Source of the DNA: an uncultured Bacteroidales bacterium
GTDB taxonomy: Bacteria; Bacteroidota; Bacteroidia; Bacteroidales; WCHB1-69
Direction of reading: 5' to 3'
Length of the DNA: 57,162 nucleotides
NCBI GenBank assembly: GCA_905235135.1
Contig: CAJOKR010000017.1
Location: 1 to 57,162 of the forward strand
The notes below the pieces were generated by a model that saw nothing but the letters and a program-made list of their open reading frames with translations, was not told the origin of the DNA and ran no database searches. The translations under genes and the position numbers were made by a program. The first letter of the stretch is position 1. Each line of letters starts with the position of its first letter. This document shows, piece by piece, positions 1 to 57,162 of the stretch.

Positions 1-1731
1 CTTCCCGCCGCCAACGGCGCGGACAGCGTCATCACCATGGTGCTGAATGTCAAACCGTTGTCCGACAGCATGTTGAATGTCTCCGTGGTGCAGAACGACC
101 TGCCCTACACCCTGAACGGAGTCGATTATAGCGCAACGGGAACCTACGACCAGCATTTCACCAACGCCGTGGGCTGCGACAGCACCCTGACCCTCCATCT
201 GACCGTCTATCCCAACGTGACGGCGCAGGTCGACACCACCGTCTGTGCCGCCGACCTGCCTTACACGTGGCACGGACACAGCTTCGCTGCGGCGGGCAAC
301 CATACCGTCACGCTGCAGACCTCGCACGGGGCCGACAGCACGGTGACCTACCAGCTTTCGGTCGATAATATCACCTCCGATATTGGCAATATCACCCACA
401 TCACGTGTTATGGAGAATCCACCGGCGCGGCCACGGCAACCGTTATCGGCGGGCAGGTGCCGATGACCTACCAATGGACGAACGATTCGGGAACGAGCGT
501 TTCCACGACGACCTCCATCGGCAGCCGTCCGGCGGGCGCTTACACCTTCACCGTCACCGACCACATCGGCTGCACGGCCACGGCCACGGTGACGCTCAAC
601 ACGCTGACGCTGAACGGGCCGCTGGCCCCCGGCACCGTCTCCGCCGACCAAGTGGTCTGCGCCGGCGAGGATGTGCCCCCGTTCACGGGCACTGCGGCCT
701 CGGGCGGCGACAACGGCGCGTACCAGTGGCAGATTTCAACCAACGGCTCGGACTGGACGAATGCGCTGGGTACAAATAACGCACAGACTTACAGTTATCC
801 AAATTCTGCCGCTACGGCCTTTTCGTTGCGCCGCGCGTGGGTTAGCCAAAGCTGTGGTACAGCCTATAGTAACACTGTCACTGTTGAGGTTGCCCCGAAC
901 AGCAGTGACACAATTACTGCTGAGGTTTGTCAGGGTGAGTCTTATCAGGAATACGGTTTCGACATCATAATGGACCAGATAGCGGAGGCAGGCGACTATA
1001 TGTTCGAACAGCACCATGCCACGGGTCACTGCGACAGTGCGGTCATTCTCTTGTTGACGGTCAACCCAGAAGTGACTGAGTTTGTCGAAGCAACCATCTG
1101 CGAAGGCGAAGGTTACGAAGCGGACGGCTTCAACGTCACTCCCCAAGAGACGATAGGGGAGGAAGAACTCACGCGGGTACAGAATCTGCAAACGGTGAAC
1201 GGGTGTGACAGTGTGGTGACGCTGCAGCTCACGGTCATTGATACAGCCTTGCGTATTGAGATGCTGACGGAGGATTTTTGCGAACATAACGAGGCAGCGT
1301 TGACGGTAATCAGCCCGATGCCGAACTACGTGTGGAGTACGGGAGAGACGGCTACAATAATCGCGGTGACGTCGCCTGGCGTTTACTCGGTAACGGCTTC
1401 GGAGGGTGGTTGCAGTACAACGGCACATATTCGCGTGGAGGGCTGCCAGTATGAGTTGGTGTTACCCAACGCCATCACGCCATCGCGGGGCGATGGCCTC
1501 AACGATTGCTTCTATATTCCGGAGAGTTTCACTGCCAATATAAACCTTTTCAAGATTTATATTTTTAATCGCTGGGGCGAACTTGTCTACTACAGTACGG
1601 ACAAGAACTTCCGCTGGTATGGTGATTATCGAGACGAGACGCAGTATCAAACCATCTACAACTACGTGATTGAGTACACCGACACGGCGGGGCGCCCGTT
1701 CCGCAGGACGGGTAGTGTCACGGTGTTGTAG
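1..1731 (+). CDS. T9SS type-B secreted adhesin-like protein, 3' part (gliding motility-associated C-terminal domain)
   Basis: The frame is open from the first base, so the 5' end lies outside the window; about 576 residues are visible. The N-terminal visible part holds repeated extracellular modules ending in CDS-T-LTL-LTV motifs, followed near residues 130-200 by a SprB-like repeat (ITCYGESTGAATATV ... PAGAYTFTVTDHIGC). The last ~90 residues (LPNAITPSRGDGLND ... IYIFNRWGELVY ... GSVTVL) match the gliding motility-associated C-terminal domain, the type-B sorting signal of the type IX secretion system. The protein is therefore probably exported across the outer membrane and displayed or released. 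Ligand and role are unknown. The coding DNA is GC-rich up to about base 770 and visibly less so afterwards. Confidence 0.88.
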   Translation, partial: LPAANGADSVITMVLNVKPLSDSMLNVSVVQNDLPYTLNGVDYSATGTYDQHFTNAVGCDSTLTLHLTVYPNVTAQVDTTVCAADLPYTWHGHSFAAAGNHTVTLQTSHGADSTVTYQLSVDNITSDIGNITHITCYGESTGAATATVIGGQVPMTYQWTNDSGTSVSTTTSIGSRPAGAYTFTVTDHIGCTATATVTLNTLTLNGPLAPGTVSADQVVCAGEDVPPFTGTAASGGDNGAYQWQISTNGSDWTNALGTNNAQTYSYPNSAATAFSLRRAWVSQSCGTAYSNTVTVEVAPNSSDTITAEVCQGESYQEYGFDIIMDQIAEAGDYMFEQHHATGHCDSAVILLLTVNPEVTEFVEATICEGEGYEADGFNVTPQETIGEEELTRVQNLQTVNGCDSVVTLQLTVIDTALRIEMLTEDFCEHNEAALTVISPMPNYVWSTGETATIIAVTSPGVYSVTASEGGCSTTAHIRVEGCQYELVLPNAITPSRGDGLNDCFYIPESFTANINLFKIYIFNRWGELVYYSTDKNFRWYGDYRDETQYQTIYNYVIEYTDTAGRPFRRTGSVTVL

Positions 1732-1768
1732 AGACGAATAATTTCTCCCGCTATATCCGAAAAAATCG

Positions 1769-1777
1769 TACTTTTGC
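1769..1777 (+). promoter_or_regulatory. Bacteroidetes-type -7 element upstream of thrS
   Basis: TACTTTTGC fits the TAnnTTTGC consensus and lies 34 bases before the thrS start. No good TTTG -33 box is visible; the best candidate is TTTC at 1742-1745. Confidence 0.5.
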
Positions 1778-1811
1778 CGACTTGTTTTGAAAATAGACAA
1801 AAAGTATTGAT

Positions 1812-3749
1812 ATGATCAACATTACATTGCCTGACGGCTCTATCAAACAAATGGAAAAGGGCTGCACCGCCTACGAGGTGGCGCAGGCCATTAGCGAAGG
1901 ATTGGCCCGCAACGTGCTGGTAGCCAAAGTGAACGACCAATTGGTGGAACTCGACAAACCCATCAACGAGGACGCCACCCTCACCCTCTATACGTGGAAC
2001 GACCGCGAAGGCAAGGATACCTTCTGGCACAGTTCCGCACACCTCATGGCCGCTGCCATCGAGTCGCTGTATCCTGGCGTGAAGTTCGGCATCGGACCTC
2101 ACATCGAGACCGGTTTCTACTACGACATTGACTTCATGGACTACTCCATCTCTTCCGACGATTTTCCGAAAATCGAGGAGAAGATGAAAGAGTTAGCCTC
2201 CCAGAAGATCCAGTTCGTGCGTCGCGAAGTGCCTAAAGCTGAGGCTCTTGACTATTTCACCAAGAAGGGTGATGAGTACAAACTCGAACTCATTGACGGT
2301 CTCGAAGACGGTCAGATTTCGTTCTACGAGAGCGGTCCCTTTACCGACCTTTGTCGCGGCCCGCACTTGCATGATACTTCCGCCATCAAGGCCATCAAGC
2401 TGTTGAAAACGGCTGGTGCTTACTGGCGCGGCGACGAGAAGCGCAAACAGCTGACCCGTATTTACGCTGTCACCTTCCCGAAGAAGAAGGAACTTGACGA
2501 ATACTTGGCTCTCCTCGAAGAGGCTGCCAAACGCGACCACCGCAAGTTAGGTCGTGAGCTGGAATTGTTCACATTCTCCCCGCTCGTGGGTCAGGGCCTG
2601 CCGTTGTGGCTGCCGAAGGGTGCCGCTCTGCGCGACCGTCTCGAACAGTTTCTCCGCAAAGTGCAGAAAAAATATGGTTACCAGCAGGTTATTACCCCGC
2701 ATATTGGTAACGTGAACCTCTATAAGACCTCCGGTCACTACGCCAAATACGGTGCGGATTCCTTCCGTCCGATTACCACCCCGCAGGAGGGCGAGGAGTT
2801 CTTCCTCAAACCGATGAACTGCCCGCACCACTGCCAGATTTACGCCGCCCGTCCCCGCTCGTACAAGGAACTGCCCCTCCGTCTGGCGGAGTTTGGCACC
2901 GTTTATCGTTACGAGCAGAGCGGTGAGCTGCACGGTTTGACCAGGGTTAGAGGCTTTACGCAGGACGATGCGCACCTCTACTGCACTGCCGACCAGATCA
3001 AGGAGGAGTTCTGCAAGGTCATCGACATCATCCTCTACATCTTCAAGACCCTGAAGTTCGAGAACTACAAGGCTCAGGTCTCCCTGCGCGACCCCAACAA
3101 CAAGGAGAAGTACATCGGTACGGACGAGAATTGGGAGAAGGCGCAACGTGCTATCATCGAGGCTGCTGCCGAGAAGGGTCTGAACACCATCGAGGTGGAG
3201 GGCGAGGCTGCATTCTACGGTCCGAAGCTCGACTTTATGGTGAAGGATGCCATCGGTCGTGAGTGGCAGCTGGGTACTGTCCAAGTCGATTACAACCTGC
3301 CCGAGCGTTTCGGTTTGGAATACACCGATGCCGATGGTCAGAAGAAACGTCCGGTGATGATTCACCGTGCTCCGTTCGGTTCTATGGAGCGTTTCGTGGC
3401 CGTGTTATTGGAGCACACCGGTGGCAATTTCCCGTTGTGGCTCACCTCCGACCAGGTCGTCATTCTGCCCATCAGCGAAAAGTACATGGACTATGCCCGC
3501 AAGGTGCAGGCCGCTTTGGACGAGCAGGATATCCGCTGCTACATTGACGAGCGCAGTGAGAAGACCGGCCGTAAGATCCGCGACGCTGAAACCGCCAAGG
3601 TGCCATACATGGTCATCGTGGGCGAGAATGAGGAGAAAGATGGCACCGTCTCCGTCCGTCGCCACGGCAACATCAACGACGGCACCATGCCGTTAGATGA
3701 CTTCGTGACCCTCATCAACAATGCCATAAAGGCGGAGTTGGAGAATTAA
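1812..3749 (+). CDS. thrS: Threonyl-tRNA synthetase
   Basis: Charges tRNA-Thr with threonine in the cytoplasm. The 645-residue length is normal for a bacterial ThrRS. The N-terminal TGS domain ([18 protein letters not shown]) is followed by the editing domain with its HxxxH motif ([10 protein letters not shown]), then the class II catalytic core: [10 protein letters not shown], motif 2 ([20 protein letters not shown]), [19 protein letters not shown] and motif 3 ([11 protein letters not shown]). A C-terminal anticodon-binding domain ([17 protein letters not shown]) completes it. The infC-rpmI-rplT genes that often follow thrS are absent; a terminator follows directly, so it appears monocistronic. 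Confidence 0.97.
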
Positions 3750-3777
3750 GAATTAAGAATTAGAAATTAAGAATAGA
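3744..3777. repeat. Heptad repeat tract (AATTAAG unit) overlapping the thrS stop codon
   Basis: About four and a half 7-bp units: AATTAAG twice, AATTAGA, AATTAAG, then AATAG. The thrS stop TAA lies inside the first unit. One of nine heptad tracts in the window. Confidence 0.75.
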
Positions 3778-3778
3778 C

Positions 3779-3804
3779 AAGGGGACTCGAATGGGTCCCC
3801 TTTT
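3779..3804 (+). terminator. Rho-independent terminator after thrS
   Basis: GGGGAC at 3781-3786 and GTCCCC at 3795-3800 form a six-pair GC-rich stem with an 8-base loop, followed by TTTT. It lies 30 bases past the thrS stop. Flanking A and T runs could let it work in both directions, so it may also end the leftward Sel1 gene. Confidence 0.75.
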
Positions 3805-3888
3805 GTGGTTTCCCGATATGGGCATGATCTGACGGGTGAAAGTCCCGGGCGCGGCCTTATATAGCCGGATTCTGCTTAATAATGCAGG

Positions 3889-5442
3889 TTAGAGGGAAAC
3901 GAAGTAGTAAGTATTATGTATAATGGTGAAATAGTTGTATCGCGATACGGGGACACCTAAGAACTCGTTTTTGTGGTTTTCAGTAAGCGTGTAGTAATCT
4001 CCGCCTATTTTGATGCTTTTCATCTTGTTACGGCTATTTTCGCAGATCTCCACGGTGCCTTTGCCATCGCTCCACACCATACCGAAGTCGTTGCCGACTT
4101 TGAGAACCGGGAAATAGCCCTTGCTGATTTCCTCGGATGTCGTCCTCGGGGAGGCGTCGGCGGAAACGTGCACCGGGGCACTGCTAGTCACCTGTGAGGA
4201 ATTGCTATAATGTTGATTGGAAGGAGGCGTGTTCATCGTCATGGCCTGGCTGGCGGCATCCGCCACCCCTGCTATGATTTGCATAGCAGTGGCCCATTTG
4301 CGCAGTCGCTCTTGCCGCGCAGCGATTTTCTCGCCTTTGAGTCGCTCTATTTCAGCCAGCACCTGGTCCTGCATCTCGACGGCAGGCTTGTAGCCCTGGA
4401 TGGCCGCCGCCGTCACCCACTCCCCTGCCTTGTCAAGATCCTGTCGGGTGCCATAACCCTTCAGATAACAAACCCCTGTCGCATATTGTCCGGGGGCGTA
4501 ACCCGCTTCGCCAGCCCGCTTGTAATAGTCGAACATGATTTTGCTCCGCTTGTCATCGGTGGAAGTGAGCAGGCACTGTTGCAGGTATCCATATTGGTGA
4601 ATGGCGGGCAGGTATTTCGCTTTGACGGCTTGTTGAAGCAGCTTCTCCGCGTTGTCAACAATTTCAGCACGATTTGCCGCAATTTTCCCGTTCATATAAT
4701 GGATGGACAGGTCAAGAAGGGCCGGCGGGTAACCCGCATCGGAGGATTTCCTAAGATAGCCCAATGCCGCAGACCAGTTTCCGTTGAGGTTGTTCTCCAC
4801 GAAATACTTGCGATAATTGTTATATGCCTCCATGTCCAAAGTGTTGTTGGAACGTTCGCGCAAGGCATATTCAGTGGCATAGAAATCAGCGTAGCAGCCA
4901 CTTCCGTCGGCAATAGCAGCGGCATAGTTGGCCAAGGCGGCCTTCTCGTCCTGCGCCACTCCGAAACCGTATTGCAAAAGGGTGCCTAATCCCACCAGAT
5001 ATTGGTCGCCGTAGCGTGCAGCCTGATTGAAATAGGAATAGGCCGAGTCGAAATTCTGCTCCAAGTCAGGGCTGTTGTAGTAATACAGGAGCCCTTGACA
5101 GTAGAGCGCCTTGGATCGGGTGAAGACATCCTTCTCGCCGGCTGTCGAATAGGCGGTGCGGTAATGCCGCTGCGAGGTTTTGCTGTCGCGCAGTCCCACA
5201 TTGGCGGCATCTTTGTACAGTTCACCTAAAAGCAACTGGGCGCGGGCCGCCTCGGCGGGATGTTTTTTTGACAATGTCTCGCAAGCCAGTTCCACTGAGT
5301 CGAAACTCGCTCGTGAAGCAGCTGCATTTTCTTTGCAATCAACCATCATCTGCTGGTATGCGTAAAAGTCAGCACTCAATTCCTGGGACATCGTAAAGGA
5401 CGCTCCCAACGACATCAACACGAACAGTATTATTTTCCTCAT
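3889..5442 (-). CDS. Secreted Sel1/TPR-like repeat protein
   Basis: 517 residues beginning with a signal peptide (MRKIILFVLMSLGASFTMSQ), so probably periplasmic. Residues ~30-370 are helical Sel1-type repeats; clear ones are DSAYSYFNQAARYGD, KIMFDYYKRAGEAGYAPGQY and the following AxGxCYLKGYGT stretch. Sel1 repeats usually scaffold protein-protein contacts. The C-terminal ~110 residues (after a low-complexity N/S/T linker near 400-430) are not recognised. The divergence from thrS is served by the terminator at 3779-3804. No TAnnTTTGC box is visible upstream. Confidence 0.8.
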   Translation of the reverse strand: MRKIILFVLMSLGASFTMSQELSADFYAYQQMMVDCKENAAASRASFDSVELACETLSKKHPAEAARAQLLLGELYKDAANVGLRDSKTSQRHYRTAYSTAGEKDVFTRSKALYCQGLLYYYNSPDLEQNFDSAYSYFNQAARYGDQYLVGLGTLLQYGFGVAQDEKAALANYAAAIADGSGCYADFYATEYALRERSNNTLDMEAYNNYRKYFVENNLNGNWSAALGYLRKSSDAGYPPALLDLSIHYMNGKIAANRAEIVDNAEKLLQQAVKAKYLPAIHQYGYLQQCLLTSTDDKRSKIMFDYYKRAGEAGYAPGQYATGVCYLKGYGTRQDLDKAGEWVTAAAIQGYKPAVEMQDQVLAEIERLKGEKIAARQERLRKWATAMQIIAGVADAASQAMTMNTPPSNQHYSNSSQVTSSAPVHVSADASPRTTSEEISKGYFPVLKVGNDFGMVWSDGKGTVEICENSRNKMKSIKIGGDYYTLTENHKNEFLGVPVSRYNYFTIIHNTYYFVSL

Positions 5443-5488
5443 AACTTGACGTTAATTCTATCGTAAAAAGGACAAGTGAACAATCAAA

Positions 5489-5525
5489 TAGGAGGTGTAC
5501 ACGAATCGGAAATGTTCACCTCCTA
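5489..5525. terminator. Inverted repeat between two leftward genes, possible terminator
   Basis: TAGGAGGTG (5489-5497) pairs with CACCTCCTA (5517-5525); the stem extends with one mismatch by ACA/TGT. It lies just past the stop of the FISUMP gene as read leftward. No strong T-run follows, so a terminator role is uncertain. Confidence 0.45.
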
Positions 5526-5555
5526 CTCGATTTGCTGAAGTGATATATGCGAAAC

Positions 5556-6896
5556 TTATTTTTTTGTCTCCCGTGATGGGACGGGAGCGGTGGAGGTGTT
5601 GTTATCCTCGCCAGTTCCTTTGCTGAGGCTTTTCACGCATCTGACAGAGAGTCCGCTTTTTTTGTTGATCGAGTAGTCGTAGGAGGAGGAACCGTAGCGG
5701 TATAGCCCTCCGTCGTCATAACTCATCATGAAATCGTATGCGTAATCGGAGTTGTAAATTCTTGTTGTCCAAAATACTGCGCTTTCGCGGATGTCTGCGA
5801 AATTATATCCGTTGGGCCTGTAACCGCCGCCGCGTGCTGAGAATCCGGAACTGTTGGTCGCGCCGGTATTCGGTGACAGCCAGTACGTCGTGCCGGTGAT
5901 TTTCATCTTCCCGCCGACATTCGAGGCGTCCAGCGCGTTGTACAGCGTCGTGAACACTTCATCGTAGGAGGGCACATGCCAGCCGCTTGGGCAAAGAATC
6001 CCGCTGGATACAGCGTAGAAATTGTAGAGGTTTCCGTAACTGGTTTTGTTGTAGTAGCAGTACGCAGACGTGGTGTGGTTCGCCCACGCGGTGGAGTCCT
6101 GCACCTGCGCGATGATGGTGCCATTGTTGAAATGAGTGGTTTTAAGATTCTCCTTCATCCAGCATTGGGAACCGATCTGCACAACATTATAGGTGTTGCC
6201 GTCATAGTCGCTCACGGTGGACGGACAACTGACTGCCTGCGAGGTGACGAAGGTGACTTCGTTGGAATAGCTCACTCCGTATTCGTTTTTCGCCCAGGCC
6301 CTCGCATAGTAGCGGGTGTTGGCGTACATGTTTGTCAGATTGCCGGTGTACATCCCTTCCCCTGAACCCACTTTGATGGAATGGTTGTTGATGGTCGGGT
6401 TGTGTGAGGAACTCCAGCAGAATCCGCGCTCTGTCACGGTGCCGTGAACGGTGGCGGTAGCTTTTGCGGAATTCTGGCTGACGTTGGATACGGTGAATAA
6501 GCTGAATGTGGGCAGTCCCCCTTGGGTGAACGGGACAATATCCCCGTAGGCGACACCCGTCTTGTTGACGGCATACGCACGGGCTTTGTAGTCGCCGTCG
6601 GGCAGGCCTGTTTCGAGGGTGAACGCACCCTTTCCCGAACCGGCGCTGAGTTTTTTAGTGCATCTGCTCAAATCCAATCGCCCTGAAACGTCCATCTTTC
6701 CGATACAGACCCCCTTGTCGGTGATTTCGCTGCCCCCGTCGTCGGTGACGTTTCCGCCGACCATCATCTTCCCGTCCTCAATGGCAGGCGTTGCGGTGGT
6801 TACAGTGGGGAACTTGCTGCGGTTAAGCTCTTTGTCGCAGGCGGAAAACAAAACCATTTGCGCAATTATTGCGACGAATATCAATATCTTTCTCAT
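5556..6896 (-). CDS. FISUMP-domain lipoprotein
   Basis: 446 residues. The start gives a lipoprotein signal with Cys20 (QMVLFSAC). Residues ~30-210 hold two fibronectin-like modules of a type common in Bacteroidota surface proteins (TDKGVCIGK and ERGFCWSSSHNPTIN ... NTRYYARAWAKNEYG). From ~215 the Fibrobacter succinogenes major paralogous domain follows: DYDGNTYNVVQIGSQCWMKE, CPSGWHVPS, a FWTT motif and a terminal SVRCVK. Such proteins are surface-exposed; function is unknown. It ends a probable three-gene leftward operon with the two genes upstream (gaps of 11 and 12 bases). Confidence 0.87.
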   Translation of the reverse strand: MRKILIFVAIIAQMVLFSACDKELNRSKFPTVTTATPAIEDGKMMVGGNVTDDGGSEITDKGVCIGKMDVSGRLDLSRCTKKLSAGSGKGAFTLETGLPDGDYKARAYAVNKTGVAYGDIVPFTQGGLPTFSLFTVSNVSQNSAKATATVHGTVTERGFCWSSSHNPTINNHSIKVGSGEGMYTGNLTNMYANTRYYARAWAKNEYGVSYSNEVTFVTSQAVSCPSTVSDYDGNTYNVVQIGSQCWMKENLKTTHFNNGTIIAQVQDSTAWANHTTSAYCYYNKTSYGNLYNFYAVSSGILCPSGWHVPSYDEVFTTLYNALDASNVGGKMKITGTTYWLSPNTGATNSSGFSARGGGYRPNGYNFADIRESAVFWTTRIYNSDYAYDFMMSYDDGGLYRYGSSSYDYSINKKSGLSVRCVKSLSKGTGEDNNTSTAPVPSRETKK

Positions 6897-6907
6897 AATG
6901 CTCTAAA

Positions 6908-7579
6908 TTAAAAGGTGAAACCAAGGTTGAGACCCAACGCAGGGTAGTATTCATGATCCCCTTTCCAACGATTATTATTGTAATGTGTGGAAGGGCAGGC
7001 CGATGCCCCTCCCTCGATGGAGAAGAATATGCTTTTGGTTGCGGTGACGCGGATGTTGAGGCCAAATTCCAGGCGGGTGTGCGACCCGACAAACATACAT
7101 TCGGAAACAATATCTCTGGAATTTGAATTAAAGGCGGTGAAATCCCCATTATTCAGGATTTTGTAAAAACCCATGTCGATGCCTTGCGCAATCCCGAAGA
7201 ACGGATTCACCCTTTTCTCGCCGATAAGGTAAAAGCGGAATTTCGCATACACGGGAACCCGCTGGTAGGAGTTATGGTGATTAAAATCCATGAACACGTA
7301 GTTGTACCCCGCTCCGATGCCGATGCCGACGGCTTTGTGAACACGGTACATGCCGTCGTAGTGGATGCCTGCGGAGATCGGGAACTCGTACAGCAGCCGG
7401 ATGGTGTTCTCCCACCGTTTGTCAACGGGTGCGAAGATTTTTTTCGGTTTGACAACTTTCTTGGCGTCCACTTTTTTGGTGCTGACCACGCTGGAGGAAC
7501 CCACTTGCGCCGATAGGGAGGGGGCTGCGAGAAGCAGGGTGGCCAGCAGGACTGCCGTCATCCATAATTTTTTTATCAT
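6908..7579 (-). CDS. Small outer-membrane beta-barrel-like protein
   Basis: 223 residues. A signal peptide (MIKKLWMTAVLLATLLLAAPSLSAQ) is followed by a basic linker rich in Lys and Val (KKVDAKKVVKPKK) and then alternating hydrophobic/aromatic strands (GIGIGAGYNYVFMDF, VPVYAKFRFYLIG, NPFFGIAQGIDMGFY) ending in LGLNLGFTF, with a terminal Phe typical of outer-membrane barrels. This resembles the OmpA/OprF-like eight-stranded barrel families, but no specific family is certain. It is flanked by two lipoprotein genes and likely cotranscribed with them. Confidence 0.7.
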   Translation of the reverse strand: MIKKLWMTAVLLATLLLAAPSLSAQVGSSSVVSTKKVDAKKVVKPKKIFAPVDKRWENTIRLLYEFPISAGIHYDGMYRVHKAVGIGIGAGYNYVFMDFNHHNSYQRVPVYAKFRFYLIGEKRVNPFFGIAQGIDMGFYKILNNGDFTAFNSNSRDIVSECMFVGSHTRLEFGLNIRVTATKSIFFSIEGGASACPSTHYNNNRWKGDHEYYPALGLNLGFTF

Positions 7580-7591
7580 AACGGGGCTTTT

Positions 7592-8128
7592 TTAGTTCAC
7601 GTAAATGACTTTCGGGGTGTGTGAGGTCGTGTCGGACTGCCCGATCTTGCTCACCTTGTCCATCAGGTTGATGTCAGCCTCGGTGGTCTTGCGGAAGTTG
7701 GTGTAGGAGGCGGGATAACCGCTGATGGTCACGGTGATTTTCTCGTAGTCGTCGGAGGTCTTGATTTCGAAGATGGGTCCAACGATGATGGCCTGGTATT
7801 TCTTCACCGCCTGCCCGATGGTGTAGTTCTTCATGTACTGAATCAGCGGCGACTCGAAGTTCACCAATTTGGAGGTTTCGTTGTCGTTCACTCCTCTGAG
7901 CTTGGTTCCGGACACGGAGAAATCATCCTCGGTGAGCTCGTTGGTGAAGGTCTCCGAATGGGAGATGCGCGTGGGCGACACGTTGAGGTCGGCGGTGGTG
8001 GGGGTGATGAATCCCGACATGGTGGGCTGCAGGTAGCGGGCCGTGCTCTCGTTGTACTTGTAAAGATATTCGTCACTCTTGCAGGCGACAAACAGCACGG
8101 GAATCAGCAAAAATAACATTTTTTTCAT
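7592..8128 (-). CDS. Lipoprotein of unknown function
   Basis: 178 residues with a lipoprotein signal and Cys16 (LIPVLFVACKSDE). The remainder is a compact mixed alpha/beta domain (IVGPIFEIKTSDDYEKITV ... ISGYPASYTNFRKT) that I do not recognise. It is the first gene of the leftward run 8128-5556 and lies 12 bases from the barrel protein. The three may form an envelope complex; that is inferred only from proximity. Confidence 0.7.
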   Translation of the reverse strand: MKKMLFLLIPVLFVACKSDEYLYKYNESTARYLQPTMSGFITPTTADLNVSPTRISHSETFTNELTEDDFSVSGTKLRGVNDNETSKLVNFESPLIQYMKNYTIGQAVKKYQAIIVGPIFEIKTSDDYEKITVTISGYPASYTNFRKTTEADINLMDKVSKIGQSDTTSHTPKVIYVN

Positions 8129-8431
8129 AATGATTGGTTTTTAAGATGATATAAATTGGGTTAATTGTTATGCGGTGATATCAGGGTTTGACAGAGGGGA
8201 AGACACAACAACTACCCTTGCTGATTTGGTGTGTCAACAAGAGAGTGGTGGCGGAAAAAAGGGGATTTGAAAAAGGATGAAAGAAGTGTCGTGAAAGGCG
8301 GTGTGCCGGTATTTACATCAGGATGAAGCAGCTCTTTCCCAATGCTTCCCATCGGTTGTGTGCGGGGGGGGGTAATGTATTGAATATTAATTAGTTGCAT
8401 AAAAACGTCTCTTTTTTTTTCTTAAATCGCG
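8129..8431. other. Long leader/intergenic region before the three-gene envelope operon
   Basis: About 300 bases without a convincing gene. The only leftward promoter-like site (8432-8466) would give the lipoprotein mRNA a ~295-base 5' leader. An open frame of 62 codons exists at 8212-8400 on the minus strand, but its composition is not protein-like. I see no recognisable riboswitch. Confidence 0.4.
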
Positions 8432-8466
8432 GCAAAGGTACAAAAATTCCAGATATGTGCAGACAA
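8432..8466 (-). promoter_or_regulatory. Leftward promoter (TTG-N23-TACCTTTGC)
   Basis: On the minus strand the -7 element TACCTTTGC occupies 8432-8440 and a TTG box 8464-8466, 23 bases apart, within the usual spacing. It points to the lipoprotein-barrel-FISUMP genes. Confidence 0.55.
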
Positions 8467-8475
8467 TTTTTCGAC

Positions 8476-8504
8476 TTGTGCGGTTGAAAAAATCGTATTT
8501 TTGC
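8476..8504 (+). promoter_or_regulatory. Promoter of the DUF3667 gene (TTG-N17-TATTTTTGC)
   Basis: TTG at 8476-8478 and TATTTTTGC at 8496-8504. Transcription should start only a few bases before the ATG at 8514, giving a nearly leaderless message. This rules out the in-frame start at 8457. Confidence 0.65.
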
Positions 8505-8513
8505 ACCATCAAT

Positions 8514-9446
8514 ATGAAGAAGAAATTCGACCTCAAAGAGAAGTATCGCCAGTTCAAGGCATGGCAGCTTATACCTCGGGAAGTGGCTCCGATGTCCCAG
8601 GAAGAGCACGACTGCTTGAACTGCCACGACCATTACACCGGCAGTTTCTGTCCTCGATGCGGACAGCCGGCAACCACCTCTCGTTTCTCATGGAAGGTGG
8701 CCGTGGCGAGCTTTATAGATGCTTACGGTCTCGGGGAGCGCGGCATGTTCCGCACCATGGGCAATCTTCTTCTTCGTCCCGGTTATCTGATTCTCGACTA
8801 TCTCCGTGGTATGAGGGCCTCTTATTTCGCCCCTTTCAAGATGTACTTCCTGCTCTTTGCCGTTTCCCTGCTTGTGACCCACGGACTGAACATCAAAGGG
8901 GGAAACTTTTCGTTTTCTGACGATTTTGAATCGGCAGTGCAGGAGGTGAGAGAGGAAGAACGAGCCGAAAAGGCCTCAGCAGTGGAAATTGATGCTTCGG
9001 GGGCTGATGAGAGGGAAATTTCCGATACTAACCGTATTAAGGAGATATTCTATGCTGTCTTTGAAAATGCGGTGCTTTTTGCGAAGAATTACCCTGCCCT
9101 AAACGTATTGCTGCTGCTGATATTGATGTCTGGAATTCTCTTCTTTTTCTTCCGTCGCAGCCCAAACATTCCCGATATGCGCTATTCCGAGTTCTTTGTC
9201 ACGCTACTCTATACTACCAACATGTACACCATCTACAGCATTGTGTTTGACTTCTTCTGTCTGGGAAAGCTGTCCTCGTACGCCATATTCCTCACGATGA
9301 TTCCTCTCAAACAGGTGAGCGGTTTCAGCTGGTGGCGTACGGTCTTGAAGTTCGTCGTCGCTTTCGTGATCATTTTGGTGCTGCTCTTTTCGTTAATCAT
9401 CTTGGGGGCGTTTCTTATTGGCGTTTGTGTAAAGAAGTTCGGGTGA
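8514..9446 (+). CDS. DUF3667 family membrane protein
   Basis: 310 residues from the ATG at 8514, chosen because the promoter -7 box ends at 8504. The N-terminal part has a zinc-ribbon pair (CLNCHDHYTGSFCPRCGQ), followed by the conserved DUF3667 stretch FRTMGNLLLRPGYLILDYLR and then about four to five hydrophobic segments (YFLLFAVSLLVTHG; VLLLLILMSGILFFFF; and two to three near the C-terminus). An acidic insert near residues 140-180 (VREEERAEKASAVE) separates membrane regions. Function of the family is unknown. A later start at Met27 of this frame is possible. Confidence 0.82.
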   Translation: MKKKFDLKEKYRQFKAWQLIPREVAPMSQEEHDCLNCHDHYTGSFCPRCGQPATTSRFSWKVAVASFIDAYGLGERGMFRTMGNLLLRPGYLILDYLRGMRASYFAPFKMYFLLFAVSLLVTHGLNIKGGNFSFSDDFESAVQEVREEERAEKASAVEIDASGADEREISDTNRIKEIFYAVFENAVLFAKNYPALNVLLLLILMSGILFFFFRRSPNIPDMRYSEFFVTLLYTTNMYTIYSIVFDFFCLGKLSSYAIFLTMIPLKQVSGFSWWRTVLKFVVAFVIILVLLFSLIILGAFLIGVCVKKFG

Positions 9447-9489
9447 AGACGATAATGCGATGGGATGATTTTAGACGTGAGACTTGAAA

Positions 9490-9564
9490 CCTTAAACCTT
9501 AAACCTTAAACCTTAAACCTTAAACCTTAAACCTTAAACCTTAAACCTTAAACCTTAAACCTTA
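9490..9564. repeat. Heptad repeat array (CCTTAAA)n directly before a start codon
   Basis: Nearly eleven perfect 7-bp units. The last unit runs into the ATG of the alcohol dehydrogenase gene (CCTTA-ATG), so the array forms the whole immediate upstream region of that gene. The same unit in reverse orientation occurs at 45127-45275 and 47863-47913. Confidence 0.92.
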
Positions 9565-10773
9565 ATGGATACATATCGTTTTAGAAAACAGATACATAAA
9601 CTTCCGGGCAAAGTGATACACCGCGTGCCGCTGCCGGAACCTCAGGTCGTGGAAGGCCACGGGGTGCGAGCGAAGATTGGCGAGATTTGCGGGGAGTGCG
9701 GTTACAAACATGTGCTGTTAGTTACCGATCAGACCTTGCAGAAGCTTGGTTATGAGCAAAAAATCTTGGATTCGTTGGCGGAGGTCGGGGTAGAATGTAC
9801 CCTCTTTGCCAACATCAATTCCGAACCGAATATCGTGCTGATTGATGAAGGTCGCAAAATCGCGATGGAGTCCAAAGCTGAGTGCGTGATAGCCCTTGGC
9901 GGTGGTTCGGTGATGGACACCTCCAAGATGATTGCCGCCGGGGTGCGGATGCCTCACCTCGCGACACGCTCTCTGTTGTTGAAATTCCTCGTCGTGCCGG
10001 GTAAGACCCTGCCGATGATCAGCGTGCCCTCCACTGCCGGCACGGGAGCGGAGATTACAGTCGGCGCGGTGGTGACACGCACCCGAGGCTCGAAAGGCTC
10101 CACCGTGATTGTCGGGCTGGACGTGACGCACGTGATTCTCGACAGCGAGCTGACCATCCATGCGCCGCAGTTGGTGACCGCTGCTTGTGGAATGGATGCC
10201 CTCAGCCATGTGGTGGAAGGGTCGCTGAGCGATGTGGCGGTCTATGTGGAAGATGCGTACCATTCTTTGGAGGGTGTGCGGCTGATTCTGCAGCATCTGC
10301 CTGTGGTGATGCGCGAACCGGAAAACATTGAGTCGAGGTTGGCGATGTGTCGCGCCGCGATGTACGGTGGAAATGCCATCAACACGCAGCTTGCAGGCTA
10401 CGTGCACGCCTTTGCGCACAGCATCGGAGCAAAGTACCATATCCCGCACGGGCAGGCTATTACCCTGATGATGTTGCCCGTGTTGAAATTCCAGAAGGCA
10501 GCATGCCTCTCTAAATACGCGATGATTGCCCGCTTCTGTCAGTTAGCGGACGACCACGCGGACGACTGTCACGCCGCCGACAATTTCCTACAGGCCGTCT
10601 CCGACCTGATTATTACCTGTGGCTTGGATAAATTAGAATCGCCCGTACAACCAGCAGATTACGAGGAACTTACGCGTATGATTACTGCGGATTCCATCAA
10701 CTACTCCGCCCCAATGACGTTCAGCGAGGAGGATATCCGACGGGTGCTGGAACGTGTGACGGATGTGCGGTGA
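9565..10773 (+). CDS. Iron-containing alcohol dehydrogenase
   Basis: 402 residues, the usual length for group III metal-dependent alcohol dehydrogenases that interconvert alcohols and aldehydes with NAD(P)H. It shows the nucleotide-binding GGGSVMDTSK, the conserved PSTAGTGAEIT, and metal ligands in CGMDALSHVVEG and in HAFAHSIGAKYHIPHGQA. Substrate cannot be told; butanol, 1,3-propanediol or lactaldehyde-type activity is possible. The start codon follows directly on a heptad repeat array, and no other promoter or ribosome-binding sequence is visible between array and ATG. Confidence 0.9.
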   Translation: MDTYRFRKQIHKLPGKVIHRVPLPEPQVVEGHGVRAKIGEICGECGYKHVLLVTDQTLQKLGYEQKILDSLAEVGVECTLFANINSEPNIVLIDEGRKIAMESKAECVIALGGGSVMDTSKMIAAGVRMPHLATRSLLLKFLVVPGKTLPMISVPSTAGTGAEITVGAVVTRTRGSKGSTVIVGLDVTHVILDSELTIHAPQLVTAACGMDALSHVVEGSLSDVAVYVEDAYHSLEGVRLILQHLPVVMREPENIESRLAMCRAAMYGGNAINTQLAGYVHAFAHSIGAKYHIPHGQAITLMMLPVLKFQKAACLSKYAMIARFCQLADDHADDCHAADNFLQAVSDLIITCGLDKLESPVQPADYEELTRMITADSINYSAPMTFSEEDIRRVLERVTDVR

Positions 10774-10827
10774 GGCTTTGAAGATTTATGAATAGGCAAT
10801 ATAGTATAAAGTCTAAAAAAAAAACAC

Positions 10828-10836
10828 TACTTTTGC
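10828..10836 (+). promoter_or_regulatory. -7 element upstream of the secreted protein at 10873
   Basis: TACTTTTGC, 36 bases before the start codon; a -33 box is not clear. Confidence 0.5.
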
Positions 10837-10872
10837 AACCTCAACAGAAAACGAACAAAAAAAAACATAAAA

Positions 10873-12411
10873 ATGAAAAAACTGCTTTTATCCGCCATTT
10901 TCATGGCATTCGCCGTCTGCATGATGGCGCAGAGTGTGGTGCTTTGCGAGCCCTTCTCCAACTGTTGGCTAAGACGCGCCACCATCATCGGAACTCCCAT
11001 CGGTCAGGATGACGAAAGCCTTTACTACTACCTGTCGCCCCGCCATTCGGACTCCTTCAAGCCGAAAACCTGGACTGAGCATGTCTTCATCATCGATAAG
11101 AACACGATGGCCAGGACGGATATTCCCGTCACCACGCCCAACACCCACACGATGCTGGATGCCATCCTTTCCGAAAATGGGGTCGTCGCGCTGTACCAGA
11201 GCTTCTCCAAGAAGGGCGAGCAGGCCATCTTCTCCATCGCCAGCATTGACAAGGATGTCAAACAGGTAACCCTGGACAACGCCACCACCGTGACAGTCTC
11301 GATTAATCCCAAATACTGGCCGGAGTTCAAGACTGCCAAATCTCCTGACGGCAAGTTGCTGGCGGTATTAGTGATGGTTACCGGCAAGGACAGCCAGCTG
11401 GAGAGCCTTTCCGCGCTGATAGTCAACAATCAGGGCGAGGTCGTTTGGAGTGGACCCGTCACCCCCGAGTTTGGCGGTAAGAGCTTCTCGCTGGGCAACT
11501 TCATGATGGACAACAACGGCGTGCTCTACCTGCCGGCCTACACCTGCCAGATGAGCGACAAGGTAGCCTCCAACGTCAGTTTCCTGATGACCAAGACCAC
11601 CGAAGACGGCACCGAGACCTACACTGAGGCTGTGAAATTCGGCATGCCGCAGAACTTCACCGCCAAAGTGCTCAAAGACGGCAACATCGCCGTGGCGGGC
11701 TACTACACTGAGTCCATGACGAACACCGCCACACAGACGAGCGGCTACTACTTCTACAAGTTCGACACCAAGTCGGAAAACATCACCGATCTGATAAACT
11801 ATCCCTTCGCCAGCGACTACGTGGAGAAGACGGCATGGGCCCGTTTCTCCTCCGTGCTCGGTAACCAACAGTACTCCATCAGCGCGGGCGACATTTTCGA
11901 GTTGGCGAACGGCAGTCTGGTGCTTTGCGGCGAACACCGCTTCATCAAGGAGATCTATGACGGCAATACGCACAGCTATTCCTACCAGATGCTCACCAAG
12001 AACATACTGGTTTCCACCCTCAAGCCCGACGGTACGTCCAATTTCACCATGGTGGAAAAGCAACAGATGTCGTCCAAGAGCACCTTCCCCGACGACGACT
12101 GGCGGCCCGTTTGCGTCTCCTACACTGCCTTCGCCCACGGGGATGACATGTACTTCCTCTTCAACGACGACACCAAGAACATTCCCTACCCCGGTAAGGA
12201 TGTGGTCTGCACCTTCGCAGGATTCGGCATCGCCAACAACTGGAAGAGCGTGATGATGCACCTCACCCCCAATCAGGAGCTCACCCAGCGCGTATTCCCT
12301 GAGACCAAGCAACTGCTCCGCAATGTGGATTTCACCGACGGCAATCACTTCTACGCCTCCGGCATCAGAGGGGGCGAGGTATATATGACAAAATACGCGA
12401 TTGAGGAGTAA
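10873..12411 (+). CDS. Secreted protein of unknown function
   Basis: 512 residues with a signal peptide (MKKLLLSAIFMAFAVCMMAQ). The mature part has a repetitive beta character (for example DGKLLAVLVMVTGKD, MDNNGVLYLPAYTC, LKDGNIAVAGYYTES, LANGSLVLCGEHR), resembling a beta-propeller in which blades read DG-x-hydrophobic-x-G. No catalytic motif is seen. The secreted protein at 13290-14696 has a similar plan (DGTVVMLCR, SGDILLYH), so the two may be distant relatives; that is inference from motif style. Confidence 0.72.
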   Translation: MKKLLLSAIFMAFAVCMMAQSVVLCEPFSNCWLRRATIIGTPIGQDDESLYYYLSPRHSDSFKPKTWTEHVFIIDKNTMARTDIPVTTPNTHTMLDAILSENGVVALYQSFSKKGEQAIFSIASIDKDVKQVTLDNATTVTVSINPKYWPEFKTAKSPDGKLLAVLVMVTGKDSQLESLSALIVNNQGEVVWSGPVTPEFGGKSFSLGNFMMDNNGVLYLPAYTCQMSDKVASNVSFLMTKTTEDGTETYTEAVKFGMPQNFTAKVLKDGNIAVAGYYTESMTNTATQTSGYYFYKFDTKSENITDLINYPFASDYVEKTAWARFSSVLGNQQYSISAGDIFELANGSLVLCGEHRFIKEIYDGNTHSYSYQMLTKNILVSTLKPDGTSNFTMVEKQQMSSKSTFPDDDWRPVCVSYTAFAHGDDMYFLFNDDTKNIPYPGKDVVCTFAGFGIANNWKSVMMHLTPNQELTQRVFPETKQLLRNVDFTDGNHFYASGIRGGEVYMTKYAIEE

Positions 12412-12502
12412 AGGTAAAAATGTCAGCAGAGAGAGAGAAGCGAGCCCTTTGAAATATTATAAGATTATGAAAGGAATACGCTTCACTGTTTCAAAAAATG
12501 TG

Positions 12503-12511
12503 TATCTTTGC
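12503..12511 (+). promoter_or_regulatory. -7 element upstream of the CoA-transferase subunit
   Basis: TATCTTTGC, 41 bases before the start. The -33 region is weak (TTTC near 12488). Confidence 0.5.
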
Positions 12512-12552
12512 CAGTTCAAATTTTGGATAGTACAATTTAAAATAGTAACGAT

Positions 12553-13197
12553 ATGAGTAAGTTAATATCAATCGAAGAAGCCGTTGCACACGTGAAGGAC
12601 GGCATGACCCTGATGATCGGCGGTTTTTTGGGCGCCGGCACGGGCGTGAAAATGGTGGAAGCAATTGCCAACAAGGGAGTTAAGGATCTGACTCTGATCT
12701 GCAACGACACGGCTTATCCCAACAAGTTCATCGGCATGTTGATTGCCAACAAGCAGGTGAAGAAGCTCTATGCTTCGCACATCGGTACCAACGCTGACAC
12801 CATCCAGCAGCTCAACGAGAAGACGCTGGAGATTGAATTCTGTCCGCAGGGCACTTTGGCTGAGCGCATTCGTTGCGGCGGCGCAGGCCTTGGCGGTGTC
12901 CTCACCCAGACCGGCCTTGGCACGGTGGTGGAGAACGGCAAGCGCAAAATCGAAGTCGATGGTAAGGAATACCTCCTCGAACTGCCCCTCCATGCGGATG
13001 TCGCCATCATCGGCGCCAGCATTTGCGACGAAATGGGCAACGCCATCTACAAAGGCACGACTCAGAACTTCAACCCCATGATGGCAGCTGCCGCCGACAC
13101 CGTCATCATGGAGACCAAGGAACTCGTCCCCACCGGCTCCATCCCGATGGAACAAATCCATACGCCGGGAATTTATGTCGATTACATTGTGAAATAG
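12553..13197 (+). CDS. atoD: CoA-transferase alpha subunit (AtoD/ScoA-like)
   Basis: 214 residues, the normal size for subunit A of class I 3-oxoacid or acetate/butyrate CoA-transferases. The glycine-rich start (DGMTLMIGGFLGAGTG) binds CoA, and RIRCGGAGLGGVLTQTG followed by a TTQNFNPMMAAAADTVI tail is characteristic. These enzymes need a beta subunit carrying the catalytic glutamate, normally encoded just downstream. Here the next gene is an unrelated secreted protein, and no beta subunit is present in the window. The exact substrate is unknown, so the symbol is a family label. Confidence 0.85.
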   Translation: MSKLISIEEAVAHVKDGMTLMIGGFLGAGTGVKMVEAIANKGVKDLTLICNDTAYPNKFIGMLIANKQVKKLYASHIGTNADTIQQLNEKTLEIEFCPQGTLAERIRCGGAGLGGVLTQTGLGTVVENGKRKIEVDGKEYLLELPLHADVAIIGASICDEMGNAIYKGTTQNFNPMMAAAADTVIMETKELVPTGSIPMEQIHTPGIYVDYIVK

Positions 13198-13232
13198 CGG
13201 TTAACGGTCACGTTTTGACGCACGGCCATGTG

Positions 13233-13254
13233 GAGACGCACGGCCGTGCGTCTC
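13233..13254. repeat. Perfect 22-bp palindrome, GAGACGCACGG/CCGTGCGTCTC type
   Basis: Left arm GAGACGCACGG, right arm CCGTGCGTCTC, no loop. A partial extra arm (GACGCACGGCC) lies just upstream at 13217-13227. Belongs to the palindrome family also found at 22723, 32078, 32107 and 36869. Confidence 0.85.
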
Positions 13255-13289
13255 TACAACCCGAATATCTCATCGAGTGTCGTTTCCCG

Positions 13290-14696
13290 ATGAAAAAAAT
13301 CTTTCCGATAATCATCCTCTTTATGATATTCCGTTCGGGTTTCGCGCAAAGCGTCCCGAACGGTTTTGATTTGGCCCTTGACAAGAAGGCGAAGGAGGCT
13401 CGTTGCGTGCCCTGCGGGGAGAACGGATGCTGCATCGTAGGGGAGGTGAAGAGTCGTAAAGTCCACCAGCTCTTCATCGTGCATATCGATACGATGATGC
13501 AGTCGCGTTGGGACACGACCCTACGGTTCTCGGAGGATTATATGCTGAGCGATGTGCTCTACGAGGATGGCACAGTGGTGATGCTATGTCGTCAGGGCCA
13601 AAAGTCTCGGGTTACTGACCAGATGACCATCTTCCTGTATGATACCCGCAGTCGGAAATTAGTGACACGGGAAATCTCAGGAATCCCCGCCGTGACGGCC
13701 CTTTCGGACTGGCATTATTATCGTGGTAATCTGATGTTTACGGCGATGTCGAAATCCGGCGACGGTGTTTGGTTCCTGCCCGCAGGATTCAGCCAACCGT
13801 TCCCGTTTACCTTCACGCAGGAAACACCCGGACGAGTGCTGACCACAGCCGTGGACACGTTACGAGGTGGTGCGGTCATCTGTTTCAACTTCGGTGAGCG
13901 CACGATGTACTTCGAGACCGATTTCAACGGTAAGTCGTCGTTCGCCAACATTCTGAACGAGGCGTCCACTTTCGCGCAGTGGATTCCCGTCAATCGAAAT
14001 CATTCCGTGCTGATGCTCTATTACCAGGATGACGAAATCTTCTTTATGCACCCTATCAACATTTTGAATCACAAGGTGATGCCTGTCGATACGGTCTATT
14101 GTGCCGACATCGCCGCCCCAAAAACACTCCCGAACGGGGTTAGCGCAAAGCGAATCGTCATTGTTGCCCCCTACAGCTACATCTCGTTCTATCCCACGCA
14201 CGCCACTTGTAGTGACGGGAAAATATCCTGTGTCACAGAACTATTTTATGCGGAATACGCCAACTATTTCAATGGGTGGTATGTGGAGCCGCGTTTCAAC
14301 GGTTACCGCTACGAGCGTGCCGATGTCCATTTTTTCGACACCAACGGTGTTTTCCTGACCAATGTCACCTATCCCTACAACGAAGAGATGCCCGTTCATA
14401 CCACTGTTTACAAAGTGCTGAATGTCAGTCGTCTGCCAAGTGGTGACATTCTGTTGTATCATATTGTGTCGCGAGAGTTCACCACTATGCTTTTGGACAG
14501 CAACTGCGTGCTCAAAAGCCCCATTAGTACGGCGGATATTCCGATTATGCGTGCTTCTTCCGGCGGCAATTACAAAACAGTACCCGTTGCCATGCATCAA
14601 TGGTACGGCAATCGTTTTCTATTCATCGCAAACCGTGTAAACCTCGGTTCTCAGAAGGTTGTTGGAATTTCGTTGAGAAAGCTGGAATACAATTAG
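13290..14696 (+). CDS. Secreted protein of unknown function
   Basis: 468 residues from the ATG at 13290, chosen because it gives a clean signal peptide (MKKIFPIIILFMIFRSGFAQ); the frame is open further upstream but that part lies antisense-like over the atoD end. The mature protein is beta-rich with short repeats, some cysteines near the N-terminus (CVPCGENGCC) and no recognisable catalytic motif. Its stop codon touches the end of the convergent peroxidase gene. Confidence 0.7.
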   Translation: MKKIFPIIILFMIFRSGFAQSVPNGFDLALDKKAKEARCVPCGENGCCIVGEVKSRKVHQLFIVHIDTMMQSRWDTTLRFSEDYMLSDVLYEDGTVVMLCRQGQKSRVTDQMTIFLYDTRSRKLVTREISGIPAVTALSDWHYYRGNLMFTAMSKSGDGVWFLPAGFSQPFPFTFTQETPGRVLTTAVDTLRGGAVICFNFGERTMYFETDFNGKSSFANILNEASTFAQWIPVNRNHSVLMLYYQDDEIFFMHPINILNHKVMPVDTVYCADIAAPKTLPNGVSAKRIVIVAPYSYISFYPTHATCSDGKISCVTELFYAEYANYFNGWYVEPRFNGYRYERADVHFFDTNGVFLTNVTYPYNEEMPVHTTVYKVLNVSRLPSGDILLYHIVSREFTTMLLDSNCVLKSPISTADIPIMRASSGGNYKTVPVAMHQWYGNRFLFIANRVNLGSQKVVGISLRKLEYN

Positions 14697-15299
14697 TTAC
14701 TTCTCTAATTCCGCCTCGATCGCCTGCTTCACCTTGGTCATGCTATATCCGGAGGCGAAACGGTCCACTACCTCGCCGTTGCGGTTGATGAGGAACTTGG
14801 TGAAATTCCACTGGATGGCACCGGGTTTCTTACTTTTCAACCACGTGTAGAGCGGGGACTCGTTTGCGCCGTTGACATCGATTTTGGCAAACTGCGGGAA
14901 GGTGATGTTGTAGTTGTTCGTGCAGAAATTGTGAATGTCGTCGTAGCCGCCGGGTGCCTGACCACCGAATTGATTGCAGGGGAAGTCGAGGATAACGAAA
15001 CCTTGGTCCTGATAAGTCTCGTACCATTCTTCCAACTGCGTGTATTGTGGGGTGTAGCCGCATTGCGTAGCCGTGTTCACCACTAAGAGCACTTTTCCGC
15101 GATATTGTGCGAGCGAAACGCTGTCACCGTTGCCGTCCAGCACGGAGAACTGGTAGATGTCGTCCTTGGGTTCCACCTCGGTGGTGTCAACACCCGGTGT
15201 GGGCGGTTGCGGTTCGGGCTCGATGGGATCGGGTTTGTTGCAGGCACCGAACATCACCAGCACCATGGTCATAATTGTCAGAATTCTAATGTGTTTCAT
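14697..15299 (-). CDS. Glutathione-peroxidase family lipoprotein
   Basis: 200 residues. A lipoprotein signal with Cys20 (MVLVMFGAC) is followed by a Pro/Glu-rich linker (residues 21-45) and a GPx domain. The catalytic cysteine is Cys80 in VNTATQCGYTPQY; the Gln and Trp of the catalytic tetrad are in DFPCNQFGGQAPG and WNFTKFL. Members of this family with Cys instead of selenocysteine usually reduce hydroperoxides using thioredoxin. The lipid anchor puts it in the cell envelope, which is less common than the cytoplasmic form. Confidence 0.9.
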   Translation of the reverse strand: MKHIRILTIMTMVLVMFGACNKPDPIEPEPQPPTPGVDTTEVEPKDDIYQFSVLDGNGDSVSLAQYRGKVLLVVNTATQCGYTPQYTQLEEWYETYQDQGFVILDFPCNQFGGQAPGGYDDIHNFCTNNYNITFPQFAKIDVNGANESPLYTWLKSKKPGAIQWNFTKFLINRNGEVVDRFASGYSMTKVKQAIEAELEK

Positions 15300-15403
15300 T
15301 ATTTCTTGGGGTTGAATTTGAAAGCGCGAAAGTACGAATTTTTTTCTGCGATGTGATTCTTTCCGTGCATGCTGTAATCTTTTACCGCGTTACTATCATC
15401 CCT

Positions 15404-17476
<2,073 letters not shown>

Positions 17477-17486
17477 TCACGCAACC

Positions 17487-18098
17487 TTACATCGCGTTCC
17501 GCATCGGTTGCATCATCTGCGTGAGCATCTGCTTGGCGCGCATGATCTGGATCTTTACGTTGGAAAGGGTGAGGCCCAGGCGCTCGGAAATCTCCTCGTA
17601 GGCGAGGTCCTCGTAATAGCGTAACTCAATGACCTTCCGATACTTGTCGGGCAATTCCGACACGGCGGCGCGCAACAGCTGCAGTCGCTGCTTGTCGATG
17701 ACCTCCTCCTCGGGGGTGCGCTGCAGGTTGTCCTCGCTCTGGTCGATGATGGAGGTGGTGCTGGAGGTGTAGAGATCTTCCTCAAAATACTGCGGCATGT
17801 TGTTCTTCAACCGCAGGAAATCGATGCTGTTGTTCAGCGCGATGCGGTAAAGCCACGTGGAAAAAGCGTATTTCGGGGTGTATTTGTCGAGGTAACGGAA
17901 CGCCTTGCCGAAGGTCATCAGCGTGAGATCCTCGGCGTCGTCCTTGTTCTTCACCATGCGCACCAACATGTAAAAGATGCTGTCACGGTAGAGCGACATT
18001 AACTCCGCGTAGGCCTGTTGGTCGTTGTGGTCCAGCGCCTTACGCAGTAGCACGTAGTCGCGTTTCGCTTTCTCTGTCTGACAGGTGGTAGTGGTCAT
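17487..18098 (-). CDS. RNA polymerase ECF-type sigma-70 factor
   Basis: 203 residues. Region 2 is clear (DSIFYMLVRMVKNKDDAEDL, then FSTWLYRIALNNSIDFLR), and region 4 has ELPDKYRKVIELRYYEDLAY plus the helix-turn-helix YEEISERLGLTLSNVKIQIM. The long linker between them (residues ~105-140) is Ser/Thr- and acid-rich. No anti-sigma gene is adjacent. Its start codon overlaps the stop of the glycosyltransferase gene (ATGA), so translation is probably coupled. Targets are unknown. Confidence 0.92.
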   Translation of the reverse strand: MTTTTCQTEKAKRDYVLLRKALDHNDQQAYAELMSLYRDSIFYMLVRMVKNKDDAEDLTLMTFGKAFRYLDKYTPKYAFSTWLYRIALNNSIDFLRLKNNMPQYFEEDLYTSSTTSIIDQSEDNLQRTPEEEVIDKQRLQLLRAAVSELPDKYRKVIELRYYEDLAYEEISERLGLTLSNVKIQIMRAKQMLTQMMQPMRNAM

Positions 18099-19231
18099 TG
18101 CGCTATTTTTTTATGGTGAAACTTGGCTGACAGCCAGTGTAGCGGGTTCAATATGGCGAACAGGATGTCGTAGAACAGCAGTTGCGGGATAATCTGCTTC
18201 TCGTGGAGCTTTGCGGCAGAGATGCCCATCACGACGTACATGCTGACGATGCGCAGAAACGCGATGCCAGCAGTGATGTAGAGAGCCAGCGGCTGGTGCA
18301 GGGCGGCGATGATGGACAGAGCCAAACAGATGTAGAACAGAAGGTTGGTGAGTTCGTAACCGCTCAACAGAATCCTGTTTTTCAAGGAGTTGTACTTTCT
18401 CGTGAAGAAAAGGCTGACCTTGTGGAGGCGCCAGTAGCCGTAGCTCGGACTGTGCTGCTGCACGGTGGCGGCTTCGGGTGCAAACTCGATGGCAACGTTG
18501 TTCGGAGTTGCGGCACGGTGGATGAAGATGTCTTCCTCGCCGTAAAGCAGGTGACTGTAGGCGATGAAGCCGTTCTGCTTGTAGAAAAGCGGCCGCATGA
18601 ACGCCACATTGTGAAGGTCGCCGCGGTAAGTGGTGTGCATCAGAGCGTGGGCGAAATATTGCACCGCACCTACGAGGTTATCGTAATGCAGGAAGTGGCT
18701 GTAAATCCCTTTTTTCTTCTCAAAAGTGCTGTAACCCAACACGATGCGACGTTGGAACTGGAAGTTCTGGGCCATGCTGGCGAGCCATTGGTTGGAAGCG
18801 GGCCTGCAGTTCGGGGAGGTGAGCAGGATATGGTCGTAGGTGGCGCACTTCACGCCCATCGAGATAGCCATCTTTTTGCCGCGGCTCGTGGAGACAGCCG
18901 TGCTCAGATCCACAATCTTGATGTTGGGATAGCGGTCTTTGTACTCGCGGATGGCCTGCAGCGAGTTTTCGTCGCGGGAGCGGTCGTTCACGATGACAAT
19001 CTCGAAGAACGAATACTGCTGTTCTAAGAGTGCAGGAAGGTTCTGCACAGCCAAGGCCGCATCGTCTCTCACCACAATCACCACCGAAACAGGGATGTCC
19101 CGGAACCCCAGCGCATTCTTCTTGCGATGGAAGGCGAAACGGCCGTAAATGACGTAGTAATAGACTAATTGTAAGAAAGTTATAACGCCAAATATGATTA
19201 AAATAGCCAGTGCTACTTCGTTAATTTGCAT
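18095..19231 (-). CDS. Membrane glycosyltransferase, family 2
   Basis: 378 residues. An N-terminal membrane helix (VALAILIIFGVITFLQLVYY) precedes a GT-A fold: VSVVIVVRDDAALAVQNL, a diversity stretch IVNDRSRDEN with the nucleotide-binding Asp, and later YGEEDIFIHRA. Two to three C-terminal helices follow (LTNLLFYICLALSIIAAL, LYITAGIAFLRIV). This arrangement suits transfer of sugars to lipid-linked or surface glycans at the cytoplasmic membrane face. It heads the operon with the sigma factor and ligA. Confidence 0.87.
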   Translation of the reverse strand: MQINEVALAILIIFGVITFLQLVYYYVIYGRFAFHRKKNALGFRDIPVSVVIVVRDDAALAVQNLPALLEQQYSFFEIVIVNDRSRDENSLQAIREYKDRYPNIKIVDLSTAVSTSRGKKMAISMGVKCATYDHILLTSPNCRPASNQWLASMAQNFQFQRRIVLGYSTFEKKKGIYSHFLHYDNLVGAVQYFAHALMHTTYRGDLHNVAFMRPLFYKQNGFIAYSHLLYGEEDIFIHRAATPNNVAIEFAPEAATVQQHSPSYGYWRLHKVSLFFTRKYNSLKNRILLSGYELTNLLFYICLALSIIAALHQPLALYITAGIAFLRIVSMYVVMGISAAKLHEKQIIPQLLFYDILFAILNPLHWLSAKFHHKKIAQ

Positions 19232-19263
19232 TTTATGAAACGGTTTAGGTTAATAGTTTGGCT

Positions 19264-19272
19264 GCAAAAGTA
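19264..19272 (-). promoter_or_regulatory. -7 element for the glycosyltransferase-sigma-ligA operon
   Basis: TACTTTTGC on the minus strand, 33 bases before the glycosyltransferase start. It faces away from the tgt promoter at 19295-19303. Confidence 0.5.
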
Positions 19273-19294
19273 AGTTTTATTTCGTTAAAAGATG

Positions 19295-19303
19295 TATTTT
19301 TGC
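19295..19303 (+). promoter_or_regulatory. -7 element for tgt
   Basis: TATTTTTGC, 35 bases before the tgt start. Only 22 bases separate it from the oppositely directed element at 19264-19272. Confidence 0.55.
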
Positions 19304-19337
19304 CAAAAAATTATAAACAAACTTACGAACAATAACG

Positions 19338-20471
19338 ATGAAGTTCACGCTCCAAAAAGAAGACGGCAAAAGCCGTGCCCGCGCCGGGTTGATTGAGACC
19401 GCGCACGGCCAAATTCAAACCCCGATTTTTATGCCCGTGGGAACATTGGGCGCTGTCAAATCGCTGCATATCAGAGATTTGAAACAAGATGTGAAAGCAC
19501 AGATTATCTTGGGCAATACCTACCATCTCTATCTGCGTCCGGGTATGGAGGTCTTGCGTGAGGCCGGCGGACTGCACAAATTCAACGGTTGGGACCGCCC
19601 GATTCTCACCGACAGCGGCGGCTTCCAGGTCTTCTCTTTGAGCCATCGTCGCAAAATAAATCCGCAAGAAGGTGTTTGGTTTCAGTCGCATATCGACGGA
19701 TCGAAGCATCTTTTCAGCCCGGAGAAGGTGATGGACATCGAACGCACCATCGGAGCCGACATTATCATGGCTTTCGATGAATGCACTCCATATCCCGCTG
19801 ATTATCAGTATGCTAAGAAGTCGATGGAGACCACCTGCCACTGGCTCGACCGTTGTATCGCCCGACTGGACGAAACGGAGCCCTACTACGGCTACGAACA
19901 GACCCTTTTCCCGATTGTGCAAGGCAGCACTTACCGCGATTTGCGTGTGAAGTCGGCAGAATACGTCGCTTCCAAAAACTGCGACGGCAACGCGATTGGC
20001 GGTGTCTCTGTGGGCGAACCCACCGAGCTGATGTACGAGATGACGGATCTCTGCTGTCAGATTCTGCCGAAAGACAAACCGCGCTACCTGATGGGGGTCG
20101 GAACACCCGCCAATATTCTGGAAGACATTGCGTTAGGTGTGGATATGTTCGACTGCGTGATGCCCACCCGCAACGCCCGACATGGTATTATCTTTACCTG
20201 GGATGGGGTTATGAACATGCGCAACGAGAAGTGGAAGAACGATTTCACGCCCATCGGTGCGGACAGCGATCTTTTCGCCGACCGCGAGTACACTCGCGCT
20301 TACCTGCGCCACCTGTACGTGTCGGATGAGATTCTCGGCCCAATGATCGGCAGCATCCACAATCTGCATTTCTACCTCGATTTGGTGACCACCGCCCGCC
20401 AGAAAATCCTCGACGGCACGTTCTCCACATGGAAGGACGAGGTGCTGCCGAAAGTTTCCCGTAGGCTTTAA
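19338..20471 (+). CDS. tgt: tRNA-guanine transglycosylase
   Basis: 377 residues. Exchanges guanine-34 for the queuosine precursor preQ1 in GUN-anticodon tRNAs. The general base Asp92 is in TDSGGFQVFSL, the substrate loop is GGVSVGEP, and the nucleophile Asp272 is in MFDCVMPTRNARHG. The usual zinc-binding cysteines (CxCxxC before the RAYL segment) are replaced: Ser310, Leu312 and Asp315 occupy those places, while the histidine of the HNL motif (His341) is kept. Its last four bases overlap the convergent acyl-CoA reductase gene. Confidence 0.94.
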   Translation: MKFTLQKEDGKSRARAGLIETAHGQIQTPIFMPVGTLGAVKSLHIRDLKQDVKAQIILGNTYHLYLRPGMEVLREAGGLHKFNGWDRPILTDSGGFQVFSLSHRRKINPQEGVWFQSHIDGSKHLFSPEKVMDIERTIGADIIMAFDECTPYPADYQYAKKSMETTCHWLDRCIARLDETEPYYGYEQTLFPIVQGSTYRDLRVKSAEYVASKNCDGNAIGGVSVGEPTELMYEMTDLCCQILPKDKPRYLMGVGTPANILEDIALGVDMFDCVMPTRNARHGIIFTWDGVMNMRNEKWKNDFTPIGADSDLFADREYTRAYLRHLYVSDEILGPMIGSIHNLHFYLDLVTTARQKILDGTFSTWKDEVLPKVSRRL

Positions 20472-21496
20472 CGAAAATTAACAACAAATCGCATCGTATC
20501 AATCCCATCCGGATAATCCGTGAGGGTAGGGGATTGTGCGCTGCCGAAGGGCTCTGCGTGCGTGATACGCGGATCGCGGCTCACGATACACTGCAGCAGT
20601 TCGACATCCGCTTCCAAACGGCGGTTTACAGCCTCAATATCGTCATAATATTCGTAGTAAACCATCCCAATCGGCGATGCATAATTCTGATTCTCAGTCA
20701 GTAAGAATGTGCCGGCATCCATATAGAAGAGCTTGTTCATCAGATGGACAGCCTTTTGGTATTCGAGGTTGTTGTTGAACTGATGGTGCTGCGCGATAGG
20801 CTGGCTTTGCTGTGTTAAAATTCGTAAAAATGGGACGAAATCGTAATCCTTGGGAACGAACAGTTTGGAGATGGAACGGCAGCCGAGACCGAAGTATAAA
20901 TAGATGTCGTCGGCGAGGGCGTGAAGTTCGTCGTCGCTCTCCGTTCCGTTGAGCACGGCCACGCTGTTGCGGTTTTTGCGCAAAATATGCGGATATTTAC
21001 TGAAGTAGTAGTCGAAATAGCGGGCGGAATTGTTGCTTCCCGTCGCGATGACCGCGTCGAAATCCGCCACTTTCTCCACGAATGAGATGCGCTCGGCGAA
21101 TCTCGGCTCAATGCGGATAAGTTCTTGTGCGAGAATGGGCAGCAACCGCATGTCTTGCGAGGAGAGCTTTCCTTGGTAGCTGTTGCCGCTCACAAGGATA
21201 CAGAAAAAGTCGTGAAAGGCCGCTGCGGGGATATTTCCTGCAGAGATTACGGCAACGGTTCGTCGCGGATCCTCTGCGGGCGCAACATCTTGATAGCGGG
21301 CATAGAACGCCTCTAACGATTCGGGCGCGAGCATCTGTGCAATCGCGTTGAGCGCATACCGGCAAAACTCCGGTGTGAACCAGCTGTTTTCGCGGTACTG
21401 CTGCTCGATGGTCTCCCCGAAGGTGCGGTCAATCCATTGCGCATCGGCAAGATGCCATCCTAATTCCTTGAATGCTTCTATGTTGCTTCTAAACAT
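20468..21496 (-). CDS. LuxC-like acyl-CoA reductase
   Basis: 342 residues, matching the aldehyde-dehydrogenase-fold acyl-CoA reductases widespread in Bacteroidota. The putative catalytic cysteine is Cys206 in YFGLGCRSISKLFVP; TVAVISAGNIPAAAFHD and GSNNSARYFDYYF fit the NADP-binding part. It would reduce an acyl-CoA to an aldehyde; the physiological substrate is unknown. No fatty-acid or luciferase genes are adjacent. Confidence 0.83.
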   Translation of the reverse strand: MFRSNIEAFKELGWHLADAQWIDRTFGETIEQQYRENSWFTPEFCRYALNAIAQMLAPESLEAFYARYQDVAPAEDPRRTVAVISAGNIPAAAFHDFFCILVSGNSYQGKLSSQDMRLLPILAQELIRIEPRFAERISFVEKVADFDAVIATGSNNSARYFDYYFSKYPHILRKNRNSVAVLNGTESDDELHALADDIYLYFGLGCRSISKLFVPKDYDFVPFLRILTQQSQPIAQHHQFNNNLEYQKAVHLMNKLFYMDAGTFLLTENQNYASPIGMVYYEYYDDIEAVNRRLEADVELLQCIVSRDPRITHAEPFGSAQSPTLTDYPDGIDTMRFVVNFR

Positions 21497-21522
21497 TATT
21501 TCTCTGTTATTCTACTGCCTCT

Positions 21523-21558
21523 TCTCAAGTCTCAAGTCTTAAGTCTTAAGTCTCAAAT
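21523..21558. repeat. Heptad repeat tract (CTCAAGT/CTTAAGT units)
   Basis: Five 7-bp units: CTCAAGT twice, CTTAAGT twice, CTCAAAT. The tract covers the stop codon of the leftward AI-2E gene (21553-21555). Similar GTCTTA/GTCTCAAG sequence also flanks the arrays at 9490 and 45127. Confidence 0.75.
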
Positions 21559-22707
21559 CAACCTTTCCGTATCTTCGTTCTCCACATCCGGAATCAGCCG
21601 TTTCACGGGCTTGAAATCGTAGAAGAATCGGCTGGCGATGACGCGGATGACGGTGTAGGCTGGGATGGCGATGAGCATTCCGATGGCGCCGCCGAGATGG
21701 CCCGCAAGCATGATGACCACGAAGATTTCGAGTGGGTTGGCCTTAATGCTGGTGGAGTAAATGAGCGGCTGATAGACGAAAGCATCGACGAGCTGTGTGC
21801 CTAACATGACGGCTAGGACAATCAGGGCGAAGATCCAGATGTTCACGCCCAATCCGATGCCGGCACCGTATTTGAGGATGACGCAGAGCACGACTCCGAT
21901 GACCTCGCCCAGCAGCGGACCTACATACGGGATGATGTTCAGCAGTCCGGCGATGAAGGCGATACCGAGAGCGTAGTTGAAATCGACTCGGGCGATGAGC
22001 CAGAGTCCGAGCAGGTCGAGCAACATAACCCCGAAGACCTCAATGACTATTCCGATGAAATAGCGGGAGAGCAGCTTTTCAATGTCGAAGATGGTTTTCT
22101 CCACCCGCGGTTCGATGCTGTCGGGCACCAGCGCCCCGACGATGCGGCCGAAGAGCTTGTCGTCCTTGATGAAGAAGACGGAGATGAAGATGACGGCAAA
22201 GATTCCCACGGCGAGGCTGGCTACGGCGGAGGCCACTGATCCGAGAACCCCCGTGACGTTCGACATATCAACCACTTCGGAGAGTTTGTCCATCAGCAGT
22301 GCAACACCGTCGAAGTCTTCGCCCACCCACGGGAGAGTCCGGATAATCCAGTCGTTGACTTGGTTGATGATGCTGTGACTGTCCATGGTTTCTTCGGCTT
22401 TCATCGAGGAGGCATCCCGTACGATGTTCGCGACCACAGGAATGATCTGCCAGATTAGGAGAATCAATACTCCGAAGATGACGATGAGGGTGATGGCCGC
22501 CAACACGGTGTCCGGAAGTGACTTGCCCTTGATTTTTATTTTACGGAGTAGATGAACAATGGGCTGTCCAATCAAGGAGACCACAAAGGCCACAATGATA
22601 TAAATCAGCACGCTTCCGAAGAAATAGCATAAGGCGGCCCCGATGGCTATGGCGCCCAAAATGATGATGTATCGGGCTAATCTGTCAATACTGCGCTCTT
22701 TTTCCAT
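21553..22707 (-). CDS. AI-2E family transporter (PerM/TqsA-like permease)
   Basis: 384 residues from the ATG at 22707 (MEKERSIDRLARYI). Hydrophobic segments alternate in the PerM pattern: YIIILGAIAIGAALCYFFG, LIYIIVAFVVSLIG, a second pair around VLAAITLIVIFGVLILLIW, a soluble middle stretch, then several C-terminal helices including the family motif AGLLNIIPYVGPLLG and the QPLIYSTSIKANPLEIF loop. Members include TqsA (autoinducer-2 export) and a large family of unknown or Na+/Li+-proton antiport role. The actual substrate here cannot be inferred. Confidence 0.9.
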   Translation of the reverse strand: MEKERSIDRLARYIIILGAIAIGAALCYFFGSVLIYIIVAFVVSLIGQPIVHLLRKIKIKGKSLPDTVLAAITLIVIFGVLILLIWQIIPVVANIVRDASSMKAEETMDSHSIINQVNDWIIRTLPWVGEDFDGVALLMDKLSEVVDMSNVTGVLGSVASAVASLAVGIFAVIFISVFFIKDDKLFGRIVGALVPDSIEPRVEKTIFDIEKLLSRYFIGIVIEVFGVMLLDLLGLWLIARVDFNYALGIAFIAGLLNIIPYVGPLLGEVIGVVLCVILKYGAGIGLGVNIWIFALIVLAVMLGTQLVDAFVYQPLIYSTSIKANPLEIFVVIMLAGHLGGAIGMLIAIPAYTVIRVIASRFFYDFKPVKRLIPDVENEDTERLI

Positions 22708-22722
22708 AATATGAGGTTTCAA

Positions 22723-22750
22723 GTAGAGACGCAATGCATTGCGTCTCTAC
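22723..22750. repeat. Perfect 28-bp palindrome of the GTAGAGACG family
   Basis: Left arm GTAGAGACGCAATG, right arm CATTGCGTCTCTAC, no spacer. It sits in the 48-base gap between the malic enzyme stop and the AI-2E start, so it could act as a transcript hairpin between these two leftward genes. Confidence 0.9.
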
Positions 22751-22755
22751 TTTCG

Positions 22756-24207
22756 TTATTCGTTATTTTTCATCGCATTTACCACCTCGTCGAAAATCCG
22801 CTTGATCTCCGCCTCGGGGAACTGTTCGATAATGCCTTGGTTGACAAGCAGATCCAACACACGGTGGGTTTCGTCGATGTCGCGTTTGGCGAGGTTGTAG
22901 ATTTCCTCGCGGGTGAGCGGGGTGCGGGCGAGACCGGCCTTGACGGCGCATTCGCCTACGGCAGCGGCCACCTCGGGGAAGAGGTCGCTGTCCATCATCG
23001 TGGGCATGATGTGGTCGGGGGTGATGCCCTGTCGCTCGGCGAAGTCGGCGATGGCGTGTGCGGCGCAGACGGCCATCTCGTCAGTGATCTTGCGGGCTGC
23101 GACAAGCAGCGTGCCTTTCAGGATGGAGGGGAAGCAGACGGAGTTGTTGACCTGGTTGGGGAAGTCGCCGCGACCGGTGGCCACGATGTAGGCACCGGCG
23201 GCTTTGGCGGCGTGCGGATAGATTTCCGGCACGGGGTTGGCGCAGACGAACACGATAGCCTTCTCCGCCATCAGCGAGATCCACTCCGGCTTGATGGTGT
23301 CGGGACCGGGTTTGGAGAGCGCCACCAAGACATCCGCGCCTTTGAAGGCCTCCTCTTCAGTTTCAATGCACTGCGGGTTGGTAATCTGGCAGAGCTTCCA
23401 CTGCGGGTAATAGCGCGGGTCGTTGGCGTAGCGTTCGCGGTTGCGGTGCAGCGCGCTCTTGCTGTCGAACAGGATGATGTTCTCGGGTTTCGCGCCGTCT
23501 TCCATCATCAGCCGGGCGATGCTGCAGTTGGCTGCGCCCGATCCGTAAAGCACAATCTTCACATCCTCAAGTCGTTTGCCCACAATTTTGAGGGCGTTCA
23601 GCACGCCGGCGAGCGTCACGCAGGCGGTGCCTTGCGCGTCGTCGTGCCAGACGGGGATGTCGCATTCCTCGCGCAGCACGTCAAGCACGCGGAAGCAGTT
23701 GGGCTGGGAAATATCTTCGAGGTTCACCGCTCCGAAGCTGGGTTGCACCATCTTCACGAAGTCGATGATTTTGTCGGGCTGATGCTCGCCGTTCTCATCG
23801 CGGCTGTCGATGCAGAGCGCGGTGGCGTCGATTCCGCCTAAGTATTTCATGATGAGCGCTTTTCCCTCCATCACGCCGAGGCCGCCAGGAGGTGTGCAGT
23901 CGCCGTCACCCAGCACGCGGGTGCTGTCGCTGACCACAGCCACCATATTCGAGCGGTTGCTGAGCTGGAACGAGCGGTCGTTGTCGTCGCGGATGGTGGT
24001 GGAAATGGCCGAAACGCCCGGCGTGTACCATGCGTTGAACCAGTTCAGACTCTCGATGGGCACTTTGGGGAGCGTGGCCATCTTGCCGCGGTAATATTCG
24101 TGTGCAAACAGCGACAACTGTTTGTAAAACAGGGTCTTTGCTTTCGCTTTCTGTGCCTCTGTGAAGGACTTGGGGAAAAGGTCGTCAAGGTGTTCAATAC
24201 TATTCAT
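22756..24207 (-). CDS. NAD-type malic enzyme
   Basis: 483 residues starting MNSIEHLDDLF. Oxidatively decarboxylates malate to pyruvate. It shows the conserved NMVAVVSDSTRVLGDGD and GLGVMEGKALIMKYLGGID, the metal/substrate site PVWHDDAQGTA and the NAD-binding VLYGSGAANCSIARLM, then ALSKPGPDT and RGDFPNQVNNSVCFPS. The common HDDQHGT motif is changed to HDDAQGT. It lacks the phosphotransacetylase-like extension of long bacterial enzymes. The start at 24207 rather than 24231 is supported by the promoter box at 24228-24236, which covers the upstream ATG. Confidence 0.92.
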   Translation of the reverse strand: MNSIEHLDDLFPKSFTEAQKAKAKTLFYKQLSLFAHEYYRGKMATLPKVPIESLNWFNAWYTPGVSAISTTIRDDNDRSFQLSNRSNMVAVVSDSTRVLGDGDCTPPGGLGVMEGKALIMKYLGGIDATALCIDSRDENGEHQPDKIIDFVKMVQPSFGAVNLEDISQPNCFRVLDVLREECDIPVWHDDAQGTACVTLAGVLNALKIVGKRLEDVKIVLYGSGAANCSIARLMMEDGAKPENIILFDSKSALHRNRERYANDPRYYPQWKLCQITNPQCIETEEEAFKGADVLVALSKPGPDTIKPEWISLMAEKAIVFVCANPVPEIYPHAAKAAGAYIVATGRGDFPNQVNNSVCFPSILKGTLLVAARKITDEMAVCAAHAIADFAERQGITPDHIMPTMMDSDLFPEVAAAVGECAVKAGLARTPLTREEIYNLAKRDIDETHRVLDLLVNQGIIEQFPEAEIKRIFDEVVNAMKNNE

Positions 24208-24227
24208 ACGATATCCATTTTGAAGCG

Positions 24228-24236
24228 GCAAAGATA
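24228..24236 (-). promoter_or_regulatory. -7 element of the malic enzyme gene
   Basis: TATCTTTGC on the minus strand, about 20 bases before the ATG at 24207. It overlaps the upstream in-frame ATG and so decides the start. Confidence 0.6.
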
Positions 24237-24652
24237 GTATTTTTTAGGGAATTTATTTGGGGTGGCGGAAAATGTAGGTGCATCCGAAATGCTGTCATCC
24301 GTACCATTCCAGCCCTGACGAGGCGGAGATTCTGCCTTGTCAACCCTTACCCCTTAAACGTATATGCACTACGGCCAATATGTCAAAGAACGTCGAAATC
24401 CGCACAAGAGCAGATTTCAGTTTTGGGTATGCGGCATGCCGGACAGATTTCAGGCGTCAGGCATGATGAATACGCCAAAAACTTTGCAAATATACACAAA
24501 AAAGGAGACTTTGTCAAGGGGTAAATGCACTTTTAACAATTTTTAAGAGCTTTCAGCCTCTGTTTTCCCCATTTTCCTTTCCTATTCCACTCATTATCCG
24601 TCAATTCGGAACTTAAAGGCTGTAAGTAGCTGGTTGTCAATCGTTAATGCAA
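24237..24652. other. Gene-free stretch with one isolated leftward promoter-like site
   Basis: No convincing gene on either strand. It holds a leftward promoter-like site at 24486-24517 and two related bits of sequence containing GGGGTAA (around 24350 in reverse and 24518 forward), which might be ends of a lost mobile element. I cannot identify it further. Confidence 0.35.
24486..24517 (-). promoter_or_regulatory. Isolated leftward promoter-like site (TTG-N20-TATATTTGC)
   Basis: On the minus strand TATATTTGC occupies 24486-24494, with TTG at 24515-24517. No gene follows within 270 bases except malic enzyme, which has its own element. It could give malic enzyme a second, long-leader transcript or a small RNA. 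Confidence 0.4.
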
Positions 24653-24776
24653 CACCATGCCAGCGGCGCAGTCGCGCAGTGTGGTGACAGGACGAACGAC
24701 GGGACCCTGAGGTGAGGTCCACGCATACCGGCCATCGCCGTGTCCCTACCCAGCATCTCGGAGAGATACGACAGCT
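24653..24776 (+). repeat. REP-like multi-hairpin element, copy A (left of RAYT-like gene)
   Basis: Outer stem CACCATGC (24653-24660) with GTGTGGTG (24679-24686), enclosing GCGGC-GCA-GTCGC. About 65 bases on, GCATCTC-GGA-GAGATAC (24753-24769) forms another small hairpin. The whole 124-base stretch aligns with 26431-26554 on the other side of the gene, in the same orientation. Confidence 0.75.
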
Positions 24777-24938
24777 CTACATCCCCACTATCGCCTCCAC
24801 CTGCACGGTGCTGTCCATAAGCCCGATGCGGGAGGAGGCGGCGATTTCGGCAAGCTGTGTGTCCTCCACTCTCTTGCGAATCACATTCTGTTGTGGAGAA
24901 TAATTAAACGCAGGGTGTTTCTGTTTTCAGAAAAAATG

Positions 24939-24947
24939 TATTTTTGC
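24939..24947 (+). promoter_or_regulatory. -7 element of the RAYT-like gene
   Basis: TATTTTTGC, 77 bases before the ATG at 25025. The upstream in-frame ATG at 24944 lies inside this box and is therefore unlikely to be used. Confidence 0.55.
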
Positions 24948-25024
24948 GGCGTGAAGGGTTCAGTCCCTTCCAAGGGAATTCAGTTCCCACCCCAAACCCC
25001 AAACAAATATTTTACAAAAAAACG

Positions 25025-26086
25025 ATGAACAACGAAACAAGCAGCAATTTACCGAACGAAACTTTCACTTGGCTGAAGCCGGGTGCCTGGCGGAAACCGT
25101 GCATTGTGCATGTGACCATGGTGGCAAACGGTCGACGACCGCTCTTCGGCACTCTTAGCCATGACGGGAACAAGGCCGTGGTGGAAAAGACAGCTATTGG
25201 ATGGGCGATAATCGACCAACAACCTCGCATGCTACAGCTCTGCCCCGAAATCAAGATCCTTGCCGACAAGGTGATGCCCGACCATCACCACATTGTCCTG
25301 CAAGTCCGAAGGAGCATGAAACGCAGCATCAAAGAAGTGGTGAGGGGTTATATGCAGGGGTGCAAAGCAGAAGCGCGAAAGTTAGGCTTTGAAGGCAATC
25401 TGTACGACGGTCCTCCTCATTACCGCGTGCTCACCCACAAAGGGCAGCTTCAAGCGATGATAAACTACGTGTATGCCAATGCGGAGCGTGCTTGGCTACG
25501 CAAGCAAAACCCCAATCTGTTTTGCCTGCATCGAAACACTGAGTCTTGTGGACTGTTATTCACCTCTTTAGGCAATCATTTCCTATTGGATTGGCCAGAC
25601 AAACAGATTGTGGAGATGTCGAGAAATGCCACCGAAGAGCAGGTGCAACAACGGTTGCAGTCGGCATTGCGCGCAGCCGAGAACGGGGCCGTCACCTATA
25701 CCGCAGCCATCAGCAAAGGCGAGCAGATTATAGCTCGCACCTTACGTGAGCAAGGGTTTCCATTGGTCGTTCTTCTTCACGACGGCTTTCCTGCCGACGG
25801 CTCGCCGCAGGAACGGTTTTACAAGCCGGGAGGTGTCTATTTCGAGGCATGTTCAAAAGGGAAACTGTTACTTTTGGAGCCGTCCGAGCAAACCTTCCTT
25901 GCCCCTGCAATCCTCAGTGCCACCGAGGAAACCCTCCGCAGCAAGGCCGAGGCCAAGCATGTCCTTTTCACCCCGATTCCTGCCTCATCCCTGCGCTACC
26001 GCTTCGTTGCGCTCAATGAGATAGGGCGGTGCCTTGTTCGGGCGGACAGAGTCCGCTGTAACTGGACGGAACCGGCCGGCGGATGA
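25025..26086 (+). CDS. RAYT-like HUH (Y1) transposase with a C-terminal extension
   Basis: 353 residues. The first ~160 residues fit the Y1/REP-associated tyrosine transposase fold: a beta strand CIVHVTMVANGRRPLFG, the metal-binding HUH motif His87-x-His89 in VMPDHHHIVLQV (compare the MPNHVHLL of RAYTs) and a candidate catalytic tyrosine, Tyr148 (or Tyr150), in MINYVYANAERA. These enzymes cut and join single-stranded DNA at hairpins. Residues ~175-353 form a second domain; AISKGEQIIARTLREQGFPL and EACSKGKLLLLEP suggest a DprA/SLOG-like Rossmann fold, which is an inference. Hairpin elements of one family lie on both sides, as expected for a RAYT and its REPs. Start chosen downstream of the promoter box. 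Confidence 0.8.
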   Translation: MNNETSSNLPNETFTWLKPGAWRKPCIVHVTMVANGRRPLFGTLSHDGNKAVVEKTAIGWAIIDQQPRMLQLCPEIKILADKVMPDHHHIVLQVRRSMKRSIKEVVRGYMQGCKAEARKLGFEGNLYDGPPHYRVLTHKGQLQAMINYVYANAERAWLRKQNPNLFCLHRNTESCGLLFTSLGNHFLLDWPDKQIVEMSRNATEEQVQQRLQSALRAAENGAVTYTAAISKGEQIIARTLREQGFPLVVLLHDGFPADGSPQERFYKPGGVYFEACSKGKLLLLEPSEQTFLAPAILSATEETLRSKAEAKHVLFTPIPASSLRYRFVALNEIGRCLVRADRVRCNWTEPAGG

Positions 26087-26293
26087 CGATACACGAGCCT
26101 CACGCGCCTTCTTCCACCACAGCCTCCACCGGCACGATGCTGTCCATCAGCCCGATGCGGGTGTCGGTGGAGTGGCGGTTGACGCCGGTGTAGGATAGGA
26201 GGCGCGTGACGGCGGTTACGGACGTAGCAGGCCCCGGAAGGAGAGGTCGTGGAGGAGGACTTTCCCAGCATTGCGGTGCCTGGCGGGTCACAG

Positions 26294-26356
26294 CACCACA
26301 CTGCGCTCCGCTTGTATGGTGTTAATTGCACTGCGTGCGTCTCGCCTCTCCGAGGC
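26294..26356 (-). repeat. REP-like multi-hairpin element, copy B (inverted)
   Basis: Read on the minus strand: GCCTC-GGA-GAGGC, then GCAC-GCA-GTGC, the spacer AATTAA, and an outer stem CACCATAC/GTGTGGTG enclosing GC-GGA-GC. It is head-to-head with copy C, 34 bases away, giving a BIME-like inverted pair. Confidence 0.8.
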
Positions 26357-26390
26357 GATAAGGGAGAGGACCGTCCGTGGCGGAGGAAGA

Positions 26391-26464
26391 GCATCTCGGA
26401 GAGATGCAACGTGCCGTCAGGCGCAATTAACACCATACCAGCGGCGAAGCCGCGCAGTGTGGTG
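26391..26464 (+). repeat. REP-like multi-hairpin element, copy C
   Basis: GCATCTC-GGA-GAGATGC (26391-26407), GTGCC-GTCA-GGCGC (26411-26424), AATTAA, then the outer stem CACCATAC (26431-26438) with GTGTGGTG (26457-26464), enclosing GCGGC-GAA-GCCGC. Confidence 0.82.
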
Positions 26465-26554
26465 AAGGGACGAGTGACGAGACACTGAAGTGAGGTCCAC
26501 GCATACCGACCATCTCCGAGATCCTCCCCAGCATCTCGGAGAGATGCGACGGCT
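26431..26554 (+). repeat. Direct repeat of copy A on the right side of the RAYT-like gene
   Basis: From the outer stem of copy C onward the sequence tracks 24653-24776: the hairpin, a GAGGTCCACGCATACCG block (26492-26508, against 24714-24730), and a GCATCTC-GGA-GAGATGC hairpin at 26531-26547. A second block, CCTCCACC...GCCCGATGCGGG, is shared between 24795-24832 and 26123-26161. The RAYT-like gene is thus framed by diverged direct repeats. Confidence 0.65.
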
Positions 26555-26612
26555 CTTGTCTCGCTTTTCCAACCAAACGGAATGGAGGAAACGCTGTTGG
26601 CAGAGTTGTCCT

Positions 26613-29600
26613 CTATTTCAGAAACTTCTTAGTGATTTCTCCCTCAGAAGTAAACAGCCTCAACAAATAAGTTCCTTTTGATAATTGAGACGTATTAATC
26701 ACTCGACAATCTTTTTCAACTATCTGTATGAGACGGCCTGCGATGTCGTATATTTCTATACCATCCAACTGGATCTCGTTACTGCAATTGATAATCAAAT
26801 GATCGGTTACAGGATTTGGGTAGAGCCTGATGGAGGCAAACTCATTGTCTTGAATCCCCGTTTCTCTTGAAACAGTGAAAAGCAATTGATACGTACCCAT
26901 TGCAGCCGTTTGCTGCGGAACAACATGGTAATAGAGTCTTCCTCCGTGTTCGATGGTCATAGAGGGTACGGAAATCTCATAAAATGAAGACCAGTTGGTG
27001 CCATCGTCAGAGACTGCAATTTTTGCATCCACGCTACAGTTAGGGTCATTTGTGCAGTCGAACATCACAACTTCAACACTGTAATTATAATCTGCCGGGA
27101 AATCAATTTTGTAGTAATCCTCATCCGATGTGGTATGGAACGACGCATTGGCAACAATGGAAGATGTCGGTTCGTCTATTGTAGCCAGCAAATAGGAAGT
27201 GTTGACTGTATTGTTCGGCTCGTATTGGTCAGGTTCAACACCGCCTGTCCGAGTGATGGAAATTTGCAATTGATATGTTCCTATTTCATGGTCAGTATAA
27301 GGTAAAACCCGAAAATAAAGTGTTCCACCATCACTCATTGTCATTGCTGACATGGCATTCCCATAGTTGGAAGACCAAGTGCTACCATCTTGGGATGTCG
27401 CGAATTCTGCATCTGCTGTATAGGAGGTGTTATTGTAACTGTTAAGTATATTTGCGTTTATGGTATAGGAATAACCTGACGGAAGGTTAATCTTGTAGTA
27501 ATCTGCATCAGTGGTGATGTGGAAGTTGGCGTTCACATTGTAATTTACACTACTGGAGTTGACAGTGCCAAGATTGTAAGCTGTTGATGCTGTACTGTTT
27601 GGCTCGTACTGGTCAGGGTTAATTGAACGATTCAATACAACATGCAGTGAATAAGTACCTATGTCTCCTTGGGATGTGGGTAACACTTTAAAATATATAG
27701 TTCCTCCGTCACTCATCGTAGTCCCACAATAATTAGCTATATATGTTAGAATATTAGCATCGTAATCAAACGGTCCTTGCCAAGATGTCGTATTGTTGAC
27801 AGAAAAATAAAACTTTGCATCGACTGAATAGGATATGTCATCATTATAATACACGTCTTGCAGGATTGGAACTATATCATAAGAATATCCAGAAGGAAGG
27901 ATAATTTTATAATAATCAACATCGGTGATAGAATGGATGTTTGCTCCATTGGTATTTACGTTGGCCATGTTATCTGTAAAAACAGGAGATAAAGTATAAG
28001 CGGTTGCAGCCGTATTATTCGCCTCATACATATCCGCCACGGGCTGTGCGTGAACAGTAATTCTGACTGGATTCTGATAAAAATAACTGCCCGCATAATA
28101 CCAATTGGAAGAGCCCTGCGGTCGATACCGTAATGTCAGAAAGTAATCACCGGCAGAAGCAGTAATAGTACCCGTAAAATCGATTCCGTTAGTATAATGT
28201 GTCATACTCTCAAGAGGACTTGTAAGAGTATGTTGTTGAATAGTTTGAACATACGAACCAGTCATAGAAAGTAACGCAACAGAAAAATCACCAGAAAAAT
28301 CGGAACCGAAATTTGCAACATCCACGTTAACTGAAAGCGATTGTCCTGTATATATCATGTATTCCGACAGATCAAACTCAGAAAAAGTTTCAATGTCCGC
28401 TTCATAGGTCACTTTGAACTGCGCAAAATTGATATTGGACAGATTATCCCTAACGATTTGCGAAGTGGTGGGATTATTAAGATTTGTTGCAGAAGTGATA
28501 ATAGCAAAATATCTTCCAGGCCCTAAAGGCAACCCTCCTTGAACTGTAAAGCTTTTATTCACATAATGATTTGGAGAGATTGTGGTATAGGAAGATGTGA
28601 TTTCAGCTACAATATTGCCGTTTAAGTCTGACACTAATGCAACAAAATACCCATTAAAAGTTGCATTGCCTGTGTTTGCCACTGCACAATTAATCGAAAC
28701 TGGATGATTTGGGCCAAACAAATAAGATGTGGTCAACGTGCTATTCATCACAAGATCGTAATTAGGATGAACTACCTGATTGGATGGTGTAATGTGAATG
28801 ATAGCTTGTTGACCATAAGTATAATTACCGTTACCACTACCTGATCCTCCAGATCCAGGAGCAAGATTGTTAATAGAGTAATATCCGTCACAATAACCAC
28901 TCCATCCCCAATTAAAATGAAAATTATTATTATTAGAATAGCCATCACAAACAAAAGCATGTGCACTTGTGTTGTTCGCGTCATGTCCTGTATAGAGAAT
29001 CACTCTGTCTGAATCCAACTCATTTTTTAATATACTTATCCATTGAGCAGATGTGAAATCAGATTTAGATATTCCCTCAAGATTGTCACTATAGTTAAAA
29101 TATGTTTTTAACGCCGTTTCAGGACAAGGTAACGGTAGTAATCCGTATTCGTTAATAAAATTTGATATTCCACTAGCATAAATACCATAATTCATATCCA
29201 CACTTACTCCGCACATATACATCAATGATGAAATAGCACTTGCTTGCATGAGAGTATATGAAGTAGATGTAGAATAGTCATTCAACATCTCATTCCAAGC
29301 AATTCCTGTCTCAAAATCCACGCTCTGCATGCCGTAATTGGGGTCTATGTAAGTATGAGAACCTGTTCCAATTTGAGGATATTCCCAATATTTCAGCACC
29401 TGTGCCATGGCTGTTGCCACACATCCTGTCATGGTATTATCTTCAGCATCATAATCGTATGGACAAGATAAATTATACGGCCAACCCTGGTCCCAATGTG
29501 TAGTTAATAGAGGAGTAACATTGGTAGTACTTTTTACAGGCAAAGGCTCGCCAGCTAACAACATTCCCCAATCACTACGTATTTCATTAGAGCATCTGAC

Positions 29601-29967
29601 ATAATCTGCATTTTGGATTTCTTGTTCGTAGCCTTCCAACCAAAATTTAAGATTAGGAGGCATATTTTCAATTTGGAAAGAGTTTTCCATTGAATATCCT
29701 AATATGGGGATTGCATTATCATTAGCCGAAACAATGACAAATCCTTTTCCATTTACAGCATTAAAGATGTAAAAACCCGACAGGCAGAAGACGAAAATCC
29801 GGGACCTCTCGTTGGAAACGCAAAGTTTTACCATTTACAGTTGGCCCTGCATTGTTCTGTTTCCAGAAATTGATGGCTACTAGTTTTGCCGTAATTGTGT
29901 CAACAGGATTGGAGAAGACCAAGTTGAAACAAACAATCAGTGCTAACACTAATGTTATCTTTTTCAT
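26613..29967 (-). pseudogene. C10-family (streptopain-like) cysteine peptidase with PPC repeats and T9SS type-A signal; frameshifted
   Basis: The signal peptide and propeptide start lie at 29967-29761 (MKKITLVLALIVCFNLVFS ... TAKLVAINFWKQNN) and the rest in another frame up to 29834. Continuity resumes as VGF|YIFNAVNGKGFVIVSAND, the usual C10 propeptide sequence, so one extra base in the GGGTTTTT run near 29783-29790 explains the break. The catalytic Cys is in NTMTGCVATAMAQVLKYW and the His in SAHAFVCDGY ... FHFNWGWSG. Three pre-peptidase C-terminal (PPC)-type modules follow (each with EPN/EAN-T and DxDYYKI), then a type-A T9SS domain (YPNPVTDHLIINC ... KGTYLLRLFTSEG). Normally such a protein is an outer-membrane-exported protease. 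The break may be real or a sequence error. Confidence 0.85.
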
Positions 29968-29985
29968 AAACGTTGTTTTTATCTA

Positions 29986-30689
29986 TTATTTTTCTGCACC
30001 TATAATTTCTACTCCGTAACTTTTGGAATTAAAATAATTCTTTGCACCTTGAGGTAGTCTAATCTTTACCTTGAAAGGAGTGGAAGTATGCGGGTAATAA
30101 GTACCATATATAGTATGTGCATTGGTCTGAAGGACTTTGCCATTCTTGTCATAGTAAGAAAATTGGATATGAATCCGCTTATAGGTAGTATAGTTAGAAG
30201 AATTAACAATATATCCAGTTAATGTATTATCCGTAATACTCCTATTCTCTACCGACAAATACCATTCAGGATGGAACACTTCATTATTTTCAGTTTTATG
30301 TTGTATTTCCTTTTTTTCATATTGTTCGTAATAATAATATCCTATTCCGACCAGAACAAGTAGGAAAAAGAATGATCCAACGCACCAAAAGACAATTTTC
30401 TTTTTTGATTTCTTTTTCTCTTTTGGTTCCGCAGCTTTCGAAACATTACATTGTTGATATGCCGATTCGGAGAATGGCGGCATCTGAGGTCGTTGACCAC
30501 GTAGTGGTGGCGGAATCTGTTTGCTTGAAAACAGATCTGATAACTCATCTATGTCACCAACTCTTTTCCATTCACTTAACCCTTCGTACACCACACCCAT
30601 GTTTCTTTAGTGATGTTTTGACTTAATAATTTTAGTTTTGATAATGGTCCGATTGTGTTTTGACCATCTGAGATATAGTATTCTTTCAT
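29986..30689 (-). pseudogene. GYF_2-like domain membrane protein, frameshifted
   Basis: From the ATG at 30689 the minus strand reads MKEYYISDGQNTIGPLSKL ... KETWVW, then must change frame near 30600-30590 to continue YEGLSEWKRVGDIDEL, together forming a typical GYF_2-like domain. Removing two bases in the TGTGGTGT stretch (or adding one) restores it. Downstream are a Pro/Gln/Ser linker, a basic segment, one membrane helix (IVFWCVGSFFFLLVLVGIGYYY) and an outer ~110-residue domain (LSVENRSITDNTLTGYIVN). A strong Shine-Dalgarno-like AGGAGG lies just before the 30689 start, unusual here. Function unknown. Confidence 0.7.
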
Positions 30690-30739
30690 GTTCCTCCTTT
30701 TTTGATGTAACCAATCGAATAACAGCGCAAAATGTTGAT

Positions 30740-31249
30740 TTATGTAATTTTAAAACTATTCACTACTCTCGTCACCACTTCATCTAAATCCTCTTTCATT
30801 GATTTTGGATATTCAAGAATTACAGTGTACCAAATGTCGTTTTTCAAAATGGATTTCTCATAATATACGAACCCTTTTGAATCTACCCCTGAACGAACGT
30901 ACCAATTGTTTTTCAACACTTTATACGTGTCCGTAGGTTTGCGATTCTCTTTGAATTGCTTTTGAACATTTGTAAATAATGCATTATAACTTCCAAAAAC
31001 AGTTATGGTTAACCCTCCGTATGAGAAAGTGCGTCCATCATCATTGTCTGACTTATCCGAAACGCTCATCACCGAAGGATAGTCTATCCGATATCCGAAA
31101 CGGTCGTTGTAATAGGTTTTATAAGATATTCCTGTCCAACTACTACTATTGTTTGAAACCTTTGTCGTTGTATTGTCTGGGACTTTGTTGACTTGGTTTT
31201 GGCAAGCCATTATAGAAAGGAACGACAATACTATTAAGATTCTTTTCAT
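30740..31249 (-). CDS. Lipoprotein of unknown function
   Basis: 169 residues with a lipoprotein signal (MKRILIVLSFLSIMACQNQ, Cys16), a short Thr/Ser/Asn-rich linker and a compact domain (YYNDRFGYRIDYPSVM ... TFSYGGLTITVFG ... VLKNNWYVRSGVDSKGFVYYEKS) that looks like a PsbP/Mog1-like fold; that fold guess is weak. DNA here is AT-richer than in the housekeeping parts, in keeping with the neighbouring accessory genes. Confidence 0.65.
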   Translation of the reverse strand: MKRILIVLSFLSIMACQNQVNKVPDNTTTKVSNNSSSWTGISYKTYYNDRFGYRIDYPSVMSVSDKSDNDDGRTFSYGGLTITVFGSYNALFTNVQKQFKENRKPTDTYKVLKNNWYVRSGVDSKGFVYYEKSILKNDIWYTVILEYPKSMKEDLDEVVTRVVNSFKIT

Positions 31250-31306
31250 CTTGATGTAACTTGTTGTATAATAATTTTATGCGGTTATCGAAATTGAATC
31301 TTTTCA

Positions 31307-31729
31307 CTAATCTTTCGGCACCCACACGCAACGAACCTTGTTCCTTTCTTTCACTTCTTCATCAGCAATTTTCCCGTTGGTGAACTTCAAATTGTAATAT
31401 CTGCCAGACCTTACGTTCAGTTCCAAAGCCCAATAGTATTCGCGGGAGAAATTGCCAAACATATCCTTATATTGATAGATTGTTTGCAATTCGCCAATTG
31501 TTGGAAGTCTCCATCCTTTTCCTCTGCAGTTACACGCACTATTGGCGACATCCCATGACATACGGGAGGGCTCATCCATACCGCTCACATAGATGTCTCT
31601 GCCAGGAATCTTAATAGTGTTTGCAGGAGCATTGGGGTCACGAGGATCATCTTCCGTGGATTGGGCGAAACATGTTGGAACCCACAACATTGTTAACAAA
31701 GTCAGTAACACCAAAGAAAACTTCTTCAT
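31307..31729 (-). CDS. Small secreted protein with DUF1566/Lcl-type domain
   Basis: 140 residues from the ATG at 31729, chosen for its signal peptide (MKKFSLVLLTLLTMLWVPTCFA); the frame is open upstream to 31924 but that part is not protein-like. The mature domain (VANSACNCRGKGWRLPTIGE, YYWALELNVRSGRYYNLKF, NKVRCVWV) matches the Lcl C-terminal/DUF1566 fold found in surface proteins, related to the FISUMP domain at 5556-6896. Role unknown. Confidence 0.72.
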   Translation of the reverse strand: MKKFSLVLLTLLTMLWVPTCFAQSTEDDPRDPNAPANTIKIPGRDIYVSGMDEPSRMSWDVANSACNCRGKGWRLPTIGELQTIYQYKDMFGNFSREYYWALELNVRSGRYYNLKFTNGKIADEEVKERNKVRCVWVPKD

Positions 31730-32031
31730 TCTTCTTCGCCGTTTGTTTCCCTGTCGGCGCATCAGGTTTTCTCGCCCTCCCCCAGCACCCCAAGAGCATA
31801 TCACACAAAAGAAGCGTGGCACTGTATGCCACTTCTTCGAATGGAGGTCGTAGGAAAACCCAATGATGGAGATGTGGAACCAGCCCACGCTATTCGCGCA
31901 AGCCATCACACTCTCTTGCATCATTGTATTGGAAATTTCCTACGTTTCCATTCACAAGACGAGCATAACGCTTCGTTTATTCAATAAAAATCCGTCAACA
32001 GTCCGGCAAAAAGCGCCTTCGAATTGACGGG

Positions 32032-32040
32032 GCAAAGATA
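32032..32040 (-). promoter_or_regulatory. Leftward -7 element upstream of the Lcl-domain gene
   Basis: TATCTTTGC on the minus strand. It would leave a leader of about 295 bases before the start at 31729, with the hairpin at 31811-31837 inside. Confidence 0.45.
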
Positions 32041-32077
32041 CAAAAAATAGTCGGATAAACATTGCGGAATTCGCAGA

Positions 32078-32134
32078 GACGCAAAATTTTGCGTCGCCAC
32101 ACCCCAGTAGAGACGCACGGCCGAGCGTCTCTAC
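32078..32134. repeat. Two tandem palindromes of the GAGACGC family
   Basis: First, GACGCAAAA/TTTTGCGTC at 32078-32095 (perfect, no loop); second, GTAGAGACGC (32107-32116) with GCGTCTCTAC (32125-32134) around an 8-base centre (ACGGCCGA). Confidence 0.8.
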
Positions 32135-32364
32135 ACCCACGTAGTAGCCATACCCATCCAGGCCCTTTGAGCTTGGGTAGAGTATGCCTGCACTATGGCT
32201 ACACTATGGGTAGGACTTGGGAACGTGGGTTCTGGTAGGGTGCTGCGGCTTGGGGAACAATTTCCGCCAAATCCCTTGCTCGAATTTAACAATTCAAGGT
32301 TGAATAGTTAAATACAAATTCGCATTACTTTGAAAACCAGCCGGATAAAAATTTCCAAAAAGAC

Positions 32365-32396
32365 TTGACAAACGCTTCGGTTTGTTGTATCTTTGC
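32365..32396 (+). promoter_or_regulatory. Promoter of the ORF6N gene (TTG-N20-TATCTTTGC)
   Basis: TTG at 32365-32367 and TATCTTTGC at 32388-32396, 20 bases apart. The ATG at 32417 follows at a normal distance, while the TTG at 32393 lies inside the box. Confidence 0.65.
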
Positions 32397-32416
32397 CGTC
32401 TGAAATTTTGAAAACA

Positions 32417-33133
32417 ATGAACGATGATATTCAACTTTACCAGTCTGAAGAATTAAGGGTCAAAAGTGTGCTGCAAATGGACACTCGCAGCCGATTATTC
32501 ATTATCCGGGGTGTGCCTGTCTTGCTCGACAGGGATTTGGCAGAACTTTATTCAGTTGATACCAAAAGAATCAACGAGCAGGTGAGGCGAAACATTGATC
32601 GTTTCCCAGAAAGATTCCGTTTCCAACTATCAGATACTGAGACCCGTGAACTGGTCGCAAAGTGCGACCGGTTGGAGAAACTCAAACATTCATCTGTCAA
32701 TCCGTATGCTTATACAGAGCAAGGAGTCGCCATGTTAGCTACAGTGCTGAAAAGCGATGTGGCTGTCAAAGTCAGTATTGCAATTATGGATGCCTTTGTG
32801 GAAATGCGCAGGATTATGGCCTCAAATGCAGCATTGTATCAAAGGATAAAAGATATTGAACGACACCAGCTTTGTACCGATCAGAAAATAGAGGAAATCA
32901 TTGGGTTTATCGGTAGTAAAGCACTTCCGCCCAAAGAAGGTGTCTTCTACGACGGCCAAATCTTCGACGCCTACGCCTTCGCCTATCTGGAATTAGCCTT
33001 TCCCCGCTCCCGTATCGCCGCTTCGAACATTTCGACGAGGCGTTTCGCGGTTTTGGCAATGTCGTATTGCTCCATCGACTCGGCGTATTTGAATCCCATC
33101 TCCCAACGCTCCTGCGGGTGGTCGAGCCAGTAA
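32417..33133 (+). CDS. ORF6N domain DNA-binding protein, 3' truncated
   Basis: The ORF6N domain covers residues ~20-130: RLFIIRGVPVLLDRDLAELY, VDTKRINEQVRRN, FPERFRFQLS, NPYAYTEQGVAMLATVLKS, VKVSIAIMDAFVEMRR. It is linked to phage antirepressors and chromosomal DNA-binding proteins. After PPKEGVFYDGQIFDAYAF, full-length relatives continue into a further domain; here the frame instead runs ~50 residues through the antisense of the next gene (from about 32980 to the stop at 33133), so the native C-terminus has been lost at a junction. Probably a broken gene. Confidence 0.78.
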   Translation: MNDDIQLYQSEELRVKSVLQMDTRSRLFIIRGVPVLLDRDLAELYSVDTKRINEQVRRNIDRFPERFRFQLSDTETRELVAKCDRLEKLKHSSVNPYAYTEQGVAMLATVLKSDVAVKVSIAIMDAFVEMRRIMASNAALYQRIKDIERHQLCTDQKIEEIIGFIGSKALPPKEGVFYDGQIFDAYAFAYLELAFPRSRIAASNISTRRFAVLAMSYCSIDSAYLNPISQRSCGWSSQ

Positions 33134-34164
33134 TCGATACGCTCTGCAAGCGCTTTCGGATCCTCTGCCGGGAATCGGCTGCGATCGTCCAAGGCGAATT
33201 GCGAGGTGCCGGAACAACGCCCGACGGCAATCACCGGTACCACCGCCTGCTGCATAGCCTCCATGATGCTCAGACCTTCCACTTCGATGATGGCACAATG
33301 CACGGCCAAATCGGCTTTCGCGGCAATTTGGCGCAGCTGATCTCGGTTGTAAAATCCGAAAATGGGTTCGTATTTGAGAACTCCCTCTTCCAGGAGCTTT
33401 GACGAAAGACGCTTGTATTGTTTCTCTTTGGGACCGCCACCGGCGAAGTGCAATTGGATACGATGTGCGTATTTGCTGTAACGAATAGCTTCCAGCAACG
33501 TGGGTTGGTCTTTCTCGCCGGAAAGACGACCGATGTAAATCACATTCAACGGACGATTATCGTCATAATAGTCCTCCGGCGGGGTTGCGGGACGAATGCA
33601 CTTGTCGGGCACCAATCCGTTGGAAAGCGTTATACATTGGGCTTTGACATGAAAACTATTCAATCGTTCCCGGACGTTTTCAGTGGGACATTGCACATAT
33701 TGGCAGTTGTTGAGGAAAACGCGAGACCAATATCGCAAGAGCGTGTTGTTCGGGAACGACCAACTACCCATCCCAAGCGAGTAAAAAATGTTTTCGGGAT
33801 GCAAGTGATAGGTCGCCGTGAGGGGTTTCCCCAGTTTCTTTGCCCAATTCATGGCTGCATGTTCGATAAAGAATGGCTCTTCAAGATGCACGACATCCGC
33901 CCAACGAACCGCTTCTTCAATGGTCGGTCCTGTCCATTTGGAGAAAGAATAACCTTGCACTTTGATGATGGGTTGAAAAATCGGGAAAATGAATTCCTTC
34001 TGTCTGTACTCGGGTTGCGGACCATCGGGGTCGTTCGAATTTTCGCACGAAAGAACGCGCACCTCGTGTCCAGCATCGCGAAGTGTCTGAACGGTTCGCC
34101 GTGCGGATGCGTCAAGACCGTTGCCCTGACAGAATATGTTGTTAACTACAAATAGAATCTTCAT
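32983..34164 (-). CDS. Glycosyltransferase family 4
   Basis: 393 residues, GT-B fold. The N-terminal half has GNGLDASARRTVQTLRDAGH and ADVVHLEEPFFIEHAAM; the C-terminal half has VIYIGRLSGEKDQPTLLEAI and the EX7E-type donor site IIEVEGLSIMEAMQQAVVPV. It likely uses a nucleotide-sugar to build a glycan or glycolipid in the cytoplasm. Its last ~150 bases are overlapped by the run-on of the truncated ORF6N gene on the other strand, so a rearrangement ended close to its stop; the protein itself looks complete. Confidence 0.88.
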   Translation of the reverse strand: MKILFVVNNIFCQGNGLDASARRTVQTLRDAGHEVRVLSCENSNDPDGPQPEYRQKEFIFPIFQPIIKVQGYSFSKWTGPTIEEAVRWADVVHLEEPFFIEHAAMNWAKKLGKPLTATYHLHPENIFYSLGMGSWSFPNNTLLRYWSRVFLNNCQYVQCPTENVRERLNSFHVKAQCITLSNGLVPDKCIRPATPPEDYYDDNRPLNVIYIGRLSGEKDQPTLLEAIRYSKYAHRIQLHFAGGGPKEKQYKRLSSKLLEEGVLKYEPIFGFYNRDQLRQIAAKADLAVHCAIIEVEGLSIMEAMQQAVVPVIAVGRCSGTSQFALDDRSRFPAEDPKALAERIDYWLDHPQERWEMGFKYAESMEQYDIAKTAKRLVEMFEAAIRERGKANSR

Positions 34165-34190
34165 ATAAACACCGTTTCAAAAACACGGCT

Positions 34191-34199
34191 GCAAAATTA
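34191..34199 (-). promoter_or_regulatory. -7 element of the glycosyltransferase gene
   Basis: TAATTTTGC on the minus strand, 27 bases before the start at 34164. Confidence 0.5.
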
Positions 34200-34298
34200 A
34201 CATTTTTTAGGAAACATAAAATATTGATAATCAATTATCTTTATACAGAAATATTGAATTTATAGACAAAATGGCGGAAAATTCCGCCTTGTTTGACT

Positions 34299-34340
34299 TC
34301 TGCCTTTTTCCTCTTGCCTATTGTCTTATGCCTAAAAAAT
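34299..34340. repeat. Degenerate heptad tract (TTTTGCC-like units)
   Basis: Six 7-bp units in register: TTCTGCC, TTTTTCC, TCTTGCC, TATTGTC, TTATGCC, TAAAAAA. It spans the -33 region of the downstream kinase promoter. Confidence 0.6.
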
Positions 34341-34350
34341 GTATCTTTGC
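34321..34350 (+). promoter_or_regulatory. Promoter of the nucleoside kinase gene (TTG-N18-TATCTTTGC)
   Basis: TTG at 34321-34323 lies within the heptad tract; TATCTTTGC at 34342-34350; the ATG follows at 34372. Confidence 0.65.
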
Positions 34351-34371
34351 CCTCCCAAAATTAGAATAGTA

Positions 34372-36040
34372 ATGGACAGAAAAATCCCCGTATATTGCAA
34401 GAACAACGACATGCATGTTGAGGTGCCGTGTGGCATCCCCCTGCAGGAGTTCGCCAATCTCATCAAGCTGGAACAGCATCCGGATACGCCCTTCCTCGGG
34501 GCGCTGGTGAACAACAAGGAGCGCGACATGTCGTACCCCATCACAAAACCGGTGCAGATTCAATTCTTCGACTATTATAGCACCTATGGGCGCAGCGGTT
34601 ACATGCGCTCACTTTACTTCCTGCTCTTCCACGCAGTTGACCGACTGTTGCCGCGCGAGGTGAAACTCTGCATAAAACACTCGATTTCCGGCGGCCGCTA
34701 CTGCACGCTGGAGAATTTAGGCCGTCCTATCTCGGACATGCTGGTGAAGAAACTTTACCTGTTCATGAAGGATACCGTGCGGCGCGATCTGCCGTTTATC
34801 CGCGAGGAGATGCTCACCCCCGATGCCATCGCCGCGTTCCAAGCCCACGGGCTGGAGGACAAGTACGAGTTCTTCAAGAACCGCGACCGCATTTATACCT
34901 CCGTCTATCATCTGGATGAAAGCATCAACTACTACTACGGTTTCCTCGTGCCCTCCACTGGTTGCCTCACGACCTTCGGGCTGGAAAAATACGAGGAGGG
35001 ACTGCTGTTGAAGCTGCCTTCCAAAAAGAATATCAAGACGATGGCAAAAACGCGTCGGCTTCCTAAGTTGTTCGCTGTCTATAAGATGGACAAGGAGTGG
35101 GTTGCCTCGATGGGCGTACCGTACGTCTATAACCTGAACAAGTACTCAGGTGCCAAGCAGATGATCCAGGCTGGTGTGTTGGTGGCGGAGGCATACCAGG
35201 AGAAGCACCTTGCCCGGGTGGCCGACGCGATTCATCAGAGCGGGAATGTGAAGATGGTGCTCATCAGCGGGCCGTCAAGCTCAGGAAAGACCACCACCTG
35301 CCGCCGACTGTCGGTGCAGCTGGCCGTTTTAGGCTACCACCCGGTGCAGATTTCCGTGGATGACTTCTTTGTGGAGCGCGACGATACCCCGAAAGACGAG
35401 AACGGCGAGTTCGATTTCGAGGACCTGCACGCCATCGACCTGCCACTTTTCAACAGCACACTGAACCGGCTGTTGGCGGGCGAAGAGGTGCAAATCCCCA
35501 CCTTCGATTTCGCCCAAGGCAAGAAAGTTTGGAATGGCAACACCCTCCAGCTGCGCAAAAACTCCATTCTCGTCATCGAGGGCATCCACTGCCTCAATCC
35601 GGAACTCACCGCGCAGGTGGCCGATGAGCTGAAATTCAAGATCTTCGTCTCCGCGCTGACTTCCCTGTCGCTGGACCGTCAGAACCCGATTCCGACCTCC
35701 GATAACCGACTGATACGCAGAATTGTACAACTATCGCGGTTATTCGGCGGTGGATACGATTCGTCGCTGGCCGAGCGTGCGGCGAGGCGAGGAGAAAAAC
35801 ATCTTCCCGTTCCAAGAGAATGCCGATGTGATGATCAACACCTCGTTGGTGTTCGAACTGTCGGTGCTGAAACCTTACGCGCTGCCAATCCTCTACGCCG
35901 TTCCCGAGACGGCGCCGGAATATGCGGAAGCCCAGCGTCTGATCAAAATGCTGATGTTCTTCAAGGTCATTCCCGAATACTCTCTGCCGGGCACCTCCAT
36001 CCTTCGCGAGTTCCTCGGTGGCAGCAAATTCACCTACTGA
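34372..36040 (+). pseudogene. Nucleoside (uridine-type) kinase, frameshifted
   Basis: The family joins a TGS/ThrRS-like N-terminal part to a uridine-kinase-type P-loop domain. The N-terminus (MDRKIPVYCKNNDMHVEVPC) and the Walker A (VLISGPSSSGKTTTCRRLS) and QISVDDFFVERDDTP are intact. After DNRLIRRIV (near 35727) the frame is lost; the rest (YNYRGYSAVDTIRRWPSVRR ... FLGGSKFTY) continues from 35726 to the stop at 36038-36040 in the next frame. Relatives read IVRDYNYRGYSA there, so an 8-base loss (removing RDY coding sequence between two TAC triplets) fits. The first frame stays open and joins the DUF2520 gene, making a false fusion. Confidence 0.82.
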
Positions 36041-36858
36041 TGATTACGCTGGTCGGTTCCGGAAATGTGGCCACCTGGATGGCGCAGCGGCTGCAAGGCT
36101 CGTCGCGCTTTCCTATTACGCAGGTCTATAGCCGCAAGTTGGAGAATGCCCGTCGGTTGGCGGACTTGTCTGGTGCGGAAGCGATTGACGACATTAAGGC
36201 GTTGAATCCTGACAATCAGATTTTTATCTTTGCTTTGGCGGATAGTGCTTACGAGTCGGTGCTGCCGCAGCTCCCGTTCCGGATGCCGTTGGCGTTTCTG
36301 ACCTCCGGCACGGTTTCCTGCCAGTGCTTGAAGGATTACGCCGATCGCTACGGGGTGATTTACCCCTTGCAGACCTTCACGAAGTCGCAGGATATGAGGA
36401 CGTTGGAGGTTCCGTTGTGTTTGGAGTCCGATTTTGTCCGCGAGGGTAAGGGGCAACAGTCTTGCTGCTGTAATGGCTCTCCGCAGGAATGCGGTGACTC
36501 CTACGAGTTGATGTGGTCTTTGGCTCGCGAGCTCTCCCCGAAATGTTACGAGGTTTCCGAATCGCAGCGTGCGCGGATGCACGTGGCGGCGGTTTTTGCC
36601 TGCAATTTCAGCAATGCAATGTACCAGATTGCGTACAAGCTGCTGGAAGAAAAGGATTTGCCGTTTGAAATCCTGCTGCCGGTGTTGCGCCAGACGGTGG
36701 AGAAGGTCTCGCAGATGACCCCTGCGGAGGCGCAGACTGGTCCGGCCGTGCGCGGCGACCTGAATGTGATGCGGGCGCAGATGGAAGAGCTGGAGGACGA
36801 GCGGCTGCGGGAACTCTATCGGATGATGTCGGACATTATTATCAATGGCAAACCTTAA
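36040..36858 (+). CDS. Rossmann-fold DUF2520 oxidoreductase-like protein
   Basis: 272 residues from the ATG at 36040, which overlaps the kinase stop (TGATG). N-terminal NAD(P)-binding site VGSGNVATWMAQRL, then IFIFALADSAYESVLPQL and LTSGTVSCQCLKDYADRYGVIYPLQTFTKS; the C-terminal DUF2520 helical part has HVAAVFACNFSNAMYQIAYK and AQTGPAVRGDLNVMRAQME. The fold resembles ProC and F420-dependent reductases; substrate unknown. The short CCCNGSPQECG insert near residue 145 is not usual for the family. Confidence 0.87.
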   Translation: MITLVGSGNVATWMAQRLQGSSRFPITQVYSRKLENARRLADLSGAEAIDDIKALNPDNQIFIFALADSAYESVLPQLPFRMPLAFLTSGTVSCQCLKDYADRYGVIYPLQTFTKSQDMRTLEVPLCLESDFVREGKGQQSCCCNGSPQECGDSYELMWSLARELSPKCYEVSESQRARMHVAAVFACNFSNAMYQIAYKLLEEKDLPFEILLPVLRQTVEKVSQMTPAEAQTGPAVRGDLNVMRAQMEELEDERLRELYRMMSDIIINGKP

Positions 36859-36868
36859 TGTCGGGTTT

Positions 36869-36896
36869 GTAGAGACGTGCTATGGCGCGTCTCTAC
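36869..36896. repeat. Palindrome of the GTAGAGACG family
   Basis: GTAGAGACG (36869-36877) and CGTCTCTAC (36888-36896) around a 10-base centre. It lies 10 bases after the DUF2520 stop, where it could act as a transcript-end hairpin. Confidence 0.8.
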
Positions 36897-36914
36897 TGAG
36901 GAATCAATCATCTC

Positions 36915-36946
36915 TTTGTGCGTATTCGTAATTTATGTATCTTTGC
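36915..36946 (+). promoter_or_regulatory. Promoter of the Omp28-like gene (TTTG-N19-TATCTTTGC)
   Basis: TTTG at 36915-36918, TATCTTTGC at 36938-36946; a close match to the Bacteroidetes consensus. Confidence 0.72.
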
Positions 36947-36977
36947 CAATTATTTTTTCAAGAATATATTATCCAAT

Positions 36978-37838
36978 ATGAAGAAAATAACGACAATCGT
37001 TTGTGCCCTGTTTTTCGGCGGTCTGCTGCTTGCCGGATGCGACAGAATTGAGGGCGATTACTATGTGATTGACAACAATGAGGACGTTTCGGTTGAGTTT
37101 CCCGAGATTAATCCCGACGCGGTTTACCGTAAGATATTAATTGAGGAGTTCACGGGTCATCGTTGCACCAACTGTCCGCAGGGACACCAGATTCTCGAAA
37201 GCCTGCACCAGCAGTACGGCGACACGTTGGTGGCGGTGGGTATCCATTATGGTACGCTCGCCAAGCCCTCCGGCAGCACATTCAGTTACGATTTCCGTAC
37301 CGAGTATGGTACCCAGATCGGCGATGCCTACAACATCGATGCCATTCCGGCGGCGATTGTGAACCGCTACGACAAGCCCGGTGGTTGGCCGCGAGAGCAG
37401 TGGGCCAGCATCGTCCGTGATATTGACCGTTCACACGTCCCTGCCGCTGTGCAGATTATCAACGAGTACGAACCCATAACCATGATTTTGAAGGCCAATG
37501 TGAAGGTGACGATGCTGGAGGATTATGAAAATCCCCTGCGTTTAGTGATTTTCGTGTTGGAAGACGGCATCGTGAAACCGCAGAAGGACGGTGCTGAGGA
37601 TATTCTCGACTATACGCACAACCACGTGCTCCGCGCCGCTCTTACCGACCCGTTCGGCTACATGCTTCGCGGCAGTGTCGGTGACTGGCACGCTGGCGAC
37701 TCTGAAACCTACGCCGCTTCTGTAAATATTGCCCCCACCGATTGGGAGCCCCAAAACTGCTATGTGGTAGCGTTCCTTTATGATGCTATCAACAATGATG
37801 TGCTGCAAGTCGAGACGGCAACGGTAGCCGGTCATTAA
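36978..37838 (+). CDS. Omp28-like lipoprotein with thioredoxin-type CxxC
   Basis: 286 residues from the ATG at 36978, chosen for the lipoprotein signal (ALFFGGLLLAGC, Cys20) and position after the promoter. The Omp28 domain opens with ILIEEFTGHRCTNCPQGHQ, a CxxC in a thioredoxin-like setting, followed by LVAVGIHYG, AIPAAIVNRYD (cis-Pro region) and a beta-rich C-terminal part (LVIFVLEDGIVKPQ). The family is named from a Porphyromonas outer-membrane protein; a redox or adhesive role is unproven. It is followed after 22 bases by a dehydrogenase gene, probably in the same transcript. Confidence 0.85.
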   Translation: MKKITTIVCALFFGGLLLAGCDRIEGDYYVIDNNEDVSVEFPEINPDAVYRKILIEEFTGHRCTNCPQGHQILESLHQQYGDTLVAVGIHYGTLAKPSGSTFSYDFRTEYGTQIGDAYNIDAIPAAIVNRYDKPGGWPREQWASIVRDIDRSHVPAAVQIINEYEPITMILKANVKVTMLEDYENPLRLVIFVLEDGIVKPQKDGAEDILDYTHNHVLRAALTDPFGYMLRGSVGDWHAGDSETYAASVNIAPTDWEPQNCYVVAFLYDAINNDVLQVETATVAGH

Positions 37839-37860
37839 GGATGTTAAATTAATTTTGAAC

Positions 37861-38778
37861 ATGAAAATTGTTGCTGTAGAACCGATAGGGATTTCCGCCG
37901 AGCGTGCGGAATCCATCAAGCAGGAATTGGCCGTCAAAGGCCATGAATTTGTCTGGTATCCGGACCGCAAAGAGGATACCGCCACGTTAGTGGAGCGCAT
38001 GAAGGATGCCGAAGTGGTCATCATTTCGAACATTCCGCTGCCGGCCGAGGTGCTTTCTCAATGCCCGAAGCTGCAGTTCCTGAACGTGGCCTTCACGGGG
38101 CTGGACCACATCGATTTGGCCTATTGCCAGGAGCATAATATCCTGGTGAAAAACGCCTCCGGCTACGCAACGGAAGCCGTAGCAGAATTGGCCGTAGGAT
38201 TGGCGATTGACGTGTACCGCAAGATTACTTCCCTCGACGGGAGCATCCGTCAGGGCGGTGTCCGCGGGGCGTTCCTCGGTCGCGAACTGCACGGCAAGAC
38301 GGTCGGCATTGTGGGTACGGGTGCTATCGGCACACGCACGGCAGAGCTGTTCAAGGCTTTCGGATGCCGGGTGATTGCGTGGAGCCGGACCCACAAACCT
38401 GAGGTGATGAACTTGGGAGCCGCCTACGTCACGTTGGAAGGGCTGATGCGCGACAGCGACATTATCTCGTTGCATGTGCCGCTGACCGCTGAAACCAAAC
38501 ATCTGATCAGCAAGGAGATGCTTGCGTTATGCAAACCTACGGCCATCCTCATCAATACGGCGAGAGGAAACGTGGTGGATATGGACGCGTTGGCGGAATG
38601 TCTGCGCGAAAATCGCATTGCCGGCGCGGGCATCGACGTATATGAAAAAGAGCCCCCGTTGCCGGAGACTCATCCGTTATTGTCTGCACCCAACTGTGTG
38701 CTTGTCCCGCACGTGGGTTACGCCACCCGCGAAGCTTTCGACATCCGCATTGACATTATCCTTGGGAATTTGGATTAG
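37861..38778 (+). CDS. D-2-hydroxyacid dehydrogenase
   Basis: 305 residues. NAD site GIVGTGAIGTRTAELFKAFG; catalytic Arg in LINTARGNVVDMDALAECL, Glu in AGIDVYEKEPPLP and His in VLVPHVGYATREAF. Acts on a 2-oxoacid/D-2-hydroxyacid pair such as glycerate, lactate or phosphoglycerate; the specificity is not decided by the sequence. The ATG at 37861 is preferred over the TTG six bases upstream. Its last four bases overlap the convergent nitroreductase gene. Confidence 0.9.
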   Translation: MKIVAVEPIGISAERAESIKQELAVKGHEFVWYPDRKEDTATLVERMKDAEVVIISNIPLPAEVLSQCPKLQFLNVAFTGLDHIDLAYCQEHNILVKNASGYATEAVAELAVGLAIDVYRKITSLDGSIRQGGVRGAFLGRELHGKTVGIVGTGAIGTRTAELFKAFGCRVIAWSRTHKPEVMNLGAAYVTLEGLMRDSDIISLHVPLTAETKHLISKEMLALCKPTAILINTARGNVVDMDALAECLRENRIAGAGIDVYEKEPPLPETHPLLSAPNCVLVPHVGYATREAFDIRIDIILGNLD

Positions 38779-39410
38779 ACAATCAATTCCTTCCAACGCA
38801 CCTTTGGCACAAAATGCGTGCCGTTCTCGCGCCAGTAGGCGTGGCTTTCGTCGGCTGAGATTTCTGTCAGCTCAATTTTTTCGTTGCCTTTCCCGATGGC
38901 GAGAATCAGCGCGGGCGGGTAGGGGAGTGAGAACTTTTCAGTGATATTCTTTGCATTGAATGCTCCGATAATCAGTCCGTTATAGCCCATGTCAACCGCT
39001 TTGAGCAACATGCTCTGTGCGGCGATGCCCACGTCCACGTGCAGCATTTTGCTATCGGGGACAGTGGTGCAGATGATGATGAAGGCTTTCGGTTCGGTGC
39101 CCGGAAACGGCAGGTGTAGCTCTGGCAGCATTCCGCCTAATTTGATGTTTTCCAGTACTTTTTCCGCACCAGTATCCTCGGTCACGAGCTTGAAACGCAG
39201 TGCCTGCTGGTTCTTCGCGGAGGGCAGTAGCATGTTCACCGAGACCATCTGCTCTAATGCGCTTACGGACACCTTGTAGGCTGGGTCGTAGCCACGGTAG
39301 CTGCGGTTTTTCTTCAGGAGCGAAACCAAAGAGTGCCCGGATTTGGACATCGGGGCACTCTTCTTCTGACGATAGTCGTCAAATTTATTCTCTAAAAAAT
39401 TGTCTGCCAT
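38775..39410 (-). CDS. Nitroreductase family protein
   Basis: 211 residues. Flavin-binding nitroreductase features: LVSLLKKNRSYRGYDP, LLPSAKNQQALRFKLVT, VDVGIAAQSMLLKAVDMGYN and PPALILAIGKGNEKIE. Such FMN enzymes reduce nitro compounds, quinones or flavins with NAD(P)H; the real substrate is unknown. It is five bases downstream of the DUF4412 gene and may be cotranscribed with it. Confidence 0.88.
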   Translation of the reverse strand: MADNFLENKFDDYRQKKSAPMSKSGHSLVSLLKKNRSYRGYDPAYKVSVSALEQMVSVNMLLPSAKNQQALRFKLVTEDTGAEKVLENIKLGGMLPELHLPFPGTEPKAFIIICTTVPDSKMLHVDVGIAAQSMLLKAVDMGYNGLIIGAFNAKNITEKFSLPYPPALILAIGKGNEKIELTEISADESHAYWRENGTHFVPKVRWKELIV

Positions 39411-39415
39411 AAAGC

Positions 39416-40123
39416 TTATTCTTCGTCATCGTCCATGCCGCCGAGCATCTGTTTCAGCTCTTCGGGAGCCTCTTCAAAGGGTTTCGCGTCAGAGGGAAGG
39501 AGGAATGCGGTGGGTTTCACCTTCTTGTCGGGGACAATCTTGGTGGCGGAGGTGATAATGGTCAGATTCTCGCCGTTGATTTCCGTCTTCATTTCAATGG
39601 AAAGCGGATAACCTTTCAATCCCGGGTGGTCGAAGCAGTTGATGTCATCGCCAAGTCCCAGTTCGCTGGTCACCCACAATGTGGCGACATCCTCTTCGTC
39701 AGTCTCAAGATCCGTGACTGTTGCAATCACTTTCTTGCAGTTGTAGCCACAGATGGTCTTGGTCTCATCGGTGTAGTTGTAATCGTATTTAATCGTGGAA
39801 TTTTTCTTCTGCTGATCCTCTTCGGTTTTCTGGATGTAGTATTTGCCGTAGCCGGGGATGCCTAAAATGACGGTGTTGGTCTTGTTGTTGCCGTTGGTAA
39901 TGGTGATGATGTCAATGCCTTGGCTCATCTCCATGCGGGAGTTGTTGCCCATCACGATGTATTCCACAGATTGTTCGGCCAATGCGGCGGCGATGTTGGG
40001 GTCGTTGGTGCCCTCTGCGGTCACTTCAAAGGTGATTCTGCCGGCGAAAGGCTTCTGTGCGAAAGTGCCGACGGTGCAGATCATCAAAGCGATAATCATA
40101 AAAAGACGTGTTTGTTTTTTCAT
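39416..40123 (-). CDS. DUF4412 secreted protein
   Basis: 235 residues with a signal peptide (LFMIIALMICTVGTFAQ). The domain begins FAGRITFEVTAEGTNDP and contains EYIVMGNNSRMEM, YGKYYIQKT, CGYNCKKVIATV and LWVTSELGLG, matching the DUF4412 pattern (related to lipoprotein-carrier-like beta folds). The C-terminus is acidic (MLGGMDDDEE). Periplasmic; function unknown. Confidence 0.82.
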   Translation of the reverse strand: MKKQTRLFMIIALMICTVGTFAQKPFAGRITFEVTAEGTNDPNIAAALAEQSVEYIVMGNNSRMEMSQGIDIITITNGNNKTNTVILGIPGYGKYYIQKTEEDQQKKNSTIKYDYNYTDETKTICGYNCKKVIATVTDLETDEEDVATLWVTSELGLGDDINCFDHPGLKGYPLSIEMKTEINGENLTIITSATKIVPDKKVKPTAFLLPSDAKPFEEAPEELKQMLGGMDDDEE

Positions 40124-40169
40124 TTTTCTACGTATTTTTGTTAAAACTATTGCGAAGTAAATTCAAACG

Positions 40170-40178
40170 GCAAAGATA
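40170..40178 (-). promoter_or_regulatory. -7 element of the DUF4412 gene
   Basis: TATCTTTGC on the minus strand, 47 bases before the start at 40123. Confidence 0.5.
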
Positions 40179-40235
40179 CATTTTTTATGAAATGGTTTAA
40201 ATGGTTGGAAATTTTAATCTGAGTATCGATTCACC

Positions 40236-40266
40236 ATTACACTGATCACTGATCACTGTTCACTTT
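40236..40266. repeat. Heptad tract (CACTGAT units)
   Basis: ACTGATC twice, then ACTGTTC and ACTTTTT, preceded by a partial ATTACAC unit. It lies between the divergent DUF4412 and porX genes. Confidence 0.6.
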
Positions 40267-40336
40267 TTTTTCTTTCAAAATAAAATAAATCGCCATCTCC
40301 ACCGTTATTCCCCCGTTTTATTAAATTTTGAAGCAG

Positions 40337-41896
40337 ATGAATACGAAGATTTTATGGGCGGACGATGAGATTGATTTGTTGAAACCGCATATCCTTTTTC
40401 TGAAATCGAAAGGTTACGACGTGATTCCCGCCATGAGTGGCATGGAAGCGCTCGAAATCCTGAAGAACGAGTTTGTGAATATCATCTTTTTGGATGAAAA
40501 TATGCCTGGACTGAGCGGTCTGGAGACCCTTCAACGGCTCAAAAAGGACTATCCGCACATCCCCATCGTGATGATTACCAAGAGTGAGGAGGAACATATT
40601 ATGGAGGACGCCATCGGCTCCAACATCGCCGATTACCTCATCAAACCGGTGAATCCCAACCAGATATTGCTGTGCCTGAAGAAGAATATCGACAATAAGA
40701 AATTGGTGAGCGAGAAGGTGACCAGCAACTACCAGCAGTCGTTCCGCGAGCTCTCCATGCGCATCTCCGACCGCTTGAGCGTGAGTGAGTGGGATGAACT
40801 CTATAAGGAGCTGGTAAGATGGGAGTTACAGATTGAGAAAATTGAAGATGAGAGCGTTACGGAGATGTTGGCAGCACAAAAAGAGGAGGCCAACATCCAG
40901 TTCGCCAAGTTCGTGCAGCGCAACTATCTCGACTGGGTGAACGGTCGCACCGACGACAAACCCCTGCAGTCGCATACTGTGCTGAAAGAGAAATTGTTCC
41001 CGAAGCTCAGCGACCAGAAGAGCATCTTCCTGTTCGTCATCGACAACTTGCGTTACGACCAGTGGCGCAGCATCTACCCGATGATTCACGACTACTATTA
41101 CATCCAGGACGAGAGCCTTTGCTACAGCATCCTGCCCACGGCCACGCATTACGCGCGCAACGCCCTGTTTTCCGGGCTGATGCCGTCGGTGATTGCCAAG
41201 AAATATCCCGCCTACTGGCTCAACGAGAACGACGCCGGCAGCAAAAACCAGTTCGAGGAGCAGCTTTTGGGCGAATATCTGAAGCGTTACGGCAAAAATA
41301 TCAAGTATTCGTACTATAAAATCCTCAATGCCGACTTCGGCAAGAAGGTTTTCGACAATTTCCACCAGATGTTGAACAACCCGCTGAATGTCATCGTGTT
41401 CAACTTCGTGGACATGCTTTCGCACGCGGGCACGGACGTGAACGTGGTGCGCGAGTTAGCCGACGACGAGAAGTCCTATCGCAGCGTTACGGCCTCCTGG
41501 TTCGAGAATTCGGTGCTGTTTGACATGATCAAATGGTTGGCTGACAGAAAGATTCCCGTGATGTTGACCACCGACCACGGCACCATCAAGGTGGATCGGG
41601 CGTTGAAGATGGTGGGCGAGCGCGACCTGAACACGAACCTGCGATATAAGGTCGGTCGCAGCAGCATGGATTACCCCGCCAAGGAGGTTTTCGAGATCAA
41701 GAACCCCGACGACGCTTTCCTGCCGAAGGAGAGCATGACGCAGCGTTTCATTTTCGCCATGCGCACCGACTTCTTCGCTTACCAGAACAACTTCAACCAG
41801 TACGTGAACCTCTACAAGAACACTTTCCAGCACGGCGGCATTTCGATGGAGGAGATGATGATTCCGTTTGTGACGCTTGCGCCGAAGAATCTGTAA
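40337..41896 (+). CDS. porX: T9SS response regulator with PglZ domain
   Basis: 519 residues. An N-terminal receiver domain (KILWADDEIDLLKPHI, phospho-acceptor Asp53 in IIFLDENMPG, Lys in DYLIKPVNP) is joined by a helical linker to a C-terminal PglZ/alkaline-phosphatase-superfamily domain (FLFVIDNLRYDQWR, TATHYARNALFSGLMPS, VDMLSHAGTDVNVVRE, TTDHGTIKVD). This combination is PorX, which with the kinase PorY controls T9SS genes and itself cleaves nucleotide substrates. Start at the ATG 40337. No porY in the window. It fits with the T9SS-sorted proteins at 1-1731 and 26613-29967. Confidence 0.93.
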   Translation: MNTKILWADDEIDLLKPHILFLKSKGYDVIPAMSGMEALEILKNEFVNIIFLDENMPGLSGLETLQRLKKDYPHIPIVMITKSEEEHIMEDAIGSNIADYLIKPVNPNQILLCLKKNIDNKKLVSEKVTSNYQQSFRELSMRISDRLSVSEWDELYKELVRWELQIEKIEDESVTEMLAAQKEEANIQFAKFVQRNYLDWVNGRTDDKPLQSHTVLKEKLFPKLSDQKSIFLFVIDNLRYDQWRSIYPMIHDYYYIQDESLCYSILPTATHYARNALFSGLMPSVIAKKYPAYWLNENDAGSKNQFEEQLLGEYLKRYGKNIKYSYYKILNADFGKKVFDNFHQMLNNPLNVIVFNFVDMLSHAGTDVNVVRELADDEKSYRSVTASWFENSVLFDMIKWLADRKIPVMLTTDHGTIKVDRALKMVGERDLNTNLRYKVGRSSMDYPAKEVFEIKNPDDAFLPKESMTQRFIFAMRTDFFAYQNNFNQYVNLYKNTFQHGGISMEEMMIPFVTLAPKNL

Positions 41897-41914
41897 TTCT
41901 GACGGTTTGAGAAT

Positions 41915-41952
41915 AAAAAACGCGGTCGAACCAATGGTCTGACCGCGTTTTT
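41915..41952. terminator. Bidirectional terminator between porX and carbamate kinase
   Basis: AAAAAACGCGGTC (41915-41927) and GACCGCGTTTTT (41941-41952) form a strong stem with A/T tails on both sides, between convergent genes. Confidence 0.88.
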
Positions 41953-41978
41953 CGTAATTTGTTCCGTCTAAATCGCCG

Positions 41979-42929
41979 TTAGTCTGCGATGATGCGCGTG
42001 CCGCAGTTCGGGTCGTGCAGCTTGCCGGCTTCGGTGATGATGCAGGTCTTGCCGCTCTTCTCGACGTATTGGATGGCGGCGCGCACCTTCGGGGCCATGG
42101 AGCCTTCGGTGAAGTGCTTCTCTTCGAGGTACTTCTTGGCTTCGCTCACCGTGATGGTGTCCAACGCCTTCTCATCGGGTTTGCGGAAGTTGATATAGAC
42201 TTTCGGCACGTCGGTGAGGATGTAGAACTCGTCGGCGCCGATTTCCACAGCCGTCATGGCCGAGGCTAAGTCCTTGTCGATAACGGCCTGTACGCCTTTG
42301 AGATAGCCGTCCTGCATGGCCACGGGGATGCCACCACCTCCGACGGTCACCACGATGATGCCCTGCTCGGCTAACTGCTTCACTAACTTGACGTTCTGGA
42401 TGCGGACGGGCTTCGGGGAAGCCACCACCTTGCGCCAGCCGTTGCCTTTCGGATCCTCACGATAGATGTCGCCGGTCTCCTCGTGGTATTGGTCGGCCTC
42501 CTCGCGGGAGACGTAGGGACCGACGGGTTTGGTCGGGTTCTGGAAGAGCGGGTCGTTGGCATCAACCTCCACGTGGGTAAGGAGGGTCACGGTGTCCTTG
42601 TCCCAGCCCTTTTCGGCGAAGATGTGGCGCAAACCCTCTTCGATGAGCGCGCCGATGGAGCCTTGGGTTTCGGCCACGCAGAAGTTCAGGGGCATGTCCT
42701 CCACTTGGAAGGTCTCTTTGCCGGCCTTGTGCTGCAGCATGACGTTGCCCACTTGCGGGCCGTTGCCGTGGCCGATGACGATGTTGTAGCCGTTCTCGAT
42801 CAGGGGGATCAGATTCCGGCAGGTCTCCGTCACATTCTCGATTTGCTCCTGATAGGTGCCTCTCTGTTTGCTTTTCAGTAAAGCGTTGCCGCCGAATGCG
42901 ATGACGGCGAGTTTTTTCTTTTCAGCCAT
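41979..42929 (-). CDS. arcC: Carbamate kinase
   Basis: 316 residues. LAVIAFGGNALLKSKQRGTY, IVIGHGNGPQVGNVMLQ, VVTVGGGGIPVAM, VIDKDLASAMTA and the terminal EAGKLHDPNCGTRI are diagnostic of carbamate kinase, which makes ATP from carbamoyl phosphate and ADP. Arginine deiminase and ornithine carbamoyltransferase genes are not adjacent, so the source of carbamoyl phosphate is not clear from this window. Confidence 0.94.
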   Translation of the reverse strand: MAEKKKLAVIAFGGNALLKSKQRGTYQEQIENVTETCRNLIPLIENGYNIVIGHGNGPQVGNVMLQHKAGKETFQVEDMPLNFCVAETQGSIGALIEEGLRHIFAEKGWDKDTVTLLTHVEVDANDPLFQNPTKPVGPYVSREEADQYHEETGDIYREDPKGNGWRKVVASPKPVRIQNVKLVKQLAEQGIIVVTVGGGGIPVAMQDGYLKGVQAVIDKDLASAMTAVEIGADEFYILTDVPKVYINFRKPDEKALDTITVSEAKKYLEEKHFTEGSMAPKVRAAIQYVEKSGKTCIITEAGKLHDPNCGTRIIAD

Positions 42930-42983
42930 AATGGTTGTATGTTTTTGTACTTTGACTTTTTGTCTTTTTCGAGTTTGTCGCCC

Positions 42984-45050
42984 CTACCAGATGTGCGAGC
43001 GTTTCTCGGGTGCCATGTACATCGGGTCGCCGGGTTGGATGTTGAAGGCCTCGTAGAAGGGGTCGATGTGGCGCAAGGTGGCGTTCACGCGCCAGCGGCC
43101 GAGGGCATGCGGGTCGCTCTTGGTGCGGCGAAGAATCTCAGCTTCGCGGATGTTGGCAGCCCAGACGGCGGCGTAAGCGAGGAAGAAGCGTTGCTCGGGG
43201 GTGAAACCGTCCATGTCGCCTTTGATTTGGCCGTCTTTTTTGGCCTTCTGGAAGGCGGTGTAGGAGACGTTCAGACCACCGTTGTCGGCGATGTTCTCAC
43301 CCAAAGTGAACTCACCGTTGGCATAGACGCCGGGGGCGACTTCGATGCTGTTGAAGTGATCGACGATGAGCTGGGCTTTCTCCTTGAAGGTCTCAGCGTC
43401 CTGTTCGGTCCACCAGTCGGCGAGGTTGCCGTCCTTGTCGTAGTTGCGGCCCTGGTCGTCGAAACCGTGGGTCATCTCGTGGCCGATCACCACACCGATG
43501 GCACCGTAGTTGGCGGCATCATCCGCGTTCATGTCAAAGAACGGGGGTTGCAGGATGCCGGCGGGGAAGCAGATTTCGTTGGTGGTGGGGTCGTAGTAGG
43601 CGTTCACCGTTTGCGGGGTCATCTGCCACTCAGTCGGATTGACGGGCTTGCCGATTTTATTCAGGTTATAGGCCATGTCGAATTGGCGGGAGTTCTTCAC
43701 GTTGGCATAGTAGCTTTCCGTGCCGATGGTCAGGCCGCTGTAGTCGCGCCATTTGTCGGGATAACCGATCTTCACGGTGAAGGCGGCTAACTTGTCGAGG
43801 GCATTCTTCTTGGTCTGGTCGGTCATCCAAGTGGAATTCTTAATACGCTCACCGAGAGCCCATTGCAGGTTCTTGACGAGCTGTTCCATGCGCTCCTTGG
43901 CTTCTGCGGGGAAGTAGTTCTTCACGTACATCTGACCGACGGCCTCACCGAGACACTCGTCGAGGTTGTCGATGACGCGTTTCCAGCGCGGACGGTTCTC
44001 TTTCTTGCCGGAGAGGGTCTTGCCGTAGAACTCGAAGTTAGCATCCACGAATTCGTCGCTCAGGTAGGAAGCTGCATTGCGGATGACGTTCCAGGCGAGG
44101 TAAGCTTTCACCACGTCAAAGTCCGTGACTTCGAGGATGTTGCTAACGCCTTGGATGTAAGTGGGTTGGCAGACGTTGAGCGTGTCAACGTTCAGATTGA
44201 GGGTTTTCAGATATTGTTTCACGTTGAGGGCGGGGATCAGCTGCTGGAACTCCGCGGGCGTGCATTTGTGGATGGTCTGGTAGGGATCGCGCAATACGGT
44301 CTTGTCGATGGCGTGTTTGGCGAGGAGGGTCTCTAAGGCTAGAATGCGCTTGGCCATCTCGGTTTCGTAGCCCTTGAAGTTGGCCATCGTGCTGTAGCCG
44401 GACATGCCGAGCATCTTAGCCACCAACTTGACGTACTCGTCGCGGATGTTCTGCTGGTCTTTGTCAAGATAGTAGTCGCGGTCGCCGATGCCGAGGCCGG
44501 ATTGCCAGATGTGGGCGATGGTCATGCTGCTGTTGTCGGGGTCTGCGGAGCCGAACAGGGCGAAGAACGGTGTTTGTCCGTTCATCAGCATCTGCGCCAG
44601 CTGCACAGAAAGGTCGTTACGTTTCAGGTTGTTGATGGTGTTGAGTTCCGGTTGGATAGGGGTGGCACCGCCGCGTTCGAGGTCTCCGGTGGCCATGCCG
44701 GTGTTGTAGAAGTCCGCAATTTTCTGCTCGATGGAGCCGGGGGCGTTCTTCTGAGCCGCAATCTTGGTCACCAGTTCCTTGAGCTGCTCTTGGTTGTTCT
44801 CCGCCAGCACATCGAAGCTGCCGTAGCGGGCATATTCGTCGCCGAGCGGGTTGCTGGCCATCCAGCCGCCGCAAGCGTACTGGTAGAAGTCGGCGGTGGG
44901 TTTCACCGATTGGTCAAGATTGCCCGCGGTCACGCCGGAGGTCGTCTTTTTCGGTTTTTTGGGTTTTGCAGGGGTTGCCATACTCGTTGAAGTCGCTAAA
45001 AAAACAAAACCGAGTGCCAAAACACTCGCAAACATAACGTTCTTTTTCAT
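42984..45050 (-). CDS. M13 family (neprilysin-like) zinc metallopeptidase
   Basis: 688 residues from the ATG at 45050, chosen for its signal peptide (MKKNVMFASVLALGFVFLAT). The zinc site is VVIGHEMTHGFDDQGRNYD, with the downstream Glu in LGENIADNGGL; NAYYDPTTNEICFPAGILQ and the C-terminal NATLRHIDPFYEAFNI / MAPEKRSHIW are standard M13 landmarks. Periplasmic or surface endopeptidase cutting small peptides. It faces a long heptad repeat array immediately upstream of its promoter. Confidence 0.93.
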   Translation of the reverse strand: MKKNVMFASVLALGFVFLATSTSMATPAKPKKPKKTTSGVTAGNLDQSVKPTADFYQYACGGWMASNPLGDEYARYGSFDVLAENNQEQLKELVTKIAAQKNAPGSIEQKIADFYNTGMATGDLERGGATPIQPELNTINNLKRNDLSVQLAQMLMNGQTPFFALFGSADPDNSSMTIAHIWQSGLGIGDRDYYLDKDQQNIRDEYVKLVAKMLGMSGYSTMANFKGYETEMAKRILALETLLAKHAIDKTVLRDPYQTIHKCTPAEFQQLIPALNVKQYLKTLNLNVDTLNVCQPTYIQGVSNILEVTDFDVVKAYLAWNVIRNAASYLSDEFVDANFEFYGKTLSGKKENRPRWKRVIDNLDECLGEAVGQMYVKNYFPAEAKERMEQLVKNLQWALGERIKNSTWMTDQTKKNALDKLAAFTVKIGYPDKWRDYSGLTIGTESYYANVKNSRQFDMAYNLNKIGKPVNPTEWQMTPQTVNAYYDPTTNEICFPAGILQPPFFDMNADDAANYGAIGVVIGHEMTHGFDDQGRNYDKDGNLADWWTEQDAETFKEKAQLIVDHFNSIEVAPGVYANGEFTLGENIADNGGLNVSYTAFQKAKKDGQIKGDMDGFTPEQRFFLAYAAVWAANIREAEILRRTKSDPHALGRWRVNATLRHIDPFYEAFNIQPGDPMYMAPEKRSHIW

Positions 45051-45108
45051 TCTTAACTTGTTAAAAATCAATCTTGTATAATAAAAAATGCCCCTTGGCT
45101 GGGGGACG

Positions 45109-45117
45109 GCAAATATA
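45109..45117 (-). promoter_or_regulatory. -7 element of the M13 peptidase gene
   Basis: TATATTTGC on the minus strand, about 59 bases before the start. The region where its -33 box should be runs into the heptad array. Confidence 0.5.
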
Positions 45118-45126
45118 TAATTTTTT

Positions 45127-45275
45127 TTGGTTTAAGGTTTATGGTTTAAGGTTTAAGGTTTAAGGTTTAAGGTTTATGGTTTAAGGTTTAAGGTTTAAGG
45201 TTTAAGGTTTAAGGTTTAAGGTTTAAGGTTTAAGGTTTATGGTTTATGGTTTATGGTTTATGGTTTAAGGTTTCA
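45127..45275. repeat. Long heptad array (TTTAAGG/TTTATGG)n
   Basis: About 21 units of 7 bp, mixing TTTAAGG with runs of TTTATGG near the right end, and finishing in CACGTCTTATGTCTCAAGG. It is the reverse orientation of the unit at 9490-9564 and fills the space between two leftward genes. Confidence 0.93.
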
Positions 45276-45292
45276 CGTCTTATGTCTCAAGG

Positions 45293-47272
45293 TTACTTCA
45301 CTGTTCCTTGTACTTTATAGTCTTTCAATTCGCGGTTGTCGGAGCTGCCGTGGTAAAAGAGTTTGCCTTTGCGGGTGGTTTTGCAGTCGCGGATGGAAAC
45401 GCTGTTGTTGCTGCCGTAGAAACTGATGAGCATCCGGCTGTCACAGGGAACGAAGGTTGATTTGTAGTAAATGGCTTGGTTGTCAATGTAATAACGGGCG
45501 TCATCGGCGTTGTTGAGATAGAGGGTGCAGTGGTTGTAGTTGCGCTTGGTGCCGTTGCTGGTGGAGTTGTATCGAATCATCCCGATTTCGCAATCCGTAT
45601 ATTTAATATTGTAGGAGCTGTTCTCGTTGACGTTGTAGTTGAGCCGTGAATCTGCAATGTTGATTTTGTCGCTTTTACTGTGACGCAGTTTGAAAATCAG
45701 GCTTCCAGGATAAGAGTACTTCTTCACTGCCTGTCGTTTCATCTGTTTGGTCGTCGGAATCAGCGTGACCTTCTTCAAATCGTAGTTGATTGAATTACTT
45801 GATTTTACTGTTTTATTGCTGATGACGAAATCGGCTAAATGGGAAGTGTCGGCGTAGTGGAACTTCAGTCCGTCGATTTTGATGGCGGAGATGTGGTCCA
45901 CGCTGACGTTCGAGCTGATCGGCGTTTTCGGCTCGAAAAGGATCACTTTGGAAACCTTGTTGGCCACGTTCACGGTCATGTTTTTGATGGTCACGTTCGG
46001 CCAGCATTTCTCGGCCAGCTCCGGACGGGAGTTCTGCTGGTTGTCAACTTTCCCGATGGAAACTAAGAAGTTGCGACGTGGTAGCGCGTCGAAAATGCAG
46101 TCCTTGAACGTCAGGTCGAAGGCTGTGTAGGCATTGTAAGAGGTCTCGATGAGCACCGGGACGAAGTCGGTGAAGCGGCAGCCGTCGAAGAGCAGCGTGC
46201 CGAAGATGGACGAGAACTGGTTGTAGAGTTTGCCGAAAGTGCAGTTGTGGAAGGCAATGTCGCGACCGTAGCAGTGGATGTCGAAACGGTTGAGGGTGCA
46301 GTCGCGCAGGGTCGCCTTGCTGATGTTGTTGGTGCCGAAGATGCCCCAGTTGGCGCGGGCAGAAAGGCGGATGAAGCTGCTGTTCCAGACATTGTCCATC
46401 TGGATGCCGTAGCCGTAAAGGTTCGTGCGCGAGTAGGTGCCCTCGATGTGTACGTCCTCCAGCGTGACGTTGGTGCAGTTCCGGATATTGATGGCCGCAT
46501 CGGCGTACATATTCTTCGTATCGGGAGTGTAGATGTTGATATTGCTGATTTTCAAGTTGTTGACGCCTTCGATGTCGAAACAGTAGGTTTTCGCAGTGGC
46601 AGTGGTATCGCGGGTGATGGTGAGGTTAGCGATGGTTTTCAGCTCCTCGTCGGCGCGGTGGTAATTGACGCATATATCGGTGGAATCGGTGGAGTAGGGG
46701 GAGATAGGATGGTTGATGGTGTGATTATCCTTCACGAGCAGGATGTCCTTCCGCATGGCCCCATACGAGTAGCCGGCGCGGTTCGCCACCCAAGGGTGAA
46801 GATCCTCAATTACAAGCAGATAGATGCCCTCGGATAGCTCTTCTCTGTCGTCGAGGGCGCCATCATCCACCGAATCCGAACCCAGCTCGATAGTGTTCCA
46901 GATGCTGTCGGCCATGGAGAAGAGGTAGTGCGGTTTGGCGTTGTTCTTGACGGAAAGCAGTACCCCGCCGAAGTCGTTGCGGCGACCCAGCGGGATGGAT
47001 TGCGCATTTTGGGTGACTTCGATGGTGAGAGCTCCGACCCCACGGTAGGAGACCTCGGCACCGATGTTAACAGCCTGCAGGTGAGTGTTGTAGAGTACGG
47101 TATAGCGTGCGCTGTCGGTGGTGGCCTCCGCCAGCCCGAAATCGAATGGGGAAAGCGTCTGAGGAATGTAAATGGAGTCAGCGGTTTGGGCGATAGCGCC
47201 ACCCACTGCACCGAAAAGGAATATCAGTGCAGATAATACAAAGTTCTTAATATCAATACGATGGGTGGTCAT
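45293..47272 (-). CDS. Secreted right-handed beta-helix-like protein
   Basis: 659 residues with a signal peptide (FVLSALIFLFGAVGGAIAQ). Residues ~200-640 carry short repeats of the parallel beta-helix type (NLKISNINIYTPD, NCTNVTLEDVHIEGT, KATLRDCTLNRFDI, DIAFHNCTFGKL, TLLFDGCRFTDFVP, FDLTFKDCIFDAL). Such folds occur in polysaccharide lyases and adhesins, but no lyase catalytic motif is evident. The N-terminal 200 residues are unassigned. Not seen to carry a T9SS sorting domain. Confidence 0.77.
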   Translation of the reverse strand: MTTHRIDIKNFVLSALIFLFGAVGGAIAQTADSIYIPQTLSPFDFGLAEATTDSARYTVLYNTHLQAVNIGAEVSYRGVGALTIEVTQNAQSIPLGRRNDFGGVLLSVKNNAKPHYLFSMADSIWNTIELGSDSVDDGALDDREELSEGIYLLVIEDLHPWVANRAGYSYGAMRKDILLVKDNHTINHPISPYSTDSTDICVNYHRADEELKTIANLTITRDTTATAKTYCFDIEGVNNLKISNINIYTPDTKNMYADAAINIRNCTNVTLEDVHIEGTYSRTNLYGYGIQMDNVWNSSFIRLSARANWGIFGTNNISKATLRDCTLNRFDIHCYGRDIAFHNCTFGKLYNQFSSIFGTLLFDGCRFTDFVPVLIETSYNAYTAFDLTFKDCIFDALPRRNFLVSIGKVDNQQNSRPELAEKCWPNVTIKNMTVNVANKVSKVILFEPKTPISSNVSVDHISAIKIDGLKFHYADTSHLADFVISNKTVKSSNSINYDLKKVTLIPTTKQMKRQAVKKYSYPGSLIFKLRHSKSDKINIADSRLNYNVNENSSYNIKYTDCEIGMIRYNSTSNGTKRNYNHCTLYLNNADDARYYIDNQAIYYKSTFVPCDSRMLISFYGSNNSVSIRDCKTTRKGKLFYHGSSDNRELKDYKVQGTVK

Positions 47273-47304
47273 TAGAATCTATGGGCCTCAGATAATTGAA
47301 AAAT

Positions 47305-47313
47305 GCAAAAATA
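47305..47313 (-). promoter_or_regulatory. -7 element of the beta-helix gene
   Basis: TATTTTTGC on the minus strand, 33 bases before the start; divergent from the cdd promoter. Confidence 0.5.
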
Positions 47314-47340
47314 CATTTTTTACAGATGATAGAAAAATGT

Positions 47341-47349
47341 TATATTTGC
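47341..47349 (+). promoter_or_regulatory. -7 element of cdd
   Basis: TATATTTGC, 24 bases before the cdd ATG. The upstream ATG codons of the same frame lie before this box. Confidence 0.55.
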
Positions 47350-47372
47350 GGCGTTTTTTGAATGTGGAAAGT

Positions 47373-47861
47373 ATGAAGACGATAACATTGGAGACCCAGA
47401 TGCGGGTGTATGAGAATCGTGAGGAACTTCCGGTGGAACTGCGCGAGCTGTTGCGCCATGCTGAGGAAGCCGCCACGCGTGCGTATGCGAAGTACTCCCA
47501 TTTCCAAGTCGGAGCAGCCATCTTGATGAACAACGGCAAAGTGGTTACGGGTGCGAACCAGGAGAACGCCGTCTATCCGTGCGGTCTCTGCGCCGAACGC
47601 ACCGCTGCCTTTGCGGCCTCTGCCACATATCCCGAGGTGCCCTTCAACATGATTGCCATCACTGCCATCAACCCCGACGAGCCGCTCAAGGAGCCCATCT
47701 CCCCCTGCGGAAGCTGCCGTCAGGTGCTCTTCGAATACGAGCAGAAGTTCGGCCATCCCATCGAAGTGTTGCTTGCAGGACAGGAGGGCCCGATTTACCA
47801 CATCCAGAGCGTCGCGCATCTGCTACCCTACACCTTCCATGCGGGATTCCTCCCGAGGTAG
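47373..47861 (+). CDS. cdd: Cytidine deaminase
   Basis: 162 residues from the ATG at 47373. Converts cytidine and deoxycytidine to uridine forms in pyrimidine salvage. Substrate motif YSHFQVGAAIL, the proton-shuttle Glu in PCGLCAERTAA and zinc cysteines in that motif and SPCGSCRQVL are all present. The N-terminus is about 20-25 residues longer than in the shortest homotetrameric enzymes. The stop codon is followed one base later by a heptad repeat tract. Confidence 0.94.
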   Translation: MKTITLETQMRVYENREELPVELRELLRHAEEAATRAYAKYSHFQVGAAILMNNGKVVTGANQENAVYPCGLCAERTAAFAASATYPEVPFNMIAITAINPDEPLKEPISPCGSCRQVLFEYEQKFGHPIEVLLAGQEGPIYHIQSVAHLLPYTFHAGFLPR

Positions 47862-47862
47862 A

Positions 47863-47913
47863 GTTTAAGGTTTAAGGTTTAGGGTTTAAGGTTTAAGGTT
47901 TAGGGTATAGGGG
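47863..47913. repeat. Heptad tract (TTTAAGG/TTTAGGG)
   Basis: Six or so 7-bp units, TTTAAGG and TTTAGGG mixed, directly after the cdd stop; decays into TATAGGGG. Confidence 0.85.
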
Positions 47914-48084
47914 TTAGTCCTGGATTTTCATTAATCGTACATTTTTTTGTCACGAGTGTCTTATTTTTAGACAGTCGGATAGGAGGTTGTTGTTTTCAAT
48001 TTGTTGATTTACAACCGGTTGTTGTTTTGGCACGGTTTTGGAAGTAACGATGATGCGGTAATGCGTGCTCTTGCGGGTCGGAGG

Positions 48085-48114
48085 TTCCGCCACCTCCTGT
48101 CGTCGGTGGCGGAA
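48085..48114. other. Strong hairpin TTCCGCCACC/GGTGGCGGAA
   Basis: A perfect ten-pair stem (48085-48094 with 48105-48114) and a 10-base loop in the cdd-ABC intergenic region, 37 bases before copy D. No T-run follows; it may belong to the repeat region rather than being a terminator. Confidence 0.6.
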
Positions 48115-48151
48115 TGGAGTTGCGTTGAATGATGATAACTAGGTGACGCAC

Positions 48152-48215
48152 CGCCTCGGAGAGGCGACACGCACGAAGTGCAATTAACCCCATACAAGCG
48201 AAGCGCAGTGTGGGG
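48152..48215 (+). repeat. REP-like multi-hairpin element, copy D
   Basis: GCCTC-GGA-GAGGC, GCAC-GAA-GTGC, AATTAA, then outer stem CCCCATAC/GTGTGGGG around GC-GAA-GC. It ends 26 bases before the ABC ATPase start. Confidence 0.85.
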
Positions 48216-48241
48216 AGTCCAGAACGAAAACCCAAAGTGAA

Positions 48242-48907
48242 ATGATAAAACTCGAAAACATCAGCAAAAGCTTCCGCTCCGAAACGGTGGAGACGAAAGC
48301 GCTACAACATGTAAATATGGAGGTCCGGAAGGGCGAATTCATAGCCGTAATGGGCCCTTCCGGTTGCGGTAAGACGACCTTGCTCAACATCCTCGGACTC
48401 CTCAACACCCCCGACTCGGGTCGCTACCTCCTCAACGGCCGCGATGTGAGCGGGCTGAAAGAGCGCGACCGTCTGAAGTTGCGGCGCGGGGTCATCGGCT
48501 TCGTCTTCCAAAGCTTCAACCTCATCGACGACATGAATGTCTTCGAGAACGTGGAGATGCCGCTGCGTTATCTCGGCCTCAGCAAGTCGGAACGCAAGGC
48601 GAGGGTCAACGAGGTCTTGGATCGGATAAACATCATCCACCGTGCCAGCCATTACCCGCAGCAGCTCTCCGGTGGACAGCAGCAGCGCGTCGCTGTGGCC
48701 CGCGCCGTGGTCTCCAACCCGCAGCTCATCCTCTGCGACGAGCCCACCGGCAACCTCGACAGCCACAACGGTCTCGACGTCATGCACCTGCTCTGCGACC
48801 TCAACGCCGCCGGCACCACCATCGTCATGGTCACCCACAGCGCCCACGACGCCGGCTTCGCGCATCGCATCGTGAAACTGCTGGACGGAACCGTAGTCAG
48901 CAGTTAG
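48242..48907 (+). CDS. ABC transporter ATP-binding protein (LolD/MacB type)
   Basis: 221 residues, the length of LolD/MacB-type ATPases. Walker A GPSGCGKTTLLN, Q-loop FVFQSFNLID, signature LSGGQQQRVAVARA, Walker B LILCDEPTGNLD and switch His in MVTHS are all intact. It should power the two FtsX-type permeases that follow. Its stop codon overlaps a heptad tract, and copy D of the hairpin element sits just upstream. Confidence 0.93.
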   Translation: MIKLENISKSFRSETVETKALQHVNMEVRKGEFIAVMGPSGCGKTTLLNILGLLNTPDSGRYLLNGRDVSGLKERDRLKLRRGVIGFVFQSFNLIDDMNVFENVEMPLRYLGLSKSERKARVNEVLDRINIIHRASHYPQQLSGGQQQRVAVARAVVSNPQLILCDEPTGNLDSHNGLDVMHLLCDLNAAGTTIVMVTHSAHDAGFAHRIVKLLDGTVVSS

Positions 48908-48930
48908 TTAGTAGTTAGTAGTTAGCAGTT
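48904..48930. repeat. Heptad tract (TTAGTAG units) overlapping the ATPase stop
   Basis: A partial TTAG (48904-48907, containing the stop codon), then TTAGTAG twice and TTAGCAG. Confidence 0.65.
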
Positions 48931-48972
48931 GTAACGAAATACCCACCATATAATAAAAATATTCCTTGAGCA

Positions 48973-49041
48973 GTCCCGAAGGGACAAGACGCACGAAGTG
49001 CAATTAACCCCATACAAGCGACGAAGTCGCGCAGTGTGGGG
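48973..49041 (+). repeat. REP-like multi-hairpin element, copy E
   Basis: Three hairpins with GAA loops: GTCCC-GAA-GGGAC (48973-48985), GCAC-GAA-GTGC (48991-49001) and GCGAC-GAA-GTCGC inside the outer stem CCCCATAC/GTGTGGGG (49008-49041). It ends 30 bases before the first permease start. Confidence 0.88.
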
Positions 49042-49071
49042 CCTGACAAGAACGAAAAAACCAAATCAGAT

Positions 49072-51585
49072 ATGAAACAAACCCCAAAAATTCTCAACAT
49101 CCTCGGTCTCGCCGTGGCCATCGCCACCTTCATGGTGGTGGCAATGATAAGTTATTATGACAGCCATTACGACAGGTCGTATCCCGGCGCAGACCGCATC
49201 TACTCGGTGTGGCTCATGAAAAACATGTACTTAGGCAACGATACGGTAGAGAGTTCTGTTCAATCAGGAGAAGCAGATTATCAGTTGCTTACGGGATTTT
49301 CTCTGAATGGTGACAGCCAAGTTCAATCCTCGGGGCAACCTTTAGAAGAGATTGAGGATGTCTGCACATTAAGCGGTTACGGCTATGGTTGGCAACGGGT
49401 GACTGCGGAGAACAGCACCGCACCCGACACCATCTCTAAGATACAAATGACCATTCCCGCCTACTTTTCCTTTTTCGGCATTGAAATTAAAGAGGGAAGT
49501 TTGGAAAAATTTAACGATTTTAGGAATGCTGTGATTTCCAATAGGTTAGCGAAAATACTTTTCCCTAAAGGAGATGCAATTGGACAACGGATTATCTTGA
49601 GTCCGAACGATAATCAAGAACGAACAGTGCGAGATCTCGATACCCTCACGGTGATTGCTGTTTACAAAGATCTGCCGCAGAACAGCTCCCTGTATGACTA
49701 TACTGTCGTACGGCACTATCCTCCTGGCATCTTTTATGGTAATTTGTATGTGAAAGTGAAAGATACAACGAAGGTTAATGTCTTGAAAGAAAAGATGATG
49801 GACCGTTATCAAACGGCATATCACTCCTTTTGGGACAATGCTGATACCACCGGCGACGAGGCATTAAGCCAAGCGGAATATAAACTAAAGTATAAAGATG
49901 CGCCGCAGGAAATCGACAATGTGATGATGTGGTCTTTGCACGACAACTATAATTCTCCCAACAACTTCTGGAATTTGGAAGAGCACCAGATGACCGTGAT
50001 TTCCAAATCATTAGACATTTTCGGAATAGTGTTGCTACTGATCGCCTTCTCGAATTATGAGAATTTTGCGACGGCGACCGTGATGCTGAACCGCCGCAAG
50101 ACGGCCATCCAAAAAGTGGAGGGCTGCTCCAATGCCCAGCTGCGTTGGAAGATGTTCGGGCAATGTATGCTCGGTGCCATCATCGCAATTGCCATTGCCC
50201 TGCTCATCGTGGAGGTCTGTGCCCGCACAAAGGTTATTCCATTTGTAAACATCAGTCTTAAAGTCGCTGATAATCTGCGTATTGTATGGATAGCAACAGC
50301 CATTGTCTTCATCTTTGCAGTAGGTTGTTCGTTCGCTCCCGTTTATTACAGCACCACTGAGGCCGACATGGATGCAGCGCTGAAGAAGAGTCTTTCCGAT
50401 TCCACCAAAAGCTCTTGGTGGCGCAAACTGGCACTCCGTCTGCGGACCACACCGTGGTCGGGGGTGCAGTTCTACGCCTCGTTTGCCATCATCCTCTTCA
50501 TGACGTTGGTTTTTGTGCAGAACCATTACATGAAAACCACCGATTTGGGTTTTGAAACGGAAAACATTTATATGACCCGACTTGTTAAAACAAATGTCTC
50601 GTCTTCGGAAGATGTAGATTTGCTCAATGCGCTCACATCGAAGGATATGGAGCACCTGAAGAGCGAATTAAGCAAGTTGGAAGGGATTGCGGATGTCACG
50701 TGGTCGGAGGATCCAGTTCTCGGACATGACGGATGGTTTGGTCAATGGGGTATTCGTGTGGGCGATGAAACGGTGAGTCTTCCAAAACGACGGGTGTCGG
50801 TAAACTTCTTTACCTTTTTCGGTATCAACATGTTAGAGGGAAATAATTTCGATGAAGTATGCGTTGGTTTGCATGAAGGTCGAATCATCAATGCGGCAGC
50901 TCTGAAAGAGGCGAAGCAGTGGGAGATAGATTCGAACCGACGGAATTCCGGCATTGATGGCATTGTACCCGATTTCCACAACATGCCGCTCGTCAACGAC
51001 GTAGAGCCTTGTATCTATGTTGCGAGTTCCCTTCCTGATAAAATTTTCAGTAAGCCATACGTTTATGTTAAATTGAGACAATCTGCAAATCAAGATGTTG
51101 TCCAATCTTTGTTAGACCGTATAGACACATTAGGTGCCCACTCGGTTCACATCGAGACTCTCGGTTCGTTGAAAGATGCCATTGGCAAAGAATACCAAAA
51201 AGAGGACGATTTCGCCAAGTTGACGGCCTTGTTCGGGGCGATTACCTTGTTCGTCGCGCTCACCGGACTGCTTGGCATGGTGTTCTTAGACTGCATGTAC
51301 CGTCGCCGCGAGCTGAGTCTGCGCCGCGTCTATGGCGCTTCCACCGGCAACCAACTCTGGCAGATGATCCGCAACCAACTTATCATCTGCATCATCACCT
51401 TCGCCGCCGCTGCGCCCTTGGCCGTCAGCCTCTTCCGCAAATGGCAGCAGCACTTCGCCTACAAAGCCGACATCCCCGCCTGGGTCTTCCTCGCCGTCTT
51501 CCTCTCCATCACTCTCCTCGCGCTGGCCATCACCGCCTGGCAGACACTGCGGACGTTGCGGGAGGATCCTGCGGAGGTGATATAA
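49072..51585 (+). CDS. ABC transporter permease, FtsX/MacB type (first)
   Basis: 837 residues from the ATG at 49072. An N-terminal helix (ILNILGLAVAIATFMVVAMI) precedes a MacB periplasmic-core-like domain; a first FtsX segment begins near VISKSLDIFGIVLLLIAFSN, a second helix set follows, then a second extracytoplasmic domain and a final FtsX domain (LTALFGAITLFVALTGLLGM, MYRRRELSLRRVYGAS, VFLAVFLSITLLALAITAW). This duplicated layout is common in Bacteroidota export systems for lipoproteins, peptides or antimicrobials. No HlyD or TolC partner is in the window. The extracytoplasmic parts are less GC-rich than the membrane parts. Confidence 0.88.
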   Translation: MKQTPKILNILGLAVAIATFMVVAMISYYDSHYDRSYPGADRIYSVWLMKNMYLGNDTVESSVQSGEADYQLLTGFSLNGDSQVQSSGQPLEEIEDVCTLSGYGYGWQRVTAENSTAPDTISKIQMTIPAYFSFFGIEIKEGSLEKFNDFRNAVISNRLAKILFPKGDAIGQRIILSPNDNQERTVRDLDTLTVIAVYKDLPQNSSLYDYTVVRHYPPGIFYGNLYVKVKDTTKVNVLKEKMMDRYQTAYHSFWDNADTTGDEALSQAEYKLKYKDAPQEIDNVMMWSLHDNYNSPNNFWNLEEHQMTVISKSLDIFGIVLLLIAFSNYENFATATVMLNRRKTAIQKVEGCSNAQLRWKMFGQCMLGAIIAIAIALLIVEVCARTKVIPFVNISLKVADNLRIVWIATAIVFIFAVGCSFAPVYYSTTEADMDAALKKSLSDSTKSSWWRKLALRLRTTPWSGVQFYASFAIILFMTLVFVQNHYMKTTDLGFETENIYMTRLVKTNVSSSEDVDLLNALTSKDMEHLKSELSKLEGIADVTWSEDPVLGHDGWFGQWGIRVGDETVSLPKRRVSVNFFTFFGINMLEGNNFDEVCVGLHEGRIINAAALKEAKQWEIDSNRRNSGIDGIVPDFHNMPLVNDVEPCIYVASSLPDKIFSKPYVYVKLRQSANQDVVQSLLDRIDTLGAHSVHIETLGSLKDAIGKEYQKEDDFAKLTALFGAITLFVALTGLLGMVFLDCMYRRRELSLRRVYGASTGNQLWQMIRNQLIICIITFAAAAPLAVSLFRKWQQHFAYKADIPAWVFLAVFLSITLLALAITAWQTLRTLREDPAEVI

Positions 51586-51602
51586 AACCTCTTCCTTGAG
51601 CA

Positions 51603-51665
51603 GTCCCGAAGGGACAAGACGCGCGAAGCGCAATTAACCCCACACAAGCGAAGCGCAGTGTGGGG
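51603..51665 (+). repeat. REP-like multi-hairpin element, copy F
   Basis: GTCCC-GAA-GGGAC (51603-51615), GCGC-GAA-GCGC (51621-51631), AATTAA, then outer stem CCCCACAC/GTGTGGGG (51638-51665) around GC-GAA-GC. It lies 17 bases after the first permease stop. Confidence 0.88.
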
Positions 51666-51667
51666 CC

Positions 51668-51703
51668 AAGCCAAAAGCTAATAGCTAACAGCCAAAAGCC
51701 CAA
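51668..51703. repeat. Heptad tract (AGCCAAA/AGCTAAT units)
   Basis: AGCCAAA, AGCTAAT, AGCTAAC, AGCCAAA and AGCCCAA in register, between copy F and the second permease. Confidence 0.65.
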
Positions 51704-51730
51704 AACGAAAAAACTAGAATAGAACATATT

Positions 51731-54418
51731 ATGAAAACCGAAACAAACAAGGCAACAAGCCCCCGCCTTTTCACCCTCCTCGGCCTCGCCACCGCCTTGG
51801 CCGTCTTCATGATCCTCATGGCGCAGGTCCGCTACGACCGCCGCTACAACCGCTGCTTCGCGGACTCCGAACGGATGTACCGCGTGGAGGATAACACCGA
51901 CAACCAGGGATACTCCCACTGGATATCCGATAGCGAGATAACCGACTACCTCGACAGCCTCGACGAGGTGGAGTCCGTTTGTCAGTTTGCCACCAACTAT
52001 GTAGATTACAACTTCAAGTTAGAACATCCTGTGGAAGGAGTTGGAGGCCTGTCAAGCATAACTATCTATGACATGCTGTTCTTCGACTTTTTCGGTTATC
52101 AGTGCGTTGATGGTGCGTTCTGTGAGCTGGATGACGACGAAGAGGTCGTGGTGCCCGCATCGTTGGCCAAAAAACTCTTCCCGAAAGAGAGTGCTTTCGG
52201 GAAAACGCTTTCATTGCGAAACAGTTATCGAGGAAGAGACACTATCCTGAACCGCAAAATCGTGGCGGTGTATCAGGATATGCCAGAGAATAACTCCTTT
52301 GGGAATCCGCTGATTTTCATCACGATGCCTTATTGGGATTATAAAGTGGTGAAAATCGACCAGGATTCGATTCAGGCATTGTGGGGCGGTCTCGAAAAAT
52401 GCTATGCGGAAGTATTCGATATCGAAGGGGAGGAAGATTCATTAGTTGCTACCGTTCACCTTTTCACTGAGATGCCCGATATGATGAGCGCAACGAATTA
52501 TGAAGCGAGAGAACCGGCAAAGGATAAACTTTTGAAAATCAAAGTTTCCTGCGATTCTGCCCATCCTGCCCCCATCTTGGCTGAATGTGTAAGGAAAGAT
52601 CCCAAGCCTTGGGGCTCCATCTATTGCAAGCTGAAACCCGGCACCAACCCTGACACGCTGGCCGCTATGCTGAAGGATAAGTTTTACACCGAAAAGATAT
52701 GGGAATCTGCCCCGTCTGATGTGCGGTTGGTGGCTGCCAAAGATATCCATTTCGAGACCGATGCCACGGGCTATAGCAACCTTGATGCCGTCAGTCGCTT
52801 TGTGGTGAACTGTCTGGCCGGCATCGCGTGGGCGGTTCTCATCATCGCCTTCCTCAACTTCGCCAATTTCGCCATCGCGGAGGCGCCCCTGCGTATGCGC
52901 CGCGTGAACACCCGCAAGGTGCTCGGTGAGTCGGATGGCAGAATATGGTGGTCGATGGCAAAAGGCTACGTCACCCTCTCACTCTTAGCCTTCCTCATCG
53001 CATTCGTCGTCTTCCTGCTCTGCACCCGCTTGCCGGAAATCCCCATGCTGACCAACCCCGTTACCTTGTTTGGCAATGTCTCTATCATACTAATGACCTT
53101 ATTGTTGTCCCTAGTTGTCGGAGTTGTCGTCTCAATCTACCCGACGCGAATGGTCACCGTTGTCTCCCCGGATGTAGCGTTGAAAGGCAGCTACGGTTTC
53201 TCCAAGGCAGGGATGCGGCTGCGCACGTGTTTCGTCGGCATCCAGTTCTTCTTAGCCGCCGTCATCCTCACCTGCGCCCTCTTCGTGCAGACGCAGAAGA
53301 ACTTCCTGAAAATGTACGACATGGGCTTCCAGACGCAGGACATCCTGAATTACACTGCGGATATTCGTTGGACGGACAGCATACCGTCTTATATCCGTGC
53401 GGTTAAACAATTGCCTGGTGTTGAAGATATTACGGCGGCATCGTGCAACATCGTGCGCAATAGTGGCTACGTTTTGTTTGGGCGCCGGCTCTATTCTCCC
53501 GACGGTAAGGACACCTGCGACCTTGAATTCAATGCCATGTCGGTTTATCCCAATTTCATGGAGTTTTTCGGAATTAAGATGGTGGATGGCAGCACGTTCA
53601 AAGATTGTGATATATCGTCCGAAACTCAGCGATACGTGATTTTCAACAAGAAGTTGCAAGATGTCTATCACCTGAACATTGACTCTTATTACAAGCCAAT
53701 GCTTGCGGATTCCACAAACCGGTTAGATGCTTCTCAATTGGGTTCGAGCTGGTCTATGAAGGGATTTTGGGGTTCTTCTTCGCAAACGACTTTGATCGGC
53801 ATTGCGGAAAACTTCCATTTCCGTCCGCTGTTCGATACCATCCAGCCGTTGGGCATTGAGGTTGGGAAATACGGTCAAGTGCTTTGCCAATTCTTCATTA
53901 AGTACGAGGAGAATGCCGACACTGCCGCGCTGATTCGGGAAATCCGTCGCATCACGAGCGAATACGGTCACGAAACCGATCTAAAGGTCAGCACGTTGGA
54001 CGATGACATTGCGGGATTCTACGAGAAGGAGGCCGGTCTCTCAAAGGGAATGTTCATCCTCTGCGGCATCGCGGTGCTGCTCGCGCTGATGGGTGTGGCA
54101 GGGATGCTGCTGTTGGAGATGACCTACCGCCGTCCCGAGCTGGGCTTGCGGCAGATCTTCGGCTCCTCCACGGGACAGCTGCTCGCCCGCGCCAACGGCA
54201 AGTACGCCCTCGTCTGCACCGTCGCCTTCCTGCTCTCCGTGCCCGTCAGTATCTTGCTGCTCCGCCAGTGGCTGAAGCTGTTCGTTTGCCACGCCCCCAT
54301 CGTGGTCTGGCTCTTCGTCATCGCCTACCTTATCCTGCTGGCCCTCACTGTGTTGGTCGTCACGGTGCAGTCTGCTCTGTCGCTGCGGTTCGAACCGGTT
54401 GACACGGTGAGAACGTGA
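51731..54418 (+). CDS. ABC transporter permease, FtsX/MacB type (second)
   Basis: 895 residues, same architecture as the first permease: N-terminal helix (LFTLLGLATALAVFMILMA), periplasmic core, FtsX segment (FVVNCLAGIAWAVLIIAFLN), a middle helix set with RLRTCFVGIQFFLAAVILTC, a second extracytoplasmic domain and a C-terminal FtsX domain (MFILCGIAVLLALMGVAGML, YRRPELGLRQIFGSS). The two permeases are clearly homologous but diverged and probably form a heterodimer driven by the ATPase at 48242. The substrate is unknown. Confidence 0.88.
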   Translation: MKTETNKATSPRLFTLLGLATALAVFMILMAQVRYDRRYNRCFADSERMYRVEDNTDNQGYSHWISDSEITDYLDSLDEVESVCQFATNYVDYNFKLEHPVEGVGGLSSITIYDMLFFDFFGYQCVDGAFCELDDDEEVVVPASLAKKLFPKESAFGKTLSLRNSYRGRDTILNRKIVAVYQDMPENNSFGNPLIFITMPYWDYKVVKIDQDSIQALWGGLEKCYAEVFDIEGEEDSLVATVHLFTEMPDMMSATNYEAREPAKDKLLKIKVSCDSAHPAPILAECVRKDPKPWGSIYCKLKPGTNPDTLAAMLKDKFYTEKIWESAPSDVRLVAAKDIHFETDATGYSNLDAVSRFVVNCLAGIAWAVLIIAFLNFANFAIAEAPLRMRRVNTRKVLGESDGRIWWSMAKGYVTLSLLAFLIAFVVFLLCTRLPEIPMLTNPVTLFGNVSIILMTLLLSLVVGVVVSIYPTRMVTVVSPDVALKGSYGFSKAGMRLRTCFVGIQFFLAAVILTCALFVQTQKNFLKMYDMGFQTQDILNYTADIRWTDSIPSYIRAVKQLPGVEDITAASCNIVRNSGYVLFGRRLYSPDGKDTCDLEFNAMSVYPNFMEFFGIKMVDGSTFKDCDISSETQRYVIFNKKLQDVYHLNIDSYYKPMLADSTNRLDASQLGSSWSMKGFWGSSSQTTLIGIAENFHFRPLFDTIQPLGIEVGKYGQVLCQFFIKYEENADTAALIREIRRITSEYGHETDLKVSTLDDDIAGFYEKEAGLSKGMFILCGIAVLLALMGVAGMLLLEMTYRRPELGLRQIFGSSTGQLLARANGKYALVCTVAFLLSVPVSILLLRQWLKLFVCHAPIVVWLFVIAYLILLALTVLVVTVQSALSLRFEPVDTVRT

Positions 54419-54474
54419 TATCCTCTTCTAATGGCGACAGGTGTGTGTCGGGAAAATAAAGATATTTTTAATAA

Positions 54475-54508
54475 TTTGATTATTGATTCAATTTTTTTGT
54501 ATCTTTGC
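54475..54508 (+). promoter_or_regulatory. Promoter of hicA (TTTG-N21-TATCTTTGC)
   Basis: TTTG at 54475-54478, TATCTTTGC at 54500-54508, 28 bases before hicA; shows that the toxin-antitoxin pair is transcribed apart from the ABC operon. Confidence 0.68.
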
Positions 54509-54536
54509 AGCGTGAAATTAAAAATATAAATGAATC

Positions 54537-54725
54537 ATGAAGACTACAGAGCTACTGAAAATGCTGCTTGATTCGGGATGCACCTTGGTCAGACATGGTG
54601 CCAATCACGATATATGGTACAGTCCAATCACGGAGAAACGTTTTCCAGTACCACGTCATGCCTCTAAAGAGGTGGCTTCAGGAACGTTGAAAGATATTGT
54701 AAGAAAATCAGGTGTCGAATTATAA
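54537..54725 (+). CDS. hicA: HicA-family mRNA interferase toxin
   Basis: 62 residues, the normal size. The dsRNA-binding-like fold is evident: LLKMLLDSGCTLVRHGANHD with the catalytic His24, WYSP, then FPVPRHASKEVASGTLKDIV. HicA cleaves mRNA and is blocked by HicB. The toxin comes first, as usual for hicAB, five bases before the antitoxin. Confidence 0.9.
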   Translation: MKTTELLKMLLDSGCTLVRHGANHDIWYSPITEKRFPVPRHASKEVASGTLKDIVRKSGVEL

Positions 54726-54730
54726 TCCAA

Positions 54731-55039
54731 ATGAATATGAAAACCGAAAAAGTGATAATTGAAGTAAGTACGGACGGGCTGTTTTCCGCTTATATGCCCT
54801 CCAACGAGTATGGTTTCGGGCTTGCCGGATACGGCGATACGGTGCAGGAAGCCATCGAGGACTTTTACGAGTGCGTTTCGGAGATGCAGGAGATAGAAAA
54901 GGCCGAAGGGCGGGCTTTTCCAGAATTGCAGTTCCAGTTTGAACATGCTGTCGGGTACGCCGTTCCTGAATCAGCTTCTTATTTCGTGGCGGAGGATTCT
55001 GAAGGGTACAATGAGGATAAACAGGTAGCCAAGCAATGA
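54731..55039 (+). CDS. hicB: HicB-family antitoxin, apparently without DNA-binding domain
   Basis: 102 residues. The HicB fold is clear in residues 5-70 (VIIEVSTDGLFSAYMPSNEY, YGDTVQEAIEDFYECVSEM, FPELQFQFE). Bacteroidota relatives usually run to ~130 residues with a helix-turn-helix that represses the operon. Here the C-terminus is a different, acidic tail (SASYFVAEDSEGYNEDKQ) with no visible helix-turn-helix, and no other frame restores one. ATG at 54731 or 54737. Confidence 0.82.
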   Translation: MNMKTEKVIIEVSTDGLFSAYMPSNEYGFGLAGYGDTVQEAIEDFYECVSEMQEIEKAEGRAFPELQFQFEHAVGYAVPESASYFVAEDSEGYNEDKQVAKQ

Positions 55040-55099
55040 TGCGCCGGTCAACTTTACTTTTTGGACATATAATTCAATGACACCAAAACCTTAACCGTT

Positions 55100-56023
55100 A
55101 TGAAAAAACCGACTTTGACTCTGCTTCTTCTCACCGTATTCACGATTGGCGGATTCGCGCAGACGCCGGAGTGGACGGAATACTGCCAGATTCGGGATGA
55201 CATCAACCATAACGATTACCTACCCGAAATCGCATACGGGAAGTATTGCAGGATGGACTCTATCTATAATGGACTCCCGCATTTCACCGATTTGTACAAT
55301 TTTTTGTCAACCGCCGTGGCGTGCAACGAGCAGGAGAAAACCAAGGAGCTGGCGTTCCGCATTGTCAGATGGAAATGCTGGGACAGCCGTTTCTTCAACC
55401 AGCCCAAGTTGGAGGCGGTCAAACAGATGGACTTTTGGCCAAAACTGGATTCCCTGTCCCAGGCAAATGGTGAAAAAAAGCAATATACAGACTATATGCT
55501 TGAGTTGTATGAAATGCGGATTAGCGACCAGCAGTGCCGCCAGGCTTTGCACGGGGAACTGACACGCGAGGAAAGCGATTCGGTCTGGAGAATCATTCAT
55601 CATACGGACTCCCTGAATCTGAACCGGTTGAAGGAGCTGATTGCCGAATATGGATTCCCTACTTGGGAGAAAGTGAGCTATGATTACGCTCTTTGCGCAT
55701 GGCTGGTCGCGCAGCATGCCGACTCGGCCTTTCTTCACAATTATGTCGAGCAGCTCAAGAAAGCTGTGGCGGACAACAACGCCAACCCGGCCAATCTTGC
55801 TTATATGATTGACCGCGATCTGATGAACCGAAACCTCCCGCAACTTTATGGGACACAATTCGTTGGAGTTTACAATGACGAAGGTGTTATGGAGAATATG
55901 CTTTGGCCGGTGGAGAATATGGAACAGCTGAACGCGCGGCGCGAGCGCATGCTGCTGCCTCCGATGGACACGACGGGGATCAAGATTTACGAACTGGATC
56001 GGGATATTCGGTTTTTACATTGA
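55100..56023 (+). CDS. Secreted protein of unknown function
   Basis: 307 residues with a signal peptide (MKKPTLTLLLLTVFTIGGFAQ). The mature protein is mostly helical, with several Cys and Trp residues, and resembles the large group of Bacteroidota secreted proteins built around a QIRDDINHNDY ... YCRMDSIYNGLPHF start; MDTTGIKIYELDRDIRFLH ends it. I recognise no catalytic motif. Periplasmic or exported. Confidence 0.68.
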   Translation: MKKPTLTLLLLTVFTIGGFAQTPEWTEYCQIRDDINHNDYLPEIAYGKYCRMDSIYNGLPHFTDLYNFLSTAVACNEQEKTKELAFRIVRWKCWDSRFFNQPKLEAVKQMDFWPKLDSLSQANGEKKQYTDYMLELYEMRISDQQCRQALHGELTREESDSVWRIIHHTDSLNLNRLKELIAEYGFPTWEKVSYDYALCAWLVAQHADSAFLHNYVEQLKKAVADNNANPANLAYMIDRDLMNRNLPQLYGTQFVGVYNDEGVMENMLWPVENMEQLNARRERMLLPPMDTTGIKIYELDRDIRFLH

Positions 56024-56105
56024 AGATATGAAACTTTGCGATCTCCTCTAATCGGCTTCAGGGTGATTGCGGTGAGAAAGAATTAATTTTTTACAAGAAA
56101 TAGTA

Positions 56106-56136
56106 TTGAACAATTCAAATAATTGTATATCTTTGC
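56106..56136 (+). promoter_or_regulatory. Promoter of the second toxin-antitoxin-like pair (TTG-N19-TATCTTTGC)
   Basis: TTG at 56106-56108, TATCTTTGC at 56128-56136; ATG at 56158. Confidence 0.65.
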
Positions 56137-56157
56137 GGCAGAAAATAAAATAGAAAA

Positions 56158-56379
56158 ATGACAAAAGATTATTCTACTAAAGACATTAAGAAACAAGAGG
56201 TTAACGAGCCTCGAGCTCAGTATATTGCCGCTCCCCATGTTGCTTTTCGCAAAGTCGATGAAGACGAACTGGCGGAATGCATCACGCTCGAGGAGTGGGA
56301 ATCCGAACTGACGCAAATCATCCATGAACACTATCAATCCAACCATGAAAGTCATAGTCAGTCCCATTGTAAGAATTAA
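56158..56379 (+). CDS. Small protein, possible antitoxin
   Basis: 73 residues, charged and hydrophilic. The middle (AFRKVDEDELAECITLEEWE) is acidic and helical, the end rich in His, Ser and Asn. It matches no family I know. Its position directly before and overlapping by 35 bases a RelE/ParE-like gene suggests the antitoxin of that pair. That role rests on context only. Confidence 0.6.
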   Translation: MTKDYSTKDIKKQEVNEPRAQYIAAPHVAFRKVDEDELAECITLEEWESELTQIIHEHYQSNHESHSQSHCKN

Positions 56380-56653
56380 AATCAACGAATTCTATAAAGC
56401 CGCCATGCGGAATCATCCGTCTCTCAGTGAAGAGACTGTGTTGAAAAAAGCGAACCGAATGTTCAAAGGTTTGCAAGTTCTAAGCATGACTCAAGGATTT
56501 CCGGAAGCAAGGTTAAACCAAGAATGGAGAGCTAATGGTTGGCGTGAATTGGTGATAGAAGATTTTCACTTCGCATTCGAATTGGTTGACAACGTTGACG
56601 GTGAGCGAATTGTAGTCGTTCGTGATGCCATACACAGTTCGCTGTACCATTGA
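56345..56653 (+). CDS. RelE/ParE-like toxin candidate
   Basis: 102 residues from the ATG at 56345, chosen because MKVIVSPIVRIKINEFYKAA is the usual first strand and helix of the RelE/ParE fold. The strand series at the end (WRELVIEDFHFAFELVDN, GERIVVVRDAIHSSLYH) fits the same fold. RelE toxins cut mRNA on the ribosome and ParE toxins target gyrase; which applies cannot be told. Confidence 0.65.
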   Translation: MKVIVSPIVRIKINEFYKAAMRNHPSLSEETVLKKANRMFKGLQVLSMTQGFPEARLNQEWRANGWRELVIEDFHFAFELVDNVDGERIVVVRDAIHSSLYH

Positions 56654-56731
56654 ATAGGTGCACCTCCCACCTGAGATATTCCCCATAACACACATTATAT
56701 CTAAGAATCCTTTCATCAAAACCTTACCATT

Positions 56732-57162
56732 ATGAAAAAAATGACACTCTCGTTTTTCGGATGCATGATGATCTTATGCGCGTCCGCACAGTCGAAAAAG
56801 TTCACCATTGCAGTGAACAACAAGGTCAAAATCGACATGGTTTTGATAACGCCTGACACGTTTGTCAGGAAGAACTATTATGGGGATACCCTATGCGACT
56901 ATTCGCGTATTTGTCCTGTGATGGGGAAGCGCGCATACAGCGGTTACGACACCATTGTCCTCGCCCCCTATTACATCGCCACAGTCGAGGTGACGCAGCA
57001 GCTCTATTCGGCTGTCATGCACCAAAATCCATCCTATTGGAACGATAACACCAATCATTCTGTCTGTCAAAACACTCCGGAACTTCTCCCTGTGGAAAAG
57101 GTTTCCTGGTATGACGCGCAAGCCTTCATCGATTCTTTGAACAAGCTCACAGGCAGGCATTT
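56732..57162 (+). CDS. Formylglycine-generating-enzyme (SUMF1) family secreted protein, 5' part
   Basis: 143 residues are visible before the window ends. A signal peptide (MTLSFFGCMMILCASAQ) is followed by a domain with YYIATVEVTQQLYSAVMHQN, PSYWND and PVEKVSWYDAQAFIDSLNK, the typical start of SUMF1/FGE-sulfatase domains. In Bacteroidota many such secreted proteins are not true sulfatase activators. The C-terminal catalytic part lies outside, so activity cannot be judged. Confidence 0.8.
   Translation, partial: MKKMTLSFFGCMMILCASAQSKKFTIAVNNKVKIDMVLITPDTFVRKNYYGDTLCDYSRICPVMGKRAYSGYDTIVLAPYYIATVEVTQQLYSAVMHQNPSYWNDNTNHSVCQNTPELLPVEKVSWYDAQAFIDSLNKLTGRH

Follow-up and report, generated by a model that had tools for sequence, protein, structure and literature searches.

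A repeat element of about 72–80 nt, folded into three stem-loops, is dispersed in a genus of rumen Bacteroidales, and it is likely to be a REP-like, non-autonomous element that is moved by a TnpA-Y1 transposase of subclass 1.2 and inserted or kept only in the leaders of genes. Computation established the family, its fold, its copy number across the genus, the inverted flanks of the transposase genes, a rule of orientation and the exchange of families at one and the same site. The window, that is, the whole stretch of DNA analysed (57,162 nt), is contig C17 of a genome of 3.26 Mb (G000; 118 contigs, 88% complete). An earlier note on this DNA had described six copies; the spread across the genus, the link to a transposase, the sense-leader rule and the finding of a second family that occupies the same sites go beyond it.

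Copies in the window

Direct reading and a covariance model of the element (R1, see below) agreed that the six copies are real, five of them being complete (B–F) and one a fragment (A). Copy A (24620..24686, + strand, R1 E 0.89) had been said to lack a visible second hairpin; this hairpin is indeed absent, but the loss is larger, as the outer/third hairpin alone remains (24653–24686), with a 91% match to its counterpart in copy C (repeat family D7). Copy B (26294..26364, − strand, 76.6 bits, E 9.9e-18) lies inverted with respect to copy C (26385..26464, + strand, 41 bits, E 1.5e-8), whose first hairpin is GCATCTC/GAGATGC, and both belong to the CACCATAC..GTGTGGTG subfamily, of the CACC form. 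Copies A, B and C surround a RAYT-like gene (P0001, 25025–26086), the fragment and the B/C pair lying on opposite sides of it.

The remaining copies, all on the + strand, lie in one apparent operon composed of an ABC ATPase gene (48242–48907, identified by a Pfam match) and two MacB/FtsX permease genes. Copy D (48144..48215, 80.9 bits) precedes the ATPase gene, copy E (48964..49041, 84.6 bits) is found between this gene and the first permease gene, and copy F (51594..51665, 98.2 bits) between the two permease genes; the three are oriented along the operon, 26, 30 and 65 nt 5′ of the start codons, respectively. Copy E illustrates the layout, with hairpin 1 at 48973–48985, hairpin 2 at 48991–49001, AATTAA at 49002–49007 and hairpin 3 at 49008–49041. 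R1 recovered copies B to F at E values between 2.6e-23 and 1.5e-8; its 36 training sequences included B, D and F and did not include A, C and E. The core GYGCAATTAACMCCAYAC, with up to three mismatches, was present five times in the window, compared with 0.31 expected in shuffles. Rfam 15 gave no match in the window at gathering score and none at E≤5 in 48100–49100.

A high-copy family across the genus

A two-arm pattern searched in the whole genome gave 45 matches, compared with none for the reversed control. The consensus of these 45 copies opens with TTCCTTRAGCAG, followed by hairpin 1 (GCCTC GRA GAGGC, with compensated variants), AAAAC, hairpin 2 (GCGC GAA GCGC or GCAC GAA GTGC), a linker that is usually AATTAA, and hairpin 3, a stem-loop containing an inner mini-hairpin, in which CCCCACAC ... 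GTGTGGGG encloses AAGGCGAAGCCGCA or AAGCGAAGCGCA. The element is preceded by TT, and an A+T-rich stretch is present at −16 to −7. At the foot of hairpin 3, 193 regex hits in the fetched loci of G000 showed TTAA (49), ATAA (22) and GTAA (4), the remainder being scattered, and the abundant dispersed form combines CCCC..GGGG with one of these three feet.

R1, for which 36 of the 45 copies served as training set, found 141 matches in G000 at E≤0.01 (150 candidates scored). The earlier note had proposed such a search, with a lack of further copies as the outcome that would count against the repeat, and further copies were abundant. The element is extragenic, as only one of 139 examined copies was inside an ORF call. 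Some of the 141 matches are partial or tandem third hairpins. In the genus, 35 of 36 genomes contained R1 matches, from one to at least 82 copies per genome, the counts being capped near 82 (58 in G020, which is 99% complete), while none of 24 genomes from other families of the order did. Searches of the open-access literature, by topic and by the letters of the element, found no published description of it.

Conservation of the fold

The fold was evaluated in two alignments of copies that are related to each other, so the statistics below are not tree-corrected. The first, A3, comprised 36 of the 45 pattern copies, excluding four with odd first hairpins and five others, among them C and E of the window. 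In A3, pairing holds in 99.2% of the cells, with changes on both sides at four pairs; of the five covariation measures, three were above all 500 shuffles, while the number of pairs changing on both sides was matched in 102 of the 500 and the number of pair types in all 500. The second, A5, comprised 67 distinct rows from G020 and from one or a few loci of each other genome, fitted to the model, and it leans towards the structure; here pairing holds in 98.8% of the cells, changes on both sides are seen at 12 of the 17 pairs, and each of the five measures beat every shuffle and every slid version. The claim that the fold is conserved through compensatory changes in the stems is thus borne out by A5 and, more weakly, by A3, and the covariation statistics that the earlier note had called for came out fully in A5 and, with two measures failing, in part in A3. 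On the top strand, G.T cells outnumber A.C cells (33 vs 10), which suggests that this strand is the one that would fold.

Nearly all three-base loops are of the GNA type. The loops were counted in 69 complete copies found with a regex that allows three bases only in loops 1 and 2, so that the GNA share refers to three-base loops: loop 1 was GAA (38) or GGA (31), and loop 2 was GAA (56), GGA (6), GCA (5), GTA (1) or AAA (1). Within hairpin 3, inner loops such as GTAA, GCAA and GATA occur. According to PMC4686876, a DNA mini-hairpin is unusually stable if its loop is GNA or GNNA and it has two or more G-C pairs, and the melting temperature of GCGAAGC is 78 °C, in agreement with what the earlier note had stated of GCGAAGC.

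Copies precede genes in the sense orientation

The gene context was described with gene calls from a codon-usage model for which the fetched loci were the training data, and the sample consisted of 81 of the best 110 of the 141 matches in G000 (the other 29 were without fetched flank), 30 of the 58 in G020 and 28 copies taken one per genome. Relative to the direction of the element, both neighbours were sense in 118 of these 139 copies, divergent in 14, both antisense in four and convergent in one; one copy was without a downstream gene, in addition to the one inside an ORF call. Hence 132 of 137 copies were sense to the downstream gene and one of 137 was convergent, some copies being tandem or neighbouring and therefore not fully independent. 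The median distance from the element to the downstream ATG was 37.5 nt (n=132; the first in-frame ATG after the element was taken, which shortens the distance), and that from the upstream stop codon to the element was 43 nt. In 12 larger G000 loci, convergent gaps make up 7.6% of the intergenic length, and against this baseline one of 137 is a deficit (p 5e-4), with the reservation that 11 of the 12 loci had been fetched for the copies in them. As hairpins should be harmless in convergent gaps, their depletion there speaks against purifying selection as the sole cause of the distribution.

In the divergent cases, the box TAnnTTTG, which we take to be the Bacteroidota promoter motif, was found in 7 of 14 on the upstream side of the element, at a distance of up to 140 nt (within 60 nt in four), and in 2 of 14 between the element and the ATG. 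Since the dispersed copies are almost exclusively sense and are situated in 5′ leaders or between the genes of apparent operons, tens of nt ahead of the start codon, they are probably transcribed as part of the mRNA leader. The Cyclobacterium genome of locus L355 has 12 pattern matches, including three inverted pairs about 190 nt apart, so the support for the sense-leader rule comes from the rumen genus.

A transposase gene framed by related elements

The REP transposase model NF047646 matched G000 five times, one of the matches being P0001 with copies A and B/C around it; no R1 match was nearby for those on C94 and C86, and none was within about 4.7 kb for that on C20. Complete R1 matches are present on both sides of the tnpA gene of C111 (L124), at 363 (+) and 827 (−) before the gene (909–1358, − strand) and at 1556 (−) and 1656 (+) after it. 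The product, of 149 aa, carries DHVH and YIARQKEHH (Y-x3-Q-x2-HH) and fits, by motif match rather than by a subclass model or tree, the protein signature of subclass 1.2 (DH[IV]H, Y-x3-Q-x2-HH, about 148 aa). It scores 65 bits with the NCBIfam IS200/IS605 transposase model (cut-off 55), which 24 of its 24 aligned homologs match at E≤0.001, and its closest named relatives come from uncultured Bacteroidales, many from rumen. G000 has one such gene, the next homolog being 31% identical, and multiple near-identical elements bearing tnpA were not found in this genome.

We searched for R1 matches within 1.5 kb of the tnpA homologs, as far as each contig reached. Homologs of the genus with 56–100% identity had a match in 17 of 19 loci at E≤0.01 and in 19 of 19 at E≤1, compared with 1 and 2 of 11, respectively, for more distant homologs, and other RAYT types had matches in 3 of 36 loci, one each. 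When the 300 nt upstream were compared with the 300 nt downstream in the 78 of 80 named-contig relatives that had enough flank, 63 of the 78 subclass 1.2-type loci had significant inverted flanks, direct repeats also scoring in 31. In the control, which used 58 loci, inverted flanks were present in 45 of the 58 real loci and in none of the 58 displaced dummy genes, some of the loci sharing a genus or a genome. The loci passing this test include Cyclobacterium, Oligosphaera, Dysgonomonadaceae, Muribaculaceae and Actinobacillus, and none of the three loci of Chryseobacterium passed. Seven flanks read by eye had a common plan: a hairpin, a linker ending in ATAA or ATAG, a long hairpin, a spacer and a third hairpin.

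The four elements framing tnpA in G000 score 34–62 bits with R1, compared with up to 99.8 for the dispersed copies; they have the CACC..GGTG form, with GTAG (three) or TTAG (one) at the foot and, in some, a GCC second loop. In G007, likewise, the tnpA flanks reach at most 29.5 bits and the dispersed copies up to 100.3. The inverted B–C pair of the window matches the pair beside the tnpA of C111 at 80% over 173 columns. By their sequence, the tnpA-flanking copies are a sister subfamily, homologous to the dispersed copies, and we infer that the subclass 1.2 TnpA moves the dispersed subfamily as well. Several genomes are rich in copies and have no tnpA homolog at 56% identity, namely G002 (75 copies), G006 (54), G009 (33) and G013 (at least 82). 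Copy number is higher in genomes with a subclass 1.2 TnpA (p 0.0014) and is more strongly linked to the P0001 family (p 9e-5); since it also follows genome size (rho 0.72), which confounds both links, neither link decides between the two transposases.

Exchange of families at orthologous sites

The sites of copies E and F were compared in the orthologous permease operons of other species. At the site of copy E, the three-hairpin family is found in G006, G012, G013, G014 and G023, a second family (TTCCAARAGGGCTGNARGCCC..CAACCCAGGG..CCCTGGG) in G019, G025 and G062, and, in G002, G020 and G063, a composite that joins hairpin 1 to the second family. At the site of copy F, G006 and G023 carry the three-hairpin family and G012 a composite; nothing recognisable is present in G013, G014, G025, G062 and G063, where the gap is at most 81 nt, or in G002, G020 and a second operon of G012, where the gaps are long and unrelated. 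Filled and empty orthologous slots were thus observed, in species too distant for exact junctions. The second family was present in 13 of 40 genus genomes, with up to 28 copies and none in the reversed controls, and all 11 of the 11 copies looked at were sense to the downstream gene.

Alternative explanations

P0001, lying between A and B/C in the window, might itself be the mobiliser, with A, B and C as its REPtron, a reading that we regard as quite improbable. It matches the NCBIfam REP transposase model weakly (E 7.4e-5, 22.7 of 80 bits) and, in Pfam, Y1_Tnp alone and below threshold, and genomes with matches to its family carry more copies, a count that genome size confounds. However, no R1 element lies next to its near-identical orthologs in G031, G012 and G006 or next to the 76% identical ortholog of G003, except for a weak match 1.2 kb away in G006, and what the orthologs share is a different flanking repeat (24785–24841 and 26114–26170 in the window). 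On these grounds P0001 was set aside as the partner in spite of its stronger link to copy number, and, from the flanks of its orthologs, the RAYT-like gene of the window is probably not the one. Among 12 P0001-type genes, four, which belong to a single kind of 333 aa, also have their own inverted flanks. A DprA/SLOG-like C-terminal half, suspected for P0001, found no support in the libraries.

The context of the copies could also be read as that of a structured mRNA leader regulator, maintained by selection and copied with the leaders as these recombine or undergo gene conversion; the link to the transposase would then be incidental or historical. The sense orientation close to start codons would suit such a regulator, as would the promoter-like box, which in divergent cases lies upstream of the element more often than between it and the ATG, and the presence of different families in one slot, as though a structured leader were conserved. 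Nevertheless, we find this unlikely, because the loops suit DNA mini-hairpins, tnpA genes are framed by inverted copies, the number of copies varies from one to more than 80 across species of one genus, the genes that follow are unrelated and Rfam has no match. Still less can be said for intrinsic terminators or attenuators resembling each other by convergence, which we consider very improbable: the hairpins are G+C-rich and lie between genes, but about 75 nt of sequence are common to the 141 matches, a T run after hairpin 3 is absent from the sense strand of the copies listed, and terminators accord poorly with a single convergent case in 137.

Proposed mechanism

In the preferred reading, transposition by the subclass 1.2 TnpA, the top strand of the element would fold as single-stranded DNA and would be bound, cut and rejoined by the IS200-like HUH/Tyr TnpA-Y1 (149 aa, G000:C111), which may recognise the GNA/GNNA loops together with a tetranucleotide of the NTA[AG] type that forms the hairpin 3 foot. 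Insertion into A+T-rich target DNA on the leader side, combined with loss of antisense insertions, could then produce the sense-leader rule. We infer the single-strand transposition, the transcription and this cause of the rule from sequence comparison. A wider and tentative proposal, which we hold to be possible rather than likely, is that the element is a portable mRNA-leader module: single-strand transposition would seed one structured leader, in sense every time, before more than 100 genes, families would compete for the slots, the host would use them to control expression, and subclass 1.2 TnpA proteins would be the engines in Bacteroidota. The results tie a transposase subclass described without repeats to a flanking hairpin element whose plan is common to distant bacteria, and they provide a repeat family with a nearly absolute rule of sense orientation at gene starts. 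If the reading is true, it could be tested whether transcribed leaders are what single-strand transposases select for insertion, and whether many genes have their leaders altered at once by such repeats.

Comparison with known systems

The earlier note had called the elements REP-like, which stands in the sense of a folded repeat of high copy number and does not stand, for the dispersed copies, in the strict class 2 sense of a GT[AG]G foot and a RAYT partner. Class 2 REPs and REPtrons (TnpA_REP, RAYTs) are alike in being short, high-copy extragenic palindromes with homologous copies framing the gene of a Y1 HUH transposase. However, a REP has one hairpin and the present element three, and the class 2 foot is GT[AG]G, while the dispersed copies have TTAA, ATAA or GTAA and three of the four tnpA-side copies GTAG. 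A REPtron, moreover, needs a class 2 tnpA flanked by the repeat, whereas the gene framed here is IS200-like, of class 1, with the 1.2 signature.

BrickBuilt MITEs are larger and made of tandem units. Compared by description only, they are likewise dispersed, non-coding intergenic elements of Bacteroidales (Porphyromonas gingivalis; PMC5771137). In E. coli, TnpA_Ec binds single-stranded REP and not its complement (PMC8266576), and REPs are reported near gene ends or between the genes of operons (PMC12306157), unlike the present element with its sense-leader rule. Subclass 2.6, from Bacteroidetes, and class 3 are described as flanked by atypical secondary structures with copies elsewhere in the genome (PMC6006769); such dispersed flanking structures are similar to ours, although the Y motif differs (YIH[QN]NP; Y----Q), the comparison being by description only. 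The same paper (Quentin 2018, PMC6006769) characterises subclass 1.2 as TnpA-Y1 proteins of Bacteroidetes with a median of 148 aa, DH[IV]H and Y-x3-Q-x2-HH, and in its listing gives REP as 'no', without typical IS200 ends; its automatic REP search demanded GTAG or GTGG. The 149-aa TnpA agrees with that description in length, motifs and occurrence in Bacteroidetes, while, unlike the listing, 63 of the 78 loci of this type have inverted flanks.

Repeats flanking the RAYT-like gene

The gene at 25025-26086 on the forward strand encodes a divergent RAYT-like protein in which the HxH motif and the Tyr are conserved. Its C-terminal half is also conserved, and gave no match above the cut-off among Pfam models. 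Direct repeats (82%) lie on either side of this gene, at 24785-24841 and 26114-26170, and are conserved alongside its orthologs in three other genomes of the genus (G031, G006 and G012), and we consider that they are probably the gene's own repeat partner. A gene on the reverse strand (26613-29834) encodes a C10-family cysteine peptidase equipped with an inhibitor propeptide as well as a sorting domain of the secretion-system type.

Repeats associated with the three-hairpin element, and other repeats

Another repeat, of the ATTCCCC..GGGG..GGGCGGGG type, lies within hairpin 1 in some copies of the three-hairpin element and immediately precedes the element in others, as observed at locus L240 (contig C30 of the source genome, 17940-18050), at C15:29134 and at loci L252, L256 and L259. 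Hairpin 3 is tandemly repeated, alone or with a short lead, 3' of a complete element at C14:32086-32332, C32:17354-17635 and C20:78121-78333 of the same genome, possibly as a trace of slippage.

A second hairpin element family, CAACCCAGGG..CCCTGGG, occupies the same leader slots and is present in G013, G009, G031, G002 and other genomes. Copies of this family directly follow a tnpA (IS200-like transposase gene) of 31% identity on G012:C2, and others adjoin one of 33% identity on G025:C140.

The window also contains intergenic arrays in which a 7-base unit (TTTAAGG or TTTATGG, and the complement) is repeated in tandem (9457-9579, 45096-45312 and 47829-47947), and a dispersed palindrome, GTAGAGACGCA..TGCGTCTCTAC, at 13221-13261 and 32098-32138, and also at 22714-22754.
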